A stretch of DNA of 62,965 nucleotides from Indolivaga alginatilytica (GTDB lineage: Bacteria; Bacteroidota; Bacteroidia; Bacteroidales; Dysgonomonadaceae), in the NCBI RefSeq assembly GCF_003201355.1, contig NZ_QICL01000029.1, forward strand, positions 1 through 62,965, in the 5' to 3' direction. Under the pieces are notes generated by a model. The model was not told the origin of the DNA. It was given only the letters and a program-made list of their open reading frames with translations, and did no database searches. Shown one piece after another: positions 1 through 62,965 of the stretch; position 1 is the stretch's first letter; each line of letters begins with the position of its first letter. The position numbers and the translations under genes are program-made.

Positions 1-196
1 CAGAAAGTCAGATCAACATCCGGACTACTAGTACATACGATGGGTAAAATTGCAATCGCATTTATTTATCTAATTTTTTAAATACTGATTCGCATTATTA
101 TTAAATACGTATTTAAAAAAGGCTCTTAAGAATCAAGAGATAATTAAAACATTCAATTAAAAAAAATGTTATATTGACAGTATCTAGATTTAGGCT

Positions 197-976
197 ATGA
201 AACTTAGAGTATTATTTATTGTACTTATCTTTTTTTTGAGGCTAACAGCCAGTCATGCTCAAGGGAATGATGTACTTACTAAACAAATAAATCATAATAT
301 TCATTCATGGATAGGGCTCCTTACAACCCACCGTTTGTCTGATAATTGGGGAGTTACTGCCGATTTTATTGTGAGAAGGGATGATTTTTTGAATGAGCCT
401 GGATTTTATTTCGCCCGTTTAGGAGGTGGATATTGGTTTAACGATAATATTTCTGTTACAGGTGCATATGGAAATTTATGGTTATACAGACCTCAACTAA
501 GTGACAAAAGTTTTACTCGGGAACATAGATTTGATCAACAGTTGATAGTTAATTCTAGTCTCTGGCGATTTAATGTTACGCAACGTTTTAGAATAGAATC
601 AAGATGGAGGGAAGTTGTGGAGGGAGATCAAACTGTGGGTAGAACATTCTCCGAACGAATCAGATATTTATATACCTTTCGTTTACCGATATCCAAAGAG
701 CCATCTGTTCCACAATTAATGTTTAGCAATGAGATTTTACTTCAGTTTGGAAAACAGATTGTGAATAATCCGTTGGACCAGATTCGTCTATTTGTAGGTA
801 TTCGCCATTCAGTAGGTAAGGGTGTAGCATACGATTTCGGCTACTTTCCTATTTTTCAACAAACTGCTGTTGGAAATGTATATAATCTAAACCATACAGT
901 TAGACTGCTATTTTACTTTTCTACTAGAAAATCTAAATTAGATAATCATAATTTGCAAATGGAAGAGCAGGAGTAA
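197..976 (+). CDS. DUF2490-family outer-membrane protein
   Basis: A 259-residue protein with a signal peptide (residues 1-22, hydrophobic core VLFIVLIFFL, likely cut after SHAQ). The rest alternates polar and aromatic residues as in a beta-barrel: repeated Phe/Tyr/Arg strands such as WRFNVTQRFRIESRW and a closing VRLLFYFS segment. The pattern and length fit the DUF2490 family, predicted outer-membrane proteins of Bacteroidetes of unknown function. It stands alone with about 275 bp to the next gene. The ATG start is set by the signal peptide. Family assignment is from recalled pattern, so moderate confidence; another small barrel family is possible. Confidence 0.72.
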   Translation: MKLRVLFIVLIFFLRLTASHAQGNDVLTKQINHNIHSWIGLLTTHRLSDNWGVTADFIVRRDDFLNEPGFYFARLGGGYWFNDNISVTGAYGNLWLYRPQLSDKSFTREHRFDQQLIVNSSLWRFNVTQRFRIESRWREVVEGDQTVGRTFSERIRYLYTFRLPISKEPSVPQLMFSNEILLQFGKQIVNNPLDQIRLFVGIRHSVGKGVAYDFGYFPIFQQTAVGNVYNLNHTVRLLFYFSTRKSKLDNHNLQMEEQE

Positions 977-1251
977 TAAAGACTTTCTCCTTTAATCTCA
1001 ATAAATATCTAAGTTGTTATTTTGTATTTCGTTTATTTATAGGGAAATATGTCTTGTTCTGTTTCTGTTCGTTTATTGGGAATTCCCGATTAGTAGAAAT
1101 CATAAAAAAGTAACTTTGTTGCTGTTATTGATAGAAAGTATCTATCTTAGCTTTTATTAAATGCAGAAAAGTATTTGATAATCTGTAATTACTAGATTTA
1201 TCAACCTATTTGGTAAATCCAGTCTTAAAAATTCACACTATAACAGAAAAT

Positions 1252-2412
1252 ATGTCCTTAATTGAAACGCATTACAAAAATATATATCAGTTGCTGGAAT
1301 ATGAAGATTACCCAAATCTTCTAAAAAAACTGATTGATTTAACATTAGATACCGAAGAATTGTCTTTTTATCAAAAGACTGTATCTTTACTTGATTGGTT
1401 AGAACAGAATCAAACTAATATTACCGAAATAAGAAAACGCTTTAACGTCTTGCTAGATGATCTTTTTTCGTTTTTACAGAAAAAAGGGAGTAAGCAACGA
1501 GAGAAGTTGCTTGTTGTTCAAAATCTGATAAAAGCTTACACTCAATCCCATTTTGCTTTAGGACCTATTAGCCTCGATATCTCCGAAGGCGAAATTATAG
1601 GATTAGTAGGAGAGAACGGAAATGGAAAAACAACGCTACTTCGTTCCTTATGTGGAGAATTAGTACCTACAAATGGAAGGATTAGTTATTTATTCGACTA
1701 TAAAGATGAATATGATCTACGGTCGCAACTGATTTATATACCACAGCGAACCAAAGACTGGCACGGATCATTATTATCCAATTTGCAATTTACGGCAGCC
1801 TCGTATGGCATTCTTGGTGAGGTAAATGAGCATTTGGTACAATTAGTTATAGCAAGAATGGGGTTAAGGGGTTATCGTCACTTGAACTGGAAGAGCTTAT
1901 CTTCGGGCTATAAAATGAGATTCGAGTTGGCTCGCATGTTACTTCGCAAACCGAAGTTATTATTGATTGATGAGCCTCTTGCTAATCTTGATATTTTAGC
2001 ACAACAAGTCGTATTAGACGATTTTAGGGATATTGCAAAATCTCCGTTTCGTCCTTTAGGGATAGTCTTGAGTTCTCAGCAACTATATGAAGTTGAGAAA
2101 ACTTCCGATCGGGTTATCTTTCTAAAGAAAGGACAACCTCAGAATGCAGATATAAAAGAAGGTGTTGCCGAATTTAAAGAGGTAGCTAAATTTATTGTGG
2201 AATTTGAAAGTGACTGGCAGCAGGAAGAGTTGAGAAAGGTATTCGCGACTCTTTCATTGGAAAATTTACAGATTAAGGGAGGGACTTATATTGCAATCTT
2301 TCCCGAAAGTACTTCACAAGAACGGTTTTTGCAAATAGTTGTAGATAATCGTATTCCTCTGAACTATTTTAGGAATATATCCAACTCAACTCGTCGCTTT
2401 TTTCTTTCTTAA
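1252..2412 (+). CDS. ABC transporter ATP-binding protein with N-terminal extension
   Basis: ATP-binding subunit of an ABC system. Walker A GENGNGKTT lies near residues 120-128, the signature LSSGY near 216-220, and Walker B LLLIDEP about 20 residues later, followed by the D-loop (ANLD). The frame could open at a TTG at 1210, but the ATG at 1252 is preferred and gives 386 residues. About 85 helical, charged residues precede the nucleotide-binding domain, which is unusual, and about 90 residues follow it. The next gene, 53 bp downstream on the same strand, codes for a polytopic membrane protein, so the two may form one transporter or ABC-2-like complex. Substrate unknown. Confidence 0.85.
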   Translation: MSLIETHYKNIYQLLEYEDYPNLLKKLIDLTLDTEELSFYQKTVSLLDWLEQNQTNITEIRKRFNVLLDDLFSFLQKKGSKQREKLLVVQNLIKAYTQSHFALGPISLDISEGEIIGLVGENGNGKTTLLRSLCGELVPTNGRISYLFDYKDEYDLRSQLIYIPQRTKDWHGSLLSNLQFTAASYGILGEVNEHLVQLVIARMGLRGYRHLNWKSLSSGYKMRFELARMLLRKPKLLLIDEPLANLDILAQQVVLDDFRDIAKSPFRPLGIVLSSQQLYEVEKTSDRVIFLKKGQPQNADIKEGVAEFKEVAKFIVEFESDWQQEELRKVFATLSLENLQIKGGTYIAIFPESTSQERFLQIVVDNRIPLNYFRNISNSTRRFFLS

Positions 2413-2465
2413 ATAGTTAGAAGCGTCACTTTTTTATCCATGTTATTTATTTAAATACTTCGACA

Positions 2466-4034
2466 ATGTTAAAGAAAATACAACAATATTTACTGTTAAA
2501 TCATCCTCTTCTTTGGAATATAAAGATTGTGCCTGCTTTACTAGGAGCTATCATAATTAATATTTTCTTTTTTATTGGAGGATATGTATTGACTAAAATA
2601 GATTTCTCATCTACTTATAGTAATCCTTTTTCAGGCGCAGCACTAGCGTATATGGGTGCTATACTTACATCTATACTGTTATTTATCATCTGGCTTGTGT
2701 TCTATTCGAAGAATAATGCTTTCAAATCTTTCTACCCAAGAAGCAGTGGAGGCTTGTATCTGGAATGGATACTTACTTTTGTCATCATTCTAGGGTTTGT
2801 ATCTTTCCCGTTTTCATATCACCAAGGATCGATCTCTAAGGTTAAGTCGTATGCCAGTAAATCAGAAATGATTAAAGCTGTAGAAACGCTTAATCTGATA
2901 AAAATATTGATCCCGACTGATAAAACAAGTTATTATCAGGAATATCCTACTCAGTTATCATTACCTTCTATGGAGTACGATCCTAATGTGAGTAATAAGT
3001 ATTCGGATACTATAGAATCACTATCATATCAAGATAGGGTGGCATCTGCCGAGTCTCGGAATATATATTATGAAGATTATCCGAACTTTACTCAATTATC
3101 CTTATTGAATTATTATACTCTCGACCAATTTTATTTTCCCAGTAAATGTGATTTTACAGTTCGAAATAGCGACACAGTCAAAGAATGGCTTATCAAACAA
3201 AACAAAGAGGAAATTAGTAAGTTGATGGATGCTTTTATTGCTTTGCAGAATAAGCACAATTTATCAATGAATTTTACAAAAGACGAGTGGATGGAGTTAG
3301 TTTATAATCCGGCTAAATATCCTGTCGGTGATTTTAATTTGATAACCCCTTATAATTATAAAGAGGAGGAAGCGAAATATGAATATAGTTATTATTATGG
3401 TTCGAATGAGAAAAGCTCTACCGGATATTATGTGTCTTACAGTGAACTGGAGGGGGCTTATAATAAGATAATGGATGCTTATCTTGATAAAGATGAAGCA
3501 ATAGCACTGTGTATGGTTGCTATTTGTATAGCTTTATCTATCTCTCTGTTTGTATTCTCGTTTAGAGCTAGTAGTGGCAAGGCATGGCTCATAGCTGCGA
3601 TCTCTATGGGATTAATCTTATTTATCAATGGAATCTTATCTCTGGCTGTTTCATCACCTATGGATTTTGGTGTAGTTGGTCCTCTGTTTTACATCTTTGT
3701 AATGTTGGCGATTTTCTCTTTCGAAATAGTTTCGGTCATAAGAAAAAATGTAGGAAGGAAAGCCAAAGGAAAATCGGATATATTTATAAATCACCTTATT
3801 TGGTATATACCTGCTGTACCTGCACTTATTTTTATGGCTATTTATATACTGGGTCACGATCAGTACTCATATTCAACAGAAACCTATAAAAGTAAAAGTC
3901 TCTATGAAGTATATCAGTTTATGGACGAACATATAATAGAGTTTATTTGGGGAAATATATGTCTGACATTTGTTTCTGTGTGGTTCTTTATCCAGATGAT
4001 TTTGAGGAAATGGAAAAGTTTGCCTGAACAATAA
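2466..4034 (+). CDS. Polytopic membrane protein, probable partner of the ABC ATPase
   Basis: A 522-residue membrane protein I do not recognise by family name. Hydrophobic segments lie near residues 22-44, 58-80 and 98-116; then comes a polar, Tyr/Ser-rich region of about 220 residues (roughly 118-340, with several YYxxYP and YSYYYG stretches); then five or so further segments to the C terminus (near 345-365, 370-395, 400-420, 440-462 and 490-512). Two membrane bundles around a large extracytoplasmic domain resemble ABC permeases of the ABC-2 type. Position right after the ATPase supports this. The permease role is inference. Confidence 0.7.
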   Translation: MLKKIQQYLLLNHPLLWNIKIVPALLGAIIINIFFFIGGYVLTKIDFSSTYSNPFSGAALAYMGAILTSILLFIIWLVFYSKNNAFKSFYPRSSGGLYLEWILTFVIILGFVSFPFSYHQGSISKVKSYASKSEMIKAVETLNLIKILIPTDKTSYYQEYPTQLSLPSMEYDPNVSNKYSDTIESLSYQDRVASAESRNIYYEDYPNFTQLSLLNYYTLDQFYFPSKCDFTVRNSDTVKEWLIKQNKEEISKLMDAFIALQNKHNLSMNFTKDEWMELVYNPAKYPVGDFNLITPYNYKEEEAKYEYSYYYGSNEKSSTGYYVSYSELEGAYNKIMDAYLDKDEAIALCMVAICIALSISLFVFSFRASSGKAWLIAAISMGLILFINGILSLAVSSPMDFGVVGPLFYIFVMLAIFSFEIVSVIRKNVGRKAKGKSDIFINHLIWYIPAVPALIFMAIYILGHDQYSYSTETYKSKSLYEVYQFMDEHIIEFIWGNICLTFVSVWFFIQMILRKWKSLPEQ

Positions 4035-4056
4035 TCATTGATAATAAAAATAGAAT

Positions 4057-4093
4057 AAAAGAAAGGATAGTTTCATATTGTTCTTTCTTTTTG
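4057..4093 (+). terminator. Weak intrinsic terminator after the ABC pair
   Basis: Arms AAAAGAAAG (4057-4065) and CTTTCTTTT (4083-4091) can pair around a 17-nt loop, and the right arm runs into T-rich sequence. It is A/T-rich and has little stem strength. It separates the ABC pair from the sdaA promoter. Confidence 0.4.
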
Positions 4094-4136
4094 TAAATTA
4101 ATAAGCTTAATTATACTGTATAAGATGTGGTTTATG

Positions 4137-4167
4137 TTGCAAATAGATAATCTTATGCCTAATTTTG
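4137..4167 (+). promoter_or_regulatory. Bacteroidetes-type promoter of sdaA
   Basis: A -33 TTG (4137-4139) and a perfect -7 TAnnTTTG match (TAATTTTG, 4160-4167) are spaced by 20 bp, the Bacteroidetes sigma-ABfr arrangement. Transcription would start near 4174, only about 13 nt before the sdaA ATG, so the leader is very short. Confidence 0.72.
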
Positions 4168-4186
4168 TAGACAAAGTAAAGTATTT

Positions 4187-5389
4187 ATGGAATCGGTAAA
4201 AAGTATTTTCAAAATAGGATTTGGGCCATCAAGCAGTCACACCATGGGACCCGGTAATGCTGCAAAGATTTTCAATGAGAGGAATCCTGATGCTCATTCG
4301 TTTCAGGTCGAATTATATGGAAGTTTAGCTGCTACGGGTAAAGGTCATATGACGGATGTGGCTATTGAAGCAATGCTTGCTCCTAAGAATGTAGAAATTA
4401 TATGGAAGCCCGAAATAGAACTGCCTTTTCATCCTAATGGAATGATCTTACATGCTTTATCGGCGAACAAGGAAACACTCGATAGCTGGATAATATATAG
4501 TATCGGTGGTGGAGATTTAGCGGATGAAGATACTAAAATACAAAGGAAGCCATTATATAGCATGACTACAATGACTCAGATACTGAGTTGGTGTCAGAAA
4601 ACAGGTAAAACTTTCTGGGAATATGTGTTAGATGTCGAGGGGCCTGAGATTTTCGATTATATGAGCCATGTTTGGGAAGTGATGAAGGCTGCAGTCCTAA
4701 AAGGACTGGATGAAGAAGGTGTGCTTCCCGGAGGTCTGGGATTGCAACGAAAAGCTTCGATGTACTATGTGAAATCGAAAGGATATCAAGGGTCTATGAA
4801 AAGTAGGGCTCAGCTCTTTGCCTATGCTTTGGCTATGTCCGAAACAAATGCATCGGGTGGGGAAGTGGTTACAGCTCCTACATGTGGTTCGTGTGGTGTT
4901 TTACCTGCTGTTTTATACCATTTGCATACAAGTCACCACGATTTCAGTGATAAGAAAATTATACGTGCACTAATTACCGCAGGTTTGATAGGGGCAATAG
5001 TTAAAAACAATGCATCCGTATCGGGAGCCGAAGTGGGATGCCAAGGTGAAATAGGTGTGGCTTGTGCAATGGCTGCCGCTGCCGGAGCTCAGCTTTTTGG
5101 TGGATCTACTGCTCAGATTGAATATGCTGCCGAAATGGGGCTTGAGCATCATTTGGGTTTAACTTGCGATCCGATAGGCGGTTTAGTTCAGGTTCCATGT
5201 ATAGAGCGTAATGCTTTTGCAGCCGTGAGAGCGTTAGATTCATGTTCTTATGCTATGCTTTCGGACGGAAAACATATAGTTAGTTTTGATAAGGTAGTAC
5301 GTACTATGAAAGAGACGGGGCACGATTTACCTAGTTTATATAAGGAAACCTCTCATGGAGGATTAGCCAAATATATTGACGAAGATTAA
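4187..5389 (+). CDS. sdaA: L-serine ammonia-lyase (single-chain, iron-sulfur)
   Basis: Deaminates L-serine to pyruvate and ammonia in the cytoplasm using a [4Fe-4S] cluster. The N-terminal GPSSSHTMGP motif (residues 13-22) is the substrate-binding signature of the beta domain. The alpha domain carries the cysteine regions TAPTCGSCG, GAEVGCQGE and CDPIGGLVQVPC that hold the cluster and active site. The 400-residue length fits the one-chain bacterial form with both domains fused. It has its own promoter with a very short leader, and its stop codon is followed at once by a degenerate copy of the window's hairpin repeat. Confidence 0.95.
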   Translation: MESVKSIFKIGFGPSSSHTMGPGNAAKIFNERNPDAHSFQVELYGSLAATGKGHMTDVAIEAMLAPKNVEIIWKPEIELPFHPNGMILHALSANKETLDSWIIYSIGGGDLADEDTKIQRKPLYSMTTMTQILSWCQKTGKTFWEYVLDVEGPEIFDYMSHVWEVMKAAVLKGLDEEGVLPGGLGLQRKASMYYVKSKGYQGSMKSRAQLFAYALAMSETNASGGEVVTAPTCGSCGVLPAVLYHLHTSHHDFSDKKIIRALITAGLIGAIVKNNASVSGAEVGCQGEIGVACAMAAAAGAQLFGGSTAQIEYAAEMGLEHHLGLTCDPIGGLVQVPCIERNAFAAVRALDSCSYAMLSDGKHIVSFDKVVRTMKETGHDLPSLYKETSHGGLAKYIDED

Positions 5390-5414
5390 ACTCCGGATCT
5401 TTTTATTGTTTGGT
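5390..5414 (+). repeat. Hairpin repeat copy, degenerate, after sdaA stop
   Basis: The tail GATCTTTTTATTGTTTGGT matches the consensus tail of the interspersed repeat with one base missing, while the left arm has decayed. It begins one base after the sdaA stop codon. It is the only copy seen in the first 18 kb. Confidence 0.5.
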
Positions 5415-5473
5415 CAGAGAGGGCTTAGTTATTAGTTATAATTAGAGCAAACAATAGTAGAAAATATTTATAA

Positions 5474-5503
5474 TAAAAAGAGCAGCCAATTAGGACTGCT
5501 CTT
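5474..5503 (-). terminator. Intrinsic terminator between converging sdaA and XRE genes
   Basis: Stem AGAGCAG+CC (5479-5487), loop AATTA, then GG, a bulged A, and CTGCTCT (to 5502). On the minus strand the hairpin is followed by TTTTTATT, a good U-tract that ends the XRE transcript. On the plus strand the tail CTTCTTG is weaker but may also stop sdaA read-through. Confidence 0.72.
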
Positions 5504-5508
5504 CTTGT

Positions 5509-6183
5509 CTATATTATTTGAGTAAATAATGCTCTGAGTAGCCAATATTGAGCATGTGATTCTATTTCGAAAGGGTATTTTACCCATTCATTTAGTGATA
5601 AGAAGATTTTTCCTCCCGATTCTTTATATACTCCGGATTTTATACCTTCGTGATCAACCATTACCCCTAACTTATTTATTATTCGGTGAATGTTCTCTTT
5701 TACCACTTGTTCGTAAAGTAAAATATCTCCATTCTTAAAATCGAAACCTAGAGGGAGCGATTCCGAATCTTGTACTTCAATAGCTATTAATTTCGACTTG
5801 GCACTACTGGGGATAAGAATATGAGGAAGGTTGTATATAAACTCGTTATTATTGTAATGTAATTCGTAGTCTGCAATGTCTAAGGAAGACACATATGGAA
5901 CTTCTATAAATTGATGAGTCTTTTTTAATTTTTCAGTTTCTAAGACTAATTCGGTATTATAATGTAGTAGTTCGTTTACTGATAATTCTTTTAGAATAAA
6001 GTCGTTTAACGGGATGCCAAAATATTTAGCAATATTTACAATAGTCTCTATTTTGGGCTCGGCTCTAAATTCCTCATACGAAGATATGTTTCCTCTTGTT
6101 AATTGAAAAAGTTCGGCAAAGGCTTGTTGGCTTAAAGCCTTTACACTCCTTATCTTTTTTATATTTTTTCCAACTTTACTCAT
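5509..6183 (-). CDS. XRE-family regulator with S24-like C-terminal domain
   Basis: A 224-residue regulator. Residues 5-60 form a Cro/cI-type helix-turn-helix (LSQQAFAELFQLTRGNISSYE). Residues about 95-215 resemble the S24/LexA-like fold of cI-type repressors (DSESLPLGFDFKNGDILLYE, then a strand-rich end), but no clear Ser-Lys autoprotease pair is evident, so it may sense without cleavage. It is divergent from the YbjN-PspA-flotillin operon, and its promoter lies in a region with four TTAGC motifs, so autoregulation and control of the neighbouring operon are plausible. Targets are inference. Confidence 0.8.
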   Translation of the reverse strand: MSKVGKNIKKIRSVKALSQQAFAELFQLTRGNISSYEEFRAEPKIETIVNIAKYFGIPLNDFILKELSVNELLHYNTELVLETEKLKKTHQFIEVPYVSSLDIADYELHYNNNEFIYNLPHILIPSSAKSKLIAIEVQDSESLPLGFDFKNGDILLYEQVVKENIHRIINKLGVMVDHEGIKSGVYKESGGKIFLSLNEWVKYPFEIESHAQYWLLRALFTQII

Positions 6184-6227
6184 AAAAAAGTATATTTTTT
6201 GTTTGCCTAGTTAAATTTTTTATCTAA

Positions 6228-6284
6228 TTTAGCTAAAAATATTAGCAAATATAAGATATAAATTAGCAGAATACAAATTTTAGC
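6228..6284. promoter_or_regulatory. Candidate operator: repeated TTAGC motifs
   Basis: Four TTAGC pentamers occur in 57 bp (6229, 6242, 6263, 6280), two of them in the longer direct repeat ATTAGCA spaced by 21 bp (about two helical turns), plus the palindrome TTTAGCTAAA. They overlap the minus-strand XRE promoter and a weaker plus-strand promoter candidate (TTTG at 6202, 19 bp, TAATTTAG at 6225). Spacing and location fit binding by the XRE protein, but this is inference. Confidence 0.4.
6246..6277 (-). promoter_or_regulatory. Promoter of the XRE regulator
   Basis: Read on the minus strand: -33 TTTG (6277-6274), 20 bp, then -7 TATATTTG (6253-6246), a perfect TAnnTTTG. Transcription would start near 6240. 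TTAGC motifs at 6229, 6242, 6263 and 6280 lie within or next to it, and the one at 6229 is part of the perfect palindrome TTTAGCTAAA (6228-6237). Confidence 0.65.
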
Positions 6285-6329
6285 TGTGTAATTTCTTGAT
6301 AAAACAGACAGTACTTTATTACTAATATA

Positions 6330-6728
6330 ATGAATAGCATGTATTTCAAAAAAATAGAAACTTATATTTTGGAGTTGGGGTATTTAATCTCGTATCAAGA
6401 TGAGACTAATGGTGTATTCTGTATAAACAGTGAGGCTGATGGGATCAAGAATTTGATTATTGGAGTAGCTCCACCGATTCTGATAATCGAGCAATTTATT
6501 TTCACGTTGCAAAGTGATGATAAAGAAATTTTGAAATCATTATTAATAAAAAATAGAGATATTATATATGGAGGTTTTGTCCTGAATGAAGATGGCACGA
6601 AAGTTATATTCAGATATACGATGCAAATAGAGAATATGGATATAAACGAATTCGAAGGAGCATTAAATTCTTTGGGATTATTATTGAGTGAGTATTACGA
6701 ACAGATTATTGAATTCGCTAAAAAATAA
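6330..6728 (+). CDS. YbjN-like small protein, first gene of the PspA island
   Basis: A 132-residue acidic cytoplasmic protein with no signal peptide. Alternating beta strands and helices (YISYQDETNGVFCI, LIIGVAPPILIIEQFIF, ending in a helix LLLSEYYEQIIEFAKK) match the YbjN / type III secretion chaperone-like fold. Such proteins are often encoded beside PspA and flotillin genes; in enterobacteria YbjN is a stress-linked regulator of unclear mechanism. The next gene, pspA, starts 5 bp after the stop. An alternative start at the fourth codon is possible. Family assignment moderate. Confidence 0.65.
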   Translation: MNSMYFKKIETYILELGYLISYQDETNGVFCINSEADGIKNLIIGVAPPILIIEQFIFTLQSDDKEILKSLLIKNRDIIYGGFVLNEDGTKVIFRYTMQIENMDINEFEGALNSLGLLLSEYYEQIIEFAKK

Positions 6729-6732
6729 GATT

Positions 6733-7434
6733 ATGAATATTTTCAAACGACTTTTTAGAATTGGTCAGGCTGAAATACATTCAGTATTGGATGGAGTCGA
6801 AGATCCTGTGCAAATTACAGAGCTTGGAATTATGGAAATGAAAGAGAATCTGTCTCTAACATTAGAGTCTTTGGCGAAAATAAAAGCAATGTCAATTCGT
6901 ACTAAGAATGATAAAGAGAAGAAGAGGTCTGAGGCACAAGAATATGAAAATAAGGCTGTGTTATTGATCTCGAAAGCTCAAAAAGGAGAAGTTGATATAA
7001 CTCAGGCTGAGAGATTGGCAAAAGAAGCTCTGCTTCGTAAAAAACAATTACTTTCAGAAATCAGCGATTTGGATGTGCAGCGTATAGAACATGAGAATGT
7101 ATCTTCGGATATTCAAAAAAACATTGAGATACTCAAGTTTAATATCGCAAAGTGGGAAAACGAATTAAAAACTCTTAAAGCTAAAATACGCATAGGTAAA
7201 GTTACTCAGGAGCTAAATAAGCAAATGGCTCAGATAGATAGTAATAGCACTGTGAATATGTTGGAGCGAATAAAAGAAAAGATAGCTGAAGAAGATGCTC
7301 TGACTCAGGCGTATGCATCTCTTAACAAGTGTAGCCTATCTATGGATGATGAAATAGATCGTGTGATTGGAGAAGATACTCAGAATGCTGATGCTGAATT
7401 GGACGAAATCAAGCGAAAATTGGGAATGCAATAA
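6733..7434 (+). CDS. pspA: PspA/IM30-family membrane-remodelling protein
   Basis: PspA/Vipp1-type, ESCRT-III-related protein that coats and repairs stressed inner membranes. The start is the ATG at 6733 (MNIFKRLFRIGQAEIHS, the typical amphipathic N-terminal helix); the open frame runs further upstream but overlaps the preceding gene. The 233 residues are almost entirely helical with long charged coiled coils (residues 45-190), and DPVQITELGIMEM near residue 24 resembles the conserved DPxxxLxQxIREM region of the family. It lies in one transcription unit with YbjN-like, YqiJ-like and flotillin genes, the usual partners. No PspF-type activator is seen nearby. Confidence 0.88.
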   Translation: MNIFKRLFRIGQAEIHSVLDGVEDPVQITELGIMEMKENLSLTLESLAKIKAMSIRTKNDKEKKRSEAQEYENKAVLLISKAQKGEVDITQAERLAKEALLRKKQLLSEISDLDVQRIEHENVSSDIQKNIEILKFNIAKWENELKTLKAKIRIGKVTQELNKQMAQIDSNSTVNMLERIKEKIAEEDALTQAYASLNKCSLSMDDEIDRVIGEDTQNADAELDEIKRKLGMQ

Positions 7435-7461
7435 GAAAAAAGAAACCTTTAAACTTTTACT

Positions 7462-8154
7462 ATGACAGACTTCTTACATACCTTATTTAATCCTCTGCCC
7501 AACGGAATAATGACCGTTCTGATGCTGATAATAGCCATTTATTGGATATTTGTGCTGATAGGCGGTATAGGCTTTGATGATATTGATCTGGATATCGACT
7601 TTTCACCTGATATTGATGTCGACGTAGAAGTTCCCGATATCGAAATTGATGTAGTTGATACTGATAGCCATATTGCAGTGGATAAAGTACCTCAAGGTCT
7701 GTTTCTTCGATGCTTGTCTTTTATAAACGTGGGACAAGTGCCCTTCATGATTATACTTTCCACCTTTATTTTCTTGCTGTGGATAGGCTCACTTATAACT
7801 ACTCATTTCTTTCATGTTGAGCATTTGGGGTGGAGATCGGCATTTATATTATTGCCACTGGTTATTGTGGGAATCATTTTAACGAAGGCTGCAACTACAC
7901 CTATGGCAAAATTCTTTAAAGAAATCAATTATCAGGGAGAAGTGGCCACCGATTTTTTCGGATGTTCAGGGAAAATGTTGTCAAATATTGAAGGAAAGAA
8001 AGTCGGCTCTGCTGAATTTCTGGTAAATAGAAATCCGATTAAATTAAATGTAATAAGCCTCAACGGAGACCCTGTTAAATATGGCGATACGGTTATAATT
8101 ACGGAAGAGCTACCCAAGCAAAATATATATATTGTAATCAAAGATACTTATTAA
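7462..8154 (+). CDS. YqiJ/NfeD-like membrane protein with OB-fold tail
   Basis: A 230-residue protein with three hydrophobic segments: about residues 15-37, 92-114 and 120-145. Between the first two is an Asp/Val alternating stretch (DDIDLDIDFSPDIDVDVEVPD, near 39-60). The C-terminal 75 residues are beta-rich (EVATDFFGCSGKMLSNIEGKKVGSAEFLV) and fit the OB-fold that NfeD and YqiJ proteins place beside flotillins. In E. coli, yqiJ precedes the flotillin gene yqiK, as here. It probably anchors or organises the flotillin below it. The exact family is inferred from topology and neighbourhood. Confidence 0.75.
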   Translation: MTDFLHTLFNPLPNGIMTVLMLIIAIYWIFVLIGGIGFDDIDLDIDFSPDIDVDVEVPDIEIDVVDTDSHIAVDKVPQGLFLRCLSFINVGQVPFMIILSTFIFLLWIGSLITTHFFHVEHLGWRSAFILLPLVIVGIILTKAATTPMAKFFKEINYQGEVATDFFGCSGKMLSNIEGKKVGSAEFLVNRNPIKLNVISLNGDPVKYGDTVIITEELPKQNIYIVIKDTY

Positions 8155-8225
8155 GGTTATTGGCTATAGCTTTACCTTATTTTGCACACAACAATAATTC
8201 TAACTAAATAAATAAAAAACCTTTT

Positions 8226-10412
8226 ATGGAACACATTATCATTATTCTGGTAGGTTCAGTCCTATTTGTTCTGCTTGTGCTTTTAGGCATCCTTGCATCA
8301 TTTTATAAAAAGATACCCCAAGGAAAGGCTATCGTTCGTACGGGTGTGGGTGGAACCAATGTTGCATTCAACAAAGGAATGTATGTAGTACCTATTTTTC
8401 ACAAAATGGAGATCATGGATATTTCAGTGAAGAAACTGGAGATTGAAAGAATGCAACATGATGGATTGATTTGTAGAGACAATATTAGAGCAGACATTAA
8501 GGTTGCTTTCTTCGTACGCGTAAACAAATCGGTAAATGACGTTATTAATGTTGCTCAAACATTAGGTTGTGAGAGAGCGAGTGATTCTCAAACGCTAAAG
8601 AATATATTTGAAGCCAAGTTCTCGGAGGCTCTAAAAACAGTAGGTAAAAAATTCGACTTTATCGAATTGTACGAAGCTCGTAGAGAATTTAGAGACGAGA
8701 TTATCAATATCATTGGTACAGATTTAAATGGTTATATATTAGATGACTGTGCTATTGACTATTTGGAGCAAACGGAGATGAAATATATGAGTCCTGAAAA
8801 CATTCTTGATTCAGAAGGTATTCGTAAAATCACAGAATTAACAGCTGCTCAGAATATCAATGCTAATTTGATTCGTAGAGAAGAAGAGAAAGTTATTAAG
8901 AAGCAAAATGTAGAAGCTCGTGAAGCTATCCTTGAATTGGAAAGACAATTAGCAGAGAAGGAAGAAAAGCAAAGAAGAGAAATAGACAATGTGAAGTCTC
9001 GTGAAGAAGCCGAGATTCAGAAAGTAAGAGAAGAAGAACGTTTAAAATCTGAGACAGTAAGGATTTCTACGGATGAAAGTCTTGCTGTACAAGAAGAAAA
9101 TAAATGCCGTCAGATAATCATTGCCGAGAAAAATAAAGAAAGAACAGAGGCAATAGAAAAAGAACGTGTAGAAAAAGATCGTGCTTTGGAGCAAACCGAG
9201 AGAGAGCGTATTGTAACTCTGGCTCAGATCGAAAAAGAACGCGTTTTGGAAATTGAGAAAAAAAGTATTCAGGATGTTATTCGTGAGCGGGTTCAACTGG
9301 AGAAAGGTGTTGTAGAAGAAAAACAAAATATCAAAGATATTGAGGCTTTCAGAGAAGTGGACCGCCAGAAACAGGTGGGCATAACTATGGCTGCTCAGGA
9401 AGCGGAGGAAAAACTTATCAAGACAGTAAAAAATGCGGAAGCTGAAACAAAAGCTTCTGAAGAAAAAGCGAAACAATTATTGATAAATGCAGATTCCCAA
9501 AAAGAAGCTTCAACAAAACAAGCGGAGGCTCGAAAAATTTTGGCGGAAGCTCAAGCCAAGGAAGATGCTACTTATGGATTGGCAGAGGCTGAAATAATGA
9601 AAGCTAAAGCAGAGGCAGAAGAAAAGCAAGGTATCGTTGAAGCATCTATTATAGAGAAGAAAGCGAAGGCTGAGGCTTATAGCATAGAGACAAGAGCCGA
9701 AGCTAAACGTAAAGATGGATTGGTGGATGCTGAAATCACTAGAGAAAAAGCATTTGCTTCTGCTACGGGGCAAGCTAGTATAATTGAAAAAACTTCCATA
9801 GCTGAGGCAACAGGGATAGAGGTTAAAGCAGAAGCTAGACGTAAAGAAGGTCTTATGGAAGCAGAAGTTTCTAAGGAAAAAGCTCTTGCAGAAGCTACCG
9901 GTATCGAAGAAAAGGCAACCGCAATGAAAAAACTGGATGGTGCTGGAAAAGACCATGAAGAATTCAAATTGCAATTGCAAAAAGAAAAGGATGTTGAAAT
10001 GGCACAAATCGGTATTCAAAAAGATATTGCCGATGCACAAGCACAAGTATTATCAGAAGCATTGAAATCTGCCGATATTGATATTGTAGGTGGAGAAACA
10101 ATGTTCTTTGAAAATATTGTGAAACAAGTTTCTAACGCCAAAGGATTCGATAACTTAGTAAATAAGAGCGAAAATATTCAGCAAATAAAGAAAGCTTTGC
10201 TTGGTGATGGATCGGAAGGCGAATTGTTTAACCGTATCAGATATTATGTGAATAAATTCAATATCTCGACAGAGGATATAAAGAATCTAAGCATTGCAGG
10301 TCTTATCTTGAAGATGCAAAGTCAAAGTACAGAGAGTGAAGATAAAGGATTTTTGAGTAACTTACTCAATATGTCAACTTCATTGGGTATATCCAATAAA
10401 AAGTTGTCATAA
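8226..10412 (+). CDS. Flotillin / YqiK-family protein, long form
   Basis: Membrane-scaffold protein of the SPFH superfamily. One N-terminal transmembrane segment (residues 3-27) is followed by GKAIVRTGVGG and the SPFH/band-7 domain (about 30-200). Then a very long coiled coil rich in Glu/Lys/Ala (about 210-620) contains imperfect repeats around AEAxRKxGLxxAE and SATG/EATG (490-600). The last 120 residues are globular. At 728 residues it is longer than many bacterial flotillins (often 500-600). Antisense open frames over the coiled coil are shadows of its codon bias. Confidence 0.9.
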   Translation: MEHIIIILVGSVLFVLLVLLGILASFYKKIPQGKAIVRTGVGGTNVAFNKGMYVVPIFHKMEIMDISVKKLEIERMQHDGLICRDNIRADIKVAFFVRVNKSVNDVINVAQTLGCERASDSQTLKNIFEAKFSEALKTVGKKFDFIELYEARREFRDEIINIIGTDLNGYILDDCAIDYLEQTEMKYMSPENILDSEGIRKITELTAAQNINANLIRREEEKVIKKQNVEAREAILELERQLAEKEEKQRREIDNVKSREEAEIQKVREEERLKSETVRISTDESLAVQEENKCRQIIIAEKNKERTEAIEKERVEKDRALEQTERERIVTLAQIEKERVLEIEKKSIQDVIRERVQLEKGVVEEKQNIKDIEAFREVDRQKQVGITMAAQEAEEKLIKTVKNAEAETKASEEKAKQLLINADSQKEASTKQAEARKILAEAQAKEDATYGLAEAEIMKAKAEAEEKQGIVEASIIEKKAKAEAYSIETRAEAKRKDGLVDAEITREKAFASATGQASIIEKTSIAEATGIEVKAEARRKEGLMEAEVSKEKALAEATGIEEKATAMKKLDGAGKDHEEFKLQLQKEKDVEMAQIGIQKDIADAQAQVLSEALKSADIDIVGGETMFFENIVKQVSNAKGFDNLVNKSENIQQIKKALLGDGSEGELFNRIRYYVNKFNISTEDIKNLSIAGLILKMQSQSTESEDKGFLSNLLNMSTSLGISNKKLS

Positions 10413-10428
10413 AGGATCAGCTATTTAA

Positions 10429-10465
10429 AAGTGGAGTTATAGTAGTGTATATTACAACTCCACTT
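10429..10465 (+). terminator. Stem-loop between flotillin and metalloprotease genes
   Basis: Perfect 10-bp inverted repeat AAGTGGAGTT (10429-10438) and AACTCCACTT (10456-10465) around a 17-nt loop. The sequence after it (AATCTAAC) is only weakly T-rich, so it may attenuate rather than end transcription, or protect the flotillin mRNA 3' end. Confidence 0.45.
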
Positions 10466-10486
10466 AATCTAACTAACCTAACTTGA

Positions 10487-11131
10487 ATGAAAATAAATTG
10501 TTTTCTATTTTTCTTTATCTGTTTATTTGGAGCGTTTGCTTGTGGTGGTAATAACCAAGGCGTATCCGAAGAACAGATAACTGTAGAAAAGAATAAAACG
10601 ATTCTTATACAGCCATTGGGTGACTTTCCTGTTTCATTAGCGAATTCGGTTTGTGCTAAGATCAAGAAAATTAATCCTTATACAATAATTGGAGATCCTA
10701 TAGCTTTGCCACAATCGGCATACTATACTCCAAGAAAACGTTATCGGGCAGATTCTTTATTGAATTACTTGTATAAAAAGGTCGATAATGGGGATGTTAT
10801 TGTATTGGGATTGACCTATAAAGATATTAGTACTACTAAAGGGAATTATTCAGATTATGGAGTAATGGGCTTAGCTCGTTGTCCGGGTAATACCTGTGTA
10901 GTTTCTACTTATCGTTTGTCGGGAAAAAATATGGAGAGCCAACAACTCAAATCTCAATTATTCAAAATTGCGATTCATGAATTGGGGCATACTATGGGAC
11001 TCCCTCACTGTGATAAAGATTCTACTTGCTATATGCGGGATGCTAAAGGTGGAAATCCGACAGATGAATTGACCGGTTTCTGTTGGTCATGCAAACCTTA
11101 CCTGAGAAAAAAAGGTTGGAAATTAGAGTAG
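10487..11131 (+). CDS. Archaemetzincin-like zinc-protease lipoprotein
   Basis: A 214-residue predicted zinc metalloprotease anchored by lipid. The N terminus is a lipoprotein signal with the lipobox ending at Cys19 (LFGAFAC). The active site HELGHTMGLPHC starts at His164 (HExxHxxGxxH, zinc ligands His164, His168, His174). It is followed by Cys181, Met183 (Met-turn) and a CxxC (Cys199-Cys202), an arrangement typical of archaemetzincins, though Cys spacing differs slightly from the textbook pattern. The stretch VVSTYRL also fits. Known archaemetzincins are mostly soluble; an exported lipoprotein form inside a PspA-flotillin operon is unusual. Substrate unknown. Confidence 0.82.
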   Translation: MKINCFLFFFICLFGAFACGGNNQGVSEEQITVEKNKTILIQPLGDFPVSLANSVCAKIKKINPYTIIGDPIALPQSAYYTPRKRYRADSLLNYLYKKVDNGDVIVLGLTYKDISTTKGNYSDYGVMGLARCPGNTCVVSTYRLSGKNMESQQLKSQLFKIAIHELGHTMGLPHCDKDSTCYMRDAKGGNPTDELTGFCWSCKPYLRKKGWKLE

Positions 11132-11135
11132 GATT

Positions 11136-11765
11136 ATGGGCGAATTATTGGCTTTTCTTTTTATTTTTCTTGTTTTGATAGGGTGTCCTATATTTGTTAT
11201 GAAACTTTTCAGTAATAAGAAGTTAATAAGATATAGAAAGAATATATTTTATTTTTCAGTAGTTATGGCTATAATGGTGATTATTGGGATAATTATGGAT
11301 ATTTCAGCCAAATCTTCAATAGTGAATCTCTTTGTATGTCTAAGCATTTATATGGTGATATTGTTTGGTTTGATGTCTTTATGGACTTTACGAAGGTATA
11401 GAATCGTACGAATTATATGTGCTTCTGTTTTAGGTATACCTTTAATTATTATTATGTTGGTAATAATAATTCTTGCTCCTAATATCAGTTTCGGAGGTTA
11501 TGATGGATACGAAAAAACTTTTTCTTTTGAAGGATATACTGTCTATTCATATATTGAATTTTCTGATAATACAAAAGAGACTGTAGCAGTTACTATATAT
11601 GAGGAACTACCAATCTTATGTTTCTTGGAATATAAGATGTATGAAACTAAAGAAATTAATAAGTATTTGGAAAAAGCAGAGTATGATATGGATGCTAAGA
11701 CAATGTATCTGACTATGTTGTCAGGTAATACTATAAGTACTGAAATAGTACACTTGAGGAAATAA
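11136..11765 (+). CDS. Small polytopic membrane protein of unknown function
   Basis: A 209-residue protein starting 5 bp after the metalloprotease gene. Four hydrophobic segments lie near residues 4-22, 36-54, 60-82 and 94-115, and the remaining 90 residues are a polar domain (SFGGYDGYEKTFSFEGYTVYSYIEF onward). I do not recognise a family. Tight spacing suggests translation with the protease, and it could be its membrane partner or substrate. The start codon ATG sits in a good position just after the upstream stop. Confidence 0.65.
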   Translation: MGELLAFLFIFLVLIGCPIFVMKLFSNKKLIRYRKNIFYFSVVMAIMVIIGIIMDISAKSSIVNLFVCLSIYMVILFGLMSLWTLRRYRIVRIICASVLGIPLIIIMLVIIILAPNISFGGYDGYEKTFSFEGYTVYSYIEFSDNTKETVAVTIYEELPILCFLEYKMYETKEINKYLEKAEYDMDAKTMYLTMLSGNTISTEIVHLRK

Positions 11766-11802
11766 TTTTATTTTAAGACTGAATTTTATTGAAAAATAAT
11801 AT

Positions 11803-14800
11803 ATGCAAGATATAGAGGATAACAAAGCAGCCGAAACATTAGATACGGGTACCTACGAGATCATAAGAAAGCGTTTGTTGGTTCAGCGAGAGGAACTTCA
11901 AACGAGATTGAATCAGCTGAACGATGCCCGCAAGGAAGTTTTTAATGGAACTGACTTTTCGCTGATTGCCAATCAAAGGATCAGTACCGAAAACAATTGT
12001 GTGTCGAGAGGTATTATGGCTCTGGACAATCTATGTATTTTCGGCTATAATGTTCATTTCGGATTACGCTCGGATATTCAATTGAGTGATGTTTTCAGTA
12101 TTTATTTGTTCGAAGACAACCAGTTTATTCCTCAGTCTTTGGATCTGATAAATAATTCTGATTTTATAAACGATTATAATAACCTTTATAAGTATTACAG
12201 AGATTCTATTTTTTCAAGATATCGAAGAACCGAGAATTATCTGTATATGATTTTCCAGACCGGAAAAACTGCTGCTGATGCCAAGGCATTCAAATGGCTG
12301 ATAAAGGGTAATAAGCTGATATACCAGGATGACAGAAGTATTCATGAAGTAACAAAAGCTCCCCAACACGAATTTAAGTGGATTAAAACCACCCTCGAAG
12401 ATCGGAGATTGGGGCTTTATCCGCATATCTCTATCATGGATAAGGTATTTATCGAAGCCATGGGTGGAGATATAACTTTTAAAATAGAGAATAACACACA
12501 AACAGGTAAAGGTATCTATTCTGAATCAGTAGAGAATAAAGACCAGCAGCTGGATGATGCCGAATATTATTATGCAGATCTGGGAAACCTGATTCTTGTC
12601 CGTATAAAACCTTATCAGGAAGATTTCAGAGCATTTGTATTTAATAGCCGTACCAAAGAAGTTCACAATATCAGAGCCCTGAATGATATCGGAGTATTGC
12701 TGCCCGATAATCATGGAGTCATTTTTCCAAATGGATATTACTTGCAGAATGGCGAATATAAAGTTTTTGAAAGTGAACTAACCGATCTTGAATTTATCCG
12801 TAAGATTCCATCACCAAACGGAGAAGATTATCTGTTTATTTTTTATCAGAATGAACGGAATATTTATATACTGATGTCTTATAATATAATCAGGCAGCAG
12901 GTCGAAACTCCAATTGTGTGTAATGGGTTTACTTTCTTTAAAGATGGTTCACTGATTTATTTCCGCTCCGAAAATGAAGCAACAAAGCATCATCAGGTTC
13001 AGATTTGGAAGACCCCTTATCAACGAGAGTTGATTCAAAATATGGAGAAGACGGATAATCTACTCTACAAGATCGGTAATAAGGATATTGTGAAAGCAAT
13101 GGCCGAATGTCAGGAGATTATCTATTTGATTAACAAAGAAGATTCGTATGAGGGATTGTATGGCGATATAGTAAAAAAATCGAATGATATTGTAGATGCT
13201 TTTTTCTGGGCATCGAATAAGGAAATTTATTCTATAGCCGAGCCTCTCCTTCAGATTAAAGAAATAGCAAATACGGCTATCGATGAATTCGAAAAGGTAC
13301 AACAACAGAAAAGACATTCGTTGGCTATACTTGCTGCTACTGACGAAAAAGTAGAAGCGTTATTGTTCAGCATCAAAAATGCAAAATTTGATACACTCGA
13401 TAAGTTAGTTAAGTCGTTAGCCGAAACTCGTAAACTTCAAGGTGAGGTTATTGAGTTAGGTAATGTTAAGTATATTGATCTTGATAAAGTAGCTGCTCTC
13501 AAAGAGCAGTTATCTACTACGAATGTAAAGTTATCCGACAGAACTGTAGAATTCCTCCTTCGTGATGAGGCACTTATTCCATACGAAGAAAAAGTTCGTA
13601 TAGAAAAAGATCAGGTTGAGCTGGTAACTAAAGTTATCGATGCAAATAAAATCGATGCAAATTGTAAACTTATATCTTCGGAGCTCGAGTTACTGATTGA
13701 TATTCTTAATAGTCTTAAAATAGAAGATACTACGCAAGCGACTCGCATTGTAGAGAAAATATCGGTTATATTCTCGTCTCTCAATGAAGTTCGGGCACAA
13801 CTGAGACGCCAAATAGATTCATTGAAGAACAAAGAGTCTATTGCTGATTTCAGAGCACAATTAACATTGTTAGAACAAAGTATAGTTAACTATTTGGAGC
13901 TTGCAGCTTCGCCTGAAAAATGTGATGAATATTTTACTAAAGTAAGTGTACAGGTTGAAGAGTTGGAAAGTAAATTTGCCGACTTCGATGAGTTTATTCT
14001 TAAAATATCAGATAAGCGGAATGAATTAGTCAAAGCTTTTGATGGAAAAAAGGCTCAATTGATCGAACAGATAAATAAGCGAACATCAGCATTAGAACAA
14101 ATAGGTCTTCGTATACTAAAGAATGTGGAGAACAAAGCTCAATCTTTCAAAACGAAAGAAGAGATACAAGCATTTTTCTCTACCGACTTGATGATCGATA
14201 AGATACGCAAACTGGTTGAGGAACTAAAAGAACTAGGAGATGTATCTAAAGCTGAAAACCTGGAGAATAGCCTGAAAACTTCTTTAGAAGATTCGTTACG
14301 TGTACTGAAAGATAAGAATGAGCTGTTTGTAGATGGTGAAAATATAATATCATTAGGAAGCTATAAATTCGCAGTAAACAGGCAAGCTCTCGATTTGACA
14401 GTTGTACGTAAAGATGATAAGCTATTCTATCATCTTACGGGTACCGGTTTCTATCATCAGTTGAAAGATGGTGATATTTATAAATATAAGAATCTGTGGG
14501 AGCAAGAGGTTATCTCTGAAAATACAAAAGCATATCGAGCAGAATATTTGGCATACCTAGCGTTCTTGGATAAGCAAAAATCTAAAGACTTTAATCTTAA
14601 TGATTTTATATCAAAGAGGGTAGAACAGAACTATTCTGAATCTTATTTGAAAGGTGTGCACGATTATGATGCAATTCATATATACGAATGTTTAGCTTCT
14701 GTTCATGAGCAACTAGGAGTTTTGTCTTATAGCCCTCGTCTTAGAGTTGCAGCCCAACTGTTCTGGTACATGATGAAATCGGAAGAAAAAGATCGATTGA

Positions 14801-16671
14801 CAAAGTTAATAACATCATCTAATATAGTACTTAAAGCATTCCCTGGTTCTACAAATTATCATTATGTAATAGACCATATTATAGGGTTATTTAAATCGTG
14901 GAACACCTATTTTACTGTGCCTATAGGTTTTGAAAAACAAGTAGCTAATTATTTGTTTGAAGAGTTTTCCGATTCTATGTCTTTAAGTTATAGTGAGCAA
15001 TCTGATAACTTGAGGAAAGCTTTTGGAGAATATCTGGATAAGAATAAACTATCAAATAATTTTGACGAAGATATTCGAGATGAATCATTTCATCCCGTAG
15101 ACCGATTTTATTTAGTTCAGAACTGGATTAAATCGTTTGTAGAATTGGCTGACAACTATTCTTTATATAATAAATATGTAGAGGAAGCGGCATGTCTCTT
15201 ATTACTGAAAAATCAGTCTTACTCTTTGAGAATTGCATCAGATATTTTAGATGTAGCAGAATTGCGAGGAAGCCACCCGATCATGGATAACGGGCATTAT
15301 GTGTTAGATTATCATGAGTTTGTGAAAAAAATGAAATCTTTTACAGAAGAGAGTGTTCCTGCATATAATAACTTTACTCAGCTGAAAGAGAACCTGGTTT
15401 TGACTTATAAAAGATTGTTGAAGGTAAATGAATTGAAACCCAAAGTGCTTACTTCTTTTGTGCGTAATAAACTCATCAATGAAGTATACCTACCTCTGAT
15501 CGGTTCAAACTTAGCAAAGCAATTGGGGGTCGCAGGCGAGAACAAGCGTACTGCCCGAATGGGAATGTTATTATTGGTGTCACCTCCTGGATACGGTAAA
15601 ACAACATTGATGGAGTATCTGGCTAAAACAATGGGACTTAATTTCGTGAAAATAAATGGTCCGACTATCGGTCATTCCATCACTTCTATTGATCCGGCAG
15701 AGGCAAAAACTTCGGGAGCCAGAGAGGAACTTAAGAAGATAAATCTGGCTTTCGAAATGGCTGATAATGTAATGCTATATCTGGATGATATACAGCATTG
15801 CAGCTCAGAGTTTCTACAAAAATTTATATCACTTGCCGATGGACAGCGTAAGATGGACGGAATCTTTGAGGGTGAAAGCAAAACTTATGATTTACGAGGC
15901 AAACGATTTTGTGTAATTATGGCTGGTAATCCTTATACCGAAAGTGGCGATAAGTTTCAGATACCTGATATGTTAGCCAATCGTGCAGATGTATATAATT
16001 TAGGAGATGTAATAGGATCGTCCGATCATTTATTTAAACTTAGTTTGCTCGAAAACGCAGTAATAGAAAATCCTTATTTACAGAAAATAGCAGGCAGAAG
16101 CTTTAAAGATTTTTATAGTCTGATCGAATATATTGAAAGTAGAAGTGAAGCTATGCCCGATCTTGAGGGTAATCATACTCAGCAAGATGTAGATGACTTT
16201 ATAGCTGTGGCGAAGAATAGCTTAAAGGTTAGAGATATTGTGTTGAAAGTAAATCAGAACTACATATCGAGCGCGGCTACGCAAGATGCTTATCGAACAG
16301 AACCATCGTTTAAATTACAAGGGTCGTATCGAAATATGAATAAGATGATTTGCCAGATTGTTCCACTAATGAATAAAAAAGAGATTGAAGAACTTATCCT
16401 TACTCATTACATAAGTGAGGCGCAAACTCTGACTTCAGACAGTGAAGCTAATTTATTAAGATTGAAAGAAATTGCAGGACAATTAACTTTTGCAGAAGCA
16501 GAAAGATGGATGCATATTAAAGAAGTATTCAATAAAAATAATAAATTAGCAGGAATAAGTAAGGATAATGAAATTGGACAAGTTATAGCTCAACTAGCTC
16601 AATTTAATGATAACCTGGACGGAATAAAGAAGGTGTTAAAATACACCAATAATGATAGATTAGAACTCTGA
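11803..16671 (+). CDS. Giant DUF3686-type AAA+ ATPase ('DNA repair ATPase')
   Basis: A 1622-residue cytoplasmic protein. Residues 1-450 are a beta-rich region resembling DUF3686; about 470-840 are mainly coiled coil; 860-1200 are a mixed helical region; and an AAA+ module follows with Walker A PGYGKTT (Gly1263-Lys1266), Walker B LYLDD (Asp1328-Asp1329) and a sensor-like NPYTES segment near 1375. Databases label such proteins 'DNA repair ATPase', but I see no DNA-repair motif. Its place at the end of the PspA-flotillin cluster suggests an ATP-driven role in membrane maintenance, perhaps remodelling PspA assemblies; that role is inference. Confidence 0.82.
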   Translation: MQDIEDNKAAETLDTGTYEIIRKRLLVQREELQTRLNQLNDARKEVFNGTDFSLIANQRISTENNCVSRGIMALDNLCIFGYNVHFGLRSDIQLSDVFSIYLFEDNQFIPQSLDLINNSDFINDYNNLYKYYRDSIFSRYRRTENYLYMIFQTGKTAADAKAFKWLIKGNKLIYQDDRSIHEVTKAPQHEFKWIKTTLEDRRLGLYPHISIMDKVFIEAMGGDITFKIENNTQTGKGIYSESVENKDQQLDDAEYYYADLGNLILVRIKPYQEDFRAFVFNSRTKEVHNIRALNDIGVLLPDNHGVIFPNGYYLQNGEYKVFESELTDLEFIRKIPSPNGEDYLFIFYQNERNIYILMSYNIIRQQVETPIVCNGFTFFKDGSLIYFRSENEATKHHQVQIWKTPYQRELIQNMEKTDNLLYKIGNKDIVKAMAECQEIIYLINKEDSYEGLYGDIVKKSNDIVDAFFWASNKEIYSIAEPLLQIKEIANTAIDEFEKVQQQKRHSLAILAATDEKVEALLFSIKNAKFDTLDKLVKSLAETRKLQGEVIELGNVKYIDLDKVAALKEQLSTTNVKLSDRTVEFLLRDEALIPYEEKVRIEKDQVELVTKVIDANKIDANCKLISSELELLIDILNSLKIEDTTQATRIVEKISVIFSSLNEVRAQLRRQIDSLKNKESIADFRAQLTLLEQSIVNYLELAASPEKCDEYFTKVSVQVEELESKFADFDEFILKISDKRNELVKAFDGKKAQLIEQINKRTSALEQIGLRILKNVENKAQSFKTKEEIQAFFSTDLMIDKIRKLVEELKELGDVSKAENLENSLKTSLEDSLRVLKDKNELFVDGENIISLGSYKFAVNRQALDLTVVRKDDKLFYHLTGTGFYHQLKDGDIYKYKNLWEQEVISENTKAYRAEYLAYLAFLDKQKSKDFNLNDFISKRVEQNYSESYLKGVHDYDAIHIYECLASVHEQLGVLSYSPRLRVAAQLFWYMMKSEEKDRLTKLITSSNIVLKAFPGSTNYHYVIDHIIGLFKSWNTYFTVPIGFEKQVANYLFEEFSDSMSLSYSEQSDNLRKAFGEYLDKNKLSNNFDEDIRDESFHPVDRFYLVQNWIKSFVELADNYSLYNKYVEEAACLLLLKNQSYSLRIASDILDVAELRGSHPIMDNGHYVLDYHEFVKKMKSFTEESVPAYNNFTQLKENLVLTYKRLLKVNELKPKVLTSFVRNKLINEVYLPLIGSNLAKQLGVAGENKRTARMGMLLLVSPPGYGKTTLMEYLAKTMGLNFVKINGPTIGHSITSIDPAEAKTSGAREELKKINLAFEMADNVMLYLDDIQHCSSEFLQKFISLADGQRKMDGIFEGESKTYDLRGKRFCVIMAGNPYTESGDKFQIPDMLANRADVYNLGDVIGSSDHLFKLSLLENAVIENPYLQKIAGRSFKDFYSLIEYIESRSEAMPDLEGNHTQQDVDDFIAVAKNSLKVRDIVLKVNQNYISSAATQDAYRTEPSFKLQGSYRNMNKMICQIVPLMNKKEIEELILTHYISEAQTLTSDSEANLLRLKEIAGQLTFAEAERWMHIKEVFNKNNKLAGISKDNEIGQVIAQLAQFNDNLDGIKKVLKYTNNDRLEL

Positions 16672-16760
16672 TAACCTTTTGTGTTTTTATAATCTAAACA
16701 AATAAAAGACTTATTCGTTCTATAGAATAATATGAGTAACACCCGGTATTTTATTATTCT

Positions 16761-17951
16761 ATGGAAGAGCGTAAGTCACATCAATTGCTGCGTAAACGAG
16801 GCGAACATAATGCTTCTGTTTCATATTCGGAGCTTCTATTCGATTTAATTTATGTGTTTGCTGTAACTCAGCTCTCACATTATTTATTACATCATCTCAA
16901 TTTTCAGGGAGTTGTCGAAACTACTATTCTTTGGTTCGGCGTGTGGCTAGTTTGGCAACATACTACATGGGTTACCAATTGGTTTAACCCCGATACACGT
17001 CCCATCAGATTATTGTTGTTTGGGGTTATGCTTGTCAGTTTAATGATGGCTGCTTCATTACCCAAAGCATTTGGAGATAGGGGGCTTATTTTTGCTGTTT
17101 GTTATGCAGCTATTCAGGTTGGACGGACTTTGGTTATTCTATCTTTACTTGGAAATAATCATCACCTTACTCCTAATTTTAAAAGAATATTAGGTTGGTC
17201 TTGTATATCCGGATTCCTCTGGATTCTGGGTGGATTTAATGAAGGATATTTCCGTATCTTATTGTGGGCAATGGCTGTGCTATCCGATTATGTTTCTCCG
17301 ATGTTTGGTTTTTACTTGCCTTTTCTCGGGCGTTCCGATTCAGGTAAGGAGTGGACTATTGATGGGCATCATTTGGTTGAGAGATGCCAGCTGTTTGTTA
17401 TTATAGCTTTTGGAGAAACTATTCTGATGACAGGTGCATCGCTTAGTGAAGTGGAAGTTTGGACTACTGAGCGTATCATTGCAGCCCTTGTTTCTTTTGT
17501 GGGTAGCTTATCAATGTGGTGGATATATTTTGATGTCAGTAGCGAAGCTGCTACTCATAAGATACAACACTCTTCCAATCCTGGACTTTTAGGTCTTAAA
17601 TATCATGCTGTGCATGTAATATTGGTAGGAGCCATTATCATTTGTGCGGTGGGTGATGAGTTGGTTGGTAGTGAGCCTTCTGCAACAGTAACCTATACTT
17701 CTTTGTATGTCTTAATTTTTGGCCCTATTCTTTATTTATTGGCGAATATAATCTTTAAGTGGATAACGTGTCACACAATATCAGCCTCTCATTCTATCGC
17801 CATTTTGGTGTTGCTTCTATTCATTCCTGTGAGTTTTTTCATGAGTATATTGATAATAAATAGTATCGTGGCTGCAGTGTTTATTTGTATTGCTATTTTC
17901 GAAGTTGTTACTCCTAAAGTAAAGAGAGAAGAATTGTTGGAAAAGCTTTAG
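16761..17951 (+). CDS. ltrA: Low-temperature-requirement A (LtrA) family membrane protein
   Basis: A 396-residue integral membrane protein. The start MEERKSHQLLRKRGEHNASVSYSE followed by LLFDLIYVFAVTQLSH is the signature of the LtrA family, named after a Listeria gene needed for cold growth; biochemical function unknown. About ten hydrophobic segments are spread over the protein. HLVERCQLFVIIAFGETI near residue 205 is another typical family block. It follows the large ATPase gene by about 90 bp but is probably a separate unit. Confidence 0.88.
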   Translation: MEERKSHQLLRKRGEHNASVSYSELLFDLIYVFAVTQLSHYLLHHLNFQGVVETTILWFGVWLVWQHTTWVTNWFNPDTRPIRLLLFGVMLVSLMMAASLPKAFGDRGLIFAVCYAAIQVGRTLVILSLLGNNHHLTPNFKRILGWSCISGFLWILGGFNEGYFRILLWAMAVLSDYVSPMFGFYLPFLGRSDSGKEWTIDGHHLVERCQLFVIIAFGETILMTGASLSEVEVWTTERIIAALVSFVGSLSMWWIYFDVSSEAATHKIQHSSNPGLLGLKYHAVHVILVGAIIICAVGDELVGSEPSATVTYTSLYVLIFGPILYLLANIIFKWITCHTISASHSIAILVLLLFIPVSFFMSILIINSIVAAVFICIAIFEVVTPKVKREELLEKL

Positions 17952-18178
17952 AAAAGACTTTTTCTTATAATGTTTTACTCTTTTCTTGTCGCTTTTTCAG
18001 TGGATAGATAACATTTATTACTTATAAAATAGAGTGAAAATCTATCTTGAAAAAGTTAATTGAGTAATTTGTAAGGTGGGCTTGACAAAATGATTCATTT
18101 TTGGTTTGTGTGTGTGCCAGTGTGTGTTATATTGATAAAATATATGAGCTAATAGATGATATTTGAAAGGAAAAGGTT

Positions 18179-18186
18179 TATATTTG
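18179..18186 (+). promoter_or_regulatory. Candidate -7 element of the nuo operon promoter
   Basis: TATATTTG at 18179-18186 is a perfect TAnnTTTG, about 50 bp before nuoA. There is no good TTG 19-21 bp upstream (the nearest TTTG, 18162-18165, is only 13 bp away), so the -33 element is weak. The rest of the 284-bp gap before nuoA holds short TG runs and nothing else recognisable. Confidence 0.45.
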
Positions 18187-18235
18187 TAGGAGAAATGTAT
18201 CTATCTGTCATTTTCAGATCCTAAAAAACTAATAT

Positions 18236-18604
18236 ATGCAATCGAATCTATATGATTTTGTGCCGATCCTGATGCAAGTGGCATTTTCAGTTGTATTTGT
18301 GTTCGCAACAATATTTATATCAAACTATCTAGGTCCTAAGCACCGATCGTCTAAAAAGAATCAAAATTTCGAATGTGGAATTGAATCAATAGGCGATGCG
18401 CGAACTCCTTTTGCGGTTAAATACTTCTTAGTGGCTATTCTTTTCGTACTTTTCGATATCGAAATCATTTTTATGTACCCTTGGGCAATTAATTTCAAAA
18501 CAATAGGTATTAGTGGCTTGTTAAAGATGGGAGGGTTTATCTCTCTTCTATTGGTGGGTTATCTTTATATTGTGAAGAGAAAAGCTTTGGAGTGGGAGAA
18601 GTAA
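18236..18604 (+). CDS. nuoA: NADH-quinone oxidoreductase subunit A
   Basis: Small membrane subunit of respiratory complex I (122 residues, three transmembrane helices near 10-32, 62-85 and 92-112). The conserved loop YLGPKHRSSKKNQNFECGIESIGDAR carries the family's Cys-Gly-x-Glu motif, and FDIEIIFMYPWA is another hallmark. It helps form the quinone-site junction between arm and membrane. First of 14 nuo genes; a hairpin repeat starts inside its stop codon. Confidence 0.96.
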   Translation: MQSNLYDFVPILMQVAFSVVFVFATIFISNYLGPKHRSSKKNQNFECGIESIGDARTPFAVKYFLVAILFVLFDIEIIFMYPWAINFKTIGISGLLKMGGFISLLLVGYLYIVKRKALEWEK

Positions 18605-18628
18605 GATCGTAGATCTTTTACTAATAAG
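18603..18628 (+). repeat. Hairpin repeat copy at the nuoA stop codon
   Basis: Arms AAGATC and GATCTT with loop GTA: both arms differ from the consensus GGTC/GACC by matching changes, so pairing is kept. The tail is TTTACTAATAAG, degenerate. The first two bases are part of the TAA stop. Confidence 0.7.
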
Positions 18629-18691
18629 TAACTGAAAGTTTTTCAAAAGTAATAACAAGCAATTGTTGTTGCACTGAATAAATAATAAATT

Positions 18692-18705
18692 AGGTCTACG
18701 ACCTT
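18692..18705. repeat. Hairpin repeat copy before nuoB
   Basis: AGGTC, loop TAC, GACCT(T). The conserved tail is not clear on either side, so orientation is unassigned; the preceding AATAAATAATAAAT may be a decayed reverse tail. It lies about 75 bp before nuoB, in a 175-bp gap that otherwise shows no gene. Confidence 0.6.
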
Positions 18706-18779
18706 AAGTATTGTAAACTGAAGCTTGTTATAGACTGATAATATAGCAAAATTATTTTTCTGTGCTTAAAACATGAATC

Positions 18780-19331
18780 ATGAGTGAATCAACTAATATA
18801 AATATAGTACCTGCTCCGGACGGATATACCGGAAATGGTTTTTTTGCTACCAAATTTGATTATGTAATTGGTTTAGCACGGGCTAATTCTATGTGGCCTC
18901 TACCATTTGCTACATCTTGTTGTGGTATCGAATTTATGGCAACTATGGCGTCAACCTATGATATGGGACGTTTTGGAGCCGAGCGTAACAGCTTTTCTCC
19001 ACGTCAAGCCGATATGTTGTTGGTGATGGGAACTATTTCTAAAAAGATGGGTCCCATTTTGCGTAATGTATACGAGCAAATGGCAGAGCCCAAATGGGTT
19101 ATTGCTGTAGGTGCTTGCGCTTCTTCTGGTGGTATTTTCGATACATATTCAGTATTGCAGGGTATTGATAAAATTATACCTGTTGATGTATATGTACCGG
19201 GTTGTCCTCCTCGTCCCGAACAAATTCTGGATGGGCTGATGCAATTGCAGGAAATCGTAAAAAGTGAATCTATACATCGTCGTGGCTCGGAAGTATATAA
19301 AGAACTATTAGAGTCATATAAAATTGAATAA
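18780..19331 (+). CDS. nuoB: NADH-quinone oxidoreductase subunit B
   Basis: Holds cluster N2, the [4Fe-4S] centre that passes electrons to quinone. Ligands are visible: the adjacent Cys47-Cys48 in TSCCGIEFMAT, a Cys in VGACASSGG (about 112) and one in VPGCPPRPE (about 142). 183 residues, soluble, normal length. Its TAA stop overlaps the next hairpin repeat, and nuoC follows 27 bp later. Confidence 0.97.
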   Translation: MSESTNINIVPAPDGYTGNGFFATKFDYVIGLARANSMWPLPFATSCCGIEFMATMASTYDMGRFGAERNSFSPRQADMLLVMGTISKKMGPILRNVYEQMAEPKWVIAVGACASSGGIFDTYSVLQGIDKIIPVDVYVPGCPPRPEQILDGLMQLQEIVKSESIHRRGSEVYKELLESYKIE

Positions 19332-19349
19332 GGTCGCAAACCTTTTATA
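19330..19349 (+). repeat. Hairpin repeat copy at the nuoB stop codon
   Basis: AAGGT ... ACCTT around CGCAA, followed by TTATAAAA. The first AA belongs to the TAA stop of nuoB. One base pair of the usual six is lost. Confidence 0.65.
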
Positions 19350-19358
19350 AAATATATA

Positions 19359-19889
19359 ATGTCATTGGAAACTATTGATATTCAAAACAAAATAACAGAA
19401 AAATTTGGAGCAGATGTTCTGAACTTTAGAATGGAACAAGACATTCTAACGTTTGAAGCTACTCCTGCCGTGATCAAGAATGTAATCCGTTTTATGAAAG
19501 AAGATGGAACTTTGAGTTTCAACTTTATGACAGACCTTTGCGGAGTGCATTATCCCGATAATGATATTGATGCTCAGTTTGCTATTGTATATTTGATGCA
19601 TAACTGGGTTGATAATGTAAGAGTGAGGGTAAAAACTTTTCTGAATGGTAATAAAGTAGAAGTCGATACAATGACCGATATCTTTGCCGCAGCCAATTGG
19701 ATGGAAAGAGAAACTTACGATTTTTATGGAGTTAAGTTTATCGGGCATCCAAACTTGAAACGTATTTTGAATGATGATGGAATGACATCCTTCCCTATGC
19801 GCAAAGAATATCCATTAGAAGATTCAGGACGTAGTGACAAAGACGACCGTTTCTTTGGTCGAACACCGAATAACTATCAACCTAAATAA
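19359..19889 (+). CDS. nuoC: NADH-quinone oxidoreductase subunit C
   Basis: Peripheral-arm subunit next to NuoD (176 residues). The motif WMERETYDFYGVKFIGHPNLKRIL is the complex I 30-kDa subunit signature (ERExxDxxGixfxGHPxLxRI), and the end FPMRKEYPLED is also typical. It is separate from nuoD, not fused as in E. coli. The stop codon overlaps a hairpin repeat. Confidence 0.96.
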   Translation: MSLETIDIQNKITEKFGADVLNFRMEQDILTFEATPAVIKNVIRFMKEDGTLSFNFMTDLCGVHYPDNDIDAQFAIVYLMHNWVDNVRVRVKTFLNGNKVEVDTMTDIFAAANWMERETYDFYGVKFIGHPNLKRILNDDGMTSFPMRKEYPLEDSGRSDKDDRFFGRTPNNYQPK

Positions 19890-19917
19890 GGTCTAGCGAC
19901 CTTCCTGTTTCTTTGGT
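19888..19917 (+). repeat. Hairpin repeat copy at the nuoC stop codon
   Basis: AAGGTC, 4-base loop TAGC, GACCTT, then CCTGTTTCTTTGGT. The hairpin is perfect and the tail end CTTTGGT is conserved. It begins within the TAA stop of nuoC. Confidence 0.75.
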
Positions 19918-19995
19918 TAGTGCCATAGCTAAAGAGCGTTATAGTTAAATGATATGGCAATAGAAATTATCTAAGTTAAAGAGAGAAAGACTGAA

Positions 19996-21231
19996 ATGTC
20001 AGACCTATTATTACACCCCGAACATCGCTTTGCGAAAATCTTAAGAGATCATACTCCCGAAGATGGTCGTGAGTTGTCGGTTCTAAATTTTGGCCCTACA
20101 CATCCTTCTACGCATGGTGTATTTCAGAATATACTACTTTTGGATGGTGAGCGAATTTTAGATGCCGATACTACTGTAGGTTATATACACAGAGCTTTTG
20201 AAAAAATAGCGGAAAACAGAGCATTCTACCAGATTACTCCGTTAACTGACCGTATGAACTATTGTTCTGCACCAATCAATAATATGTGTTGGTGGATGAC
20301 CATAGAAAAAGCTTTGGGTGTAGAAGTTCCTAAACGTGCACAATATATGCGTGTTATCGTCATGGAATTGGCACGTATCACCGATCACCTTATATGCAAT
20401 GGTATTTTAGGAGTCGATTTGGGTGCATATTCGCCTTTCCTATATGTAATGAAGTACCGTGAATTGGTTTACGAAATCTATGAAGAAATTTGTGGAGGTC
20501 GTTTAACTACCAACATGGGACGTATCGGAGGTTTCGAGAGAGACTGGAGTGAGGCTGCATGGCGAAAACTGGACGAATTCCTTGAAGGATTTCCAAAAGC
20601 TTGGGACGAACTTGAAAGAGCTTACCTACGAAACCGTATATTTATGGATCGTACAGTGAATGTAGGATCTATCTCTGCTGAAAAAGCAATGAATTATGGC
20701 TTTACAGGCCCTAACTTGAGAGCAACCGGTATTGATTATGATGTGCGTGTAGCAAAACCATATAGTTCGTATGAAGATTTCGACTTTATAGTACCAGTTG
20801 GTCAATCGGGAGATACATACGATCGTTTCTGTGTACGTTGTGGCGAAGTGAAAGAAAGCTTGAAAATAATTCGTCAGGCTAAAGATAATCTTCCTGAAGG
20901 TGATTATCACGCAGATGTGCCCGATTATTATCTTCCTCCTAAAGACGAAGTATATACAAGCATGGAAGCTCTTATTAATCACTTTAAAATAGTGATGGGA
21001 GAAATTCCTGTTCCTGTAGCAGAAGTATATCATGCAGTAGAAGGAGCTAATGGTGAATTAGGTATGTATTTGATTACTGACGGTTCGCGTACTCCATACC
21101 GCTTGCATTTCCGTAGACCCTGTTTTATATATTATCAGGCTTTCCCTGAAATGATTAAAGGTGGAATGTTTTCGGATGCTGTAGCTACATTGTCAAGTCT
21201 AAATGTAATCGCAGGAGAATTAGACGCATAG
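19996..21231 (+). CDS. nuoD: NADH-quinone oxidoreductase subunit D
   Basis: The 49-kDa subunit, related to the large subunit of [NiFe] hydrogenases, which forms the quinone pocket with NuoB (411 residues). FGPTHPSTHGVFQ near residue 32 holds the conserved quinone-site His; GRIGGFERD and GPNLRATGIDYDVR are further signatures. The C terminus FYYQAFPEMIKGG-like block is present as FIYYQAFPEMIKGG. The stop TAG overlaps a full-length hairpin repeat. Confidence 0.97.
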   Translation: MSDLLLHPEHRFAKILRDHTPEDGRELSVLNFGPTHPSTHGVFQNILLLDGERILDADTTVGYIHRAFEKIAENRAFYQITPLTDRMNYCSAPINNMCWWMTIEKALGVEVPKRAQYMRVIVMELARITDHLICNGILGVDLGAYSPFLYVMKYRELVYEIYEEICGGRLTTNMGRIGGFERDWSEAAWRKLDEFLEGFPKAWDELERAYLRNRIFMDRTVNVGSISAEKAMNYGFTGPNLRATGIDYDVRVAKPYSSYEDFDFIVPVGQSGDTYDRFCVRCGEVKESLKIIRQAKDNLPEGDYHADVPDYYLPPKDEVYTSMEALINHFKIVMGEIPVPVAEVYHAVEGANGELGMYLITDGSRTPYRLHFRRPCFIYYQAFPEMIKGGMFSDAVATLSSLNVIAGELDA

Positions 21232-21257
21232 GTCGCAGACCTTTTTATTGCTTTGGT
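21230..21257 (+). repeat. Hairpin repeat copy, full length, at the nuoD stop codon
   Basis: AGGTC, loop GCA, GACCT, then TTTTATTGCTTTGGT. It matches the consensus through the whole tail and is the best plus-strand reference copy. It overlaps the TAG stop of nuoD. Confidence 0.85.
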
Positions 21258-21322
21258 AAGATAATAATAGACGCTTAATCTAAATAATGTACAATAGATA
21301 ATTAGATGTACTTATAGATAGA

Positions 21323-21847
21323 ATGGAAAAAAGAGAATACAATCAAGAAATAAATATAACGGAAGATTTGATGGCTCGTATCAATGAGTTTATCAGCCAC
21401 TATCCGGAAGGAAAGAAAAAATCGGCGATGTTGCCCGTGCTTCACGCAGTGCAAGATGCTCATGACAATTGGTTGAGTGTTCCTTTAATGAATAAGGTTG
21501 CCGAAATTCTGGAAGTTCATCCTATTGAGGTGTATGAGGTGGTTACATTTTATACCATGTTCAATCAACACCCTAGAGGTAAATATACATTCGAATTTTG
21601 CCGTACCTCATGTTGCAGTATTCGTGGCGGTGAGGATATGCTCGATTATGCTTGTAACAAGTTGGGTATAAAAGAAGGTGAAACTACCGAAGATGGCATG
21701 TTTAGTGTAGTAGGGACTGAGTGTTTAGGAGCTTGTGGCTATGGACCAATGCTTCAATTAGGTGATTTTTATCACGAGCATTTGACCGAAGAAAAGTTTG
21801 ATGCGTTAGTTGAAGACTGTAAACAAGGTAAAATAAAACTAGATTGA
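21323..21847 (+). CDS. nuoE: NADH-quinone oxidoreductase subunit E
   Basis: The 24-kDa thioredoxin-like subunit with [2Fe-2S] cluster N1a (174 residues). Ligands are in FCRTSCCSIRGG (C-x4-C) and VGTECLGACGYGP (C-x3-C). It belongs to the NADH-dehydrogenase module with NuoF and NuoG, showing that this complex accepts electrons from NADH. nuoF starts 7 bp after its stop. Confidence 0.97.
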   Translation: MEKREYNQEINITEDLMARINEFISHYPEGKKKSAMLPVLHAVQDAHDNWLSVPLMNKVAEILEVHPIEVYEVVTFYTMFNQHPRGKYTFEFCRTSCCSIRGGEDMLDYACNKLGIKEGETTEDGMFSVVGTECLGACGYGPMLQLGDFYHEHLTEEKFDALVEDCKQGKIKLD

Positions 21848-21853
21848 TTTGCG

Positions 21854-23212
21854 ATGGCTAGAAAGATATTATTTGAGAACATAGATATTCCCGGAATAAA
21901 GGATTACGAAGTTTATCGCAAGAACGGAGGTTATAGAGCTGTAGAAAAGGCTATTAAAACAATGACTCCCGATGAAATCGTAGAACAAGTTAAAACTTCG
22001 GGCTTAAGAGGTCGTGGTGGAGCAGGATTCCCCATGGGACTAAAATGGAGCTTTATCGATAAGAAATCAGGGAAACCTCGTCACTTGGTTGTAAATGCCG
22101 ATGAGTCGGAACCCGGAACTTTTAAAGATCGTTTCCTAATGGAGTACATTCCTCACTTATTGATCGAGGGAGCTATTATATCGAGTTTCGCTTTAGAAGC
22201 AAACCTATCGTATATTTACATTCGTGGTGAATATATGTGGGTATTCAAAATCCTTGAAAAAGCTATAAAAGAAGCCTATGCCAATGGATGGTTAGGTAAA
22301 AATATATTGGGAACGGGTTATAATCTCGATTTATATGTACACTGTGGAGCAGGAGCATATATTTGTGGAGAAGAAACTGCTCTTATAGAATCATTAGAAG
22401 GCAAAAGAGGTAATCCTCGTATCAAACCACCATTTCCTGCTGTAAGCGGATTATGGGCTGAACCAACTGTTGTGAACAACGTAGAGTCGATTTCGGCTGT
22501 ATCGTGGATCGTAAATAACAGTGGTGAGGAGTATGCTAAAATAGGTTTAGGTAAATCGACAGGAACTAAATTGATTTCGGCTTCGGGACATATCAAAAAT
22601 CCGGGAGTGTATGAAATTGAAATGGGTATGACTGTAGATGAATTTATGAACTCCGATCAATATCTTGGTGGTATGATTGATGACCGTCCTTTAAAGGCGT
22701 TTATTCCCGGAGGCTCATCTGTGCCAATCCTTCCTGCAAATTATATCTTTAAGACTGCGAACGGTGAAGATCGTCTGATGACTTACGAATCTCTTGCTGA
22801 TGGTGGTTTCACAACCGGATCATCTATGGGATCAGGAGGTTTTATCGTATATAATGATTCGGCATGTGTAGTGCGTAATACGTGGAATTTTTCACGATTC
22901 TATCATCACGAAAGTTGTGGACAATGTTCACCTTGCCGTGAAGGTACAGGATGGATGGAAAAAATTCTTGAACGTATCGAAAACGGTCATGGACGTCAAG
23001 AAGACATCGACCTTCTTTGGGATATTCAAAGTAAAATAGAAGGAAATACTATTTGCCCACTAGGTGACGCTGCTGCATGGCCTGTGGCTGCTGCAATTCG
23101 TCATTTCCGTGAAGAATTTGAATATCACGTACGTTTCCCTGAAAAAATAAAAAATAGAAATCACTTTGTAAATGAACCTATGGAAAAGGTTAGACATTTA
23201 CTCTCATTATAA
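21854..23212 (+). CDS. nuoF: NADH-quinone oxidoreductase subunit F
   Basis: NADH-binding flavoprotein subunit (452 residues) that oxidises NADH with FMN and passes electrons through a [4Fe-4S] cluster (N3). GLRGRGGAGFPMGLKW near residue 49 is the NADH site, GAGAYICGEETALIESLEG the FMN region, and ESCGQCSPCREG plus the later Cys in NTICPLGDAAAWP hold the cluster. Coupled to nuoE and nuoG by 6-bp gaps. Confidence 0.97.
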   Translation: MARKILFENIDIPGIKDYEVYRKNGGYRAVEKAIKTMTPDEIVEQVKTSGLRGRGGAGFPMGLKWSFIDKKSGKPRHLVVNADESEPGTFKDRFLMEYIPHLLIEGAIISSFALEANLSYIYIRGEYMWVFKILEKAIKEAYANGWLGKNILGTGYNLDLYVHCGAGAYICGEETALIESLEGKRGNPRIKPPFPAVSGLWAEPTVVNNVESISAVSWIVNNSGEEYAKIGLGKSTGTKLISASGHIKNPGVYEIEMGMTVDEFMNSDQYLGGMIDDRPLKAFIPGGSSVPILPANYIFKTANGEDRLMTYESLADGGFTTGSSMGSGGFIVYNDSACVVRNTWNFSRFYHHESCGQCSPCREGTGWMEKILERIENGHGRQEDIDLLWDIQSKIEGNTICPLGDAAAWPVAAAIRHFREEFEYHVRFPEKIKNRNHFVNEPMEKVRHLLSL

Positions 23213-23218
23213 GTACCT

Positions 23219-24265
23219 ATGAAAGTTACAATAGATGGACATACAATAGATGTAGAAGCCGGTACTACTGTGTTGGAAGCAGCACGTGCTATTGGTGGAC
23301 CTAGTGTGCCTCCTACCATGTGTTACTATTCTAAACTGAAAGATTGTGGTGGCAAATGTCGTTGTTGTTTGGTAGAGATAAGTAAGGGGAGCGAAAGAGA
23401 CCCTCGCCCTATGCCAAAACTACAACCGTCGTGTGTTACAGCGGTTCAGGATGGAATGGAGGTGAAAAGTGCTACATCACCCAAAGCTTTGGATGCTCGT
23501 AGAGCTGTATCCGAATTTTTGTTGATCAATCACCCATTAGATTGTCCTGTGTGCGATCAGGCAGGTGAATGTGATTTACAAAACCTTGCTTATGGAAATA
23601 AGAATTTCAAGACTCGCTATAAAGAAGAAAGAAGAACGTTTGAGCCCGAAGACATTGGTCCATATATTCAATTGCATATGAATCGTTGTGTATTGTGCTA
23701 CCGCTGTGTAAAATTGGCGGATCAGCTTACACCCGAACGTGTACATGGTGTTATTGGACGTGGCGACCATGCTCAGATATCAACTTATATATCTAAGGCT
23801 ATCGATAACGATTTCTCAGGAAACATGATTGATGTTTGTCCTGTAGGAGCATTAACCGATAAAACATTCCGTTTCGAATCTCGTGTGTGGTTTAATAAAC
23901 CTTACAATGCGCATCGTGATTGTCCGACATGTTCGGGTAAAGTAACCCTTTGGATGTTTGGAGATAAGGTGCAACGTGTAACAGGTCGTAAAGATGTTTA
24001 TCATGAAGTTGATGAGTTTATCTGTAACGATTGTCGTTTTCATCATAAAAATGCAGAAGATTGGGTAATTGAAGGACCTCGTAAGTTTGAGAAACCATCA
24101 GTGCTTAATATCAACAACTATATTCGCCCTTTGAAAAAGGTGCATATAGATGCTGATGAGCTGATTCTTGAAGGAAGAGAGCAGGATGAGAAGAAAATCA
24201 GTATGCCTGCAATTCCTTATGATGCAGTTGAGTTGGAAGCAATTAAAGAAGTAAAAGAAGAGTAA
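23219..24265 (+). CDS. nuoG: NADH-quinone oxidoreductase subunit G, short form
   Basis: Iron-sulfur subunit of the NADH module, only 348 residues against 680-900 in long NuoG proteins. The N-terminal [2Fe-2S] site uses Cys35, Cys47, Cys50 and Cys72; a His-Cys3 site follows (His105, Cys109, Cys112, Cys118); then a [4Fe-4S] site in NRCVLCYRCVK and DVCPVGAL. A residual CPTC...CNDC segment (near 233 and 270) remains where the molybdopterin-oxidoreductase-like domain would start, but that domain is absent. Short NuoG is known in other Bacteroidetes, so this is probably not a truncation. Confidence 0.93.
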   Translation: MKVTIDGHTIDVEAGTTVLEAARAIGGPSVPPTMCYYSKLKDCGGKCRCCLVEISKGSERDPRPMPKLQPSCVTAVQDGMEVKSATSPKALDARRAVSEFLLINHPLDCPVCDQAGECDLQNLAYGNKNFKTRYKEERRTFEPEDIGPYIQLHMNRCVLCYRCVKLADQLTPERVHGVIGRGDHAQISTYISKAIDNDFSGNMIDVCPVGALTDKTFRFESRVWFNKPYNAHRDCPTCSGKVTLWMFGDKVQRVTGRKDVYHEVDEFICNDCRFHHKNAEDWVIEGPRKFEKPSVLNINNYIRPLKKVHIDADELILEGREQDEKKISMPAIPYDAVELEAIKEVKEE

Positions 24266-24279
24266 AGGTCACCGACCTA
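24266..24279 (+). repeat. Hairpin repeat copy after nuoG
   Basis: AGGTC, loop ACC, GACCT, directly after the TAA stop. The tail is short (ATTAAATAG) and not conserved. Confidence 0.65.
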
Positions 24280-24305
24280 TTAAATAGTTGAAAGTATTAC
24301 CGTAT

Positions 24306-25337
24306 ATGGAAATTTCATTTATATTAGAGAAGCTTATTCTTATTATCATAGTCTTTGCCGTAACAATGTTTTTTGCGTTGTATTCGACTTTGGCTGAACG
24401 TAAAGTTGCCGGATTTATACAAGACCGTTACGGACCTAACCGTGCAGGTATATTCGGAATTTTACAACCATTAGCTGATGGAGCTAAACTGTTTTCGAAA
24501 GAAGAGTTTATGCCCGATACTCCTAATAAAGTATTATTTACGATAGGACCGGCTATGGCAATGATTGTCTCTCTACTTGGGAGTGCGGTTATTCCTTGGG
24601 CTAACAAATTTGTAATTGCAGGAGTAGAGTACATTCCTCAGGTGGCAGATATTAATATAGCTTTACTATATGTGGTTGCTGTTATGTCTACTGCTATTTA
24701 TGGAATAGTAATTGGTGCTTGGGCATCTAATAACAAATATTCTTTAATGGGAGGTATTCGTGCAGGAGCTCAAATGGTTTCATACGAAGTTGCAATGGGA
24801 TTATCACTGATAGCTCTTGTAATGATGACGGGAACATTCAGCCTACGTGAAATAACTGAACAACAAGCCGGTTTTGGTTGGAATGCTTTTTATCAACCGC
24901 TAACCCTATTTATATTTCTGATATGTTCATTTGCAGAGTGTAACCGTACACCTTTCGATTTAGCAGAATGTGAATCGGAGTTGGTTAACGGACACCATAC
25001 CGAGTTCTCTTCTATGAAGATGGGATTTTATATGTTCTCTGAATATGTGAGTATGTTCTTCTCTTCAGCATTGATCTCAATACTATTCTTTGGTGGATAT
25101 AATTATCCAGGAATGGAATGGGTTGCCGATAATTGGGGTGGAAATATTGCAAATACTCTAGCGGTTCTTACACTATTGGGTAAAATATCATTCTTCATAT
25201 TCTTTTATATGTGGGTACGATGGACTATTCCTCGTTTCAGATATGACCAATTGATGCGTCTGGGATGGAAAATGTTGTTCCCTTTGGCATTATTCAATAT
25301 ATTATTGGTTGGAGTTTTAATTCTGATTTTTAAATAA
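24306..25337 (+). CDS. nuoH: NADH-quinone oxidoreductase subunit H
   Basis: Membrane subunit that closes the quinone chamber (343 residues, about eight transmembrane helices). RKVAGFIQDRYGPNRAG and FAECNRTPFDLAECESELVNG are the two complex I subunit 1 signatures. The frame opens with a TTG at 24288, but the ATG at 24306 is the better start. The following 84-bp gap carries a reverse hairpin repeat. Confidence 0.96.
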   Translation: MEISFILEKLILIIIVFAVTMFFALYSTLAERKVAGFIQDRYGPNRAGIFGILQPLADGAKLFSKEEFMPDTPNKVLFTIGPAMAMIVSLLGSAVIPWANKFVIAGVEYIPQVADINIALLYVVAVMSTAIYGIVIGAWASNNKYSLMGGIRAGAQMVSYEVAMGLSLIALVMMTGTFSLREITEQQAGFGWNAFYQPLTLFIFLICSFAECNRTPFDLAECESELVNGHHTEFSSMKMGFYMFSEYVSMFFSSALISILFFGGYNYPGMEWVADNWGGNIANTLAVLTLLGKISFFIFFYMWVRWTIPRFRYDQLMRLGWKMLFPLALFNILLVGVLILIFK

Positions 25338-25372
25338 AGCTATTGATCAGAATCAGGTAGACAAAAATATTT

Positions 25373-25401
25373 ACCAAAGTAATAAAAAGCTCTACGAGCT
25401 T
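25373..25401 (-). repeat. Hairpin repeat copy, reverse, before nuoI
   Basis: On the plus strand: ACCAAAGTAATAAA, then AAGCTC, loop TAC, GAGCTT. Tail fully conserved. The stem shows a paired G-to-C / C-to-G change relative to GGTC/GACC. It ends 20 bp before the nuoI ATG. Confidence 0.8.
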
Positions 25402-25421
25402 ACTAAAAACAATTATTTGCT

Positions 25422-25988
25422 ATGGCAATAGAAAATATATCATTATCGGGAAGAAAGACGGCTGTCTCTAATAAGGAGATGACCTTCTGGGAGCGTCTAT
25501 ATTTTATAGCGATAATTAAAGGGATGATGATTACTATAAAGCACTTCTTTTCAAGAAAAGTGACTGTTCAGTATCCCGAACAAAAACGAGAATACAGTCC
25601 GGTTTACAGAGGACAGCATGTATTGATGCGAGACGAAGAAGGTCGTGAGCGTTGTACTGCCTGTGGATTATGTGCCCTTGCATGTCCGGCAGAAGCTATC
25701 ACAATGAAGGCTGCCGAACGTACAAAAGAAGAAATGAATTTGTATCGTGAAGAAAAATATGCAGCCATCTACGAAATCAATATGTTGCGCTGTATTTTCT
25801 GTGGATTGTGTGAAGAAGCTTGTCCGAAAGATGCTATCTATTTGACTAAGTCTCAAAAGCACGTGAAACCCGATGTTACAAGACAAAGTTTTATTTACGG
25901 AAAAGACAAACTTGTTATTTCTGTCGAAGATGGAAAATCAGGAAAATATGCGGGACTTAAACCGATACAAAATAAAGAGTTAAATTAG
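25422..25988 (+). CDS. nuoI: NADH-quinone oxidoreductase subunit I
   Basis: The 23-kDa ferredoxin-like subunit (188 residues) with clusters N6a and N6b. Two classical motifs are visible: CTACGLCALACP and CIFCGLCEEACP. An N-terminal amphipathic segment (FWERLYFIAIIKGMMITIKHFF) attaches it to the membrane arm. It ends in a TAG that overlaps a hairpin repeat. Confidence 0.97.
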   Translation: MAIENISLSGRKTAVSNKEMTFWERLYFIAIIKGMMITIKHFFSRKVTVQYPEQKREYSPVYRGQHVLMRDEEGRERCTACGLCALACPAEAITMKAAERTKEEMNLYREEKYAAIYEINMLRCIFCGLCEEACPKDAIYLTKSQKHVKPDVTRQSFIYGKDKLVISVEDGKSGKYAGLKPIQNKELN

Positions 25989-26000
25989 GTCAGTGACCTT
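25987..26000 (+). repeat. Hairpin repeat copy at the nuoI stop codon
   Basis: AGGTC, loop AGT, GACCT(T), starting inside the TAG stop. The tail is not conserved (AACATATA). nuoJ begins 13 bp later, so the hairpin sits right before its start and may sit over the ribosome-binding region. Confidence 0.7.
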
Positions 26001-26012
26001 AACATATATAAA

Positions 26013-26516
26013 ATGATAACGATAATTTTTTATATTCTGGCAACAATTACTCTGGGTACAGGTATTTTGACCGTTTTGGCAAAAAATCCTATACATAGTG
26101 CTGTTTATATGGTTGTCTGCTTTTTCTCTATTGCAGGTCATTTTTTGATGCTTAATGCACAATTCTTGTCAGTGGTGCATATCATAGTATACACAGGTGC
26201 TATTATGATATTATTGCTGTTTACATTGATGCTTATGAATTTGAGTGATCAGCATGAGCCAAAGAAAAAAGTGGCAAGTCGTATAGCTGCTGCCGTATCG
26301 GTATGTTTAACAGCAATAGTTATACTTGCAGTATTCCTTAAAGCTAATGTTGTAATAGAATCTTATAAGGCCGAAAATATCGATTTTCAGTCGGTACAGG
26401 TTATAGGACAAGTATTGCTCGACGAATACATGGTGCCATTTGAGTTTGCTTCCATTTTGCTTATTACTGCAATGATTGGAGCTGTATTGATTTCAAAAAG
26501 AGAGAAAAAAGCTTAA
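26013..26516 (+). CDS. nuoJ: NADH-quinone oxidoreductase subunit J
   Basis: Membrane subunit of the proton-pumping arm (167 residues, five transmembrane helices). NPIHSAVYMVVCFFSIAGHFLML and VHIIVYTGAIMILLLFTLMLMN are the conserved subunit 6 blocks. nuoK starts 4 bp after the stop, so translation is probably coupled. Confidence 0.96.
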   Translation: MITIIFYILATITLGTGILTVLAKNPIHSAVYMVVCFFSIAGHFLMLNAQFLSVVHIIVYTGAIMILLLFTLMLMNLSDQHEPKKKVASRIAAAVSVCLTAIVILAVFLKANVVIESYKAENIDFQSVQVIGQVLLDEYMVPFEFASILLITAMIGAVLISKREKKA

Positions 26517-26519
26517 GAT

Positions 26520-26840
26520 ATGCTGGATATATTAGAACAAGTTGGTATTAACAATTACATCTATCTTTCTACATTATTATTTTGTGTAGGTGTACTTGGT
26601 ATTTTGTATCGACGCAGTACAATAGTTATGCTGATGTCGGTTGAATTGATGCTTGCAGCTGCAAATTTGTTGTTAGCCGTATTTTCGGTTTATCATCAAG
26701 ATGTCAGCGGACAGGTATTTGTCATCTTCGCAATGGCAGTCGCAGCGGCAGAAGTCGCGGTAGGATTGGCTATATTAGTCTCAATCTATAGAAATATCGG
26801 TTCAATAGATATCGATAAATTAAAAAACTTGAAAGGGTAA
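26520..26840 (+). CDS. nuoK: NADH-quinone oxidoreductase subunit K
   Basis: Small membrane subunit related to MrpC antiporter subunits (106 residues, three transmembrane helices). SVELMLAAANLLL holds the conserved membrane glutamate, and a second one lies in AMAVAAAEVAVGLAILV; both belong to the proton path. It is 6 bp from nuoL. Confidence 0.96.
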   Translation: MLDILEQVGINNYIYLSTLLFCVGVLGILYRRSTIVMLMSVELMLAAANLLLAVFSVYHQDVSGQVFVIFAMAVAAAEVAVGLAILVSIYRNIGSIDIDKLKNLKG

Positions 26841-26846
26841 TTTTGA

Positions 26847-28736
26847 ATGGAAACAGGGTTAGTATTATTACTTTTAATTTTTCCTCTGGTTGGTTTCTTA
26901 ATCAATCTGAGTGTAGGTAAAAAGATTGGGCGATCGTTACCCGGAATTATTGCTACAGCAGCAGTAACGGGTAGTTTTGCAATCTCCCTCTTTTATTTTA
27001 TACAGATACTTTCGACCGGACAGGCAATCGAAGTTCATCTTTTTCAATGGGTAGCTTTCGGCGAATTCTCAGTAAACCTTGCTTTTGTTCTCGATCAGCT
27101 TTCGTTACTTTGGTTACTGGTTGTAACGGGTATCGGAACATTGATACATATTTATTCGATAGGGTACATGCATGATGATGAAAACGTAGATCGTTTTTTC
27201 TCCTATCTCAATCTGTTTATCTTCTTTATGATTGTGCTTGTAACAGCAAACAACCTACTGGTAATGTTTATCGGATGGGAAGGAGTAGGATTATGTTCAT
27301 ACCTATTGATTGGCTTCTGGTATAAAAATCAACAATTTAATGATGCCGCTAAAAAGGCATTTATAATGAATAGGATAGGGGACTTAGGTTTTTTAACCGG
27401 AGTTTTCACTTTAGCATATCTGTTTAAAACAGTCGATTTTGCAACTTTAAAATTAGCACTTTCTACAACTACTACTCCCGAAACTTCGGCATTATTAGGT
27501 GTAGCAGCCTTCTGCTTATTTATTGGAGCAATGGGTAAAAGTGCTCAGATACCATTATATACATGGTTACCCGATGCGATGGCAGGTCCAACACCTGTAT
27601 CGGCATTGATACACGCTGCAACGATGGTAACAGCGGGTATATTCATGATTACCCGATTGAACTTCTTATTCGACCTTACCCCTGATATTCAATACTTCAT
27701 TGCTATCATTGGTGCTGTAACAGCTTTGTTTGCTGCTTCGATAGGAATTGTTCAAACGGACATTAAGAAGGTACTAGCATATTCTACTGTCTCTCAACTC
27801 GGACTTATGTTCTTAGCTTTGGGACTTGGAGCTTATCAGATTGCTGTGTTCCACGTAATAACACATGCTTTTTTCAAGGCTTGTTTATTCTTAGGGTCAG
27901 GTTCGGTTATCCATGCAATGGGTGGCGAACAGGATATGCGAAAAATGGGTGGCTTGAAAGGCGTGATGTCTATCACTTATATTACATTCTTGGTTTCGAC
28001 ATTATCTATCTCGGGGATACCTCCATTTGCAGGGTTCTTCTCGAAAGACGAAATAATGTTAGTTGCATTCCAAAATAGCCCTATTCTTTGGGTAGTTGCT
28101 ATGTTGGCGTCTTTACTAACAGCTTTCTATATGTTCAGAGTATTGTATCTTACATTCTTCAAAGAATTCAGAGGTACTTCGGAACAAAAGAAACATTTAC
28201 ATGAATCACCTTCTTCTATGACTATGCCTCTTATCGTATTAGGAGTGTTGGCTACTGTGGGAGGTTTGATTAGCTTACCTTTTGGATATAGTTGGTTGAA
28301 TAATTATTTATCTCCTATATTTTCGGGTTCGGATGTTGTCGAAGCACATGGTTTCTCAACAGAACAAATGGTATTTATGGGAGTTTCAACCCTTATTGCT
28401 CTTATTGGTATGAGTTTAGCATATTATAAATATATGACTAAGTCTACAGTACCCGAAGAAGATGAAAAGATTACCGGTTTTGCAAAAGTTCTTTACAATA
28501 AATATTATATTGATGAGATATATAATACAATATTTATAAAGCCAATCTATGCAATGTCTAACTTCTTCAATAGTATTGTAGAAAGTATAATAACAGGAGT
28601 GGTATTCGGGTTTGCTTTAATTGCTAAAGGACTATCCGCTCCGGCAAAAGCCTTACAAAACGGAAGTGTTGGATTTTATCTTTCATTCTTTGTTGTAGCA
28701 TTCTGCTTGTTAATCATTTGTTTATTTCTGGTTTAA
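26847..28736 (+). CDS. nuoL: NADH-quinone oxidoreductase subunit L
   Basis: Distal antiporter-like proton-pumping subunit (629 residues, about 16 transmembrane helices including the C-terminal anchor). Conserved blocks: MFIGWEGVGLCSYLLIGFWY (key Glu), MGKSAQIPLYTWLPDAMAGPTPVSALIHAATMV, and LAYSTVSQLGLMFLALG. The C-terminal half carries the long lateral helix region (about 530-600). The 106-bp gap after it holds a reverse hairpin repeat. Confidence 0.97.
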   Translation: METGLVLLLLIFPLVGFLINLSVGKKIGRSLPGIIATAAVTGSFAISLFYFIQILSTGQAIEVHLFQWVAFGEFSVNLAFVLDQLSLLWLLVVTGIGTLIHIYSIGYMHDDENVDRFFSYLNLFIFFMIVLVTANNLLVMFIGWEGVGLCSYLLIGFWYKNQQFNDAAKKAFIMNRIGDLGFLTGVFTLAYLFKTVDFATLKLALSTTTTPETSALLGVAAFCLFIGAMGKSAQIPLYTWLPDAMAGPTPVSALIHAATMVTAGIFMITRLNFLFDLTPDIQYFIAIIGAVTALFAASIGIVQTDIKKVLAYSTVSQLGLMFLALGLGAYQIAVFHVITHAFFKACLFLGSGSVIHAMGGEQDMRKMGGLKGVMSITYITFLVSTLSISGIPPFAGFFSKDEIMLVAFQNSPILWVVAMLASLLTAFYMFRVLYLTFFKEFRGTSEQKKHLHESPSSMTMPLIVLGVLATVGGLISLPFGYSWLNNYLSPIFSGSDVVEAHGFSTEQMVFMGVSTLIALIGMSLAYYKYMTKSTVPEEDEKITGFAKVLYNKYYIDEIYNTIFIKPIYAMSNFFNSIVESIITGVVFGFALIAKGLSAPAKALQNGSVGFYLSFFVVAFCLLIICLFLV

Positions 28737-28797
28737 GTAATGAAAGTATTTAATGATATATTTTAAAATTATAACAGGCTATAGCTGCTGTGGTTTT

Positions 28798-28824
28798 CAA
28801 AGCAATAAAAAGGTATGAGACCTT
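28798..28824 (-). repeat. Hairpin repeat copy, reverse, before nuoM
   Basis: On the plus strand: CAAAGCAATAAA, then AAGGT, loop ATGAG, ACCTT. Tail conserved; one stem pair lost. It ends 18 bp before the nuoM ATG. Confidence 0.8.
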
Positions 28825-28842
28825 AAAAATTAAAAAAGAGAC

Positions 28843-30276
28843 ATGAATATCGCTATTATATTAATCATTTTACTAGTAGGTGCAATTCTTACTTATCTTT
28901 CAGGAAACAGATGGGCTCCTAAAGTTGCTATGTTGTTTGCTATTATTACAGCAATCTTTTCAATAGCATTATTATTAGAGTATCACAATACGGGAACTAG
29001 CTTTAGTGTACAGTGGATTAATAATCCTTCGGTGATGTTTTCGCTCAAGGCAGATGGTTTGTCGCTGATTATGGTATTGTTGACTTCGGTCTTATTACCT
29101 ATTATATTATTGACGGCTGTATCTCATACAGTTCCGTACGAAAAGTTGCTTTATAGTTTGATCTTGTTTATGGCATTTGCCATGACCGGAGTATTCTTAA
29201 GTAGCGATGCTTTATTATATTATGTTTTCTGGGAATTATCTCTTATACCTATATACTTCATTGTTGTATTATGGGGGAATGGTTCGATGTCGAAAAGAAG
29301 ACGATCGGCGTTGACGTTCTTTATATATACATTTGCCGGTTCGTTGTTTATGCTGGGAGCTATTATTTACTTATATACGAAAACAGGAAGTTTCCAATTA
29401 TATGATTTATATAACGCTAACTTGAGTGATACTGAGCAATTATGGATTTTTCTAGCATTCTTTTTTGCATATGCTATTAAGATTCCTATTTTTCCTTTTC
29501 ACACATGGCAAGCAAATGTATATCAAAAGGCTCCTTTAGTGGGTACATTACTTTTGGGTGCATTAATGTCGAAAATGGCTCTATATAGTGCTTTACGTTG
29601 GCAGTTGCCAATTGCACCTCATGCCGCTCATAGTATGCAGACTGTGGTTTTGACTTTGTCGATAATCGGTGTGATCTATGGTTCTATTGTAGCCTTAAAG
29701 CAGGATAACCTGAAACGCTTCTTTGCTTATGCTTCATTGGCCCACGTAGGCTTTATTGCTGCCGGAATATATGCATTGACTTTAGATGGTCTTCAAGGAG
29801 CGGTATTATTAATGGTTGCGCATGGTTTTGGTATCGTTGGCTTATTTTTTGGTTCGGAAGTTATATACAGGCGATTTAATACTCCTTTGATCAGTCAAAT
29901 GGGAGGTATTAAAGGACAGGCTCCTAAGTTTACAATAGCCTTCTTTTTAATGATAATGGCTTCTATAACTATACCATTGTCTTTTAACTTTGTAGGAGAG
30001 TTGACAATTATGTATGGACTATATCAGGTTAGTATATGGTACACAATTCTTATTGGTACATCTATGTTTTTGGGTGCTTTCTTCATGTTGCACATGTATC
30101 AGCTTGTAATGTTGGGCGAAGTGCGTAAGAAACCATTTGCAGACTTAACGGTGAATGAAGGAATTGTCTTCATTTTGCTAACTGCTGTTTTACTGTTTTT
30201 TGGTTTGTATTCCAAACCTATTGTCGATTTGGCTTCACCGAGTCTTCAAGAAATTTTAATGTATGTGAATAGATAA
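28843..30276 (+). CDS. nuoM: NADH-quinone oxidoreductase subunit M
   Basis: Antiporter-like subunit of complex I (477 residues, about 14 transmembrane helices). YYVFWELSLIPIYFIVVLWG has the conserved membrane Glu; FAYAIKIPIFPFHTWQANVYQKAPLVGT the conserved Lys loop; and FAYASLAHVGFIAAGI the discontinuous helix. nuoN begins 20 bp later. Confidence 0.97.
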   Translation: MNIAIILIILLVGAILTYLSGNRWAPKVAMLFAIITAIFSIALLLEYHNTGTSFSVQWINNPSVMFSLKADGLSLIMVLLTSVLLPIILLTAVSHTVPYEKLLYSLILFMAFAMTGVFLSSDALLYYVFWELSLIPIYFIVVLWGNGSMSKRRRSALTFFIYTFAGSLFMLGAIIYLYTKTGSFQLYDLYNANLSDTEQLWIFLAFFFAYAIKIPIFPFHTWQANVYQKAPLVGTLLLGALMSKMALYSALRWQLPIAPHAAHSMQTVVLTLSIIGVIYGSIVALKQDNLKRFFAYASLAHVGFIAAGIYALTLDGLQGAVLLMVAHGFGIVGLFFGSEVIYRRFNTPLISQMGGIKGQAPKFTIAFFLMIMASITIPLSFNFVGELTIMYGLYQVSIWYTILIGTSMFLGAFFMLHMYQLVMLGEVRKKPFADLTVNEGIVFILLTAVLLFFGLYSKPIVDLASPSLQEILMYVNR

Positions 30277-30296
30277 CTGTTTAGCTAAAATATATA

Positions 30297-31691
30297 ATGA
30301 GTACATTGATAGCTGTCTCTGGACTGGGCATTGTTTGTCTTTTATTAGAGATTTTAAATTTGAGAAAAATACTTGTACCTGTAACATTACTGTTGTTGGC
30401 TGGTATATTGGGAATGACTATTGCCGAGTTCTATTTAGGAGAGTCTTTCTTCTATCGTGACGATTACAATATGATCGTAAGTACCAGTTATTCGCGAGGT
30501 TTTTCTATCCTGTTTATTATCCTTGCAACTTTTGTAATTGCAATGAGTCCAGAGTTTTATAAAGATAAAATAGAGAGGATTGCTGATTATGTATCTCTCA
30601 AGGTTTTTCTTTTATCCGGAGCCATTGCGATGGTTTCGTTTGGTAACCTTTCGATGTTCTTTATCGGAATCGAGGTGTTATCGATAGGCGCTTACGTTTT
30701 AGCTGCAAGTAATCCGGGCAGAATAAGCAGTAATGAGGCAGGAATGAAGTACTTCATTATGGGTGCTTTTGCTTCGAGTTTTATATTGTTTGGTATAGCC
30801 CTTGTTTATGGAGCAATCGGATCATTTGATATAGCAATCATTGCAGAAGTATCTAAGGCTGAAGGAGCTAATCTGCCTATATGGTTTAACATGGGATTTA
30901 TAATGATTCTCGTTGGGCTTTTATTTAAGGCTTCGGTAGTTCCTTTTCACTTTTGGGCCCCCGATGTATATGAGGGTTCTCCTACACTTGTAACTACTCT
31001 GATGAGTACTTTAGTAAAGGTGGCTGCAATTGCAACTCTTTATAAAGTGGTCGTGATAATGGGTGCGGCTATGACGCCTGCAGTTCAGATATCAATTGTG
31101 GTATTCTCTATATTATCGCTTACAGTCGGAAATATTACAGCTCTTAATCAAAAGAGTCTGAAGCGTATGATGGCTTATTCGGGTATTTCTCATGCAGGAT
31201 TTATGATGATGGACTTACTTTCGACTAGTAGTGATGCAGCAAATAGCCTTCTATATTATGCTGCGGCATATTCTTTGGCGGGTATTGCAGGTTTTGCAGT
31301 CATAATGGCTGTAAGTGAAGGAAAAGGGCATGAAAACGTAGAGAATCTATATGGATTGGCCAGACGAAATCCATTATTAGCAGGAATATTAACTTGTGCT
31401 TTAGTTTCTTTAGGAGGTATACCTATATTTGCAGGATTTTTTGCCAAATTATTTATGTTTACGCAAATGGTGGATGCCGGCTATCTGATTCTAGTGGTAT
31501 TCGGTATTATCAATTCTATTATAGCAATCTTCTATTACTTCGGAACAGCCAATGTGATGTTTACAAAAGAATCAGTAAGTGAATCTACACTTAAAGTTCC
31601 TGTTAGATATGTTTTAGTAGCTTCTATTGCAATAATTCTTAATATTATATTAGGTATTTATCCATCTTTAATAATGGGATTATCTCTATAA
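30297..31691 (+). CDS. nuoN: NADH-quinone oxidoreductase subunit N
   Basis: Antiporter-like subunit N (464 residues, about 14 transmembrane helices). FFIGIEVLSIGAYVLAA, FKASVVPFHFWAPDVYEGSPTLVTTLMST and LKRMMAYSGISHAGFMMM are the matching family blocks. Last gene of nuo; a strong terminator follows within 65 bp. Confidence 0.97.
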   Translation: MSTLIAVSGLGIVCLLLEILNLRKILVPVTLLLLAGILGMTIAEFYLGESFFYRDDYNMIVSTSYSRGFSILFIILATFVIAMSPEFYKDKIERIADYVSLKVFLLSGAIAMVSFGNLSMFFIGIEVLSIGAYVLAASNPGRISSNEAGMKYFIMGAFASSFILFGIALVYGAIGSFDIAIIAEVSKAEGANLPIWFNMGFIMILVGLLFKASVVPFHFWAPDVYEGSPTLVTTLMSTLVKVAAIATLYKVVVIMGAAMTPAVQISIVVFSILSLTVGNITALNQKSLKRMMAYSGISHAGFMMMDLLSTSSDAANSLLYYAAAYSLAGIAGFAVIMAVSEGKGHENVENLYGLARRNPLLAGILTCALVSLGGIPIFAGFFAKLFMFTQMVDAGYLILVVFGIINSIIAIFYYFGTANVMFTKESVSESTLKVPVRYVLVASIAIILNIILGIYPSLIMGLSL

Positions 31692-31710
31692 TTGTAAGAA
31701 GAAAAGATAT

Positions 31711-31755
31711 AAAAAAAGGAGAGGGAATACAATTAGTATTCCCTCTCCTTTTTTT
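31711..31755. terminator. Strong bidirectional terminator between nuoN and lysE-like gene
   Basis: A7 plus GGAGAGGGAATAC, loop AATTA, GTATTCCCTCTCC plus T7: a perfect 13-bp GC-containing stem with A/T tails on both sides (31711-31755). It ends the nuo operon on the plus strand and the LysE gene on the minus strand. Confidence 0.93.
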
Positions 31756-31786
31756 ATGAAGTTTTTGTTAGATGTCTAATAGATAA

Positions 31787-32416
31787 TTATGCTAGGTAGG
31801 CATAAGCACTTGTAATGAGTCCGACAACACCTATGGTTGCAAGTATTATTCCTAGCACATTATTGAATAGCTTAAGTCCTCTGGGATTAAATTTTGAACG
31901 AACCTTGTCTACTACCGTAGAAATCAAAAGCCACCAAATAACAGTTCCTAATCCGATAGAGAGGATGCCTACTATGTTCTTTGATGATTCGTTGGGGTCT
32001 ATGAAGTTGAAGCGTGCAAACATGGCTATAAAGAAAAACAGGATGCCAATGTTAGAGAGGTTTATAAAGAATGATGAAACAAGGTTTTTCCAATAGGGAG
32101 ATTTTTTTTCATCTTGCCTGAATAGTTTTTTTGCCGGATTGGATTGATAGATATAATAGCCTGCTATGAGAAGAAGAAAACTACCTGCAATTTGTAAAGG
32201 ATAATGATTCTGTTCAACAAAATCCATGACAAAACTAATGCCTAGTCCCGATATTATGGCATATACTATATCAGATAAGGATGCTCCTAATCCAGATATG
32301 AATCCATGCAACCGACCCTCATTTAGGGTTCGCTGTATGCACAGGACTCCTATGGGACCCATGGGAGCGGAGACTAATAGTCCTATGAATATTCCTTTAA
32401 GTATAGTATCGAGCAT
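31787..32416 (-). CDS. LysE-family amino-acid exporter
   Basis: A 209-residue inner-membrane protein with six hydrophobic segments. The N terminus GIFIGLLVSAPMGPIGVLCIQRTLNEGRLHGFISGLGASLSDIVY matches the LysE/RhtB family signature (APMGPxxxxxxxxxLxxGxxxGxxxGxGxxxxD). Family members export amino acids or similar compounds; substrate here unknown. It has its own promoter and ends at the shared terminator. Confidence 0.88.
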   Translation of the reverse strand: MLDTILKGIFIGLLVSAPMGPIGVLCIQRTLNEGRLHGFISGLGASLSDIVYAIISGLGISFVMDFVEQNHYPLQIAGSFLLLIAGYYIYQSNPAKKLFRQDEKKSPYWKNLVSSFFINLSNIGILFFFIAMFARFNFIDPNESSKNIVGILSIGLGTVIWWLLISTVVDKVRSKFNPRGLKLFNNVLGIILATIGVVGLITSAYAYLA

Positions 32417-32450
32417 CTTAATTAGCAGAATAAAGTATTATTCTGTAGAA

Positions 32451-32480
32451 CAAAGATAACATCAAATTTATAGAACCCAA
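32451..32480 (-). promoter_or_regulatory. Promoter of the LysE-family gene
   Basis: On the minus strand: TTG (32480-32478), 19 bp, TATCTTTG (32458-32451), an exact TAnnTTTG. About 35 bp before the LysE ATG. Confidence 0.68.
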
Positions 32481-32482
32481 GA

Positions 32483-32564
32483 AAAATCACACCTCATTAT
32501 TCTATATTAACAGCGGGCGATTTATATCATTTTGTTAATAATATAGCTATTATAAATGAGGTGT
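32483..32564 (-). terminator. Long stem-loop terminator after the TonB receptor gene
   Basis: ACACCTCATT (32489-32498) pairs with AATGAGGTGT (32555-32564), and inside it CTATATTAACA can pair with TGTTAATA...ATATAG. On the minus strand the structure is followed by GATTTTTC, so it fits a terminator for the TonB receptor transcript. The internal pairing makes it longer than usual. Confidence 0.65.
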
Positions 32565-32578
32565 AAATTCATTTGGTT

Positions 32579-34873
32579 TTAGAAAGAGCTTAATTTCAGA
32601 CCAATAAAGTATGTTCTTGGAAGTGAGGGACCGTATATATAGTCTGCATCTCTATTTATTCCTTTGTCAAAATCTTGTTGCATTCTGTTAAAAATATTTT
32701 GCACACCTCCGCTTATTTCAGCCTTGTTGTATGCATTCAGTTTAAAAGAATAGGCAAGTTTAACTGTCATATCAAAGAAGCGTGGAGTTTTCTTCAAAAC
32801 ATCGTTCTCTATGTATCCTGCAAGGTGTGGTACATACATTGATCCTGTGTATGTTCCCGATACCGAAGCCGTAAAAGGAGATCTAGGCTTGGCTGTTACC
32901 GATATAAAACCATATTGTCGGGGAGATCTTAGCATTTCTTTAGTAGCTTCTACAGTTTCATCATCCGACCATGCTTCGGGTGATTTGTATCTCCCTCGTT
33001 GGATAGTATACCCTCCATCTATTTGTATCCATTCAGTAGGTTGTATAGAAGTTTCGAAGTTTATACCCGATATGGTTGCTCTATTTACATTTTCGCGTTG
33101 TACCATTGTATTACCTGTTTCGTTTTCGCCAACAATTCTATCAATAAATGCATTATCAATACGTGTAAAGAATCCTTCGACTAAGAAATAAGAGTAGAAG
33201 CTCTCATTGTAGAATTTAGTGTCAAATCCTCCCGAAAAACTACGTGAACGTTCAGGTTTTATATCTTCAGCAAAATTGAGAAGTGTTGCCTTCCCTCCTT
33301 GTATTGCTATATCTAGATCCGCTCCGGTTATTTCAGGAGCTCGGTATCCTACTGTATATCCTCCACGTAAGTTTACGTCACCAAATACTTTGTAGCGTAT
33401 ATTAGCTCGCGGCATTAGGTTCAAATTATCTATAAGTGAATGCTTCTCGAGCCTGGCTCCAAGAGCTATGGATAGTTTTTCGTTTTGCCATTCATTCTGA
33501 AAATACAAAGTCCCGATGTTTATATTCTGATTTTGTTTGTAATTATATCCTGCAAGCTCATTACGTAGTAGGTCGTGGCTTTGAGTATATCCGGTTGTTA
33601 ACTTGGCAGGCATAAAAAGAAGATTATCTATATTCATATCATATTTAGCATTCCCTATAAAAGTAAATTCTGTTGTTTTGCCATATCCGTTCGGTTCTTG
33701 ACCTGCGCCAAAATAGCTATCCCGATTAGCATCTTGTAGCGCAATGTGTACATTTAGGCGATGCTTATTATTATAAAAGAACTGGGAGTAGTCTACGGAA
33801 CCCGAATGTATTTTAAAATCACTATATTCCGCTATATTGGCTTCGTGAGGAGGTTTGTTGAAGCTATCACCACCTCGGCGTTCTTCTGATGTATAACGAT
33901 ATTCTGCTAAAATCTTGCTTTTATTGGTAGGCTTTATAAATGAGTTAAATCCTAAAGAGGATGCTCTGTTCTTGCCGATTTCAGAAAAACCGTCGTCATT
34001 AGCATCCCAAGGGTTTCTGCTTCTCATATTACCAAATACGCTAATCCCTGATGTTTTATTTTTATCAACAAGTGAAGTATTGAATAATAACATATTATCA
34101 GCAGATTTCCCATCAATTAAAGATAGGTTGTACTTTATTTCATAATAGTTATCTGCTGGCTCCTTAGTTATGATGTCAATAACGCCACCAATAGCATGTG
34201 ATCCATATAATGCAGAGTTTCCCCCCCGTATGATATTTATTTCGTCTACCATGTTAAGGGGTATTTGATCTAGTCCATATGTTTTTGTTAATGCGCCAAC
34301 AACAGGCTGACTATTTATAAGAATTTCGGAATAATGCCCTTCCAGGCCATTGATCCTTACTTCCTGAGATCCGCAATTCTGACAGGTTGTCTCTACACGT
34401 ACCCCTGGACTGAAATTTAATCCCTGCCCAAGTGTTAGTGACTGAGTTGCTTCAAATGTTTTGGGTGTAAGTTGAGAAACAATAATCGGAGAAACATCTC
34501 TTTTTAATCTCGAAGCATAGCCTGTTACTGCCACCTCTCCAAGTTCGTAGCTTTCGGGATTAAGTTCAATAACTAACATCTTTGTTAAATAAGGTGCTAG
34601 ATTTATTTCCTGTCTGTCAATACTGTATCCTAATGCCTGTATTTGTAATATGTATTTTCCTGAATGTATATTCTTGATTAAGAAATATCCATTGTCATCA
34701 GATAGAGTTTGAGTCTGAGTTCCTTCAATAGATAGGGTTGCATCAGCAATTGGCTCTTTGGTTTGTGAATTAATAACTTGTCCCGAAATATTTGTAATAT
34801 GTTCTGGGCCGGCAAGTAAAGGCAGTGCACATATAAAAATAAGTAGTATTGTGAGTATATATTTTGATTTCAT
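32579..34873 (-). CDS. TonB-dependent outer-membrane receptor with CxxC in the plug
   Basis: A 764-residue receptor using the ATG at 34873 (a longer frame opens at 34909, but MKSKYILTILLIF is the signal peptide). Order: signal peptide; CarboxypepD-regulatory-like domain (about 25-110, ISGQVINSQTKEPIADATLSI); plug (about 120-235) with TTCQNCGSQEVRINGLEG and IIRGGNSALYGSHAIGGVIDIIT; then the 22-strand barrel ending in Phe. A CxxC in the plug suggests a metal or metal-complex ligand. A seven-G run lies in the plug-coding part (34221-34227). A His-rich small protein is encoded just upstream. Confidence 0.92.
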   Translation of the reverse strand: MKSKYILTILLIFICALPLLAGPEHITNISGQVINSQTKEPIADATLSIEGTQTQTLSDDNGYFLIKNIHSGKYILQIQALGYSIDRQEINLAPYLTKMLVIELNPESYELGEVAVTGYASRLKRDVSPIIVSQLTPKTFEATQSLTLGQGLNFSPGVRVETTCQNCGSQEVRINGLEGHYSEILINSQPVVGALTKTYGLDQIPLNMVDEINIIRGGNSALYGSHAIGGVIDIITKEPADNYYEIKYNLSLIDGKSADNMLLFNTSLVDKNKTSGISVFGNMRSRNPWDANDDGFSEIGKNRASSLGFNSFIKPTNKSKILAEYRYTSEERRGGDSFNKPPHEANIAEYSDFKIHSGSVDYSQFFYNNKHRLNVHIALQDANRDSYFGAGQEPNGYGKTTEFTFIGNAKYDMNIDNLLFMPAKLTTGYTQSHDLLRNELAGYNYKQNQNINIGTLYFQNEWQNEKLSIALGARLEKHSLIDNLNLMPRANIRYKVFGDVNLRGGYTVGYRAPEITGADLDIAIQGGKATLLNFAEDIKPERSRSFSGGFDTKFYNESFYSYFLVEGFFTRIDNAFIDRIVGENETGNTMVQRENVNRATISGINFETSIQPTEWIQIDGGYTIQRGRYKSPEAWSDDETVEATKEMLRSPRQYGFISVTAKPRSPFTASVSGTYTGSMYVPHLAGYIENDVLKKTPRFFDMTVKLAYSFKLNAYNKAEISGGVQNIFNRMQQDFDKGINRDADYIYGPSLPRTYFIGLKLSSF

Positions 34874-35127
34874 AATTGTCCATTTTAAAGAATACGATAG
34901 TAATAGCATTACACAATCATCAGATCTATATATTTACTCATACCAATAAGTAATAAGTATCTTTATATGACCCTATATAATGATGAATGACTTTCAGAAT
35001 CAGCTAGATGTAATTCTGAAAAAAGATATTTAGGATGTTTTTTAAGGTGTTATTTTGAATAATAACACAAACGTTTTATAGTCTAAACGAGGTTAGTCTA
35101 TAAAAAATGAAGTTTAAGATGATGATG

Positions 35128-35508
35128 TTAAGCTAACGGAGGAGCGCGAAGTCTGTATCTTCTTACTGGAGTAGTTAATGCCGGACTAACTTTATATTCT
35201 TTGTAGAATATATCGTTAGAGCTTAATATAAGGTCAGTGAAATTAAAAGATTGAGCTTCACCTGAAGTAATATTAGATACCTGATTAAGGGTAAAGAATG
35301 AGGCTGCTGTGTGCTGGTGAGTCTCTAATGGTAGTTTATTAGAGTTGTATGGTATGTCTTGTGATTTTCGATATGGATGCGAATGTACGTATATAACTCC
35401 TTCATATACGTGCATATGAACAAACAAAGAGACAACAGCAAAGTACCCTAAATATATTAGGAATAATAGGTACGTTGCATGTTTTCTCTTATTTCTTTGT
35501 AGCAGCAT
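35128..35508 (-). CDS. His-rich single-pass protein before the TonB receptor
   Basis: A 126-residue protein with one hydrophobic segment (about 12-30), then a histidine-rich stretch (VHMHVYEGVIYVHSHPY, and later THQHTAA), then a polar part ending RLRAPPLA. No known family recognised. Similar short His-rich proteins with an 'RAPP'-like end often lie beside TonB receptors in Bacteroidetes. It probably binds a metal in the periplasm for the receptor below it (255 bp away); this is inference. Confidence 0.65.
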   Translation of the reverse strand: MLLQRNKRKHATYLLFLIYLGYFAVVSLFVHMHVYEGVIYVHSHPYRKSQDIPYNSNKLPLETHQHTAASFFTLNQVSNITSGEAQSFNFTDLILSSNDIFYKEYKVSPALTTPVRRYRLRAPPLA

Positions 35509-35573
35509 TTGCTAACTTTCGTTATGCTATCCTTGCCACGGAAGGTAGCTGTTTAATGCGACTATATCGGGAT

Positions 35574-36950
35574 CTAGAACTTCGTATATATAAGTTCTAG
35601 CCTCATATTCTTCTCATCGTTTCGAATTATACTTGTCGAAGGTTGCAGATAATTAAATACACCTGTTTGAACATATACAGTCGAACCCGTACTTGGATCG
35701 ATTTGAGCGGCCATACCTATTTCAACAGGGATAATAGCAAATGTGGGATCTTCAGCTAAATCCATGTCTTTATAAATATTGATTAAGCTTGCAATATTCG
35801 AAAATGTATAAATATTGTTCGCATCCCTGCTACCTAGTATTGCCGTTTTATTGTTAGTAGTCAATTGTCTGCCGCTGAAAAATATATCTACTGAATCTTT
35901 ATTTATAAGCAATAATTTGGTTGGTCTTCCCAATTCATATTTTGCTGTTGATTCTCTCTCTGTAAATCCTTTTATTGTAAATAATGCAGTATTGATGGTC
36001 TTGGAATGCTTACTGGCAATGTTTGCTTTAATTTGTTTAATAGGAAATACTACTTCTGTATATACACCTGCAGGCGTTTTCAAATATGTAGCATCTGTTC
36101 CTTCAGTAAATAATTCTTCCGGATTTTTATTTTTGATGCTATTTAATTGCATTACTTCCGGAGTAACGGTCAATGTGAATCGAGAGACCCTAATAGTGTC
36201 TTTGGTATTGTCATAATTACCTAAAACATCGGTATATTTGTAGTATATATGGATGTTAGTATATAACACTCGGATCAAACTTCCGGAACCAAAGTTGGTA
36301 GTTACATATGTTCCTTTGAAGAACTTATTGAAAGAAGCATTATCTGTAAATGTTTTATTTTTCCAAGCATCAAATATTTCTTGTCCGAAAGGAATACCTA
36401 AATCCGCAGTGATTGATCTTCCAATTATTGCCGTATTTGCATCATTCGCAGTTTTTTGGGCTCCACTGATTGTATATGCTTCACTGGCTAAAAGTTTCGG
36501 GCTGCTGCCAATATATTTTGTCGGGTCTGTATTTGTATAAAAGTTTCGGGGTAAATCATTTACAACTTTATATACAGATAATCCCATAGGAGCAAGTGTA
36601 TCTCCGGTAAAAGTATTGAAATCAATTACAAACTGTACAGAATCGATTGCCTGTTTAGTACCCAAGAATTTATCACCTTCGGGAAAGAAGTATTGGCATA
36701 AATAGTCGGACTTAATTGTACCGAACAAATCGTCTTCATATTTACCTAATACGCCATTGATGGTTCGGGCATATACCGAGTCTTTCATGGATACGGTTCT
36801 TGCTTTTACCCCCACTGTGTCAGTCGTGACAGAGATAGTGTCTGCGGGTGGCTGTATTGATCCTCCAACTGCGTTTAGATCATCATCACAAGATGCCAAA
36901 GCCAAAGCTATAAAACAAGAAATTGTCGCGAATATGGACTTTACTTTCAT
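35574..36950 (-). CDS. DUF4270 lipoprotein
   Basis: A 458-residue exported lipoprotein: lipobox LALASC gives Cys20. The mature part begins DDDLNAVGGSIQPPADTISVTTDTV, the usual DUF4270 start (GxxxQPxxD), and is beta-rich throughout, ending MRLELIYTKF. Function unknown; probably surface or periplasmic. In many Bacteroidales it is encoded next to the glycogen-synthase-like gene upstream and panC, as here. Confidence 0.9.
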   Translation of the reverse strand: MKVKSIFATISCFIALALASCDDDLNAVGGSIQPPADTISVTTDTVGVKARTVSMKDSVYARTINGVLGKYEDDLFGTIKSDYLCQYFFPEGDKFLGTKQAIDSVQFVIDFNTFTGDTLAPMGLSVYKVVNDLPRNFYTNTDPTKYIGSSPKLLASEAYTISGAQKTANDANTAIIGRSITADLGIPFGQEIFDAWKNKTFTDNASFNKFFKGTYVTTNFGSGSLIRVLYTNIHIYYKYTDVLGNYDNTKDTIRVSRFTLTVTPEVMQLNSIKNKNPEELFTEGTDATYLKTPAGVYTEVVFPIKQIKANIASKHSKTINTALFTIKGFTERESTAKYELGRPTKLLLINKDSVDIFFSGRQLTTNNKTAILGSRDANNIYTFSNIASLINIYKDMDLAEDPTFAIIPVEIGMAAQIDPSTGSTVYVQTGVFNYLQPSTSIIRNDEKNMRLELIYTKF

Positions 36951-37049
36951 TCTGCTTTTAAATTACATTTTAGTTGCCCAAAGATCAGAAAAAATACCTA
37001 GTTGCAAAAACAAAAGATCAATTTTCAATATTTTTATGAATTTGTAAAA

Positions 37050-37862
37050 TTACAAAGTGTCGTAAAAATTATTTATTGCTTCTGCTGATTCATCTACATT
37101 CCCCTGATATGGAAGAAATTTAACTTTATTGTTATTTATGTATTCTAATAATGCAGGGTTCACTGTCTCTGCTGTTTGAATAACGCCGTCAGCATATTTC
37201 ATCGCGAAATTAGTAAGCTTAACATAGTTAATTTCTTCTCCTGTAGTTAGGTCTTTGGTATATTTATCTGTAATTCCAGCCAATTTTAGTTTTGATCCGA
37301 ATTTATCAGAGAAGGGTTGCTTAAAGTCATCGTTGTATAGCGAATATACAACCTTAGCATCCTTAAAACAAGGATCGTCTGCAAATGCAGTTTTGATATA
37401 TAATGGAGTCAAAGCTGTCATCCATCCGTGACAATGTATCACATCCGGTATCCAACGGAGTTTTTTTATGGTTTCTAATACACCTCTTACATAGAAGATA
37501 CTACGTTCATCATTATCAAGAAACTCGTTGCCATTATCATCCATGATTGTATTTTTTCTGCTGAAAAAATCATCATTGTCGATAAAGTATACCTGCATAC
37601 GTGCCGCCTGTATGGAAGCCACCTTTATAATAAGTGGGTGATCTGTATCATCAATAATAAGATTCATACCCGATAGGCGTATCACTTCATGCAACTGATT
37701 ACGACGTTCGTTTATGTTTCCGAATTTAGGCATGAAAGTCCTGATTTCTTTGCCTTTTTCTTGTATTGCTTGAGGTAGATATCTGCAAGTATTTGCTAGT
37801 AAAGATTCAGGAAGATAAGGGGTAATTTCTTGTGTAATAAATAAAACTCTTTTTATGCTCAT
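37050..37862 (-). CDS. Glycogen/starch-synthase-like protein, catalytic N domain only
   Basis: A 270-residue protein resembling the N-terminal Rossmann domain of GT5 glycogen synthases: VLFITQEITPYLP at the start, VIHCHGWMTALTPLYIKT near residue 142, and a closing FAMKYADGVIQTAE. True glycogen synthases are about 480 residues with a second domain, and the ADP-glucose loop KTGGL near residue 15 is replaced by PESLLANT. It is therefore probably not an active synthase, although its position between DUF4270 and panC is conserved in Bacteroidales. Role unknown. Confidence 0.8.
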   Translation of the reverse strand: MSIKRVLFITQEITPYLPESLLANTCRYLPQAIQEKGKEIRTFMPKFGNINERRNQLHEVIRLSGMNLIIDDTDHPLIIKVASIQAARMQVYFIDNDDFFSRKNTIMDDNGNEFLDNDERSIFYVRGVLETIKKLRWIPDVIHCHGWMTALTPLYIKTAFADDPCFKDAKVVYSLYNDDFKQPFSDKFGSKLKLAGITDKYTKDLTTGEEINYVKLTNFAMKYADGVIQTAETVNPALLEYINNNKVKFLPYQGNVDESAEAINNFYDTL

Positions 37863-37891
37863 TGTATGCTATCTTCAATTATATGAAAGTA

Positions 37892-37925
37892 CAAAGATAA
37901 TAAAAAAAAAATTGGTTTTGAGCAA
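37892..37925 (-). promoter_or_regulatory. Candidate promoter of the glycogen-synthase-like gene
   Basis: On the minus strand TATCTTTG (37899-37892) is an exact -7 element; the best TTG (37925-37923) is 23 bp upstream, slightly long. It is about 30 bp before the start codon. The facing panC promoter was not identified. Confidence 0.5.
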
Positions 37926-38061
37926 TTTTCTGATAATGAAAATTTAGGGTGGTTTAGTTAAACATGATTTTTAGTGAAATGAAGTCTTTCTAAAATTTTA
38001 TTTCTCATAAAAATTTAGTTGCTTTGCACAATCTTTTAAAGGCTAGTTTAGGCAAAGGTTT

Positions 38062-38904
38062 ATGACAACTGTATATACTATCGAAGATCTGCAAAAAGCA
38101 GTATCTATAAGTAAGAATGAAGGGGGAACAATAGGTTTTGTTCCAACAATGGGTGCCCTCCACGAAGGACATATTTCTTTAGTCAAAAAATGCTGTGAAC
38201 AGAATAATGTCTGTGTGGTTAGTATTTTTGTTAATCCGACTCAATTCAATAATCAGGCAGATTTAGAAAAGTATCCGAGAACAATAAAGCAAGATACGAA
38301 CATTCTCGAAGCTGCAGGTGCTGGCATTGTTTTTGTACCTTCTGTTGAAGAGATCTATCCGGAGCCGGATAATCGACAGTTTGACTTCGGACAGCTGGAT
38401 AAGGTGATGGAAGGTAAGTTTCGTCCTGGTCATTTCAACGGTGTGGCTCAGGTAGTAAGCCGCCTTTTTGGTATCGTAAAACCTGATAAAGCTTACTTTG
38501 GCGAAAAAGATTTTCAACAGTTGGCAATTATAAGACAGATGGTACGCCAATTCAATATTCCGGTGGAGATTGTGCCTATGCCAATACGGCGTGAAGAAAG
38601 TGGTTTGGCTATGAGTAGCCGTAATCAGCGATTGAGTGAAAATCAAAAGACTGAAGCGATCAATATTTATAGAGTATTGTCAGAGAGTAGGAAACTCTAT
38701 AATCAGAAAACAGTGGAGGAAGTTAGAGCCAAGGTTATCGAAGATATTAATAAAATAGACTCTTTGGAGGTTGAGTACTTCGAAATTGTAGATGGAAATA
38801 CTTTACAGCAGATTTCAGCCTGGAAAGATTCCAATTATATTGTAGGCTGTATAACAGTGTTTTGTGGAGATGTGCGCTTAATAGACAACATTGTATATTC
38901 ATAA
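38062..38904 (+). CDS. panC: Pantothenate synthetase
   Basis: Joins pantoate and beta-alanine with ATP to make pantothenate (280 residues, usual length). [16 protein letters not shown] (near 25) is the HxGH nucleotide-binding motif, [11 protein letters not shown] and [16 protein letters not shown] are further signatures, and SSRN near 191 fits the KMSKS-like region. panD, which makes the beta-alanine, follows after 66 bp with a reverse hairpin repeat between them. Confidence 0.97.
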
Positions 38905-38924
38905 GCACATCTGAATTCATATTT

Positions 38925-38953
38925 ACTGAAACAATAAAAAGGTTTGGAACCTT
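38925..38953 (-). repeat. Hairpin repeat copy, reverse, before panD
   Basis: On the plus strand: ACTGAAACAATAAA, then AAGGTT, loop TGG, AACCTT. The stem has a compensated C-to-T / G-to-A change. It ends 17 bp before the panD ATG. Confidence 0.8.
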
Positions 38954-38970
38954 AATTGATATATAAAAAA

Positions 38971-39324
38971 ATGAGAATAGAAGTTTTAAAGTCGAAGATT
39001 CATAGAGTAACAGTAACCGATGCTAGTTTAAACTATATAGGGAGTATTACTATTGATGAAGATTTAATGGATGCTGCTAATATGATAGCAGGCGAAAAGG
39101 TAGCTATCGTTAATAATAATAACGGTGAGCGTTTCGAGACTTATATAATAAAAGGTGAGCGTGGAACAGGTACAATTTGCTTGAATGGTGCTGCTGCGAG
39201 GCGTGTACAACCCGGAGACGTCATTATCATTATTTCGTATGCCAGTATGGATTTTGAAGAAGCGAAAACTTTCAAACCTTGGATTATATTTCCCGATACG
39301 AAAACTAATAAATTAATAGACTGA
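38971..39324 (+). CDS. panD: Aspartate 1-decarboxylase
   Basis: Pyruvoyl enzyme that makes beta-alanine from aspartate. The start is the ATG at 38971 ([18 protein letters not shown]), giving 117 residues; the open frame extends five codons upstream. The self-cleavage site Gly24-Ser25 (YIGSI) is present, as are Lys9 and Tyr22 and the [20 protein letters not shown] block near residue 72. Paired with panC for coenzyme A synthesis. Confidence 0.97.
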
Positions 39325-39347
39325 TAAATAATAATTTATATGGGAAT

Positions 39348-39384
39348 TGGGATGATATATTTGCATAGTCATCCCATTTTTTTT
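39348..39384 (+). terminator. Intrinsic terminator of panCD
   Basis: TGGGATGA (39348-39355), a 13-nt loop, TCATCCCA (39369-39376), then T8. Confidence 0.9.
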
Positions 39385-39495
39385 AGACTAGTCGAATTGA
39401 AACTAAGGTCGTGTAATATTTTACAATTTAGGAAAATGTAAAGTCGATTGTTGGTCTTAGTTTAAAAATATGGCTGTAAATATTTTGTATTACTT

Positions 39496-40824
39496 ATGAC
39501 GTATTCATATAAAGATATTTGGAAGGTAAGTCTTCCCATAATGTTAGGGTTGCTGACACAGAATGTCATGCAAATAACCAATACAATATTTCTGGGTAGA
39601 GTAGGAGAGGTCGAGTTTGGTGCAGCCGGTCTTGCCGGTATATACTATATAGCGTTTTTTATGCTGGGCTTTGGATTTAGTATCGGGGCCCAGATAATGA
39701 TAGGACGCCGAAACGGAGAGAAGAACTTTGACCAGATCGGAACGATTGTTCTTCAAGGGATGATGTTTCTCTTGGTTTTTGCTGCTATATTATATGGGCT
39801 TTCGAATGTGTTTTCGAGGACCCTGTTACCCACGTTGATAAAATCGGAGCATGTATATGAGGCGGCTTCCGAGTATTTAAGATGGCGTACATTTGGTTTC
39901 TTTTTTGCGTCGGTTAATATAATGTTCAGGGCTTTTTATGTAGGGATAGCGAGAACCTCTGTGCTTACTCTGAATGCTCTTGTTATGACAATTGTAAATA
40001 TTATTTTTGACTATCTTCTGATTTTCGGGAATTTTGGATTTCCTCAATTAGGGATAGCGGGAGCTGGTATGGCATCGGTGCTTGCCGAGATTTCTTCAAT
40101 TATCTTTTTTGTGGTATATACCCTTAAGACGGTTGATCTAGGAAAGTATGGTTTCCATAAAATGAAATTTAGGTTTGGTGTCATCCGCCGTATTTTGAAT
40201 ATATCAGTGTTTACTATGGCTCAGTATGCAATTTCCATGTCTACTTGGTTTATATTTTTTTTAGCAATAGAAAATCATGGAGAGAGAGATTTAGCTATAA
40301 CTAATATTATAAGAACTTTTTATATGATGTATTTCATACCGATGAATGCCTTGTCAACCACGGCAAATACATTAGTAAGTAATACGATAGGAGCAAGGAA
40401 ATATGAAGAGGTCTGGCCTTTAATTAAGCGGATTTGTTTACTGAATTTGGGTATAGTGGTGCTTATGGGGATATTCACACTGGTAAAAGCCGAACTTTGG
40501 ATTGGACTTATTGCCTCTAACAAAGATATGTCTTTGGTTCAGGAAACCGTAATGCCATTGATTGTTCTGGTTTTTGCTTTGCCGATATGTAGTTTAGGAA
40601 CTGTATTGTTTAATTCGATATCGGGAACAGGAAATACTCGTTGGGCACTAATCTTCGAAATGATAACGCTTGTGTTTTATATAGGTGCTATGTATGTGAT
40701 TGTTATTCACAATAAATCATCAGTTGCAGTATGTTGGACTGTAGAATATATTTATTGGGGAACATTGATGGTATTATCTTACATATATCTTACCCGAGGA
40801 AAATGGCAAAACAAAAGCATATAA
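39496..40824 (+). CDS. MATE-family efflux transporter
   Basis: A 442-residue inner-membrane protein with about 12 transmembrane helices in two similar halves. The N terminus IWKVSLPIMLGLLTQNVMQITNTIFLGRVGEVEFGAAGLAG is the MATE (NorM/DinF-like) signature; GIAGAGMASVLAEISS closes the first half. MATE pumps export drugs or metabolites using Na+ or H+; substrate unknown. A bidirectional terminator follows. Confidence 0.9.
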   Translation: MTYSYKDIWKVSLPIMLGLLTQNVMQITNTIFLGRVGEVEFGAAGLAGIYYIAFFMLGFGFSIGAQIMIGRRNGEKNFDQIGTIVLQGMMFLLVFAAILYGLSNVFSRTLLPTLIKSEHVYEAASEYLRWRTFGFFFASVNIMFRAFYVGIARTSVLTLNALVMTIVNIIFDYLLIFGNFGFPQLGIAGAGMASVLAEISSIIFFVVYTLKTVDLGKYGFHKMKFRFGVIRRILNISVFTMAQYAISMSTWFIFFLAIENHGERDLAITNIIRTFYMMYFIPMNALSTTANTLVSNTIGARKYEEVWPLIKRICLLNLGIVVLMGIFTLVKAELWIGLIASNKDMSLVQETVMPLIVLVFALPICSLGTVLFNSISGTGNTRWALIFEMITLVFYIGAMYVIVIHNKSSVAVCWTVEYIYWGTLMVLSYIYLTRGKWQNKSI

Positions 40825-40855
40825 AAACTATATGCTTGCTGAAATAAATATGTAT

Positions 40856-40897
40856 AATAAAGCTTCGGAGTTATTAATCTAAATCCGAAGCTTTATT
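40856..40897. terminator. Bidirectional terminator after the MATE gene
   Basis: AATAAAGCTTCGGA (40856-40869) and TCCGAAGCTTTATT (40884-40897) form a perfect 14-bp stem. The right arm lies within the end of the converging minus-strand gene, so its last codons are part of the terminator. Confidence 0.8.
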
Positions 40898-41278
40898 CTT
40901 TTTCTTTAATTTCTTCTTGGTCTTGTTTTCTCCACCACCAAAGATGGATTTTATTTTTTTCATTATCATGTTCATAATCATAGGTTGTACCATCTCCCAA
41001 ACAAAAGGAGCTGCACCCAGAAACATCTGAGTAACTAAAGATGGTGAAGAGGTATTTTCTTCTGAATCCTCGTCTGATTCGTGATTTTTACCTAATGAAA
41101 ATAGGTCAGCAATACCACTTTTTGCAGATGAAAAAACAGAGCCTAATGCCAATCGTCCGAAATGACCTTTTGCGTAATGCCAATTACCATGTAATTTTTC
41201 TTCATATTCGGCACATTCATTCTTTAGTCGACTTCTTTCTAATCGAAGTTCTTGTAAAGGCGTCAATTTAGTCTTCAT
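40874..41278 (-). CDS. Hypothetical protein of the YtxH/Holin-X operon
   Basis: A 134-residue protein, last gene of a three-gene unit. It has a basic helical N terminus (TPLQELRLERSRLKNECAEYEE), a weakly hydrophobic stretch (MFLGAAPFVWEMVQPMIMNMIMKKI, about 88-112) and a Lys-rich tail (KTKKKLKKKNK). No family recognised. Its start overlaps the end of the previous gene by 11 nt, so translation is likely coupled. Probably membrane-associated. Confidence 0.68.
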   Translation of the reverse strand: MKTKLTPLQELRLERSRLKNECAEYEEKLHGNWHYAKGHFGRLALGSVFSSAKSGIADLFSLGKNHESDEDSEENTSSPSLVTQMFLGAAPFVWEMVQPMIMNMIMKKIKSIFGGGENKTKKKLKKKNKASDLD

Positions 41279-41645
41279 CCGATTCTATTTTCTTGATTAT
41301 ACTTAAGGTTATGTTCAGAAAGTACCTGCGGATTCTTTTCGCATTGAATATTAAAGCGAATAATGCGACTAAAGTAATAAGTAGTAGAACTCCAAATCCT
41401 GCTGCATAGTTATTAAGTAAGTCTCCAATAACGACTCCCAATCCAACAAGTATAAGAATAAACAAGATGAGTGCAAAAACACTCATCATCAAGCCATATA
41501 TAATGTATGACGATGAACTTGCTATTTTCTCAAATACTTTGAGTTTTGCTAGTTCCAGTCGCTTTTCTATATAGCTTGATAAGTCTGCTTTTGACTCATC
41601 TATTAGTTCGCTAAAGTTCTGATATTCTTCGTTGTTACTCTTCAT
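41268..41645 (-). CDS. Holin-X / YqjE-type membrane protein
   Basis: The start is the ATG at 41645 (MKSNNEEYQNFSELIDESK), giving 125 residues; the open frame extends ten codons further. It has an N-terminal amphipathic helix (DLSSYIEKRLELAKLKVFEKIASS) and two transmembrane helices (about 45-70 and 75-97), the layout of the 'putative Actinobacterial Holin-X' / YqjE family. Such proteins occur with YtxH or ElaB-like proteins in envelope or stress operons. Not evidence of a phage. Confidence 0.78.
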   Translation of the reverse strand: MKSNNEEYQNFSELIDESKADLSSYIEKRLELAKLKVFEKIASSSSYIIYGLMMSVFALILFILILVGLGVVIGDLLNNYAAGFGVLLLITLVALFALIFNAKRIRRYFLNITLSIIKKIESDED

Positions 41646-41838
41646 CCTCAATAAGCTCTTCCAATTGGTCTTCAACTTTAGAACATGAACCTTTCACATT
41701 GTTTTTAACTTTGTCAACCAGTTTGTTGATTTCGTGCATCCATTCTTCTTTTTTGTCAGATGCGGCAACATAACCGGCTGCGGCACCAATAGCAGCACCA
41801 ATAGCTAAAAATAATAAATTTGAATTTGATTTTCCCAT
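41635..41838 (-). CDS. YtxH-like small membrane protein
   Basis: A 67-residue protein with one glycine/alanine-rich transmembrane segment (residues 8-26, LFLAIGAAIGAAAGYVAA) followed by a charged helix (KKEEWMHEINKLVDKVKNNVKG) and an acidic end. This is the YtxH domain pattern, linked to general stress in other bacteria. First gene of the trio; the next start overlaps its stop by 11 nt. Confidence 0.78.
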   Translation of the reverse strand: MGKSNSNLLFLAIGAAIGAAAGYVAASDKKEEWMHEINKLVDKVKNNVKGSCSKVEDQLEELIEDEE

Positions 41839-41987
41839 TGTTGTAATAATTTTATTTATAAGTAACCTTTTGTTTATATGATTATATAATTAACAAGAAA
41901 TGCCTGTTATTGTTTAGATATATACTTCTAAAGTAATGTATTTTGGTTAAAGAAAAAATTTCCCCATGTGTAATTAACTTTTGTTAA

Positions 41988-43352
41988 TCACTCAACAACT
42001 TCACCAAAGAGAGTTGCCGATGTATTGCCGGTAATCTTAACTTTTACCAGTTGACCAATACGTAGGCTATTCTTGTCGAAAATCACTACTTTATTTTGTG
42101 ATGAACGTCCGAATAACTGTTCTTTTGATCTTTTAGAAAAGCCTTCGATCAAAACTTCATATATATTACCAATATCTTTAGTGTTGCTAATTCGTGATAA
42201 TTCGATTTGCAAATCAATTATTTCCTGTAAGCGTTTCGACTTTACTTCTTCAGGCACATTGTCCTCTAGTTTTTTAGCAGCATATGTACCGGGACGTTCC
42301 GAATATTTGAACATAAAAGCAGAATCAAAACCTACTTCTCGCATTAAAGATAAGGTTTCTTGATGATCTTCTTCGGTCTCCGAATGATATCCGCACATAA
42401 TATCGGTCGAAAGCCCACAGCCCGGTATGATTCGTTTGATAGCTGCTATTCTGTCCAGATACCATTCTCTGTCGTACTTACGTTTCATTACTCCCAGAAT
42501 CTTGGTGCTTCCCGATTGTACGGGTAGATGGATAAATTTACACAGATTATCGTGTTTAGCTATAACCTCTAATGTTTCATCGGTCATATCTGTGGGATAA
42601 GAAGTTGTAAAGCGTATTCTCATATTAGGAGCAGCTTCTGCAACTAGTCCGAGAAGTGCAGGGAAATCTACAATGCTTCCATCCTCTTGTGTGAATTTGT
42701 AAGAGTTTACATTCTGACCTAATAGAGTTGCTTCTTTAAAGCCTTTTTCCTTTAGATCATTCAGTTCGTTTAGTATGCTCTGAGGTTCTCTGCTGCGTTC
42801 GCGACCTCTGGTGTATGGTACGATACAGTAGGTGCATATTTTATCGCATCCACGCATGATGGAGATAAAACCCGAAAGATGGTTACCTCCTATTTTTAAA
42901 GGTATTACATCTTTATATGTTTCAGTTTTTGATAGCTGTACATTGATAGCTTTTTCACCGCTTTCGGCAGCACCTATCAAATTAGGTAAATCTAAATATG
43001 CATCGGGACCTACTACAATATCTGCATGATGGTTATCCAGTAAGTCTTCTTTAGCTCTTTCAGCCATGCAACCGAGGACACCGATAATTAGATTTTTATT
43101 CTTTTTACGTTTTATCGCATTCAGTTGTTCGAGGCGTTGAATGACTTTCTGTTCAGCATTGTCGCGTATAGAGCAAGTATTTACAAAAATTGCATCTGCC
43201 TCTTCAATTCTTTCAGTCATTTTATAGCCATCCATTTCCATAACGGATGCTACAACTTCGCTGTCTGCTACATTCATCTGACACCCATAGGTTTCGATGA
43301 ACAATTTTTTGTCAGTCGTGGATTTAAAGTCCAGTCCTAGTTCGTTGTTCAT
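41988..43352 (-). CDS. miaB: tRNA N6-dimethylallyladenosine-37 methylthiotransferase
   Basis: Radical-SAM enzyme that adds the 2-methylthio group to i6A37 in tRNA (454 residues). Order: UPF0004 domain with Cys ligands (ETYGCQMNVADSE near 14, NTCSIRD near 59, GVLGCMAERA near 93), radical-SAM core with RGCDKICTYCIVP near 168 (CxxxCxxC), and a C-terminal TRAM domain (LRIGQLVKVKITGNTSATLFGEVVE). Monocistronic; a candidate -7 element TATTTTTG lies at 43391-43384 (minus strand). Confidence 0.96.
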   Translation of the reverse strand: MNNELGLDFKSTTDKKLFIETYGCQMNVADSEVVASVMEMDGYKMTERIEEADAIFVNTCSIRDNAEQKVIQRLEQLNAIKRKKNKNLIIGVLGCMAERAKEDLLDNHHADIVVGPDAYLDLPNLIGAAESGEKAINVQLSKTETYKDVIPLKIGGNHLSGFISIMRGCDKICTYCIVPYTRGRERSREPQSILNELNDLKEKGFKEATLLGQNVNSYKFTQEDGSIVDFPALLGLVAEAAPNMRIRFTTSYPTDMTDETLEVIAKHDNLCKFIHLPVQSGSTKILGVMKRKYDREWYLDRIAAIKRIIPGCGLSTDIMCGYHSETEEDHQETLSLMREVGFDSAFMFKYSERPGTYAAKKLEDNVPEEVKSKRLQEIIDLQIELSRISNTKDIGNIYEVLIEGFSKRSKEQLFGRSSQNKVVIFDKNSLRIGQLVKVKITGNTSATLFGEVVE

Positions 43353-43480
43353 AATGATATAATGTTATAATATAAATATAGAGCAAAAATAGTGCATTTA
43401 TATGATAATACCCGATAGTGCAGGCATAAAAGTATATTGATCTTTCTATTGAGTTAATGCTAATCGAATAGAGTCTTAAT

Positions 43481-43518
43481 ACAGAATGCGTCCTGAAATA
43501 GTTCAGGACGCATTCTGT
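43481..43518. terminator. Perfect 17-bp hairpin downstream of the beta-barrel gene
   Basis: ACAGAATGCGTCCTGAA (43481-43497), loop ATAG, TTCAGGACGCATTCTGT (43502-43518). In the direction of the minus-strand gene no T-run follows (ATTAAGACTC), but seven T precede the stem. It probably marks the mRNA end, perhaps as a processed or rho-type end. Confidence 0.6.
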
Positions 43519-43534
43519 GAAAAAAACTTATATA

Positions 43535-44287
43535 TTATAGTTTGTAGGTTAATCCCAAAGTAAGATATATATTATACATATTGAAATCAATAGCTCTAAA
43601 ATTTGAAGGGAAGATAGATGTTAATCCCCAATTCATATTACCATAAATACCAAATCTGTCGTTAACCTTTCTTTCAGCGCCTAGTAGTAAACCAAAGTCA
43701 AAATTGCGAAGTTTGTCATTGAAATCGAAAGATGCTTCCGTAATTTCAACTTTTTCACCCGTAGGTTCATTCACTCGTATGTAGCCATCTGATGCTGTGC
43801 CCGAGAACTTGCCGCTAAACAGATAAGACGCATATCCACCACCTCGAACCTGCCATTTCTGATTGATGTTGAAGGTTGCATATAATGGTATTGTAACATA
43901 TGCAAGTTTAACAGTCGTTTGATTCTTGCCTACAAAGTATCCTTCCAGAGCATCATTGCTTCCGTCTTCTATTACTATGCTTGTATAAATGTATTTTACA
44001 CGAGCTCTTGTTCCCATTCCTTTGTAGTCAAGAGTTATCCCACTTCCTAATCCCCATTTTTGGTCAAGCTTATAAATAATGTTATAACCCAACTGAGGGG
44101 TGAACTGAGGCCACCAGCTATCTATCGAACGTATCTCTTCGGGGATGGAAGTTGGTGCTGTTGCACCTATGTTGAATCCCGCAATTATTTTATGCTCAAA
44201 GCGATCGGCAATTGTTTCTTGGCTTGATAGCATAAGTGTTGAGCAAAAGAATATAAAAAGGAATATATTGTGTTTTAATGATTTCAT
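43535..44287 (-). CDS. PorT-like outer-membrane beta-barrel protein
   Basis: The start is the ATG at 44287 (MKSLKHNIFLFIFFC), a signal peptide ending LMLSSQ; 250 residues. The mature part has paired strands typical of the 'outer membrane protein beta-barrel' family: KIIAGFNIGAT, LGYNIIYKLDQKWGLGSGITLDY, YVTIPLYATFNINQKWQVRGGGYASYLFSG, DFGLLLGAERKVNDRFG, and an end YLTLGLTYKL. It follows the PCMD lipoprotein gene on the same strand by about 30 bp, so the two are probably co-expressed. Confidence 0.82.
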   Translation of the reverse strand: MKSLKHNIFLFIFFCSTLMLSSQETIADRFEHKIIAGFNIGATAPTSIPEEIRSIDSWWPQFTPQLGYNIIYKLDQKWGLGSGITLDYKGMGTRARVKYIYTSIVIEDGSNDALEGYFVGKNQTTVKLAYVTIPLYATFNINQKWQVRGGGYASYLFSGKFSGTASDGYIRVNEPTGEKVEITEASFDFNDKLRNFDFGLLLGAERKVNDRFGIYGNMNWGLTSIFPSNFRAIDFNMYNIYLTLGLTYKL

Positions 44288-44318
44288 GAAATTATGTATT
44301 TCTTTAATTATTATTCTT

Positions 44319-45386
44319 TTAATTACTCTCATATTCGCATACAACTTCTACATTGTCTACGATTAATTTGCTACCTACTGCTCCTTCATAAAAATCGCCG
44401 TTTTTACTAGAGGCAAATACCACAGCCAATTTATAATCGTATAGATCGTAATTCAGTTCCTCAGTGTATACAAAAGGCAGATCGAATTTGGTATATTTAT
44501 CTTTCGGCGATCTGTCCTCAAGTATTGCTTTTCCTACAAGTTTATCCGATGTAAGTACATTCTCTCCGTTAAGATACTCGTTGAGGCCTTCTGCTCCTTT
44601 GGTTACTTTATATACAACTGCATATATAGAGAACTCGTCAGTTTTGTTAGGTACAATTCCATCTCTGTTTATTAAAGTGTCTCCTGGTGCATATTTATAA
44701 TATCCAGTCATATTTATAGGCTTACCACTTTCTTTAGGATGTATTTGTCCGAAAAGAGCAGATTGGGGAGGACTTGCCATGTTAAGTTTAAAGGCTCCTC
44801 TGAATAGCGATCCTGAAAATATAGCAACATATCCAGCTACAAGAAAAGTACCTCCTCTTTGTGTTTCAAGAAGGGCAGCATGTTTTCCGCTGAAAGCATC
44901 TTCTGTCGATCTTGTTGGATATACATCTACTTTACCCAGTTTTGCCATCATTATACCTTGGTTGGCAGAACTCCACATATCATCATCCAAGGCGGGATAT
45001 TTCCACAAGCCTCCTTCCATAAACCAATCTTCGAAATCGAAATTTAAGCTTATTGAAGAGGTTATATTTACGGTGTATACTTTACTGTATTTTTTATCTT
45101 CTGAAACAACAGTATAGGTTACACCATTCGTAAAATCGAGGGTGTCGCCCGAAGCCGGTGTTATTGTCGCACCGGGTGTAACTACAATTTGAGGTGCAAG
45201 TTTCTTATAATCGGTTCCTTTTATTACCAGTGTGACTTTATTATCTGAGATAACTGAATTTATTAAGATGCTATCGGGTAAAGAAAAGGACTCTATGTCA
45301 GCCTCCTTATTTAGTGGCTCATCTTTTATGCAGGATGAAAAAAGGGATAGAGCTAAGAGAGGAGTAAATAAGATTTTGAATTTCAT
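44319..45386 (-). CDS. PCMD-domain lipoprotein
   Basis: The start is the ATG at 45386, giving 355 residues with a lipoprotein signal (LALSLFSSC, Cys19). An Ig-like segment follows (about 30-105, ending KYSKVYTVNI), then the PCMD (putative carbohydrate metabolism domain) part, recognisable from FDFEDWFMEGGLWKYPALDD, DAFSGKHAALLETQRGG and the last strand KLIVDNVEVVCEYES. Such proteins are surface lipoproteins in Bacteroidetes, thought to act on glycans; no catalytic residues are evident. Confidence 0.82.
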   Translation of the reverse strand: MKFKILFTPLLALSLFSSCIKDEPLNKEADIESFSLPDSILINSVISDNKVTLVIKGTDYKKLAPQIVVTPGATITPASGDTLDFTNGVTYTVVSEDKKYSKVYTVNITSSISLNFDFEDWFMEGGLWKYPALDDDMWSSANQGIMMAKLGKVDVYPTRSTEDAFSGKHAALLETQRGGTFLVAGYVAIFSGSLFRGAFKLNMASPPQSALFGQIHPKESGKPINMTGYYKYAPGDTLINRDGIVPNKTDEFSIYAVVYKVTKGAEGLNEYLNGENVLTSDKLVGKAILEDRSPKDKYTKFDLPFVYTEELNYDLYDYKLAVVFASSKNGDFYEGAVGSKLIVDNVEVVCEYESN

Positions 45387-45814
45387 ATTATTTATATTGA
45401 TAATCATTTCGCTATTAGATTGTACTTGTAATCAACAAACTTTAATAATAAAAGTTTATTAGGCGATTTGCTTAAAATTTGAAATTGAGTAGTAAAGATA
45501 GCTTATTTAAGTGGATATCTCTCTTTGTATAGGATAGGTCTGGAACTTATATAGTGGTGAAAAGCATTGTTTTGTTCTTTTATGTTGGAGTTATCAATCA
45601 GATTTAATTGTTTTTAAAGATATATTGTTTCCTGATGTTAAAATTATATTAAACATATTTGTGTATCTCGAATGGGGCTTCTTTGATGAAATTAAAAAAT
45701 AGGGTTGATTTGTTGTTTTTATATCTTGTTTGACTTTTATTTAACTCCTTCATCTTTTGTAGAAAGGACAGAGTTGCATAGAACACAAGTAATGAAAATG
45801 TTTTTGGCAAAAAG
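45387..45814. other. Gene-free spacer between divergent units
   Basis: About 430 bp of AT-rich sequence upstream of both the PCMD gene (minus) and the small membrane protein gene (plus). Apart from the plus-strand promoter at its right edge I see no conserved element. Confidence 0.5.
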
Positions 45815-45846
45815 TTGTAGATTAAGATACATAATTAGTACCTTTG
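45815..45846 (+). promoter_or_regulatory. Promoter of the small membrane protein / CoA-transferase unit
   Basis: TTG (45815-45817), 21 bp, TACCTTTG (45839-45846): an exact TAnnTTTG with good spacing, 40 bp before the ATG at 45886. This placement argues against the longer frame that opens with TTG at 45844. Confidence 0.75.
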
Positions 45847-45885
45847 TGGCGTGCAAAATACTCAGCAGAATATAGATTTATTTGT

Positions 45886-46305
45886 ATGGAAAATGTAATC
45901 ATATATGGAATAGTTGCAGTTATTATAATTGTAAATATTATACGAACCTACCAGAAGGAAGCTAAGAAAAATAAGGAAAGAGTCTTTACCCAACCAATAC
46001 ATCCGGCTACATCTTCGGTTCCTCCTCCTTTCTCAAGATCCCAACGAGTAAATGAAACTTCAAGAAACACTGAATATATAGAAGTATCTCAAAATATGCC
46101 TTCGATGAAGTCTGGGTATAACTATACCGAAGAAGGCGTTTCTGCAATTCAAAAATATATTGACACCCAGTCTAAATTTAAAGATGATGAACATTTTCTG
46201 AAGGAAGAAGATGTTGTCAGCGAATCTTTCGATTTAAAATTAGATACTGCGGAGGATTTTAAAAGAGCATTTGTTCACACACTGATCTTCGAGAGAAAAT
46301 TCTAA
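45886..46305 (+). CDS. Small single-pass membrane protein, unknown
   Basis: A 139-residue protein with an N-terminal transmembrane helix (residues 3-19, VIIYGIVAVIIIVNII) and a soluble, charged C-terminal part with a Pro/Ser-rich linker (HPATSSVPPPFSRSQ). No family recognised. The start is the ATG at 45886, because an upstream TTG lies within the promoter. It is 39 bp before the CoA-transferase gene and probably co-transcribed. Confidence 0.68.
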   Translation: MENVIIYGIVAVIIIVNIIRTYQKEAKKNKERVFTQPIHPATSSVPPPFSRSQRVNETSRNTEYIEVSQNMPSMKSGYNYTEEGVSAIQKYIDTQSKFKDDEHFLKEEDVVSESFDLKLDTAEDFKRAFVHTLIFERKF

Positions 46306-46344
46306 TCGCTTGGAACAACAATCTATAATCAATTATAAAAAGAA

Positions 46345-47832
46345 ATGGCATTAAAATTTATGAATGCGGATGAGGCGGCACGCCTTATCAAGAACGAAGA
46401 CAATGTCGGTTTTAGTGGTTTTACACATGCCGGATGTCCTAAAATTGTACCTACAGCTTTAGCGAAATATGCTGAAGAAGAACATGAAAAAGGAAATCCG
46501 TTTAAAGTTGGAATGTTTACAGGTGCTTCAACAGGGGATATGCTTGATGGAGCTTTAGCCAGAGCACATGCTATTAAATTCCGTACACCTTATCAAACAA
46601 ATACAGACCTGAGGAAGTCTATTAATACAGGAGAAGTTCCTTATTTTGACATGCACCTTTCGTCATTAGCGCAAGAGCTTCGTTATGGTTTTCTTGGTGG
46701 TGTCGATGTGGCTGTGATTGAAGCGTGTGATGTGACTGAGAATGGAGAAATCGTTCCAACCTGTGGTGTCGGTATTTCGCCTACGGTAGCTAACCTGGCT
46801 AAAATTGTAATTGTCGAATTGAATAAATGGAATCCGAAAGAAATGCGAGGTATGCATGATATTGTTGAATTACAAGATCCACCTCTTCGCCGTGAAATTC
46901 CAATTTATTCGGTGCGTGACCGAATTGGTAAAGATCATATAAAAGTAGATCCAAGTAAAATAATCGTAGTCGAATCCAATACTCCGAATGAAGGAGGAGG
47001 CTTTGCTCCGGTAGATGAGGTTACGACTCAAATCGGAAATAATGTAGCTAACTTCTTTATAAAAGAAATGGCTGAAGGTCGTATGCCCAAGTCGTTCCTT
47101 CCCATTCAATCTGGCGTGGGAAATATTGCAAATGCAGTATTGTCAGCAATGGGTGAAAGTAAAGAAATTCCTGATTTTGAAGTTTATACTGAAGTTATTC
47201 AGGATGCAGTAATCGATTTGATGGAGTCGGGCCGTATCAAATTTGCAAGCGGATGCTCTTTAACTGTAAGTAATCCTTGTATCGAGAAGATATATAAAAA
47301 TCTGGACTTCTTTAAGGAAAGAACTGTTCTTCGTCCGTCAGAAATATCAAACAATCAGGAAGTTGTTCGCCGTTTAGGTATTATTGCAATCAATACTGCC
47401 CTGGAAGCTGATATATTCGGTAATATAAACTCTACACACGTACTTGGTACTAAGATGATGAATGGTATCGGAGGCTCGGGTGACTTTACAAGAGGTGCTT
47501 ATGTGTCGGTATTTGTAACGCCTTCTACCGCAAAAGATGGTAAAATCAGTGCTTTTGTGCCTTTAGTATCTCATGAAGATCATAGTGAGCATTCGGTGAA
47601 AATTGTAATCTCGGAATATGGTGTTGCAGACCTTCGTGGTAAATCTCCATTAGAGCGTGCTCATGAGATTATTGAGAAATGTGCACATCCTGATTACCGA
47701 CCTTTATTGCGTGAGTATATTGCTAACGCTCCAAAAGGACAAACTCCGTTTGATATGTATAATTGTTTTGCTTTCCATAAGGCTTTCACGGAAACAGGAG
47801 ATATGCGTAATGTAAAATGGGAGAAGAAATAA
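46345..47832 (+). CDS. Acetyl-CoA hydrolase/transferase family, probably succinyl-CoA:acetate CoA-transferase
   Basis: A 495-residue enzyme of the Cat1/ScpC/AarC class. ADEAARLIKNEDNVGFSGFTHAGCPKIVPTALAKYAEE at the N terminus and GTKMMNGIGGSGDFTRGAYVSVFVTPSTAKDGKISAFVPLVSHEDHSEHSV near residue 372 are family signatures. Such enzymes swap CoA between succinate or propionate and acetate in fermentation to succinate, propionate and acetate, typical of Bacteroidales. Exact substrates cannot be read from the sequence. Confidence 0.92.
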   Translation: MALKFMNADEAARLIKNEDNVGFSGFTHAGCPKIVPTALAKYAEEEHEKGNPFKVGMFTGASTGDMLDGALARAHAIKFRTPYQTNTDLRKSINTGEVPYFDMHLSSLAQELRYGFLGGVDVAVIEACDVTENGEIVPTCGVGISPTVANLAKIVIVELNKWNPKEMRGMHDIVELQDPPLRREIPIYSVRDRIGKDHIKVDPSKIIVVESNTPNEGGGFAPVDEVTTQIGNNVANFFIKEMAEGRMPKSFLPIQSGVGNIANAVLSAMGESKEIPDFEVYTEVIQDAVIDLMESGRIKFASGCSLTVSNPCIEKIYKNLDFFKERTVLRPSEISNNQEVVRRLGIIAINTALEADIFGNINSTHVLGTKMMNGIGGSGDFTRGAYVSVFVTPSTAKDGKISAFVPLVSHEDHSEHSVKIVISEYGVADLRGKSPLERAHEIIEKCAHPDYRPLLREYIANAPKGQTPFDMYNCFAFHKAFTETGDMRNVKWEKK

Positions 47833-47884
47833 AGTGAAGAATCTTTCTTTGTATTGAGAAAGTATCACTCTACTTGTAGCATAG

Positions 47885-47924
47885 CACCCCGATTCAGGTT
47901 TTCTGAGTCGGGGTGTTTTATTTT
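47885..47924 (+). terminator. Intrinsic terminator after the CoA-transferase gene
   Basis: CACCCCGATTCAG, loop GTTTT, CTGAGTCGGGGTG (one G-T pair), then TTTTATTTTATTT. Strong stem with a good T-tract. Confidence 0.93.
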
Positions 47925-48125
47925 ATTTAAATTATAAAAAAAAGAGATTTTATTTTGTTGTATTCGATAAATTTATTATAGCTTTACTACAGCCAATATG
48001 AAAAATACTTACACGTCCAAATTTATTGTAATTTTATTTTGGAAAACTTTCAATTTAACCTTGTTTTTTAAAAATCTAATAACTAGAATGTTGTGATTTA
48101 TTTTTGGAAACTTTGAACATTGTTG

Positions 48126-48140
48126 AAAACAAATTGTTTT
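48126..48140. promoter_or_regulatory. Inverted repeat upstream of the nrdJ promoter
   Basis: AAAACAA-A-TTGTTTT: a perfect 7-bp inverted repeat with a 1-bp centre, directly before the -33 element of nrdJ. It fits an operator for a dimeric regulator. It does not match the classical NrdR box that I know. Confidence 0.45.
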
Positions 48141-48144
48141 AAAA

Positions 48145-48176
48145 TTTGTAACATCCGTTATTCCTCGGTAGTTTTG
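48145..48176 (+). promoter_or_regulatory. Promoter of nrdJ
   Basis: TTTG (48145-48148), 20 bp, TAGTTTTG (48169-48176), an exact match to the Bacteroidetes promoter; start near 48183, leader about 50 nt. The remaining 220 bp of this gap back to the CoA-transferase terminator show no cobalamin-riboswitch-like elements. Confidence 0.8.
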
Positions 48177-48233
48177 TACTGCCAAAAAAATAGAAAGAAT
48201 AAGACAACATTTAAATAAAAGAATATCCTCAAA

Positions 48234-50771
48234 ATGGAACGTAAAATCTACACTTTTGATGAAGCCTGCGAAGCTGCCCTGGACTACTTTAAGGGAGATG
48301 AACTAGCAGCTAAGGTTTGGGTCAATAAGTATGCATTGAAAGATGCCGCCGGTAATATTTATGAGCACTCTCCCGAAGATATGCATTGGCGATTAGCTAA
48401 TGAAATCGCTCGTATCGAGAAAAAATATGAAAATGGGCTTGCAAGTCAGCAATTATATGATTTGTTCGATCAGTTCAAGTACATTATTCCACAAGGTAGT
48501 CCGATGACAGGTATCGGAAACGATTTCCAGATTGCTTCTCTATCCAATTGTTTTGTAATCGGAATAGATGGCTCTGCAGATTCATACGGTGCGATCATGC
48601 ATATCGATCAGGAGCAGGTTCAACTGATGAAACGCAGAGGTGGAGTAGGGCACGACCTTTCTCACATACGACCAAAAGGGTCTCCCGTTAAGAATTCAGC
48701 ATTGACTTCTACAGGTTTAGTTCCTTTCATGGAGAGATATTCAAACTCTACACGTGAAGTTGCGCAAGACGGTCGTCGTGGAGCATTGATGTTGAGTGTT
48801 TCTATTAAGCATCCGGATGCAGAATCTTTTATCGATGCAAAAATGATAGAAGGTAAAGTGACAGGAGCAAATGTTTCGGTTAAAATAGATGATGACTTTA
48901 TGCAAGCCGTTGTTGACGGAACATCATATACTCAACAATATCCTGTGGTTTCGGATAAACCAACTACCATAAAAGAAATTGAAGCTTCCAGATTATGGGA
49001 AAAGATCGTTCATAATGCGTGGAGATCGGCAGAACCAGGTGTTCTATTCTGGGATACTATTATAAAAGAATCAGTACCTGATTGTTATGCTGATTTAGGT
49101 TTCCGTACAGTATCAACTAATCCTTGTGGTGAAATACCATTGTGCCCATACGATAGCTGTCGTTTACTGGCAATCAATTTATACTCATATGTAGTTAATC
49201 CTTTTGCAGATAATGCTTACTTTGATTTTGAATTGTTCAAAAAGCATGTAGGATTAGCTCAACGTATCATGGATGATATTATTGATCTTGAAACTGAAAA
49301 AATCGATAATATTTTATTGAAAATAGACGAAGATCCAGAAGTTGAAGAGGTAAAACAAACCGAAAGAAACTTATGGGAAAAGATTCGTAAGAAAACATTG
49401 CAAGGACGTAGAACAGGAGTGGGTATTACTGCCGAAGGTGATATGATTGCAGCAATGAATCTTCGTTATGGTACAGAAGATGCTACGGCTTTAGCAGAAG
49501 AAGTACACCGTACTTTAGCTATCGCTGCTTACCGTTCTTCAGTTGAATTAGCAAGAGAGCGTGGAGCTTTTGAAATTTTTGATATCGAAAGAGAAAAAAA
49601 TAATCCGTTTATAAACAGATTATGTGCAGCCGATCCTGAGTTATATACTGAAATGGAGAAATATGGTCGCCGTAATATTGCTTGTCTTACAGTTGCTCCG
49701 ACAGGAACAACCAGTTTGATGTCGCAATCATCATCAGGTATTGAGCCTGTGTTTCTTCCTGTATACAAACGTCGTCGCAAAGTGAATCCGAATGATATTC
49801 AGGTGAAAGTTGATTTTATAGATGAGAATGGCGATTCGTGGGAAGAGTATATTGTATTCCATCATAAGTTTGTTACCTGGATGGAGACAAAAGGACATTC
49901 TGTAACTAAAAAATATACATCCGAAGAGCTGGATCAATTAGTAGCACAGTCTCCATATTATAAAGCAACATCGAATGATGTAGACTGGTTGCAAAAAGTG
50001 AAGATGCAAGGACGTATCCAAAAATGGGTTGACCACTCGATCAGTGTAACTATCAATTTACCATCAGATGCTACCGAAGATCTCGTAAATACTCTTTATG
50101 TAGAGGCTTGGAAAAGCGGATGTAAAGGTTGTACAGTTTACAGAGACGGATCGCGTGCAGGTGTATTGCTTGCTGCAGATGATAAAAAAGGAAAAGAAGA
50201 AGAATGTTACGAACGCCCTATTTTAGTGACTTCACGTCCTAAAGAATTAGAGGCTGACGTAATCAGATTCCAAAATAATAAAGAAAAATGGATTGCTTTT
50301 ATAGGTCTATTGGATAACCGTCCTTATGAAGTATTTACAGGTCTAAATGATGATGATGAAGGTATCATGTTACCTAAGCACGTTAATAAGGGTGCAATTA
50401 TTAAGAGCATAAATGACGAAGGCGAACGCAGTTATGACTTCCAGTTTAAAAACAAGAGAGGTTATAAAACTACAATCGAAGGTCTGAATAGCAAGTTTAA
50501 TCCGGAATATTGGAACTATGCTAAACTAATTTCGGGAGTGTTGCGTTATGGTATGCCTATCGATCAGGTTATCAAATTAGTGCAGGCTTTAGAGTTGGAT
50601 AGTGAGACAATTAATACTTGGAAGAATGGAGTGGAAAGAGCTTTGAAGAAGTATCTTCCTAACGGTGCTGAAATGAAAGGTCAGAAATGCCCTGTTTGTG
50701 AGCAAGAAACTCTTGTCTATCAAGAAGGTTGTTTAAAATGTAGTAATTGTGGTGCTTCAAAATGTGGATAA
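48234..50771 (+). CDS. nrdJ: Adenosylcobalamin-dependent ribonucleotide reductase (class II)
   Basis: Reduces ribonucleotides to deoxyribonucleotides with vitamin B12 (845 residues). The N-terminal part carries QIASLSNCFVIG and KRRGGVGHDLSHIRPKGS (substrate site); NPCGEIPLCPYDSCRL near 300 holds the radical-site Cys and Glu; and APTGTTSLMSQSSSGIEP near 486 is the phosphate-binding block. After CKGCTVYRDGSRAG a TSCPD-like domain follows (about 660-790), and the end CPVCEQETLVYQEGCLKCSNCGASKCG is a zinc-finger-like tail. It has its own promoter and operator candidate, and its stop overlaps a hairpin repeat. Confidence 0.95.
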   Translation: MERKIYTFDEACEAALDYFKGDELAAKVWVNKYALKDAAGNIYEHSPEDMHWRLANEIARIEKKYENGLASQQLYDLFDQFKYIIPQGSPMTGIGNDFQIASLSNCFVIGIDGSADSYGAIMHIDQEQVQLMKRRGGVGHDLSHIRPKGSPVKNSALTSTGLVPFMERYSNSTREVAQDGRRGALMLSVSIKHPDAESFIDAKMIEGKVTGANVSVKIDDDFMQAVVDGTSYTQQYPVVSDKPTTIKEIEASRLWEKIVHNAWRSAEPGVLFWDTIIKESVPDCYADLGFRTVSTNPCGEIPLCPYDSCRLLAINLYSYVVNPFADNAYFDFELFKKHVGLAQRIMDDIIDLETEKIDNILLKIDEDPEVEEVKQTERNLWEKIRKKTLQGRRTGVGITAEGDMIAAMNLRYGTEDATALAEEVHRTLAIAAYRSSVELARERGAFEIFDIEREKNNPFINRLCAADPELYTEMEKYGRRNIACLTVAPTGTTSLMSQSSSGIEPVFLPVYKRRRKVNPNDIQVKVDFIDENGDSWEEYIVFHHKFVTWMETKGHSVTKKYTSEELDQLVAQSPYYKATSNDVDWLQKVKMQGRIQKWVDHSISVTINLPSDATEDLVNTLYVEAWKSGCKGCTVYRDGSRAGVLLAADDKKGKEEECYERPILVTSRPKELEADVIRFQNNKEKWIAFIGLLDNRPYEVFTGLNDDDEGIMLPKHVNKGAIIKSINDEGERSYDFQFKNKRGYKTTIEGLNSKFNPEYWNYAKLISGVLRYGMPIDQVIKLVQALELDSETINTWKNGVERALKKYLPNGAEMKGQKCPVCEQETLVYQEGCLKCSNCGASKCG

Positions 50772-50786
50772 GGTCCTAGACCTTTA
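50770..50786 (+). repeat. Hairpin repeat copy at the nrdJ stop codon
   Basis: AAGGTC, loop CTA, GACCTT, then TATATA. It starts within the TAA stop and is followed 10 bp later by an ordinary strong terminator, so the repeat itself is not needed to stop transcription here. Confidence 0.75.
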
Positions 50787-50795
50787 TATATAAAG

Positions 50796-50830
50796 AAAAA
50801 GGTTCTGATTTATAAATCAGAACCTTTTTT
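50796..50830. terminator. Bidirectional terminator between nrdJ and serB
   Basis: A5 + GGTTCTGATTTA / TAAATCAGAACC + T6: a 24-bp perfect palindrome with A and T flanks, ending both nrdJ (plus) and serB (minus). Confidence 0.92.
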
Positions 50831-50841
50831 GTATTATTACG

Positions 50842-50869
50842 CCAAAGCAATAAAAAGGTCTGAGACCTT
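50842..50869 (-). repeat. Hairpin repeat copy, full length, at the serB stop codon
   Basis: On the minus strand: AAGGTC, loop TCA, GACCTT, then TTTATTGCTTTGG. Perfect consensus copy. It starts right at the TAA stop of serB. Confidence 0.85.
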
Positions 50870-52092
50870 TAATAATCACCTTCGAGCATCGAATCTCTAT
50901 ATCCAAGGAAGTACAATATACCATCAAGCCCCACAGTGGAGAGAGATTGTTGGGCATTCTCTTTTACTTTGGGTTTAGCGTGGAATGCAATACCTAATCC
51001 GGCAGTTGCCAACATTTGCAAGTCGTTAGCTCCATCACCTACGGCTACGGTTTGCTTAAGATCTACTTTTTCGACCTGAGCAATTAAGCGTAGCAATTCG
51101 GCTTTACGTTTGCCATCTACAATGTCTCCGATGTGGTTTCCGGTCAATTTGCCGTCTTCAATCTCCAATTCATTGGCGTATACATAATCGAATCCGTATT
51201 TGTCTTTTAAGTAATTTCCAAAATAAGTGAATCCTCCTGAAAGGATAGCAATTTTGTAGCCACTCTTTTTCAGAATACGAACCAAGCGAGTCATTCCTTC
51301 TGTAATAGGAAGATTTTCGGCGATCTCTTTCATTACCGATTCATCCAGACCTTTTAACAGACTAACTCTTTTTTTGAAACTTTCAGAGAAATCCAATTCG
51401 CCTCTCATTGCAGCCTCGGTAATAGCTCTCACTTCTTCGCCTACTCCTGCGCGGTCGGCAAGCTCGTCTATAACTTCTGTTTGAATAAGGGTTGAGTCCA
51501 TATCGAAACAAATCAGGCGACGCATGCGACGATACATACTTTCTTCTTGGAAAGCTATATCAATCTGATATTTTGCTGAAAGAGTAAGAAAAGTCTTTTG
51601 AAGTTCTTTAAACTGTTCGATAGTTCCCCGAACAGACAATTCTATACAAGAACGTCCTATTCTGTCTTTTTTATTTAACGGAATACGAGAGGTCAGACGG
51701 GTAATTTTCTCAATATTGAGTTTATTATCGAGCAGTACCTGTGTTACTATGGAGATGTGAGTTGCATTTAACTCACGTCCTAAGATAGTTACAGTATAAC
51801 GGTTCTTTCCTTGAAGATTTACCCAAGTAGAATAAGCTTCTTTGGAAAGATGCGAGAATCTGACATTAACGCCTAATTCATCTGCTTTAAATAATAAATC
51901 TTTGAGGATATATCCCGACTTCTCGGTTTCTGATTCAAACATAATCGCTAATGATAGCGAATGATGTATATTTGCCTGTCCTATATCAAGGATTGTAGCC
52001 TTATAATGTCCTAATATTGCTGTTAAAGCTGTAGTTACACCGGGACGGTCTTGTCCTGATATACGAACTAAAATTATTTCCGTATCCTCCAT
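50869..52092 (-). CDS. serB: Phosphoserine phosphatase with N-terminal ACT domains
   Basis: Last step of serine synthesis: removes phosphate from phosphoserine (407 residues). Residues 1-170 are two ACT-like domains (ISGQDRPGVTTALTAILG, then VTILGRELNATHISIVTQVLL), which may bind serine. The HAD-type phosphatase follows with CFDMDSTLIQTEVIDELA near 193 (nucleophile Asp in DMDST), KIAILSGGFTYF near 287 (motif II), and VGDGANDLQMLATAGLGIAFHAKP near 352 (motif IV). Confidence 0.96.
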   Translation of the reverse strand: MEDTEIILVRISGQDRPGVTTALTAILGHYKATILDIGQANIHHSLSLAIMFESETEKSGYILKDLLFKADELGVNVRFSHLSKEAYSTWVNLQGKNRYTVTILGRELNATHISIVTQVLLDNKLNIEKITRLTSRIPLNKKDRIGRSCIELSVRGTIEQFKELQKTFLTLSAKYQIDIAFQEESMYRRMRRLICFDMDSTLIQTEVIDELADRAGVGEEVRAITEAAMRGELDFSESFKKRVSLLKGLDESVMKEIAENLPITEGMTRLVRILKKSGYKIAILSGGFTYFGNYLKDKYGFDYVYANELEIEDGKLTGNHIGDIVDGKRKAELLRLIAQVEKVDLKQTVAVGDGANDLQMLATAGLGIAFHAKPKVKENAQQSLSTVGLDGILYFLGYRDSMLEGDY

Positions 52093-52166
52093 TCTTAAAT
52101 CTTAAGTAGTTTCAACTATTTAATGCTACATTTTATAAAAATAACTGGCTCTGGTTTTTATATTTT

Positions 52167-52193
52167 CCAAAGTAATAAAAATTCTGCAACCTT
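52167..52193 (-). repeat. Hairpin repeat copy after argH, degenerate stem
   Basis: On the minus strand: AAGGTT, GCA, GAATTT, then TTATTACTTTGG. Tail conserved, right arm decayed. It begins 1 nt after the TAA stop of argH. Confidence 0.7.
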
Positions 52194-52194
52194 C

Positions 52195-53535
52195 TTAGTT
52201 TGCTGAATTCAGTAATTTTGATTCAGCAGCTTCTATCGAAGTGAAATCAAACTGATCCACTATCTGTTGTCTTAGTAATTCTATTTGCTCGTTGCATAAA
52301 TTACCTATGCTGCCTTCGTGTGTATGATTCACTTTGCGGTCATGGGAAAATTTACCGTTTTCAATATCCATACCCACTTTTTTATATGCATCACGAAACG
52401 GCATTCCTTCCAGCACTAAACGATTTACTTCTTCGACGCTAAATATATAGGTGTATTTATCATCATTGATAACCCCGTCGTTTACTTTAATCTCTCCAAT
52501 CATACGACCAATCATTGATATACAATTGTTCAGTTCGTCAAAAGAAGGCAGGAATATTTCTTTGATAAGTTGCATATCTCTAAAATAGCCGGATGGAAGA
52601 TTGTTAGTAATCAACGTAATTTCAGTAGGTAATGCTTGTAATTTATTACATTTAGCTCTGGATAGTTCAAATACATCGGGATTCTTTTTGTGAGGCATAA
52701 TGCTCGATCCGGTAGTATATTCGTCAGGCAATTTAATAAAGCCAAAATTTTGGCTGTTATACATACATGCGTCAAAAGATAATTTAGATAGTGTTGCGGC
52801 AATGCCTGCAATGGCAAAACCTACTGTACGTTCCATTTTACCTCTTCCCATTTGGGCATAAACCACATTGTAGTTCATCGAATCGAATCCTAACAAATCG
52901 GTTGTTAGCTGTCTGTTAATGGGAAATGATGAGCCATATCCGGCAGCAGAGCCTAAAGGGTTTCGATTGCATATTTTAAATGCAGCCAATAGTAATTGTA
53001 AATCGTCAACCAAACTTTCGGCATAAGCTCCAAACCATAATCCGAATGACGATGGCATGGCTATTTGCAGGTGAGTATAACCGGGTATTAATACATTCTT
53101 ATATTTTTCACTTTGTTGTAAAAGTATATCTATAAGACCCGATACCGATTCTACTACTGTTTTGATTTGCTCTCTGGTGAAAAGCTTTAGATCGACAAGC
53201 ACCTGATCGTTTCTTGAACGACCGCTGTGTATCTTCTTTCCTATATCACCCAGTTTGCGTGTCAGCATTAATTCTATCTGAGAATGAACGTCTTCGATAT
53301 CATTTTCTATGATAAAATTACCTTCCTCTATATTATTGTATATCAATTTGAGTTCTTTAAGAAGGACAGGTAATTCTTCTTTTGCCAGTAGTCCGATAGA
53401 TTCAAGCATTGTAATGTGAGCCATCGACCCCATTACGTCATGCTTGGCCAGGTATAGATCCATTTCTCTATCGTGACCAACCGTATATTCTTCTATGTCT
53501 TTATTAACCAGTGTATTTTTCTGCCAAAGTTTCAT
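52195..53535 (-). CDS. argH: Argininosuccinate lyase
   Basis: Final step of arginine synthesis: splits argininosuccinate into arginine and fumarate (446 residues). The superfamily signature GSSIMPHKKNPD is present near residue 273; HSGRSRNDQVLVDLKL near 100 and PGYTHLQIAMPSSFGLWF near 148 are conserved substrate blocks. It is the last gene of the pyrE-SRPBCC-argH row on the minus strand. Gaps on both sides carry hairpin repeats. Confidence 0.96.
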   Translation of the reverse strand: MKLWQKNTLVNKDIEEYTVGHDREMDLYLAKHDVMGSMAHITMLESIGLLAKEELPVLLKELKLIYNNIEEGNFIIENDIEDVHSQIELMLTRKLGDIGKKIHSGRSRNDQVLVDLKLFTREQIKTVVESVSGLIDILLQQSEKYKNVLIPGYTHLQIAMPSSFGLWFGAYAESLVDDLQLLLAAFKICNRNPLGSAAGYGSSFPINRQLTTDLLGFDSMNYNVVYAQMGRGKMERTVGFAIAGIAATLSKLSFDACMYNSQNFGFIKLPDEYTTGSSIMPHKKNPDVFELSRAKCNKLQALPTEITLITNNLPSGYFRDMQLIKEIFLPSFDELNNCISMIGRMIGEIKVNDGVINDDKYTYIFSVEEVNRLVLEGMPFRDAYKKVGMDIENGKFSHDRKVNHTHEGSIGNLCNEQIELLRQQIVDQFDFTSIEAAESKLLNSAN

Positions 53536-53601
53536 TGAATCAGTTATCAGTTATCAGTCAACAGTTATTAGTCTTATAACTTATGACTATCTATTTATTC
53601 T

Positions 53602-53629
53602 CAAAACAATAAAAGGGTCTGAGACCCTT
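53602..53629 (-). repeat. Hairpin repeat copy at the SRPBCC gene stop
   Basis: On the minus strand: AAGGGTC, loop TCA, GACCCTT, then TTATTGTTTTG. One extra G:C pair added on both sides, so the stem is seven pairs. It begins inside the TAA stop. Confidence 0.8.
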
Positions 53630-54056
53630 ATTTGTCGGCTAAATCACCATAAGGTATTGTTGCCAATGTTTCCGCCATTTTATCCAAGCCATTCTGCAAT
53701 GGTTTTGATATCATGGGCTTCAAAAAAGCATTAATGTCGGCTTTTACCGTTAATTTCATCTTTGTTTCTTGGTCAGTAGACTGTTTCAATTGAATCCAGA
53801 GAGTCAATTTGAACGGTAACTGTTCGGCTTCAAATTTAATCGTCGAATTAGGTTCGCGTTCAACAATTACAAACCGTACTTTCCCTATAGGGTCTACTGT
53901 TACAGTACAAGAATCCTGATCATATGAGAAATCTTTGATTTTGTCCTGAGGTATTTTGTCCTTAATCAGGTCTAATTTCCGAAGGTCGGATAAAACCGTA
54001 AAAATCTCCTGATCCGAATAGGGTATTGTTTTTATATCGCTGATATATTCTGCCAT
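53628..54056 (-). CDS. SRPBCC-family (START-like) protein
   Basis: A 142-residue cytoplasmic protein. The opening ISDIKTIPYSDQEIFTVLSDLRKLD and the strand pattern FSYDQDSCTVTVDPIGKVRFVIVEREP, ending in the long C-terminal helix (KPLQNGLDKMAETLATIPYG), fit the SRPBCC/polyketide-cyclase-like lipid-binding fold. It lies between pyrE and argH, as in other Bacteroidales. Ligand and role unknown. Confidence 0.8.
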   Translation of the reverse strand: MAEYISDIKTIPYSDQEIFTVLSDLRKLDLIKDKIPQDKIKDFSYDQDSCTVTVDPIGKVRFVIVEREPNSTIKFEAEQLPFKLTLWIQLKQSTDQETKMKLTVKADINAFLKPMISKPLQNGLDKMAETLATIPYGDLADK

Positions 54057-54077
54057 TCTTTACGATATTGAGTAAAT

Positions 54078-54104
54078 AAAAGTATTAAAAAAATCTGAGA
54101 CCCT
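54078..54104 (-). repeat. Hairpin repeat copy at the pyrE stop codon, degenerate
   Basis: On the minus strand: AGGGTC, loop TCA, GATTTT, then TTTAATACTTT. Left arm intact, right arm decayed. It overlaps the TAG stop of pyrE. Confidence 0.6.
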
Positions 54105-54732
54105 ATTTCCAGTCAGCCGGAGCTTTTTTCCATTCCTGAAGAGTTTCAAGCTCAGATTCATCAATGTAATCTATTCTCAAAGCCTCGCTAAGTACAGCAT
54201 CGTAATTAGTAAGAGTTGTAAGTTCTACTCCCGCTTTTTCGAAATTGGCAATAGAAATAGGAAGGCCATAATTAAAGATGGCAATCATTCCGATAACTTC
54301 CGATCCGTCTCTTTTAATAGCTTCTACTGCTTTTAGACTACTTCCTCCGGTTGAAACCAAGTCTTCAATAACCAATACTTTACTATTAGGTCTTAACTCA
54401 CCTTCGATAAGATTTTCTAATCCGTGATCTTTTGGGGTTGCACGAACGTATACAAAAGGCAAGCCTAATGCATCGGCTACCAATGCTCCGGGAGTAATAG
54501 CTCCTGTAGCTACACCGGCTACGGCGTCAGCATCGGGGTATAGTTCCATCGCTAAGCGGCTCAACTCGATTTTCACGAAATTACGGATTGCAGGATAAGA
54601 GAATAACTTTCTATTATCGCAATATATTGGAGACTTCCATCCGGATGCCCATGTAAACGGATTCGATGGTTGAAGCTTTATAGCCTTAATTCTCAGCAGC
54701 TTCTCTGCTGTCATTTTTTCCAAGGTATTCAT
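54103..54732 (-). CDS. pyrE: Orotate phosphoribosyltransferase
   Basis: Makes orotidine monophosphate from orotate and PRPP in pyrimidine synthesis (209 residues). The PRPP loop VLVIEDLVSTGGSSLKAVEAI lies near residue 119, and FTWASGWKSPIYCDNRKLFSYPAIR near 27 and VRATPKDHGLENLIEGEL near 95 are family blocks. First gene of the minus-strand pyrE-SRPBCC-argH row. The -7 element TATATTTG at 54778-54771 may be its promoter. Confidence 0.95.
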   Translation of the reverse strand: MNTLEKMTAEKLLRIKAIKLQPSNPFTWASGWKSPIYCDNRKLFSYPAIRNFVKIELSRLAMELYPDADAVAGVATGAITPGALVADALGLPFVYVRATPKDHGLENLIEGELRPNSKVLVIEDLVSTGGSSLKAVEAIKRDGSEVIGMIAIFNYGLPISIANFEKAGVELTTLTNYDAVLSEALRIDYIDESELETLQEWKKAPADWK

Positions 54733-54770
54733 AGTCTGTGGGATAAAAATATATGTGACAAATTGCAGTA

Positions 54771-54778
54771 CAAATATA
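54771..54778 (-). promoter_or_regulatory. Candidate -7 element for pyrE
   Basis: On the minus strand TATATTTG, exact TAnnTTTG, about 40 bp before the pyrE start. The nearest TTG is 25 bp upstream, longer than usual, so confidence is moderate. Confidence 0.45.
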
Positions 54779-54896
54779 GATATAAAGGGAGAAATGAGTA
54801 ATACAATTGTGTTTATTTTTTTGATTCTTTATGGATTTATGTATAATAATAAGTGTTGTATCGATTAATATCATAATTTTAGTATGAAAATATTTT

Positions 54897-54904
54897 TATC
54901 TTTG
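54897..54904 (+). promoter_or_regulatory. Candidate -7 element for the FAH gene
   Basis: TATCTTTG, exact TAnnTTTG, with no clear TTG at -33. The transcript would begin near 54911, leaving a 118-nt leader that carries a reverse hairpin repeat. The rest of the 300-bp pyrE-FAH gap holds nothing else recognisable. Confidence 0.42.
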
Positions 54905-54980
54905 TAGATTCTGTCTATTATAAGTAATTGTTTGATAGCAAGATTATTTTAATTATAACTATCAGTTTTACTTATACTTG

Positions 54981-55009
54981 CCGGATCAGTAAAGGGGTCT
55001 GTGACTCTA
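54981..55009 (-). repeat. Hairpin repeat copy, reverse, before the FAH gene, degenerate
   Basis: On the plus strand: CCGGATCAGTAAA, then GGGGTC, loop TGT, GACTCT. Recognisable but diverged. It ends 20 bp before the FAH ATG, the same distance as the reverse copies at nuoI, nuoM and panD. Confidence 0.6.
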
Positions 55010-55029
55010 TTATATTTTGACACATTAAG

Positions 55030-55653
55030 ATGAAGATTATTTGTGTAGGGCTTAATTATCAGCAGCATAACCGGGAAATGGGACGGGCAGATTCTGCCGG
55101 CTCCGATAATCCCGTTATTTTTATAAAACCCGATTCGGCTTTGTTAAAAGACAACAAGCCGTTCTTTATACCGGATTTTTCGGACGATATCCACTACGAA
55201 TTAGAAGTTGTGGTTCGTATAAACCGATTGGGTAAAAATATTGCTGAACGATTTGCTCACCGTTATTATGATGAGTTGACTGTAGGTATCGATTTTACAG
55301 CGAGGGATTTACAAACAGAGCTTAAGGAGAAAGGGCTTCCCTGGGAATTGTCGAAAGGCTTTGATTATTCGGCGGTAATTGGAGAATTTATACCTAAAAG
55401 TGACCTGCCCGGTGACATAAATGATTTGAATTTTGAGTTGAAGAAGAATGGAAACCAAGTTCAATTGGGTAGTACATCGGATATGATTCATTCCGTCGAT
55501 AAAATAATAGACTATGTAAGCCGTTTCTTTACATTGAAGATAGGCGATATTATTTTTACAGGTACTCCGGCAGGAGTTGGGCGTGTTGATATAGATGATC
55601 ATCTGGAAGGTTTTCTGGAAAATAAGAAGCTTTTTGATTTTTATGTGCGCTAA
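55030..55653 (+). CDS. Fumarylacetoacetate hydrolase-family protein
   Basis: A 207-residue FAH-fold enzyme. KIICVGLNYQQHNREMG at the start, PVIFIKPDSALL near 34, a metal-site block DDIHYELEVVVRI near 57, GIDFTARDLQ near 92, and IIFTGTPAGVG near 177 are all typical. Family members hydrolyse or decarboxylate acylpyruvates or 2-oxo acids; in many bacteria such genes are oxaloacetate tautomerase- or acylpyruvase-like. Substrate uncertain. Confidence 0.9.
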   Translation: MKIICVGLNYQQHNREMGRADSAGSDNPVIFIKPDSALLKDNKPFFIPDFSDDIHYELEVVVRINRLGKNIAERFAHRYYDELTVGIDFTARDLQTELKEKGLPWELSKGFDYSAVIGEFIPKSDLPGDINDLNFELKKNGNQVQLGSTSDMIHSVDKIIDYVSRFFTLKIGDIIFTGTPAGVGRVDIDDHLEGFLENKKLFDFYVR

Positions 55654-55672
55654 CTACATAATTTTATATGTT

Positions 55673-55700
55673 AAGGTCTCAGACCTTTTTATTTCTTTGG
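55673..55700 (+). repeat. Hairpin repeat copy, full length, after the FAH gene
   Basis: AAGGTC, loop TCA, GACCTT, then TTTATTTCTTTGG. Near-perfect copy, 20 bp after the FAH stop rather than overlapping it. Confidence 0.82.
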
Positions 55701-55701
55701 T

Positions 55702-55753
55702 GTAGAGATGAACCTATGTATTACCTGTAGAGAACATACATACAGGTCTCTAC
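55702..55753 (+). promoter_or_regulatory. Structured leader before porU with two alternative pairings
   Basis: GTAGAGA occurs twice (55702-55708 and 55727-55733) and both copies can pair with TCTCTAC (55747-55753); CCTGTA (55724-55729) can pair with TACAGG (55741-55746). The two folds exclude each other in part. It could be a regulatory leader or chance; no promoter was identified. Confidence 0.35.
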
Positions 55754-55781
55754 TTACAAGTAAAAATACAGTAATAAACAG

Positions 55782-58700
55782 TTGTATTACTTAAGATTAA
55801 AACTCTTGCAGAAATATTTATATATACTATTTATTTTTTGTATTTGTTCCCTGTTTCAACTTTCAGCAGTTGATAATGATGGGAGCAGATATGCTTTAAA
55901 TTCGGTATTATCACAAGGAAACTGGTATAAAATAAAAGTGCCGGCTACCGGTGTGTATAAGCTGACTTATGAGCAGTTATCGGAGATGGGGTTAACTAAT
56001 CCTCAGAATGTGAAAATTTATGGTTATGGAGGTTGGATTCTTGATGAAGATTTCACGAAACCTTATATAGACGATTTGCCTCAGGTATCTATCTGGATGA
56101 GTAAAGAGCCTGCCAGTTTTGGAAAAGGGGATTATATTCTGTTTTATGCCCGTGGGGATATAAAATGGACTTATGACAAACAAATGAAAGAATTTGTTCA
56201 TGAGCAAAACCCATATTCATCAGATAATTATTACTTCGTTACCGAGAATGCGGAACAACCTAAATTAATAGGTATTAAGCCATCGCTATCTACAACGACT
56301 ACTGTTGTGACTACTTTCGATGATTACTTTCTACATGAAAAAGAAGAAGTTAATCTGGCAGAAACAGGACGCGAATTTTTCGGGGAAAGTTTTAAGACTA
56401 AAACGTCCCAGAATTTTTCTTTGCCTCTCGAAGGTATAACTGCCGATCCGGCAGTTATAAGATATAATTTTATATCAAGGGCGTTAATGACCTCGGGAAA
56501 ATTGAGTGTATCGCTTATTGGAGGGAAAGTAAAAGAACAGCCAACCAATGTTACTAATAATGATTATTATATTCATGCCACAACCATAAATGATACCATA
56601 GTAAGGAATAACCTGAAAGCGGATGAGACTCTTAACCTGACTTACACAAAGGGAATGAGCACCGATCAGAATATTCATCTTAATTATATAAGAGTCAATT
56701 ATAAACGTTATCTTAAACCTTACGGAGCGGTAACTCTCTTTCGGGATACAATAAGCGGAGAGGCTGTTACTTTTAATATTTCGGATGCGGGCAGTTCAGT
56801 GCTGGTTTGGGATGTAACTGAAAATACTACTGTCAGTAAAATGGATGCTACTTTATCGGGAACTACTTTGAGTTTCGGTGCATCTAATTTAGAGATACGT
56901 GAGTACGCCTTGGTTGATCTTGCCCAAACGATTCCTTCTCCTGTTATTATTAAAGGTGCAATAAAAAACCAGAATTTACATGCGAGTGCGAATCCTGATA
57001 TGATAATCATTGTGCAGCCGTCTTTGCTGGTTTATGCACAACAGGCTGCCGAATTACATGCAAAAGAGGGTTTAACATCATTAATTGCTACTCCGGATGA
57101 TATTTATAATGAGTTTTCATCAGGGAAACCGGATGTAACAGCCTATCGACGATTTGTGAAGATGTTTTATGACAGAAGCACGTCTGAGGAAGAAAAACCA
57201 CAATATTTGTTCTTATTTGGTGGTGGTACTTATGATAACCGCTTTATTCAGTTTAAGGAGAATAAAGAATCGATGCTTTTAACTTTTCAGACGAAAGAAT
57301 CTTTAAATGAAAAAAATTCTTATGTTACAGACGACTATTTAGGATTTCTGGATGATAAGGAAGGCACTAATCTGGCAACAGATAAATTAGACATTTCAAT
57401 CGGCAGATTACCGGTCAGAACAAAAGAAGAGGCAGAAATTGCGGTAAAGAAAATCGCCAGCTATGTTCAAAATCAAAATATAGGAATATGGGAAAACCAT
57501 ATTACATTCATTGCCGATGATGCAATTGCTCCCAATTATACACTGAGTTCGGAACGTCGGCATATGCTCGATGCCGAGAGATTTGCAACTTATACAAATG
57601 TGAACCACCCCGATTTTATAGTGAACCGTATTTATCAGGATTCTTATGAAAGAGTTATAGAAGCGAATGGGGCACGTTATCCGGATGCTACAAAAGCAAT
57701 GCTTGACAGAATAAATCGTGGTACGCTTGCTCTTAACTTTATTGGTCATGGCTCTACTACCTCATGGACACATGAATATCTGCTTAAGCTGGCTGAGATT
57801 GAGGCGATGGATAATAGTAAATTACCACTGTGGATTACTGCAACCTGCGATTTTAGCCGCTTTGATGCCAATGATATGTCGGGGGGGGAGATTACATTAC
57901 TTAACCCTAAAGGAGGGGCTATTGCCCTTTTCTCGACAGTGAGAGTTGTGTTTCAGGTTGACAATACAAGAATAAACAACAATATAACAAAGCATCTTTT
58001 AGTAGCAAAAGAAGGTAAAGCGGCTCGGTTGGGTGATATAATACGTAACGCAAAATTAGAGACAGATATTTCTAATGATGAGAATAAACTCAAATTTTTA
58101 TTAATGGGAGATCCGGCTTTACGGCTTGGTTATCCTGATAAAACGTACCGTGTAGAAGTGTCTGAAATGAATGGCTTAGGTGCTGATGAACCAGGTATTA
58201 ATATTCAGGCTTTAGGTAGTACAATAATAAAAGGACATATAGTTGATCAGAATGGAGATGTAGTTAAAGATTTTAACGGAACACTCGAAACGGTGATATT
58301 TGATGCCGAACAGACTTTAAAGACTCGTGGAAATACACCTAAGGGAACCAGTGATGAAGTTGCAATGGATTATAAAGATTTTACAAATACATTGTTTTCC
58401 GGGAAAATTGAAATTAAGGACGGCGAGTTCGAGATTAACTTTATAGCACCCAAAGATATATTGTATACCGGAGGAAAAGGTAAAATGAGTTTTTATGCTT
58501 ATAATGTTGAAAAAGACAAACAAGCTCAAGGCTCTTTCTTAAATTATACTGTAGGTGGAACGAATCCCAATCCGCCCGAAGACACTACCCCTCCCGTTAT
58601 CTCAAATATGTTTCTTAATTCGGCCTCTTTCAAATCGGGCGATGTTGTGAACTCTACACCTCTTTTCTTTGCCGATGTAGCTGACGATACAGGCATCAAT

Positions 58701-59231
58701 ATTTCGGACGGGTTAGGGCATAATATGGTTCTTATTCTGAACGGGCAAACTACACTCGATATGACTCCTTATTTTGAGAATGAAGATAACTCGTCAAAAC
58801 GGGGAAGTATCCGCTATCAGTTTTCCGAATTGGAAGAAGGGAACTATACTTTGCAACTAAGAGTGTGGGATGTTTCGAATAACTCGGCAACTAAGTCGAT
58901 CGACTTTGTAATAAGTAATGATTTCCGTCCGGTAGTATACGATTTTCAGATACGGGGAAATCCTGCCAGAAATACTACACGTTTTATGTTCAATACAAAC
59001 ACTCCCGGAGCTAATATCGATGTGAAGATATCAGTCTATTCTTTGATGGGACACTTAGTATGGGTACATGAAGAAAGTGGTGACTTTTTAACTCAATACA
59101 CTTATGACTGGAATTTAAATGGTTCTAATGGAGGGCGTTTAAATCCGGGTGTGTATATTTGCACAGCTCAAATAAGTATAAACGGGAAATTATCAACAAT
59201 GAAAAGTCAGAAGTTGATTATTGCAAATTAA
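55782..59231 (+). CDS. porU: Type IX secretion sortase PorU (gingipain-like C25 peptidase)
   Basis: Surface protease that cuts the C-terminal domain of T9SS cargo and attaches it to anionic lipopolysaccharide (1149 residues). A signal-like N terminus (YLYILFIFCICSLFQLSA) is followed by a beta-rich domain, then the C25 peptidase (about 405-790) with catalytic His in NFIGHGSTTSW and Cys in WITATCDFSRFD, then Ig-like parts and a closing CTD-like domain (YDFQIRGNPARNTTRFMFN to LIIAN). No ATG is in frame near the start; TTG at 55782 (or 55806) is the likely start. Eight G in a row occur at 57881-57888. porV follows. Confidence 0.93.
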   Translation: MYYLRLKLLQKYLYILFIFCICSLFQLSAVDNDGSRYALNSVLSQGNWYKIKVPATGVYKLTYEQLSEMGLTNPQNVKIYGYGGWILDEDFTKPYIDDLPQVSIWMSKEPASFGKGDYILFYARGDIKWTYDKQMKEFVHEQNPYSSDNYYFVTENAEQPKLIGIKPSLSTTTTVVTTFDDYFLHEKEEVNLAETGREFFGESFKTKTSQNFSLPLEGITADPAVIRYNFISRALMTSGKLSVSLIGGKVKEQPTNVTNNDYYIHATTINDTIVRNNLKADETLNLTYTKGMSTDQNIHLNYIRVNYKRYLKPYGAVTLFRDTISGEAVTFNISDAGSSVLVWDVTENTTVSKMDATLSGTTLSFGASNLEIREYALVDLAQTIPSPVIIKGAIKNQNLHASANPDMIIIVQPSLLVYAQQAAELHAKEGLTSLIATPDDIYNEFSSGKPDVTAYRRFVKMFYDRSTSEEEKPQYLFLFGGGTYDNRFIQFKENKESMLLTFQTKESLNEKNSYVTDDYLGFLDDKEGTNLATDKLDISIGRLPVRTKEEAEIAVKKIASYVQNQNIGIWENHITFIADDAIAPNYTLSSERRHMLDAERFATYTNVNHPDFIVNRIYQDSYERVIEANGARYPDATKAMLDRINRGTLALNFIGHGSTTSWTHEYLLKLAEIEAMDNSKLPLWITATCDFSRFDANDMSGGEITLLNPKGGAIALFSTVRVVFQVDNTRINNNITKHLLVAKEGKAARLGDIIRNAKLETDISNDENKLKFLLMGDPALRLGYPDKTYRVEVSEMNGLGADEPGINIQALGSTIIKGHIVDQNGDVVKDFNGTLETVIFDAEQTLKTRGNTPKGTSDEVAMDYKDFTNTLFSGKIEIKDGEFEINFIAPKDILYTGGKGKMSFYAYNVEKDKQAQGSFLNYTVGGTNPNPPEDTTPPVISNMFLNSASFKSGDVVNSTPLFFADVADDTGINISDGLGHNMVLILNGQTTLDMTPYFENEDNSSKRGSIRYQFSELEEGNYTLQLRVWDVSNNSATKSIDFVISNDFRPVVYDFQIRGNPARNTTRFMFNTNTPGANIDVKISVYSLMGHLVWVHEESGDFLTQYTYDWNLNGSNGGRLNPGVYICTAQISINGKLSTMKSQKLIIAN

Positions 59232-59251
59232 GGTCGAAAGATCATTTCCCT
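59230..59251 (+). repeat. Hairpin repeat copy at the porU stop codon, degenerate
   Basis: AAGGTC, GAAA, GATCAT, then TTCCCTTTTAA. Left arm intact, right arm partly decayed. It starts inside the TAA stop of porU. Confidence 0.55.
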
Positions 59252-59317
59252 TTTAATTAATCAGATAACATATAATAAGAACACAATTTATTAAACCAAC
59301 GATAAAGTTTGAAATCG

Positions 59318-60484
59318 ATGATAAAATTTAGTAAGAAATATCTGTTTATAGTACTGTTCTTTTCAGTAACAGTTCTTGGATATGCGCAAGAAATAGCTAA
59401 TCCTCCGGTAACGGCTGTGCCTTCGTTAACAATTGCACCCGATGCCCGTGGAGGAGGTATGGGAGACGTTGGAGGGGCTACTTTGCCCGACCTTTATTCA
59501 CAACACTGGAATCCTGCTAAATATGCCTTTTTACAAACAAAAGCAGGGATTTCGATGTCATATACTCCTTGGTTGCGGAAAATTGTAAACGATATAGCTA
59601 TGGTGTATGCTTCGGGTTTCTATAAATTCGGAAATGAAGATAATCAGGCATTAAGTGCCTCTATCCGCTATTTCTCGATAGGAGATATACCTACATCTAC
59701 TTTGGAAGATTCATTCGGTCCCAATGTATCTCCTTATGAAATGGCATTCGATGTGGCTTATTCACGTAAACTTACCGAAACATTCTCAGGAAGTGTGGGT
59801 TTAAGATATATCCGTACCGATTATACAACATTCGAGGACGATGGTACTACGCCCGGTAATGCATATGCTGCCGATATTTCCGGTTACAATGAGTCGTACG
59901 TTATGATCGGTTCGTCAGAAAGCTTATTGGGACTAGGTTTTAATATTTCAAATATTGGTAGTAAAATATCAATGGATGGCGGAGATACCGAATATTTTAT
60001 ACCAACCAATATGCGCTTGGGAGCCTCACTTACCTATCCGTTGGACGAATATAATACCTTGGCTTTCAGTCTGGATTTAAACAAACTTCTTGTTCCGTCA
60101 CGTCCGATTAAAGGGGATGAAGAGAGTGACGATGCTTTTTTGGAACGTCAAAGAGCAATAAATGCCATGTCACCTATCAGGGGTATGTTTAGGTCATTTA
60201 CAGATTCTCCTTATGGACTTAGAGGTGAGTTGGAAGAAATAGCATGGTCGGCCGGTGTTGAGTATGCATACAATAATCAATTTATGGTTAGAAGTGGTTA
60301 TTTCCACGAAAGCGAACGACAAGGAAACAGGAAATATTTTACATTTGGAGCAGGATTCAAGATGAATGTATTTCAGCTCGATGCCGCTTATTTAATCTCA
60401 TCGGCAGAATCCAATCCTCTGGATCAAACTATTCGTTTCTCTCTTGGATTTGATATGGATGGCTTGAGGAGCTTATTTAAATAA
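59318..60484 (+). CDS. porV: Type IX secretion outer-membrane protein PorV (LptO)
   Basis: Barrel of the FadL type that carries T9SS cargo to PorU on the cell surface (388 residues). The start is the ATG at 59318; the open frame begins three codons earlier. Signal peptide IVLFFSVTVLGYAQ, then AVPSLTIAPDARGGGMGDVGGATLPDLYSQHWNPAKYAF, the family's opening block, and barrel strands to the end FSLGFDMDGLRSLFK. porU-porV-ispF order is also found in Porphyromonas gingivalis. Confidence 0.95.
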   Translation: MIKFSKKYLFIVLFFSVTVLGYAQEIANPPVTAVPSLTIAPDARGGGMGDVGGATLPDLYSQHWNPAKYAFLQTKAGISMSYTPWLRKIVNDIAMVYASGFYKFGNEDNQALSASIRYFSIGDIPTSTLEDSFGPNVSPYEMAFDVAYSRKLTETFSGSVGLRYIRTDYTTFEDDGTTPGNAYAADISGYNESYVMIGSSESLLGLGFNISNIGSKISMDGGDTEYFIPTNMRLGASLTYPLDEYNTLAFSLDLNKLLVPSRPIKGDEESDDAFLERQRAINAMSPIRGMFRSFTDSPYGLRGELEEIAWSAGVEYAYNNQFMVRSGYFHESERQGNRKYFTFGAGFKMNVFQLDAAYLISSAESNPLDQTIRFSLGFDMDGLRSLFK

Positions 60485-60508
60485 GCAGAAGATAAATATC
60501 TGCTTTTT
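60483..60508 (+). terminator. Stem-loop overlapping the porV stop codon
   Basis: AAGCAGA (60483-60489), 9-nt loop, TCTGCTT (60499-60505), then TTT. Like the hairpin repeats it begins within the stop codon, but arm sequence and tail (AATTGG) differ. Probably a weak terminator before ispF. Confidence 0.6.
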
Positions 60509-60548
60509 AATTGGATTGAATATTTACAATACTTATTGAAAAAATAGA

Positions 60549-61028
60549 ATGAAAATACGTGTAGGGTTTGGATATGATGTTCATCGTTTGACAGAAGGTC
60601 GTGATTTGTGGCTAGGTGGTATAAAAATTGAATATTCGAAGGGGCTGATAGGGCATTCGGATGCAGATGTACTTATTCATGCAATTTGCGATGCTCTACT
60701 TGGAGCAGCCAATCTAAGAGATATCGGATTCCATTTTCCTGATACAGCAAAAGAATATAAGGATGTAGATAGTAAACTTTTACTGAAAAAGACTCTGGAA
60801 GTCCTTACCGAGAAAGGGTATCGAATAGGTAATATAGATGCTACGATATGTGCAGAACAGCCAAAGATTAATCCGCATATACCTCAAATGCAAAAAGTGA
60901 TGGCGGAAATATTGAATATTGATACAGATGATATCTCAATAAAGGCTACTACTTCCGAAAAAATGGGGTTTGTAGGCCGCGAAGAAGGATTCTCATCATA
61001 TGCCGTTGCACTGATTGAGAAAATATAA
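60549..61028 (+). CDS. ispF: 2-C-methyl-D-erythritol 2,4-cyclodiphosphate synthase
   Basis: Isoprenoid (MEP pathway) enzyme of 159 residues. Zinc ligands are in RVGFGYDVHRL (Asp9, His11) and IGHSDADVLIHAICDALLGAANLRDIGFHFPDT (His43 region); KATTSEKMGFVGREEG closes the active site. 20 bp before mnmD. Confidence 0.97.
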   Translation: MKIRVGFGYDVHRLTEGRDLWLGGIKIEYSKGLIGHSDADVLIHAICDALLGAANLRDIGFHFPDTAKEYKDVDSKLLLKKTLEVLTEKGYRIGNIDATICAEQPKINPHIPQMQKVMAEILNIDTDDISIKATTSEKMGFVGREEGFSSYAVALIEKI

Positions 61029-61048
61029 GGTAATAAATGACATTTTAA

Positions 61049-61741
61049 ATGGAAATGAACAGATTGGAACAAAAGGTGCAAATAGAATCTACAGCAGATG
61101 GCTCTCATACACTTTTTGTACCTTCTCTTAATGAGCACTATCATTCGGTGAATGGAGCCAAGCAAGAGTCTGAACATATTTATATCAATGCAGGACTATT
61201 GCATTCATCTAAAGAAAATTTAAATGTTTTGGAAATTGGATTTGGTACAGGTTTAAATGCCTATCTGACTTTATTGATTGCAGAACAGACTACAAAACAT
61301 ATCGATTACACAAGCCTCGAATTATATCCATTACCTATGGATGTTGTTAAGCAGCTAAACTATGTAACGAATCGTGATCCTGAACATAGAGATATGTTTA
61401 TCCAACTGCACAGCTCTGAATGGGGATATAAAAATGAAATAACAGAATCCTTTAGTTTAACGAAGATTAAAGATGATTTTAGTCTATTAAATTTGCCTGT
61501 AAATTTGGATATTTCGTTTGATGTTATCTATTTTGATGCATTTGCTCCGGAAAAACAACCAGAAATGTGGTCTCAGGAAATATTCGACTTCTTATATAGC
61601 AAAACTAATATGGGTGGTATTCTTACTACTTATTGTGCAAAAGGAGTTGTAAGGCGTATGCTTCAGGAAGCAGGATATTTTATTGAGCGTTTACCGGGAC
61701 CTGTAGGGAAACGCGAAATACTCAGAGCGACGAAGCTGTAG
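61049..61741 (+). CDS. mnmD: tRNA (mnm5s2U34)-methyltransferase MnmD
   Basis: SAM-dependent methyltransferase for the wobble uridine of tRNA (230 residues). VLEIGFGTGLNAYLTLLIAE near residue 60 is the SAM site, and FDVIYFDAFAPEKQPEMWSQEIFDFL near 155 is the conserved MnmD block. It is the stand-alone form; in E. coli this activity is part of the larger MnmC. Last gene recognised in the window. Confidence 0.93.
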   Translation: MEMNRLEQKVQIESTADGSHTLFVPSLNEHYHSVNGAKQESEHIYINAGLLHSSKENLNVLEIGFGTGLNAYLTLLIAEQTTKHIDYTSLELYPLPMDVVKQLNYVTNRDPEHRDMFIQLHSSEWGYKNEITESFSLTKIKDDFSLLNLPVNLDISFDVIYFDAFAPEKQPEMWSQEIFDFLYSKTNMGGILTTYCAKGVVRRMLQEAGYFIERLPGPVGKREILRATKL

Positions 61742-62889
61742 TCTTATTATTTGAATCTATTGTTGTTATTATAGAATCTCATTTATGTCCTACTATGTCG
61801 ACCCCTTTACCACTTACATAAAATAGGTCAGCATTAGCATCTTTGTCTATTGTACAAAAATCGTGAAGTAAATTATAATAAAACACATCTTTTATCATCC
61901 TTTAATTCATTGGCTGTAGAATATATCATAATATTGAGTTACTTCTTACCCAGAAATTCAAGAAAAGAAGAGTGAACAAGAAGGATTACGAAAATGACTT
62001 TATCTTTTTACTCCTATCATGGCTTAACTTCCCAAAAGACACCTATAAGTACTTCCTTGATATTTATATGAATTATTAAATATATAACTAGCCAACTCAG
62101 CAGAGTTACCTTCAATTCCACTTTTTTAATAATCCCCAAAGTATTTGTCTCAAGTCATCAATCGTTTACTATAATTAAACGATCTGGGTTTTTCTATCTG
62201 TGGTAATAGATGCGTAATTCTTTCTATTGATTCTATAATGTGTAAAATGATATATTAACAGATAGAATTATACTTAGGGTAGAGAAGTGTGAGTCAAACC
62301 GATTGACGTAAGTAATTCGGTAAATGATTCTACAAAGAGGTTGTAACTATTTAAAGACATTCAGGAAACCTAAATTTAGACTAGCATTAAAATTAACCAA
62401 GTCTTTTTTGACTTTTTAAACTGTCTTTCATAGCTTAAATACCTGATACAAAATATAAAATTGCAGAAAAAGCAAAAGGGAATGTAAAATCTCAATTTTA
62501 GCATGCATAGAAGAGGTGGCTCGAAACAACTAATATAATATTTAGTATTTTCAATAATTTTGCAAATATAAATACTATAGGAGAAGGGATAGTCTGCTCT
62601 AGTGAACTAAAGAATATATGATATCCTTAGGTGTTGGTTGTATGTGATTTTATATAATTATGATTAGCTTACAAATAAATAAGTCATATATATATTAAAA
62701 ATATAAGAATATTGCCTTGCATCACTTTCTACTCCCCAAATGTCTTACTGCTTTGTCTTATCTGTTATCGTATGCGGAGTTTGTGAGATTAAAGAAAATT
62801 TTCTCAAATAAATTTCATGTTATAAAACACTGTTTTGATAGTAGTTAAGGAATGAGTTGAAAAAACTTTAAAAAATAGTTTCTATAATA
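61742..62889. other. Gene-free, AT-rich region before a probable rRNA promoter
   Basis: Over 1.1 kb without a convincing gene on either strand. I saw no tRNA, no clear hairpin and no hairpin repeat. One short frame (GTG at 61972 to 62079, 35 residues) reads protein-like but has no ribosome-binding or neighbour support. The region may be regulatory, hold an unrecognised RNA, or be decayed sequence. Confidence 0.55.
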
Positions 62890-62921
62890 TTTGGATTGTA
62901 TTAAAAAGTGGACTACTTTTG
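62890..62921 (+). promoter_or_regulatory. Strong promoter, probably of an rRNA operon beyond the window
   Basis: TTTG (62890-62893), 20 bp, TACTTTTG (62914-62921), an exact -7 element, followed by CACTCGC. 'TTTGCACTCGC' after the -7 box resembles rRNA and tRNA promoters in Bacteroidales. The transcript would start near 62928 and run off the window end, so the target gene is not visible. Confidence 0.6.
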
Positions 62922-62965
62922 CACTCGCTTTAGAACCGAGAGATGGTTTAGAAATAAAGCAAACA

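What the first reader, a model, noticed from the sequence alone, without database searches (positions are those of the whole stretch)
5390..59251. Undescribed-looking family of about 19 short intergenic hairpin elements
I collected 19 copies of a ~28-nt element: AAGGTC, a 3-nt loop, GACCTT, and a tail TTTATTGCTTTGGT. Best copies are at 21230, 50842 and 55673; the rest are listed as repeat features. All lie between genes, nearly all in three stretches (nuo, panCD, nrdJ to porU), and none in the PspA island or from 39 to 50 kb. I know of no named Bacteroidetes repeat with this layout. It may be a mobile palindrome or an RNA signal shared by many operons.
Basis: partly seen in the sequence, partly recalled or inferred. 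Interest (0 to 1): 0.82.

Follow-up and report, generated by a model that had tools for sequence, protein, structure and literature searches.

The report
Mobile hairpin repeat settling on stop codons
The short hairpins are the left ends of a small jumping DNA sequence of about 91 bases, present in hundreds of copies in this bacterium and patchily in its relatives, which lies between genes and unusually often exactly on a gene's stop codon.

Summary
The 28-nt hairpin and tail are the left end (LE) of a unit of about 91 bp with its own right end (RE...ATTACTTA). The core occurs 181 times in the genome, 0 times reversed. A covariance model finds 135 copies in the 863 kb sampled and, patchily, relatives in the family and two other families of the order. 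Near-identical copies have unrelated flanks, and relatives' empty sites have one TA where the filled site has TA on both sides: a non-autonomous mobile element of the MITE/REP kind. It lacks long terminal inverted repeats, and neither enzyme family tested tracks it. The LE stem keeps pairing through double changes. No copy midpoint lies in a called gene, and LE lies exactly on a stop codon in 24 of 127 copies against 7.4 expected, repeated in an independent 400 kb. Many LE hairpins survive without the rest, mostly at stops when a sense gene is upstream; six of seven viral-contig matches are on stops. Mobility is well supported; a role in mRNA is plausible, with mixed evidence.

The parts
18625..18706 (-). 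element copy, reverse orientation (right end near a gene's stop)
   Evidence: model R1 45.8 bits
19329..19356 (+). short derivative, left hairpin on the stop codon of the gene ending 19331; G001 and G002 have stop and start overlapping here (TAATG)
   Evidence: left-end profile 11.8 bits; orthologues
19887..19978 (+). element copy, left end on the stop codon of the gene ending 19889; also present in G005
   Evidence: 48.4 bits
21228..21314 (+). element copy on the stop codon of the gene ending 21231; absent in G005
   Evidence: 59.1 bits
24264..24291 (+). hairpin only, at the end of the gene ending 24265
   Evidence: left-end profile 11.7 bits
25317..25402 (-). element copy, stem AGCTC/GAGCT; absent in G005
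   Evidence: 35.3 bits
25974..26001 (.). bare palindrome TAGGTCNNNGACCTTA at a gene end; stem kept and loop changed in G003 and G005
   Evidence: profile 6.1 bits
28734..28825 (-). full element copy; site exactly empty in G003, filled in G005
   Evidence: 91.9 bits
38861..38954 (-). decayed copy
   Evidence: 31.7 bits, E 0.008
39404..39496 (+). decayed copy with good right end; site exactly empty in G005
   Evidence: 37.1 bits
50769..50796 (+). hairpin only, on the stop codon of the gene ending 50771
   Evidence: perfect hairpin; profile 7.9 bits
50787..50870 (-). strong left end at the stop of the gene 50869-52092, no right end; a separate terminator-like hairpin follows
   Evidence: 41.7 bits
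52103..52194 (-). element copy at a gene end; also present in G003 and G005
   Evidence: 75.3 bits
53554..53629 (-). left end with stem GGGTC/GACCC at a stop codon; kept in G005 and, with one base missing, in G003
   Evidence: 33.7 bits
54078..54105 (-). hairpin-only left end at a stop codon, stem partly broken here, intact in G005
   Evidence: profile 24.0 bits
54921..55009 (-). element copy; site exactly empty in G005
   Evidence: 47.4 bits
55672..55793 (+). long form of the element (about 120 nt, different middle, same ends)
   Evidence: model match 55672-55756, 39.3 bits

Best explanation
A family of short non-autonomous mobile DNA elements (about 91 bp, with a long form of about 120). Shown: a left end that is a 5-bp, 3-nt-loop hairpin with a T-rich tail; a different right end, ...ATTACTTA; TA on both sides of filled sites and a single TA in empty ones; hundreds of copies; turnover between species. 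Inferred: an enzyme supplied in trans recognises the ends, and the paired left stem matters to it as a single-strand structure. Copies are tolerated only between genes. The TA of a TAA or TAG stop is a safe site because the element begins with A, so TA|A keeps the stop. Inferred, less securely: when the left end faces the stop, the hairpin becomes the start of the 3' untranslated RNA and is often kept when the rest decays, perhaps as a weak terminator or mRNA-end structure.
For: Core 181 against 0. 135 model hits in 863 kb. Exact empty sites: 4 among 38 G000 copies with both flanks found and one clean case in the other direction. Copies up to 97.8% alike in flanks 42% and 60% alike. Patchy: 25 of 101 family genomes, 7 of 393 of the order. 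Stem: 98.3% of 235 cells paired, 12 cells changed on both sides against 1.2 in shuffles; a wholly different stem in G433. Left end on a stop 24 of 127 against 7.43 expected; second, independent set 8 against 2.39, p 0.0007.
Against: No mobilising enzyme or autonomous copy found. The ends are not long inverted repeats. Base asymmetry around the insertion seen in G000 is not repeated in G005. In G005 left and right ends are on stops 6 and 4 times, and in wide gaps 0 against 0.33 expected. Pairing is not better at stops (20 of 33) than elsewhere (51 of 71) for hairpin-only copies, and hairpin-only sites shared with relatives show no extra conservation of the stem. In the shuffle test the number of pairs with a double change, 2 of 5, is not unusual (112 of 500).
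Confidence: 0.88

Rival explanations
1. A stereotyped transcription terminator or RNA signal of these bacteria that arises in place at gene ends and is not mobile.
For: Hairpin plus T-rich tail; hairpin-only copies at stops, 33 of 45 with a sense gene upstream; viral-contig copies at stops; stem covariation.
Against: A conserved 91-bp unit with its own right end in both orientations; exact empty sites; near-identical copies in unrelated flanks. Hairpin-only copies with a sense gene upstream and a converging gene number 11 of 105, no clear enrichment where terminators belong.
Confidence: 0.07
2. A classical MITE moved by a TA-duplicating DDE (IS630/mariner-like) transposase, as proposed for RUP.
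For: TA on both sides in 86 of 135 copies; size near 100 bp; +1 A in 16 of 23 in G005, as a symmetric TTAA target would give.
Against: Ends share only TAAG; the left stem keeps pairing while its letters change, unlike a protein-read inverted repeat; no DDE_3 match in any of 6 genus genomes, and in only 7 of 25 element-bearing family genomes.
Confidence: 0.35
3. A REP- or IS200/IS605-like element moved as single-stranded DNA by a Y1 (HUH) transposase: insertion after (W)TTA without duplication, hairpin recognised by structure.
For: Unlike ends; stem covariation; right end CTTA resembles the site before the left end; T in 55 of 86 at the third base before the insertion against A in 39 of 86 at its mirror in G000 (p 0.02); exact loss or absence in G003 of a copy that G000 and G005 share.
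Against: G005 shows no such asymmetry. Y1_Tnp is in 12 of 25 element-bearing genomes and 31 of 76 others, absent at threshold in element-rich G001, G003 and G015. No supported hairpin at the right end.
Confidence: 0.35
4. Chance hairpins in AT-rich intergenic DNA.
For: Inside the window the relaxed pattern is not above shuffles.
Against: 181 against 0 in the genome; left-end profile 228 hits at 12 bits or more against 3 in reversed sequence.
Confidence: 0.01

Closest known systems
TA-ended bacterial MITEs: RUP, ERIC, Correia/NEMIS
   Same: About 100-200 bp, no coding capacity, TA at the ends, hundreds of intergenic copies, hairpins in transcripts (passages of PMC2229807).
   Different: Those have terminal inverted repeats of 7-24 bp in the table seen; here the ends share only TAAG, and one end is a hairpin of its own whose letters change between lineages.
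REP repeats (GTAG- and CGTC-tagged) with RAYT
   Same: Short palindromes at gene ends; GTAG REPs often supply the stop codon TAG to flanking genes (passage of PMC3733652).
   Different: No GTAG or CGTC tag; a 91-bp unit with a conserved right end; Y1 transposase genes do not track it.
BrickBuilt and other MITEs of Porphyromonas gingivalis
   Same: MITE-like repeats in the same order; one printed terminal repeat contains AAAGGTCTC, like the left arm here (passages of PMC4596501).
   Different: BrickBuilt carries 23-nt tandem repeats and inverted terminal repeats; its target duplications vary in length.
IS200/IS605-derived non-autonomous elements (recalled, no call)
   Same: Unlike ends, hairpin at an end, exact excision.
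   Different: In that family, as recalled, hairpins are subterminal at both ends; here the hairpin starts at the insertion point and no right-end hairpin is supported.

Membership tests
MITE (TA-type) | TA at both ends of filled sites, single TA in empty sites | tested here: met
   a true duplication cannot be told from insertion after TA
MITE (TA-type) | Terminal inverted repeats | tested here: not met
   ends TAAGGTC and, reversed, TAAGTAA: only TAAG shared
MITE (TA-type) | Parent transposon with the same ends | tested here: inconclusive
   no DDE_3 in 6 genus genomes; no autonomous copy in 1.3 Mb; the rest of the genomes was not scanned for one
REP/RAYT | GTAG or CGTC tag beside the palindrome | tested here: not met
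   conserved 5' letters are TTA/TA
REP/RAYT | RAYT (Y1) gene in genomes with the repeat | tested here: not met
   PF01797 in 12 of 25 element-bearing and 31 of 76 other family genomes
REP/RAYT | Short palindrome that pairs | tested here: met
Intrinsic terminator | Hairpin followed by a T-run at transcript ends | tested here: inconclusive
   sequence shape fits (about 5.3-5.5 T in 8 nt); no transcript data; many copies lie inside operons such as nuo
Named RNA family | Match in Rfam 15 | tested here: not met
   0 in the window at gathering score; in three loci with element copies only two sub-threshold matches, neither over the element

The most novel reading that the evidence does not exclude
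A mobile element whose left end is a portable gene-end cassette: it inserts at TA, keeps the stop codon and adds an RNA hairpin to the mRNA; that hairpin is then kept alone as a regulatory mark at many host stop codons and in phage operons, and the element is moved by an enzyme class not yet linked to such repeats.
Probability: 0.25. Interest if true: 0.82.

Novelty: new variant of a known kind. Interest (0 to 1): 0.56.

Why it matters
An element with TA ends like MITEs but a structure-conserved terminal hairpin like REPs fits neither family cleanly. With hundreds of copies, and patchy across an order of gut bacteria, it is a natural experiment on how repeats settle on gene ends. If the leftover hairpins act on mRNA, many operons of these bacteria, nuo among them, carry an unrecognised and recently acquired 3' signal.

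Tried and rejected
Chance hairpins: rejected by genome counts.

Gene truncation by insertion (stop codon made inside a gene): not seen at the stop-codon sites where an empty relative could be read; the stop is at the same place there.

A general hairpin at all stop codons: not supported; of 711 gene ends, 5-bp stems with a 3-nt loop starting at the last base of the stop number 20, of which 15 are AGGTC, against 0-7 at the other offsets scanned.

Long-range pairing of the tail with the right end, and a middle hairpin: seen by eye, not supported by consensus folding, which keeps only the left stem.

IS630-type and Y1-type partners do not track the element. An autonomous long version with the same ends: right ends far from left ends gave no convincing case (one search was noisy). 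Repeated genes in 686 proteins of the 863 kb: two pairs only, one of them a short helix-turn-helix-like protein, not followed. Named plasmids and phages: no match to one element copy. A four-base TTAA/YTAR duplication: the base before TA varies while the right end stays CTTA, so not supported.

My notebook says 20 of about 87 left ends at stops; the list shows 19 of 87.
Full report
WHAT WAS CHECKED. Inside the window the bare hairpin with up to 3 mismatches is not above shuffles (26 against 19.3), but the longer core AGGTCNNNGACCTTTTTATT occurs 181 times in the 5.12-Mb genome and 0 times reversed. An exact scan of named genome contigs with a 27-nt pattern hit only Dysgonomonas records (8 stretches, 3 species), so the window very probably comes from that genus or a close one; its own record may be left out of that collection. 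Five of six genomes of the genus carry the core (17 to 181 copies, reversed controls 0); the sixth, 62% complete, has none, and one weak model match.

ANATOMY. Reading outward from the core shows that many copies continue in a shared way. The unit is TA|AGGTC-NNN-GACCT-TTTTATTGCTTTGGCAAG, a variable middle, then about AAAATATAGCATTAAATATTT...ATTACTTA. Of 38 units cut out by a two-end search, 27 are 88-92 nt; a few are about 120, with another middle (a GTAGGGGC...GCCCCTAC-like hairpin) and the same ends. I aligned 25 of those 27, leaving out the two that diverged most; RNAalifold keeps one helix, the 5-bp left stem. A covariance model from this alignment finds 79 copies in 463 kb, 12 of them in the window, 56 in a second 400 kb and 44 in 440 kb of relative G005. 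That extrapolates to roughly 800 copies in the genome.

STEM. In 223 left ends, 31 of 39 pair positions changed on both sides are Watson-Crick; these include inherited subfamilies such as AGCTC/GAGCT and are not independent. In 47 copies picked from three families (two fetched loci left out), 98.3% of 235 cells pair and 12 cells are changed on both sides against 1.2 in shuffles (0 of 500); the count of pairs with such a change, 2 of 5, is not unusual (112 of 500). In G433, another family of the order, three copies read AGCAC/GTGCT with loop TCA, the same tail and the same right end. So pairing is kept while the letters change.

MOBILITY. The most alike pair of copies is 97.8% identical with flanks 42% and 60% identical. 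I compared 70 of the 79 G000 copies (the 9 weakest left out) with stretches of G005 and G003. Both flanks were found for 38: some have a related element at the same place, others are empty or rearranged. Four empty sites match to the base: window 28734, 39404 and 54921, and C1 168507. At 28734, on the element strand, filled TTTTTA[AGGTC...ATTACTTA]AACC corresponds to TTTTTA|AACA in G003. In the other direction, of 34 G005 copies given (of 44), 25 had both flanks; two have gap 0, one of them clean and one with poorly matching flanks. The site at 28734 is filled in G005 but empty in G003, whose NuoL is closer to the window's (98% against 94%); that needs an exact loss, an exchange between strains, or two insertions.

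HOW IT MOVES. TA lies at both ends in 86 of 135 copies. Two readings fit equally: a TA duplication around [AGG...ACT], or insertion after TA of [AGG...ACTTA]. In G000 the third base before the insertion is T in 55 of 86 and its mirror A in 39 of 86 (p 0.02), but G005 does not repeat this (12 of 23 against 16 of 23). Y1_Tnp is found in 12 of 25 element-bearing and 31 of 76 other family genomes; DDE_3 in none of the six genus genomes and 7 of 25 element-bearing ones. No autonomous copy was recognised in the 1.3 Mb scanned. The mover is unknown, and I hold the single-strand and the TA-duplicating readings about equally likely.

WHERE IT SITS. None of 135 copy midpoints lies in a called gene (simple codon-usage gene calling, 82-88% of bases coding). 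The left end lies exactly on a stop codon in 24 of 127 usable copies (8 left out), against 7.43 expected if copies fell on any TA of the same gap in either orientation; in gaps of 60 bases or more, 12 of 95 against 1.87. The first set suggested this (16 against 5.04) and an independent set repeated it (8 against 2.39, p 0.0007; in its wide gaps 3 of 44 against 0.73). The right end lies exactly on a stop 3 times, with 6 more four bases off. G005 is weaker: 41 of 43 usable, left end 6 against 2.61 (p 0.03), right end 4, wide gaps 0 against 0.33; the window alone gives 1 against 1.11. By model score the left-end-on-stop copies are spread evenly (8 of 42, 8 of 42, 8 of 43 in the thirds of the two sets), so there is no trend with age. 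Where an empty site could be read at such a copy, the stop codon was already there.

HAIRPINS ALONE. Of 223 unique left ends in 1.30 Mb of G000 and G005, 94 have a strong right end within 145 nt, 24 a weak one and 105 none; 27 strong right ends lack a strong left end. Where a sense gene is upstream, hairpin-only copies are on its stop in 33 of 45, full copies in 16 of 45 (p 0.0006). Seven stretches of viral contigs match the core; in six it lies exactly on a stop codon, the exception being L211. The five scored (L211-L215) lack a right end; L216 and L217 were not scored. Some of these contigs have further related hairpins at stops. Of nine upstream proteins given, four match a named function in PHROGs (tail sheath, a head or tail protein, a head-tail adaptor, a primase), one a family of unknown function, four nothing. 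This suggests that the hairpin can be kept by itself. Against it: pairing of hairpin-only copies is no better at stops (20 of 33) than elsewhere (51 of 71). In 58 comparisons with relatives, 33 sites are shared; for 12 full or partial copies the left end is better kept than middle and right end (stem arms 0.82 and 0.72 against 0.57 and 0.55), but for 21 hairpin-only ones nothing stands out (0.71-0.79 from stem to right end), and the 'shared' label itself used the left end.

WHAT IS KNOWN. Rfam has no match over the element. Seven searches of the open library listed no paper that I recognised as describing it; subscription papers are not covered. Closest are TA-ended MITEs (passages of PMC2229807), REPs, whose GTAG ends also supply stop codons (passages of PMC3733652), and the BrickBuilt MITE (passages of PMC4596501). 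In PMC8040213 I saw passages; in PMC10969869 a term search gave no passage. Each known kind fails a defining feature: no terminal inverted repeats, no GTAG or CGTC tag, no partner that tracks. I therefore file it as a new variant of small non-autonomous repeats, not as a member of one named family.

VERDICT. Mobile repeat: strongly supported. Left-end-first preference for stop codons: supported and repeated within this genome, weaker in G005; selection or targeting not separated. RNA role: plausible, untested.

Noticed in passing
L212-L217 (viral contigs): The same hairpin without the rest of the element sits exactly on stop codons of viral genes, among them a tail sheath gene and its neighbour.
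   Followed up: partly
window 55672-55793; L043:12826-12947: In the long form the middle is replaced by a GTAGGGGC...GCCCCTAC-like hairpin with the same two ends, as if one repeat were nested in or swapped into another.
   Followed up: no
window 28734-28825: This copy is shared with G005 but exactly absent in the closer relative G003: exact excision, strain exchange or repeated insertion at one TA.
   Followed up: partly
L083:1450-1986 (G000 C1 near 535982): A single RAYT-like Y1 transposase gene (178 aa), with no element copy next to it.
   Followed up: partly
L009 and L027 (C1 near 164400 and 540800): Two copies whose left end is followed by the same foreign stretch (CAATTGGATTAGTCG...), in the first of which part of a normal element follows: a composite form.
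   Followed up: no
literature, BrickBuilt terminal repeats (PMC4596501): A printed IS5-type terminal repeat of Porphyromonas contains AAAGGTCTC, like this left arm; chance or a hint at the partner.
   Followed up: no
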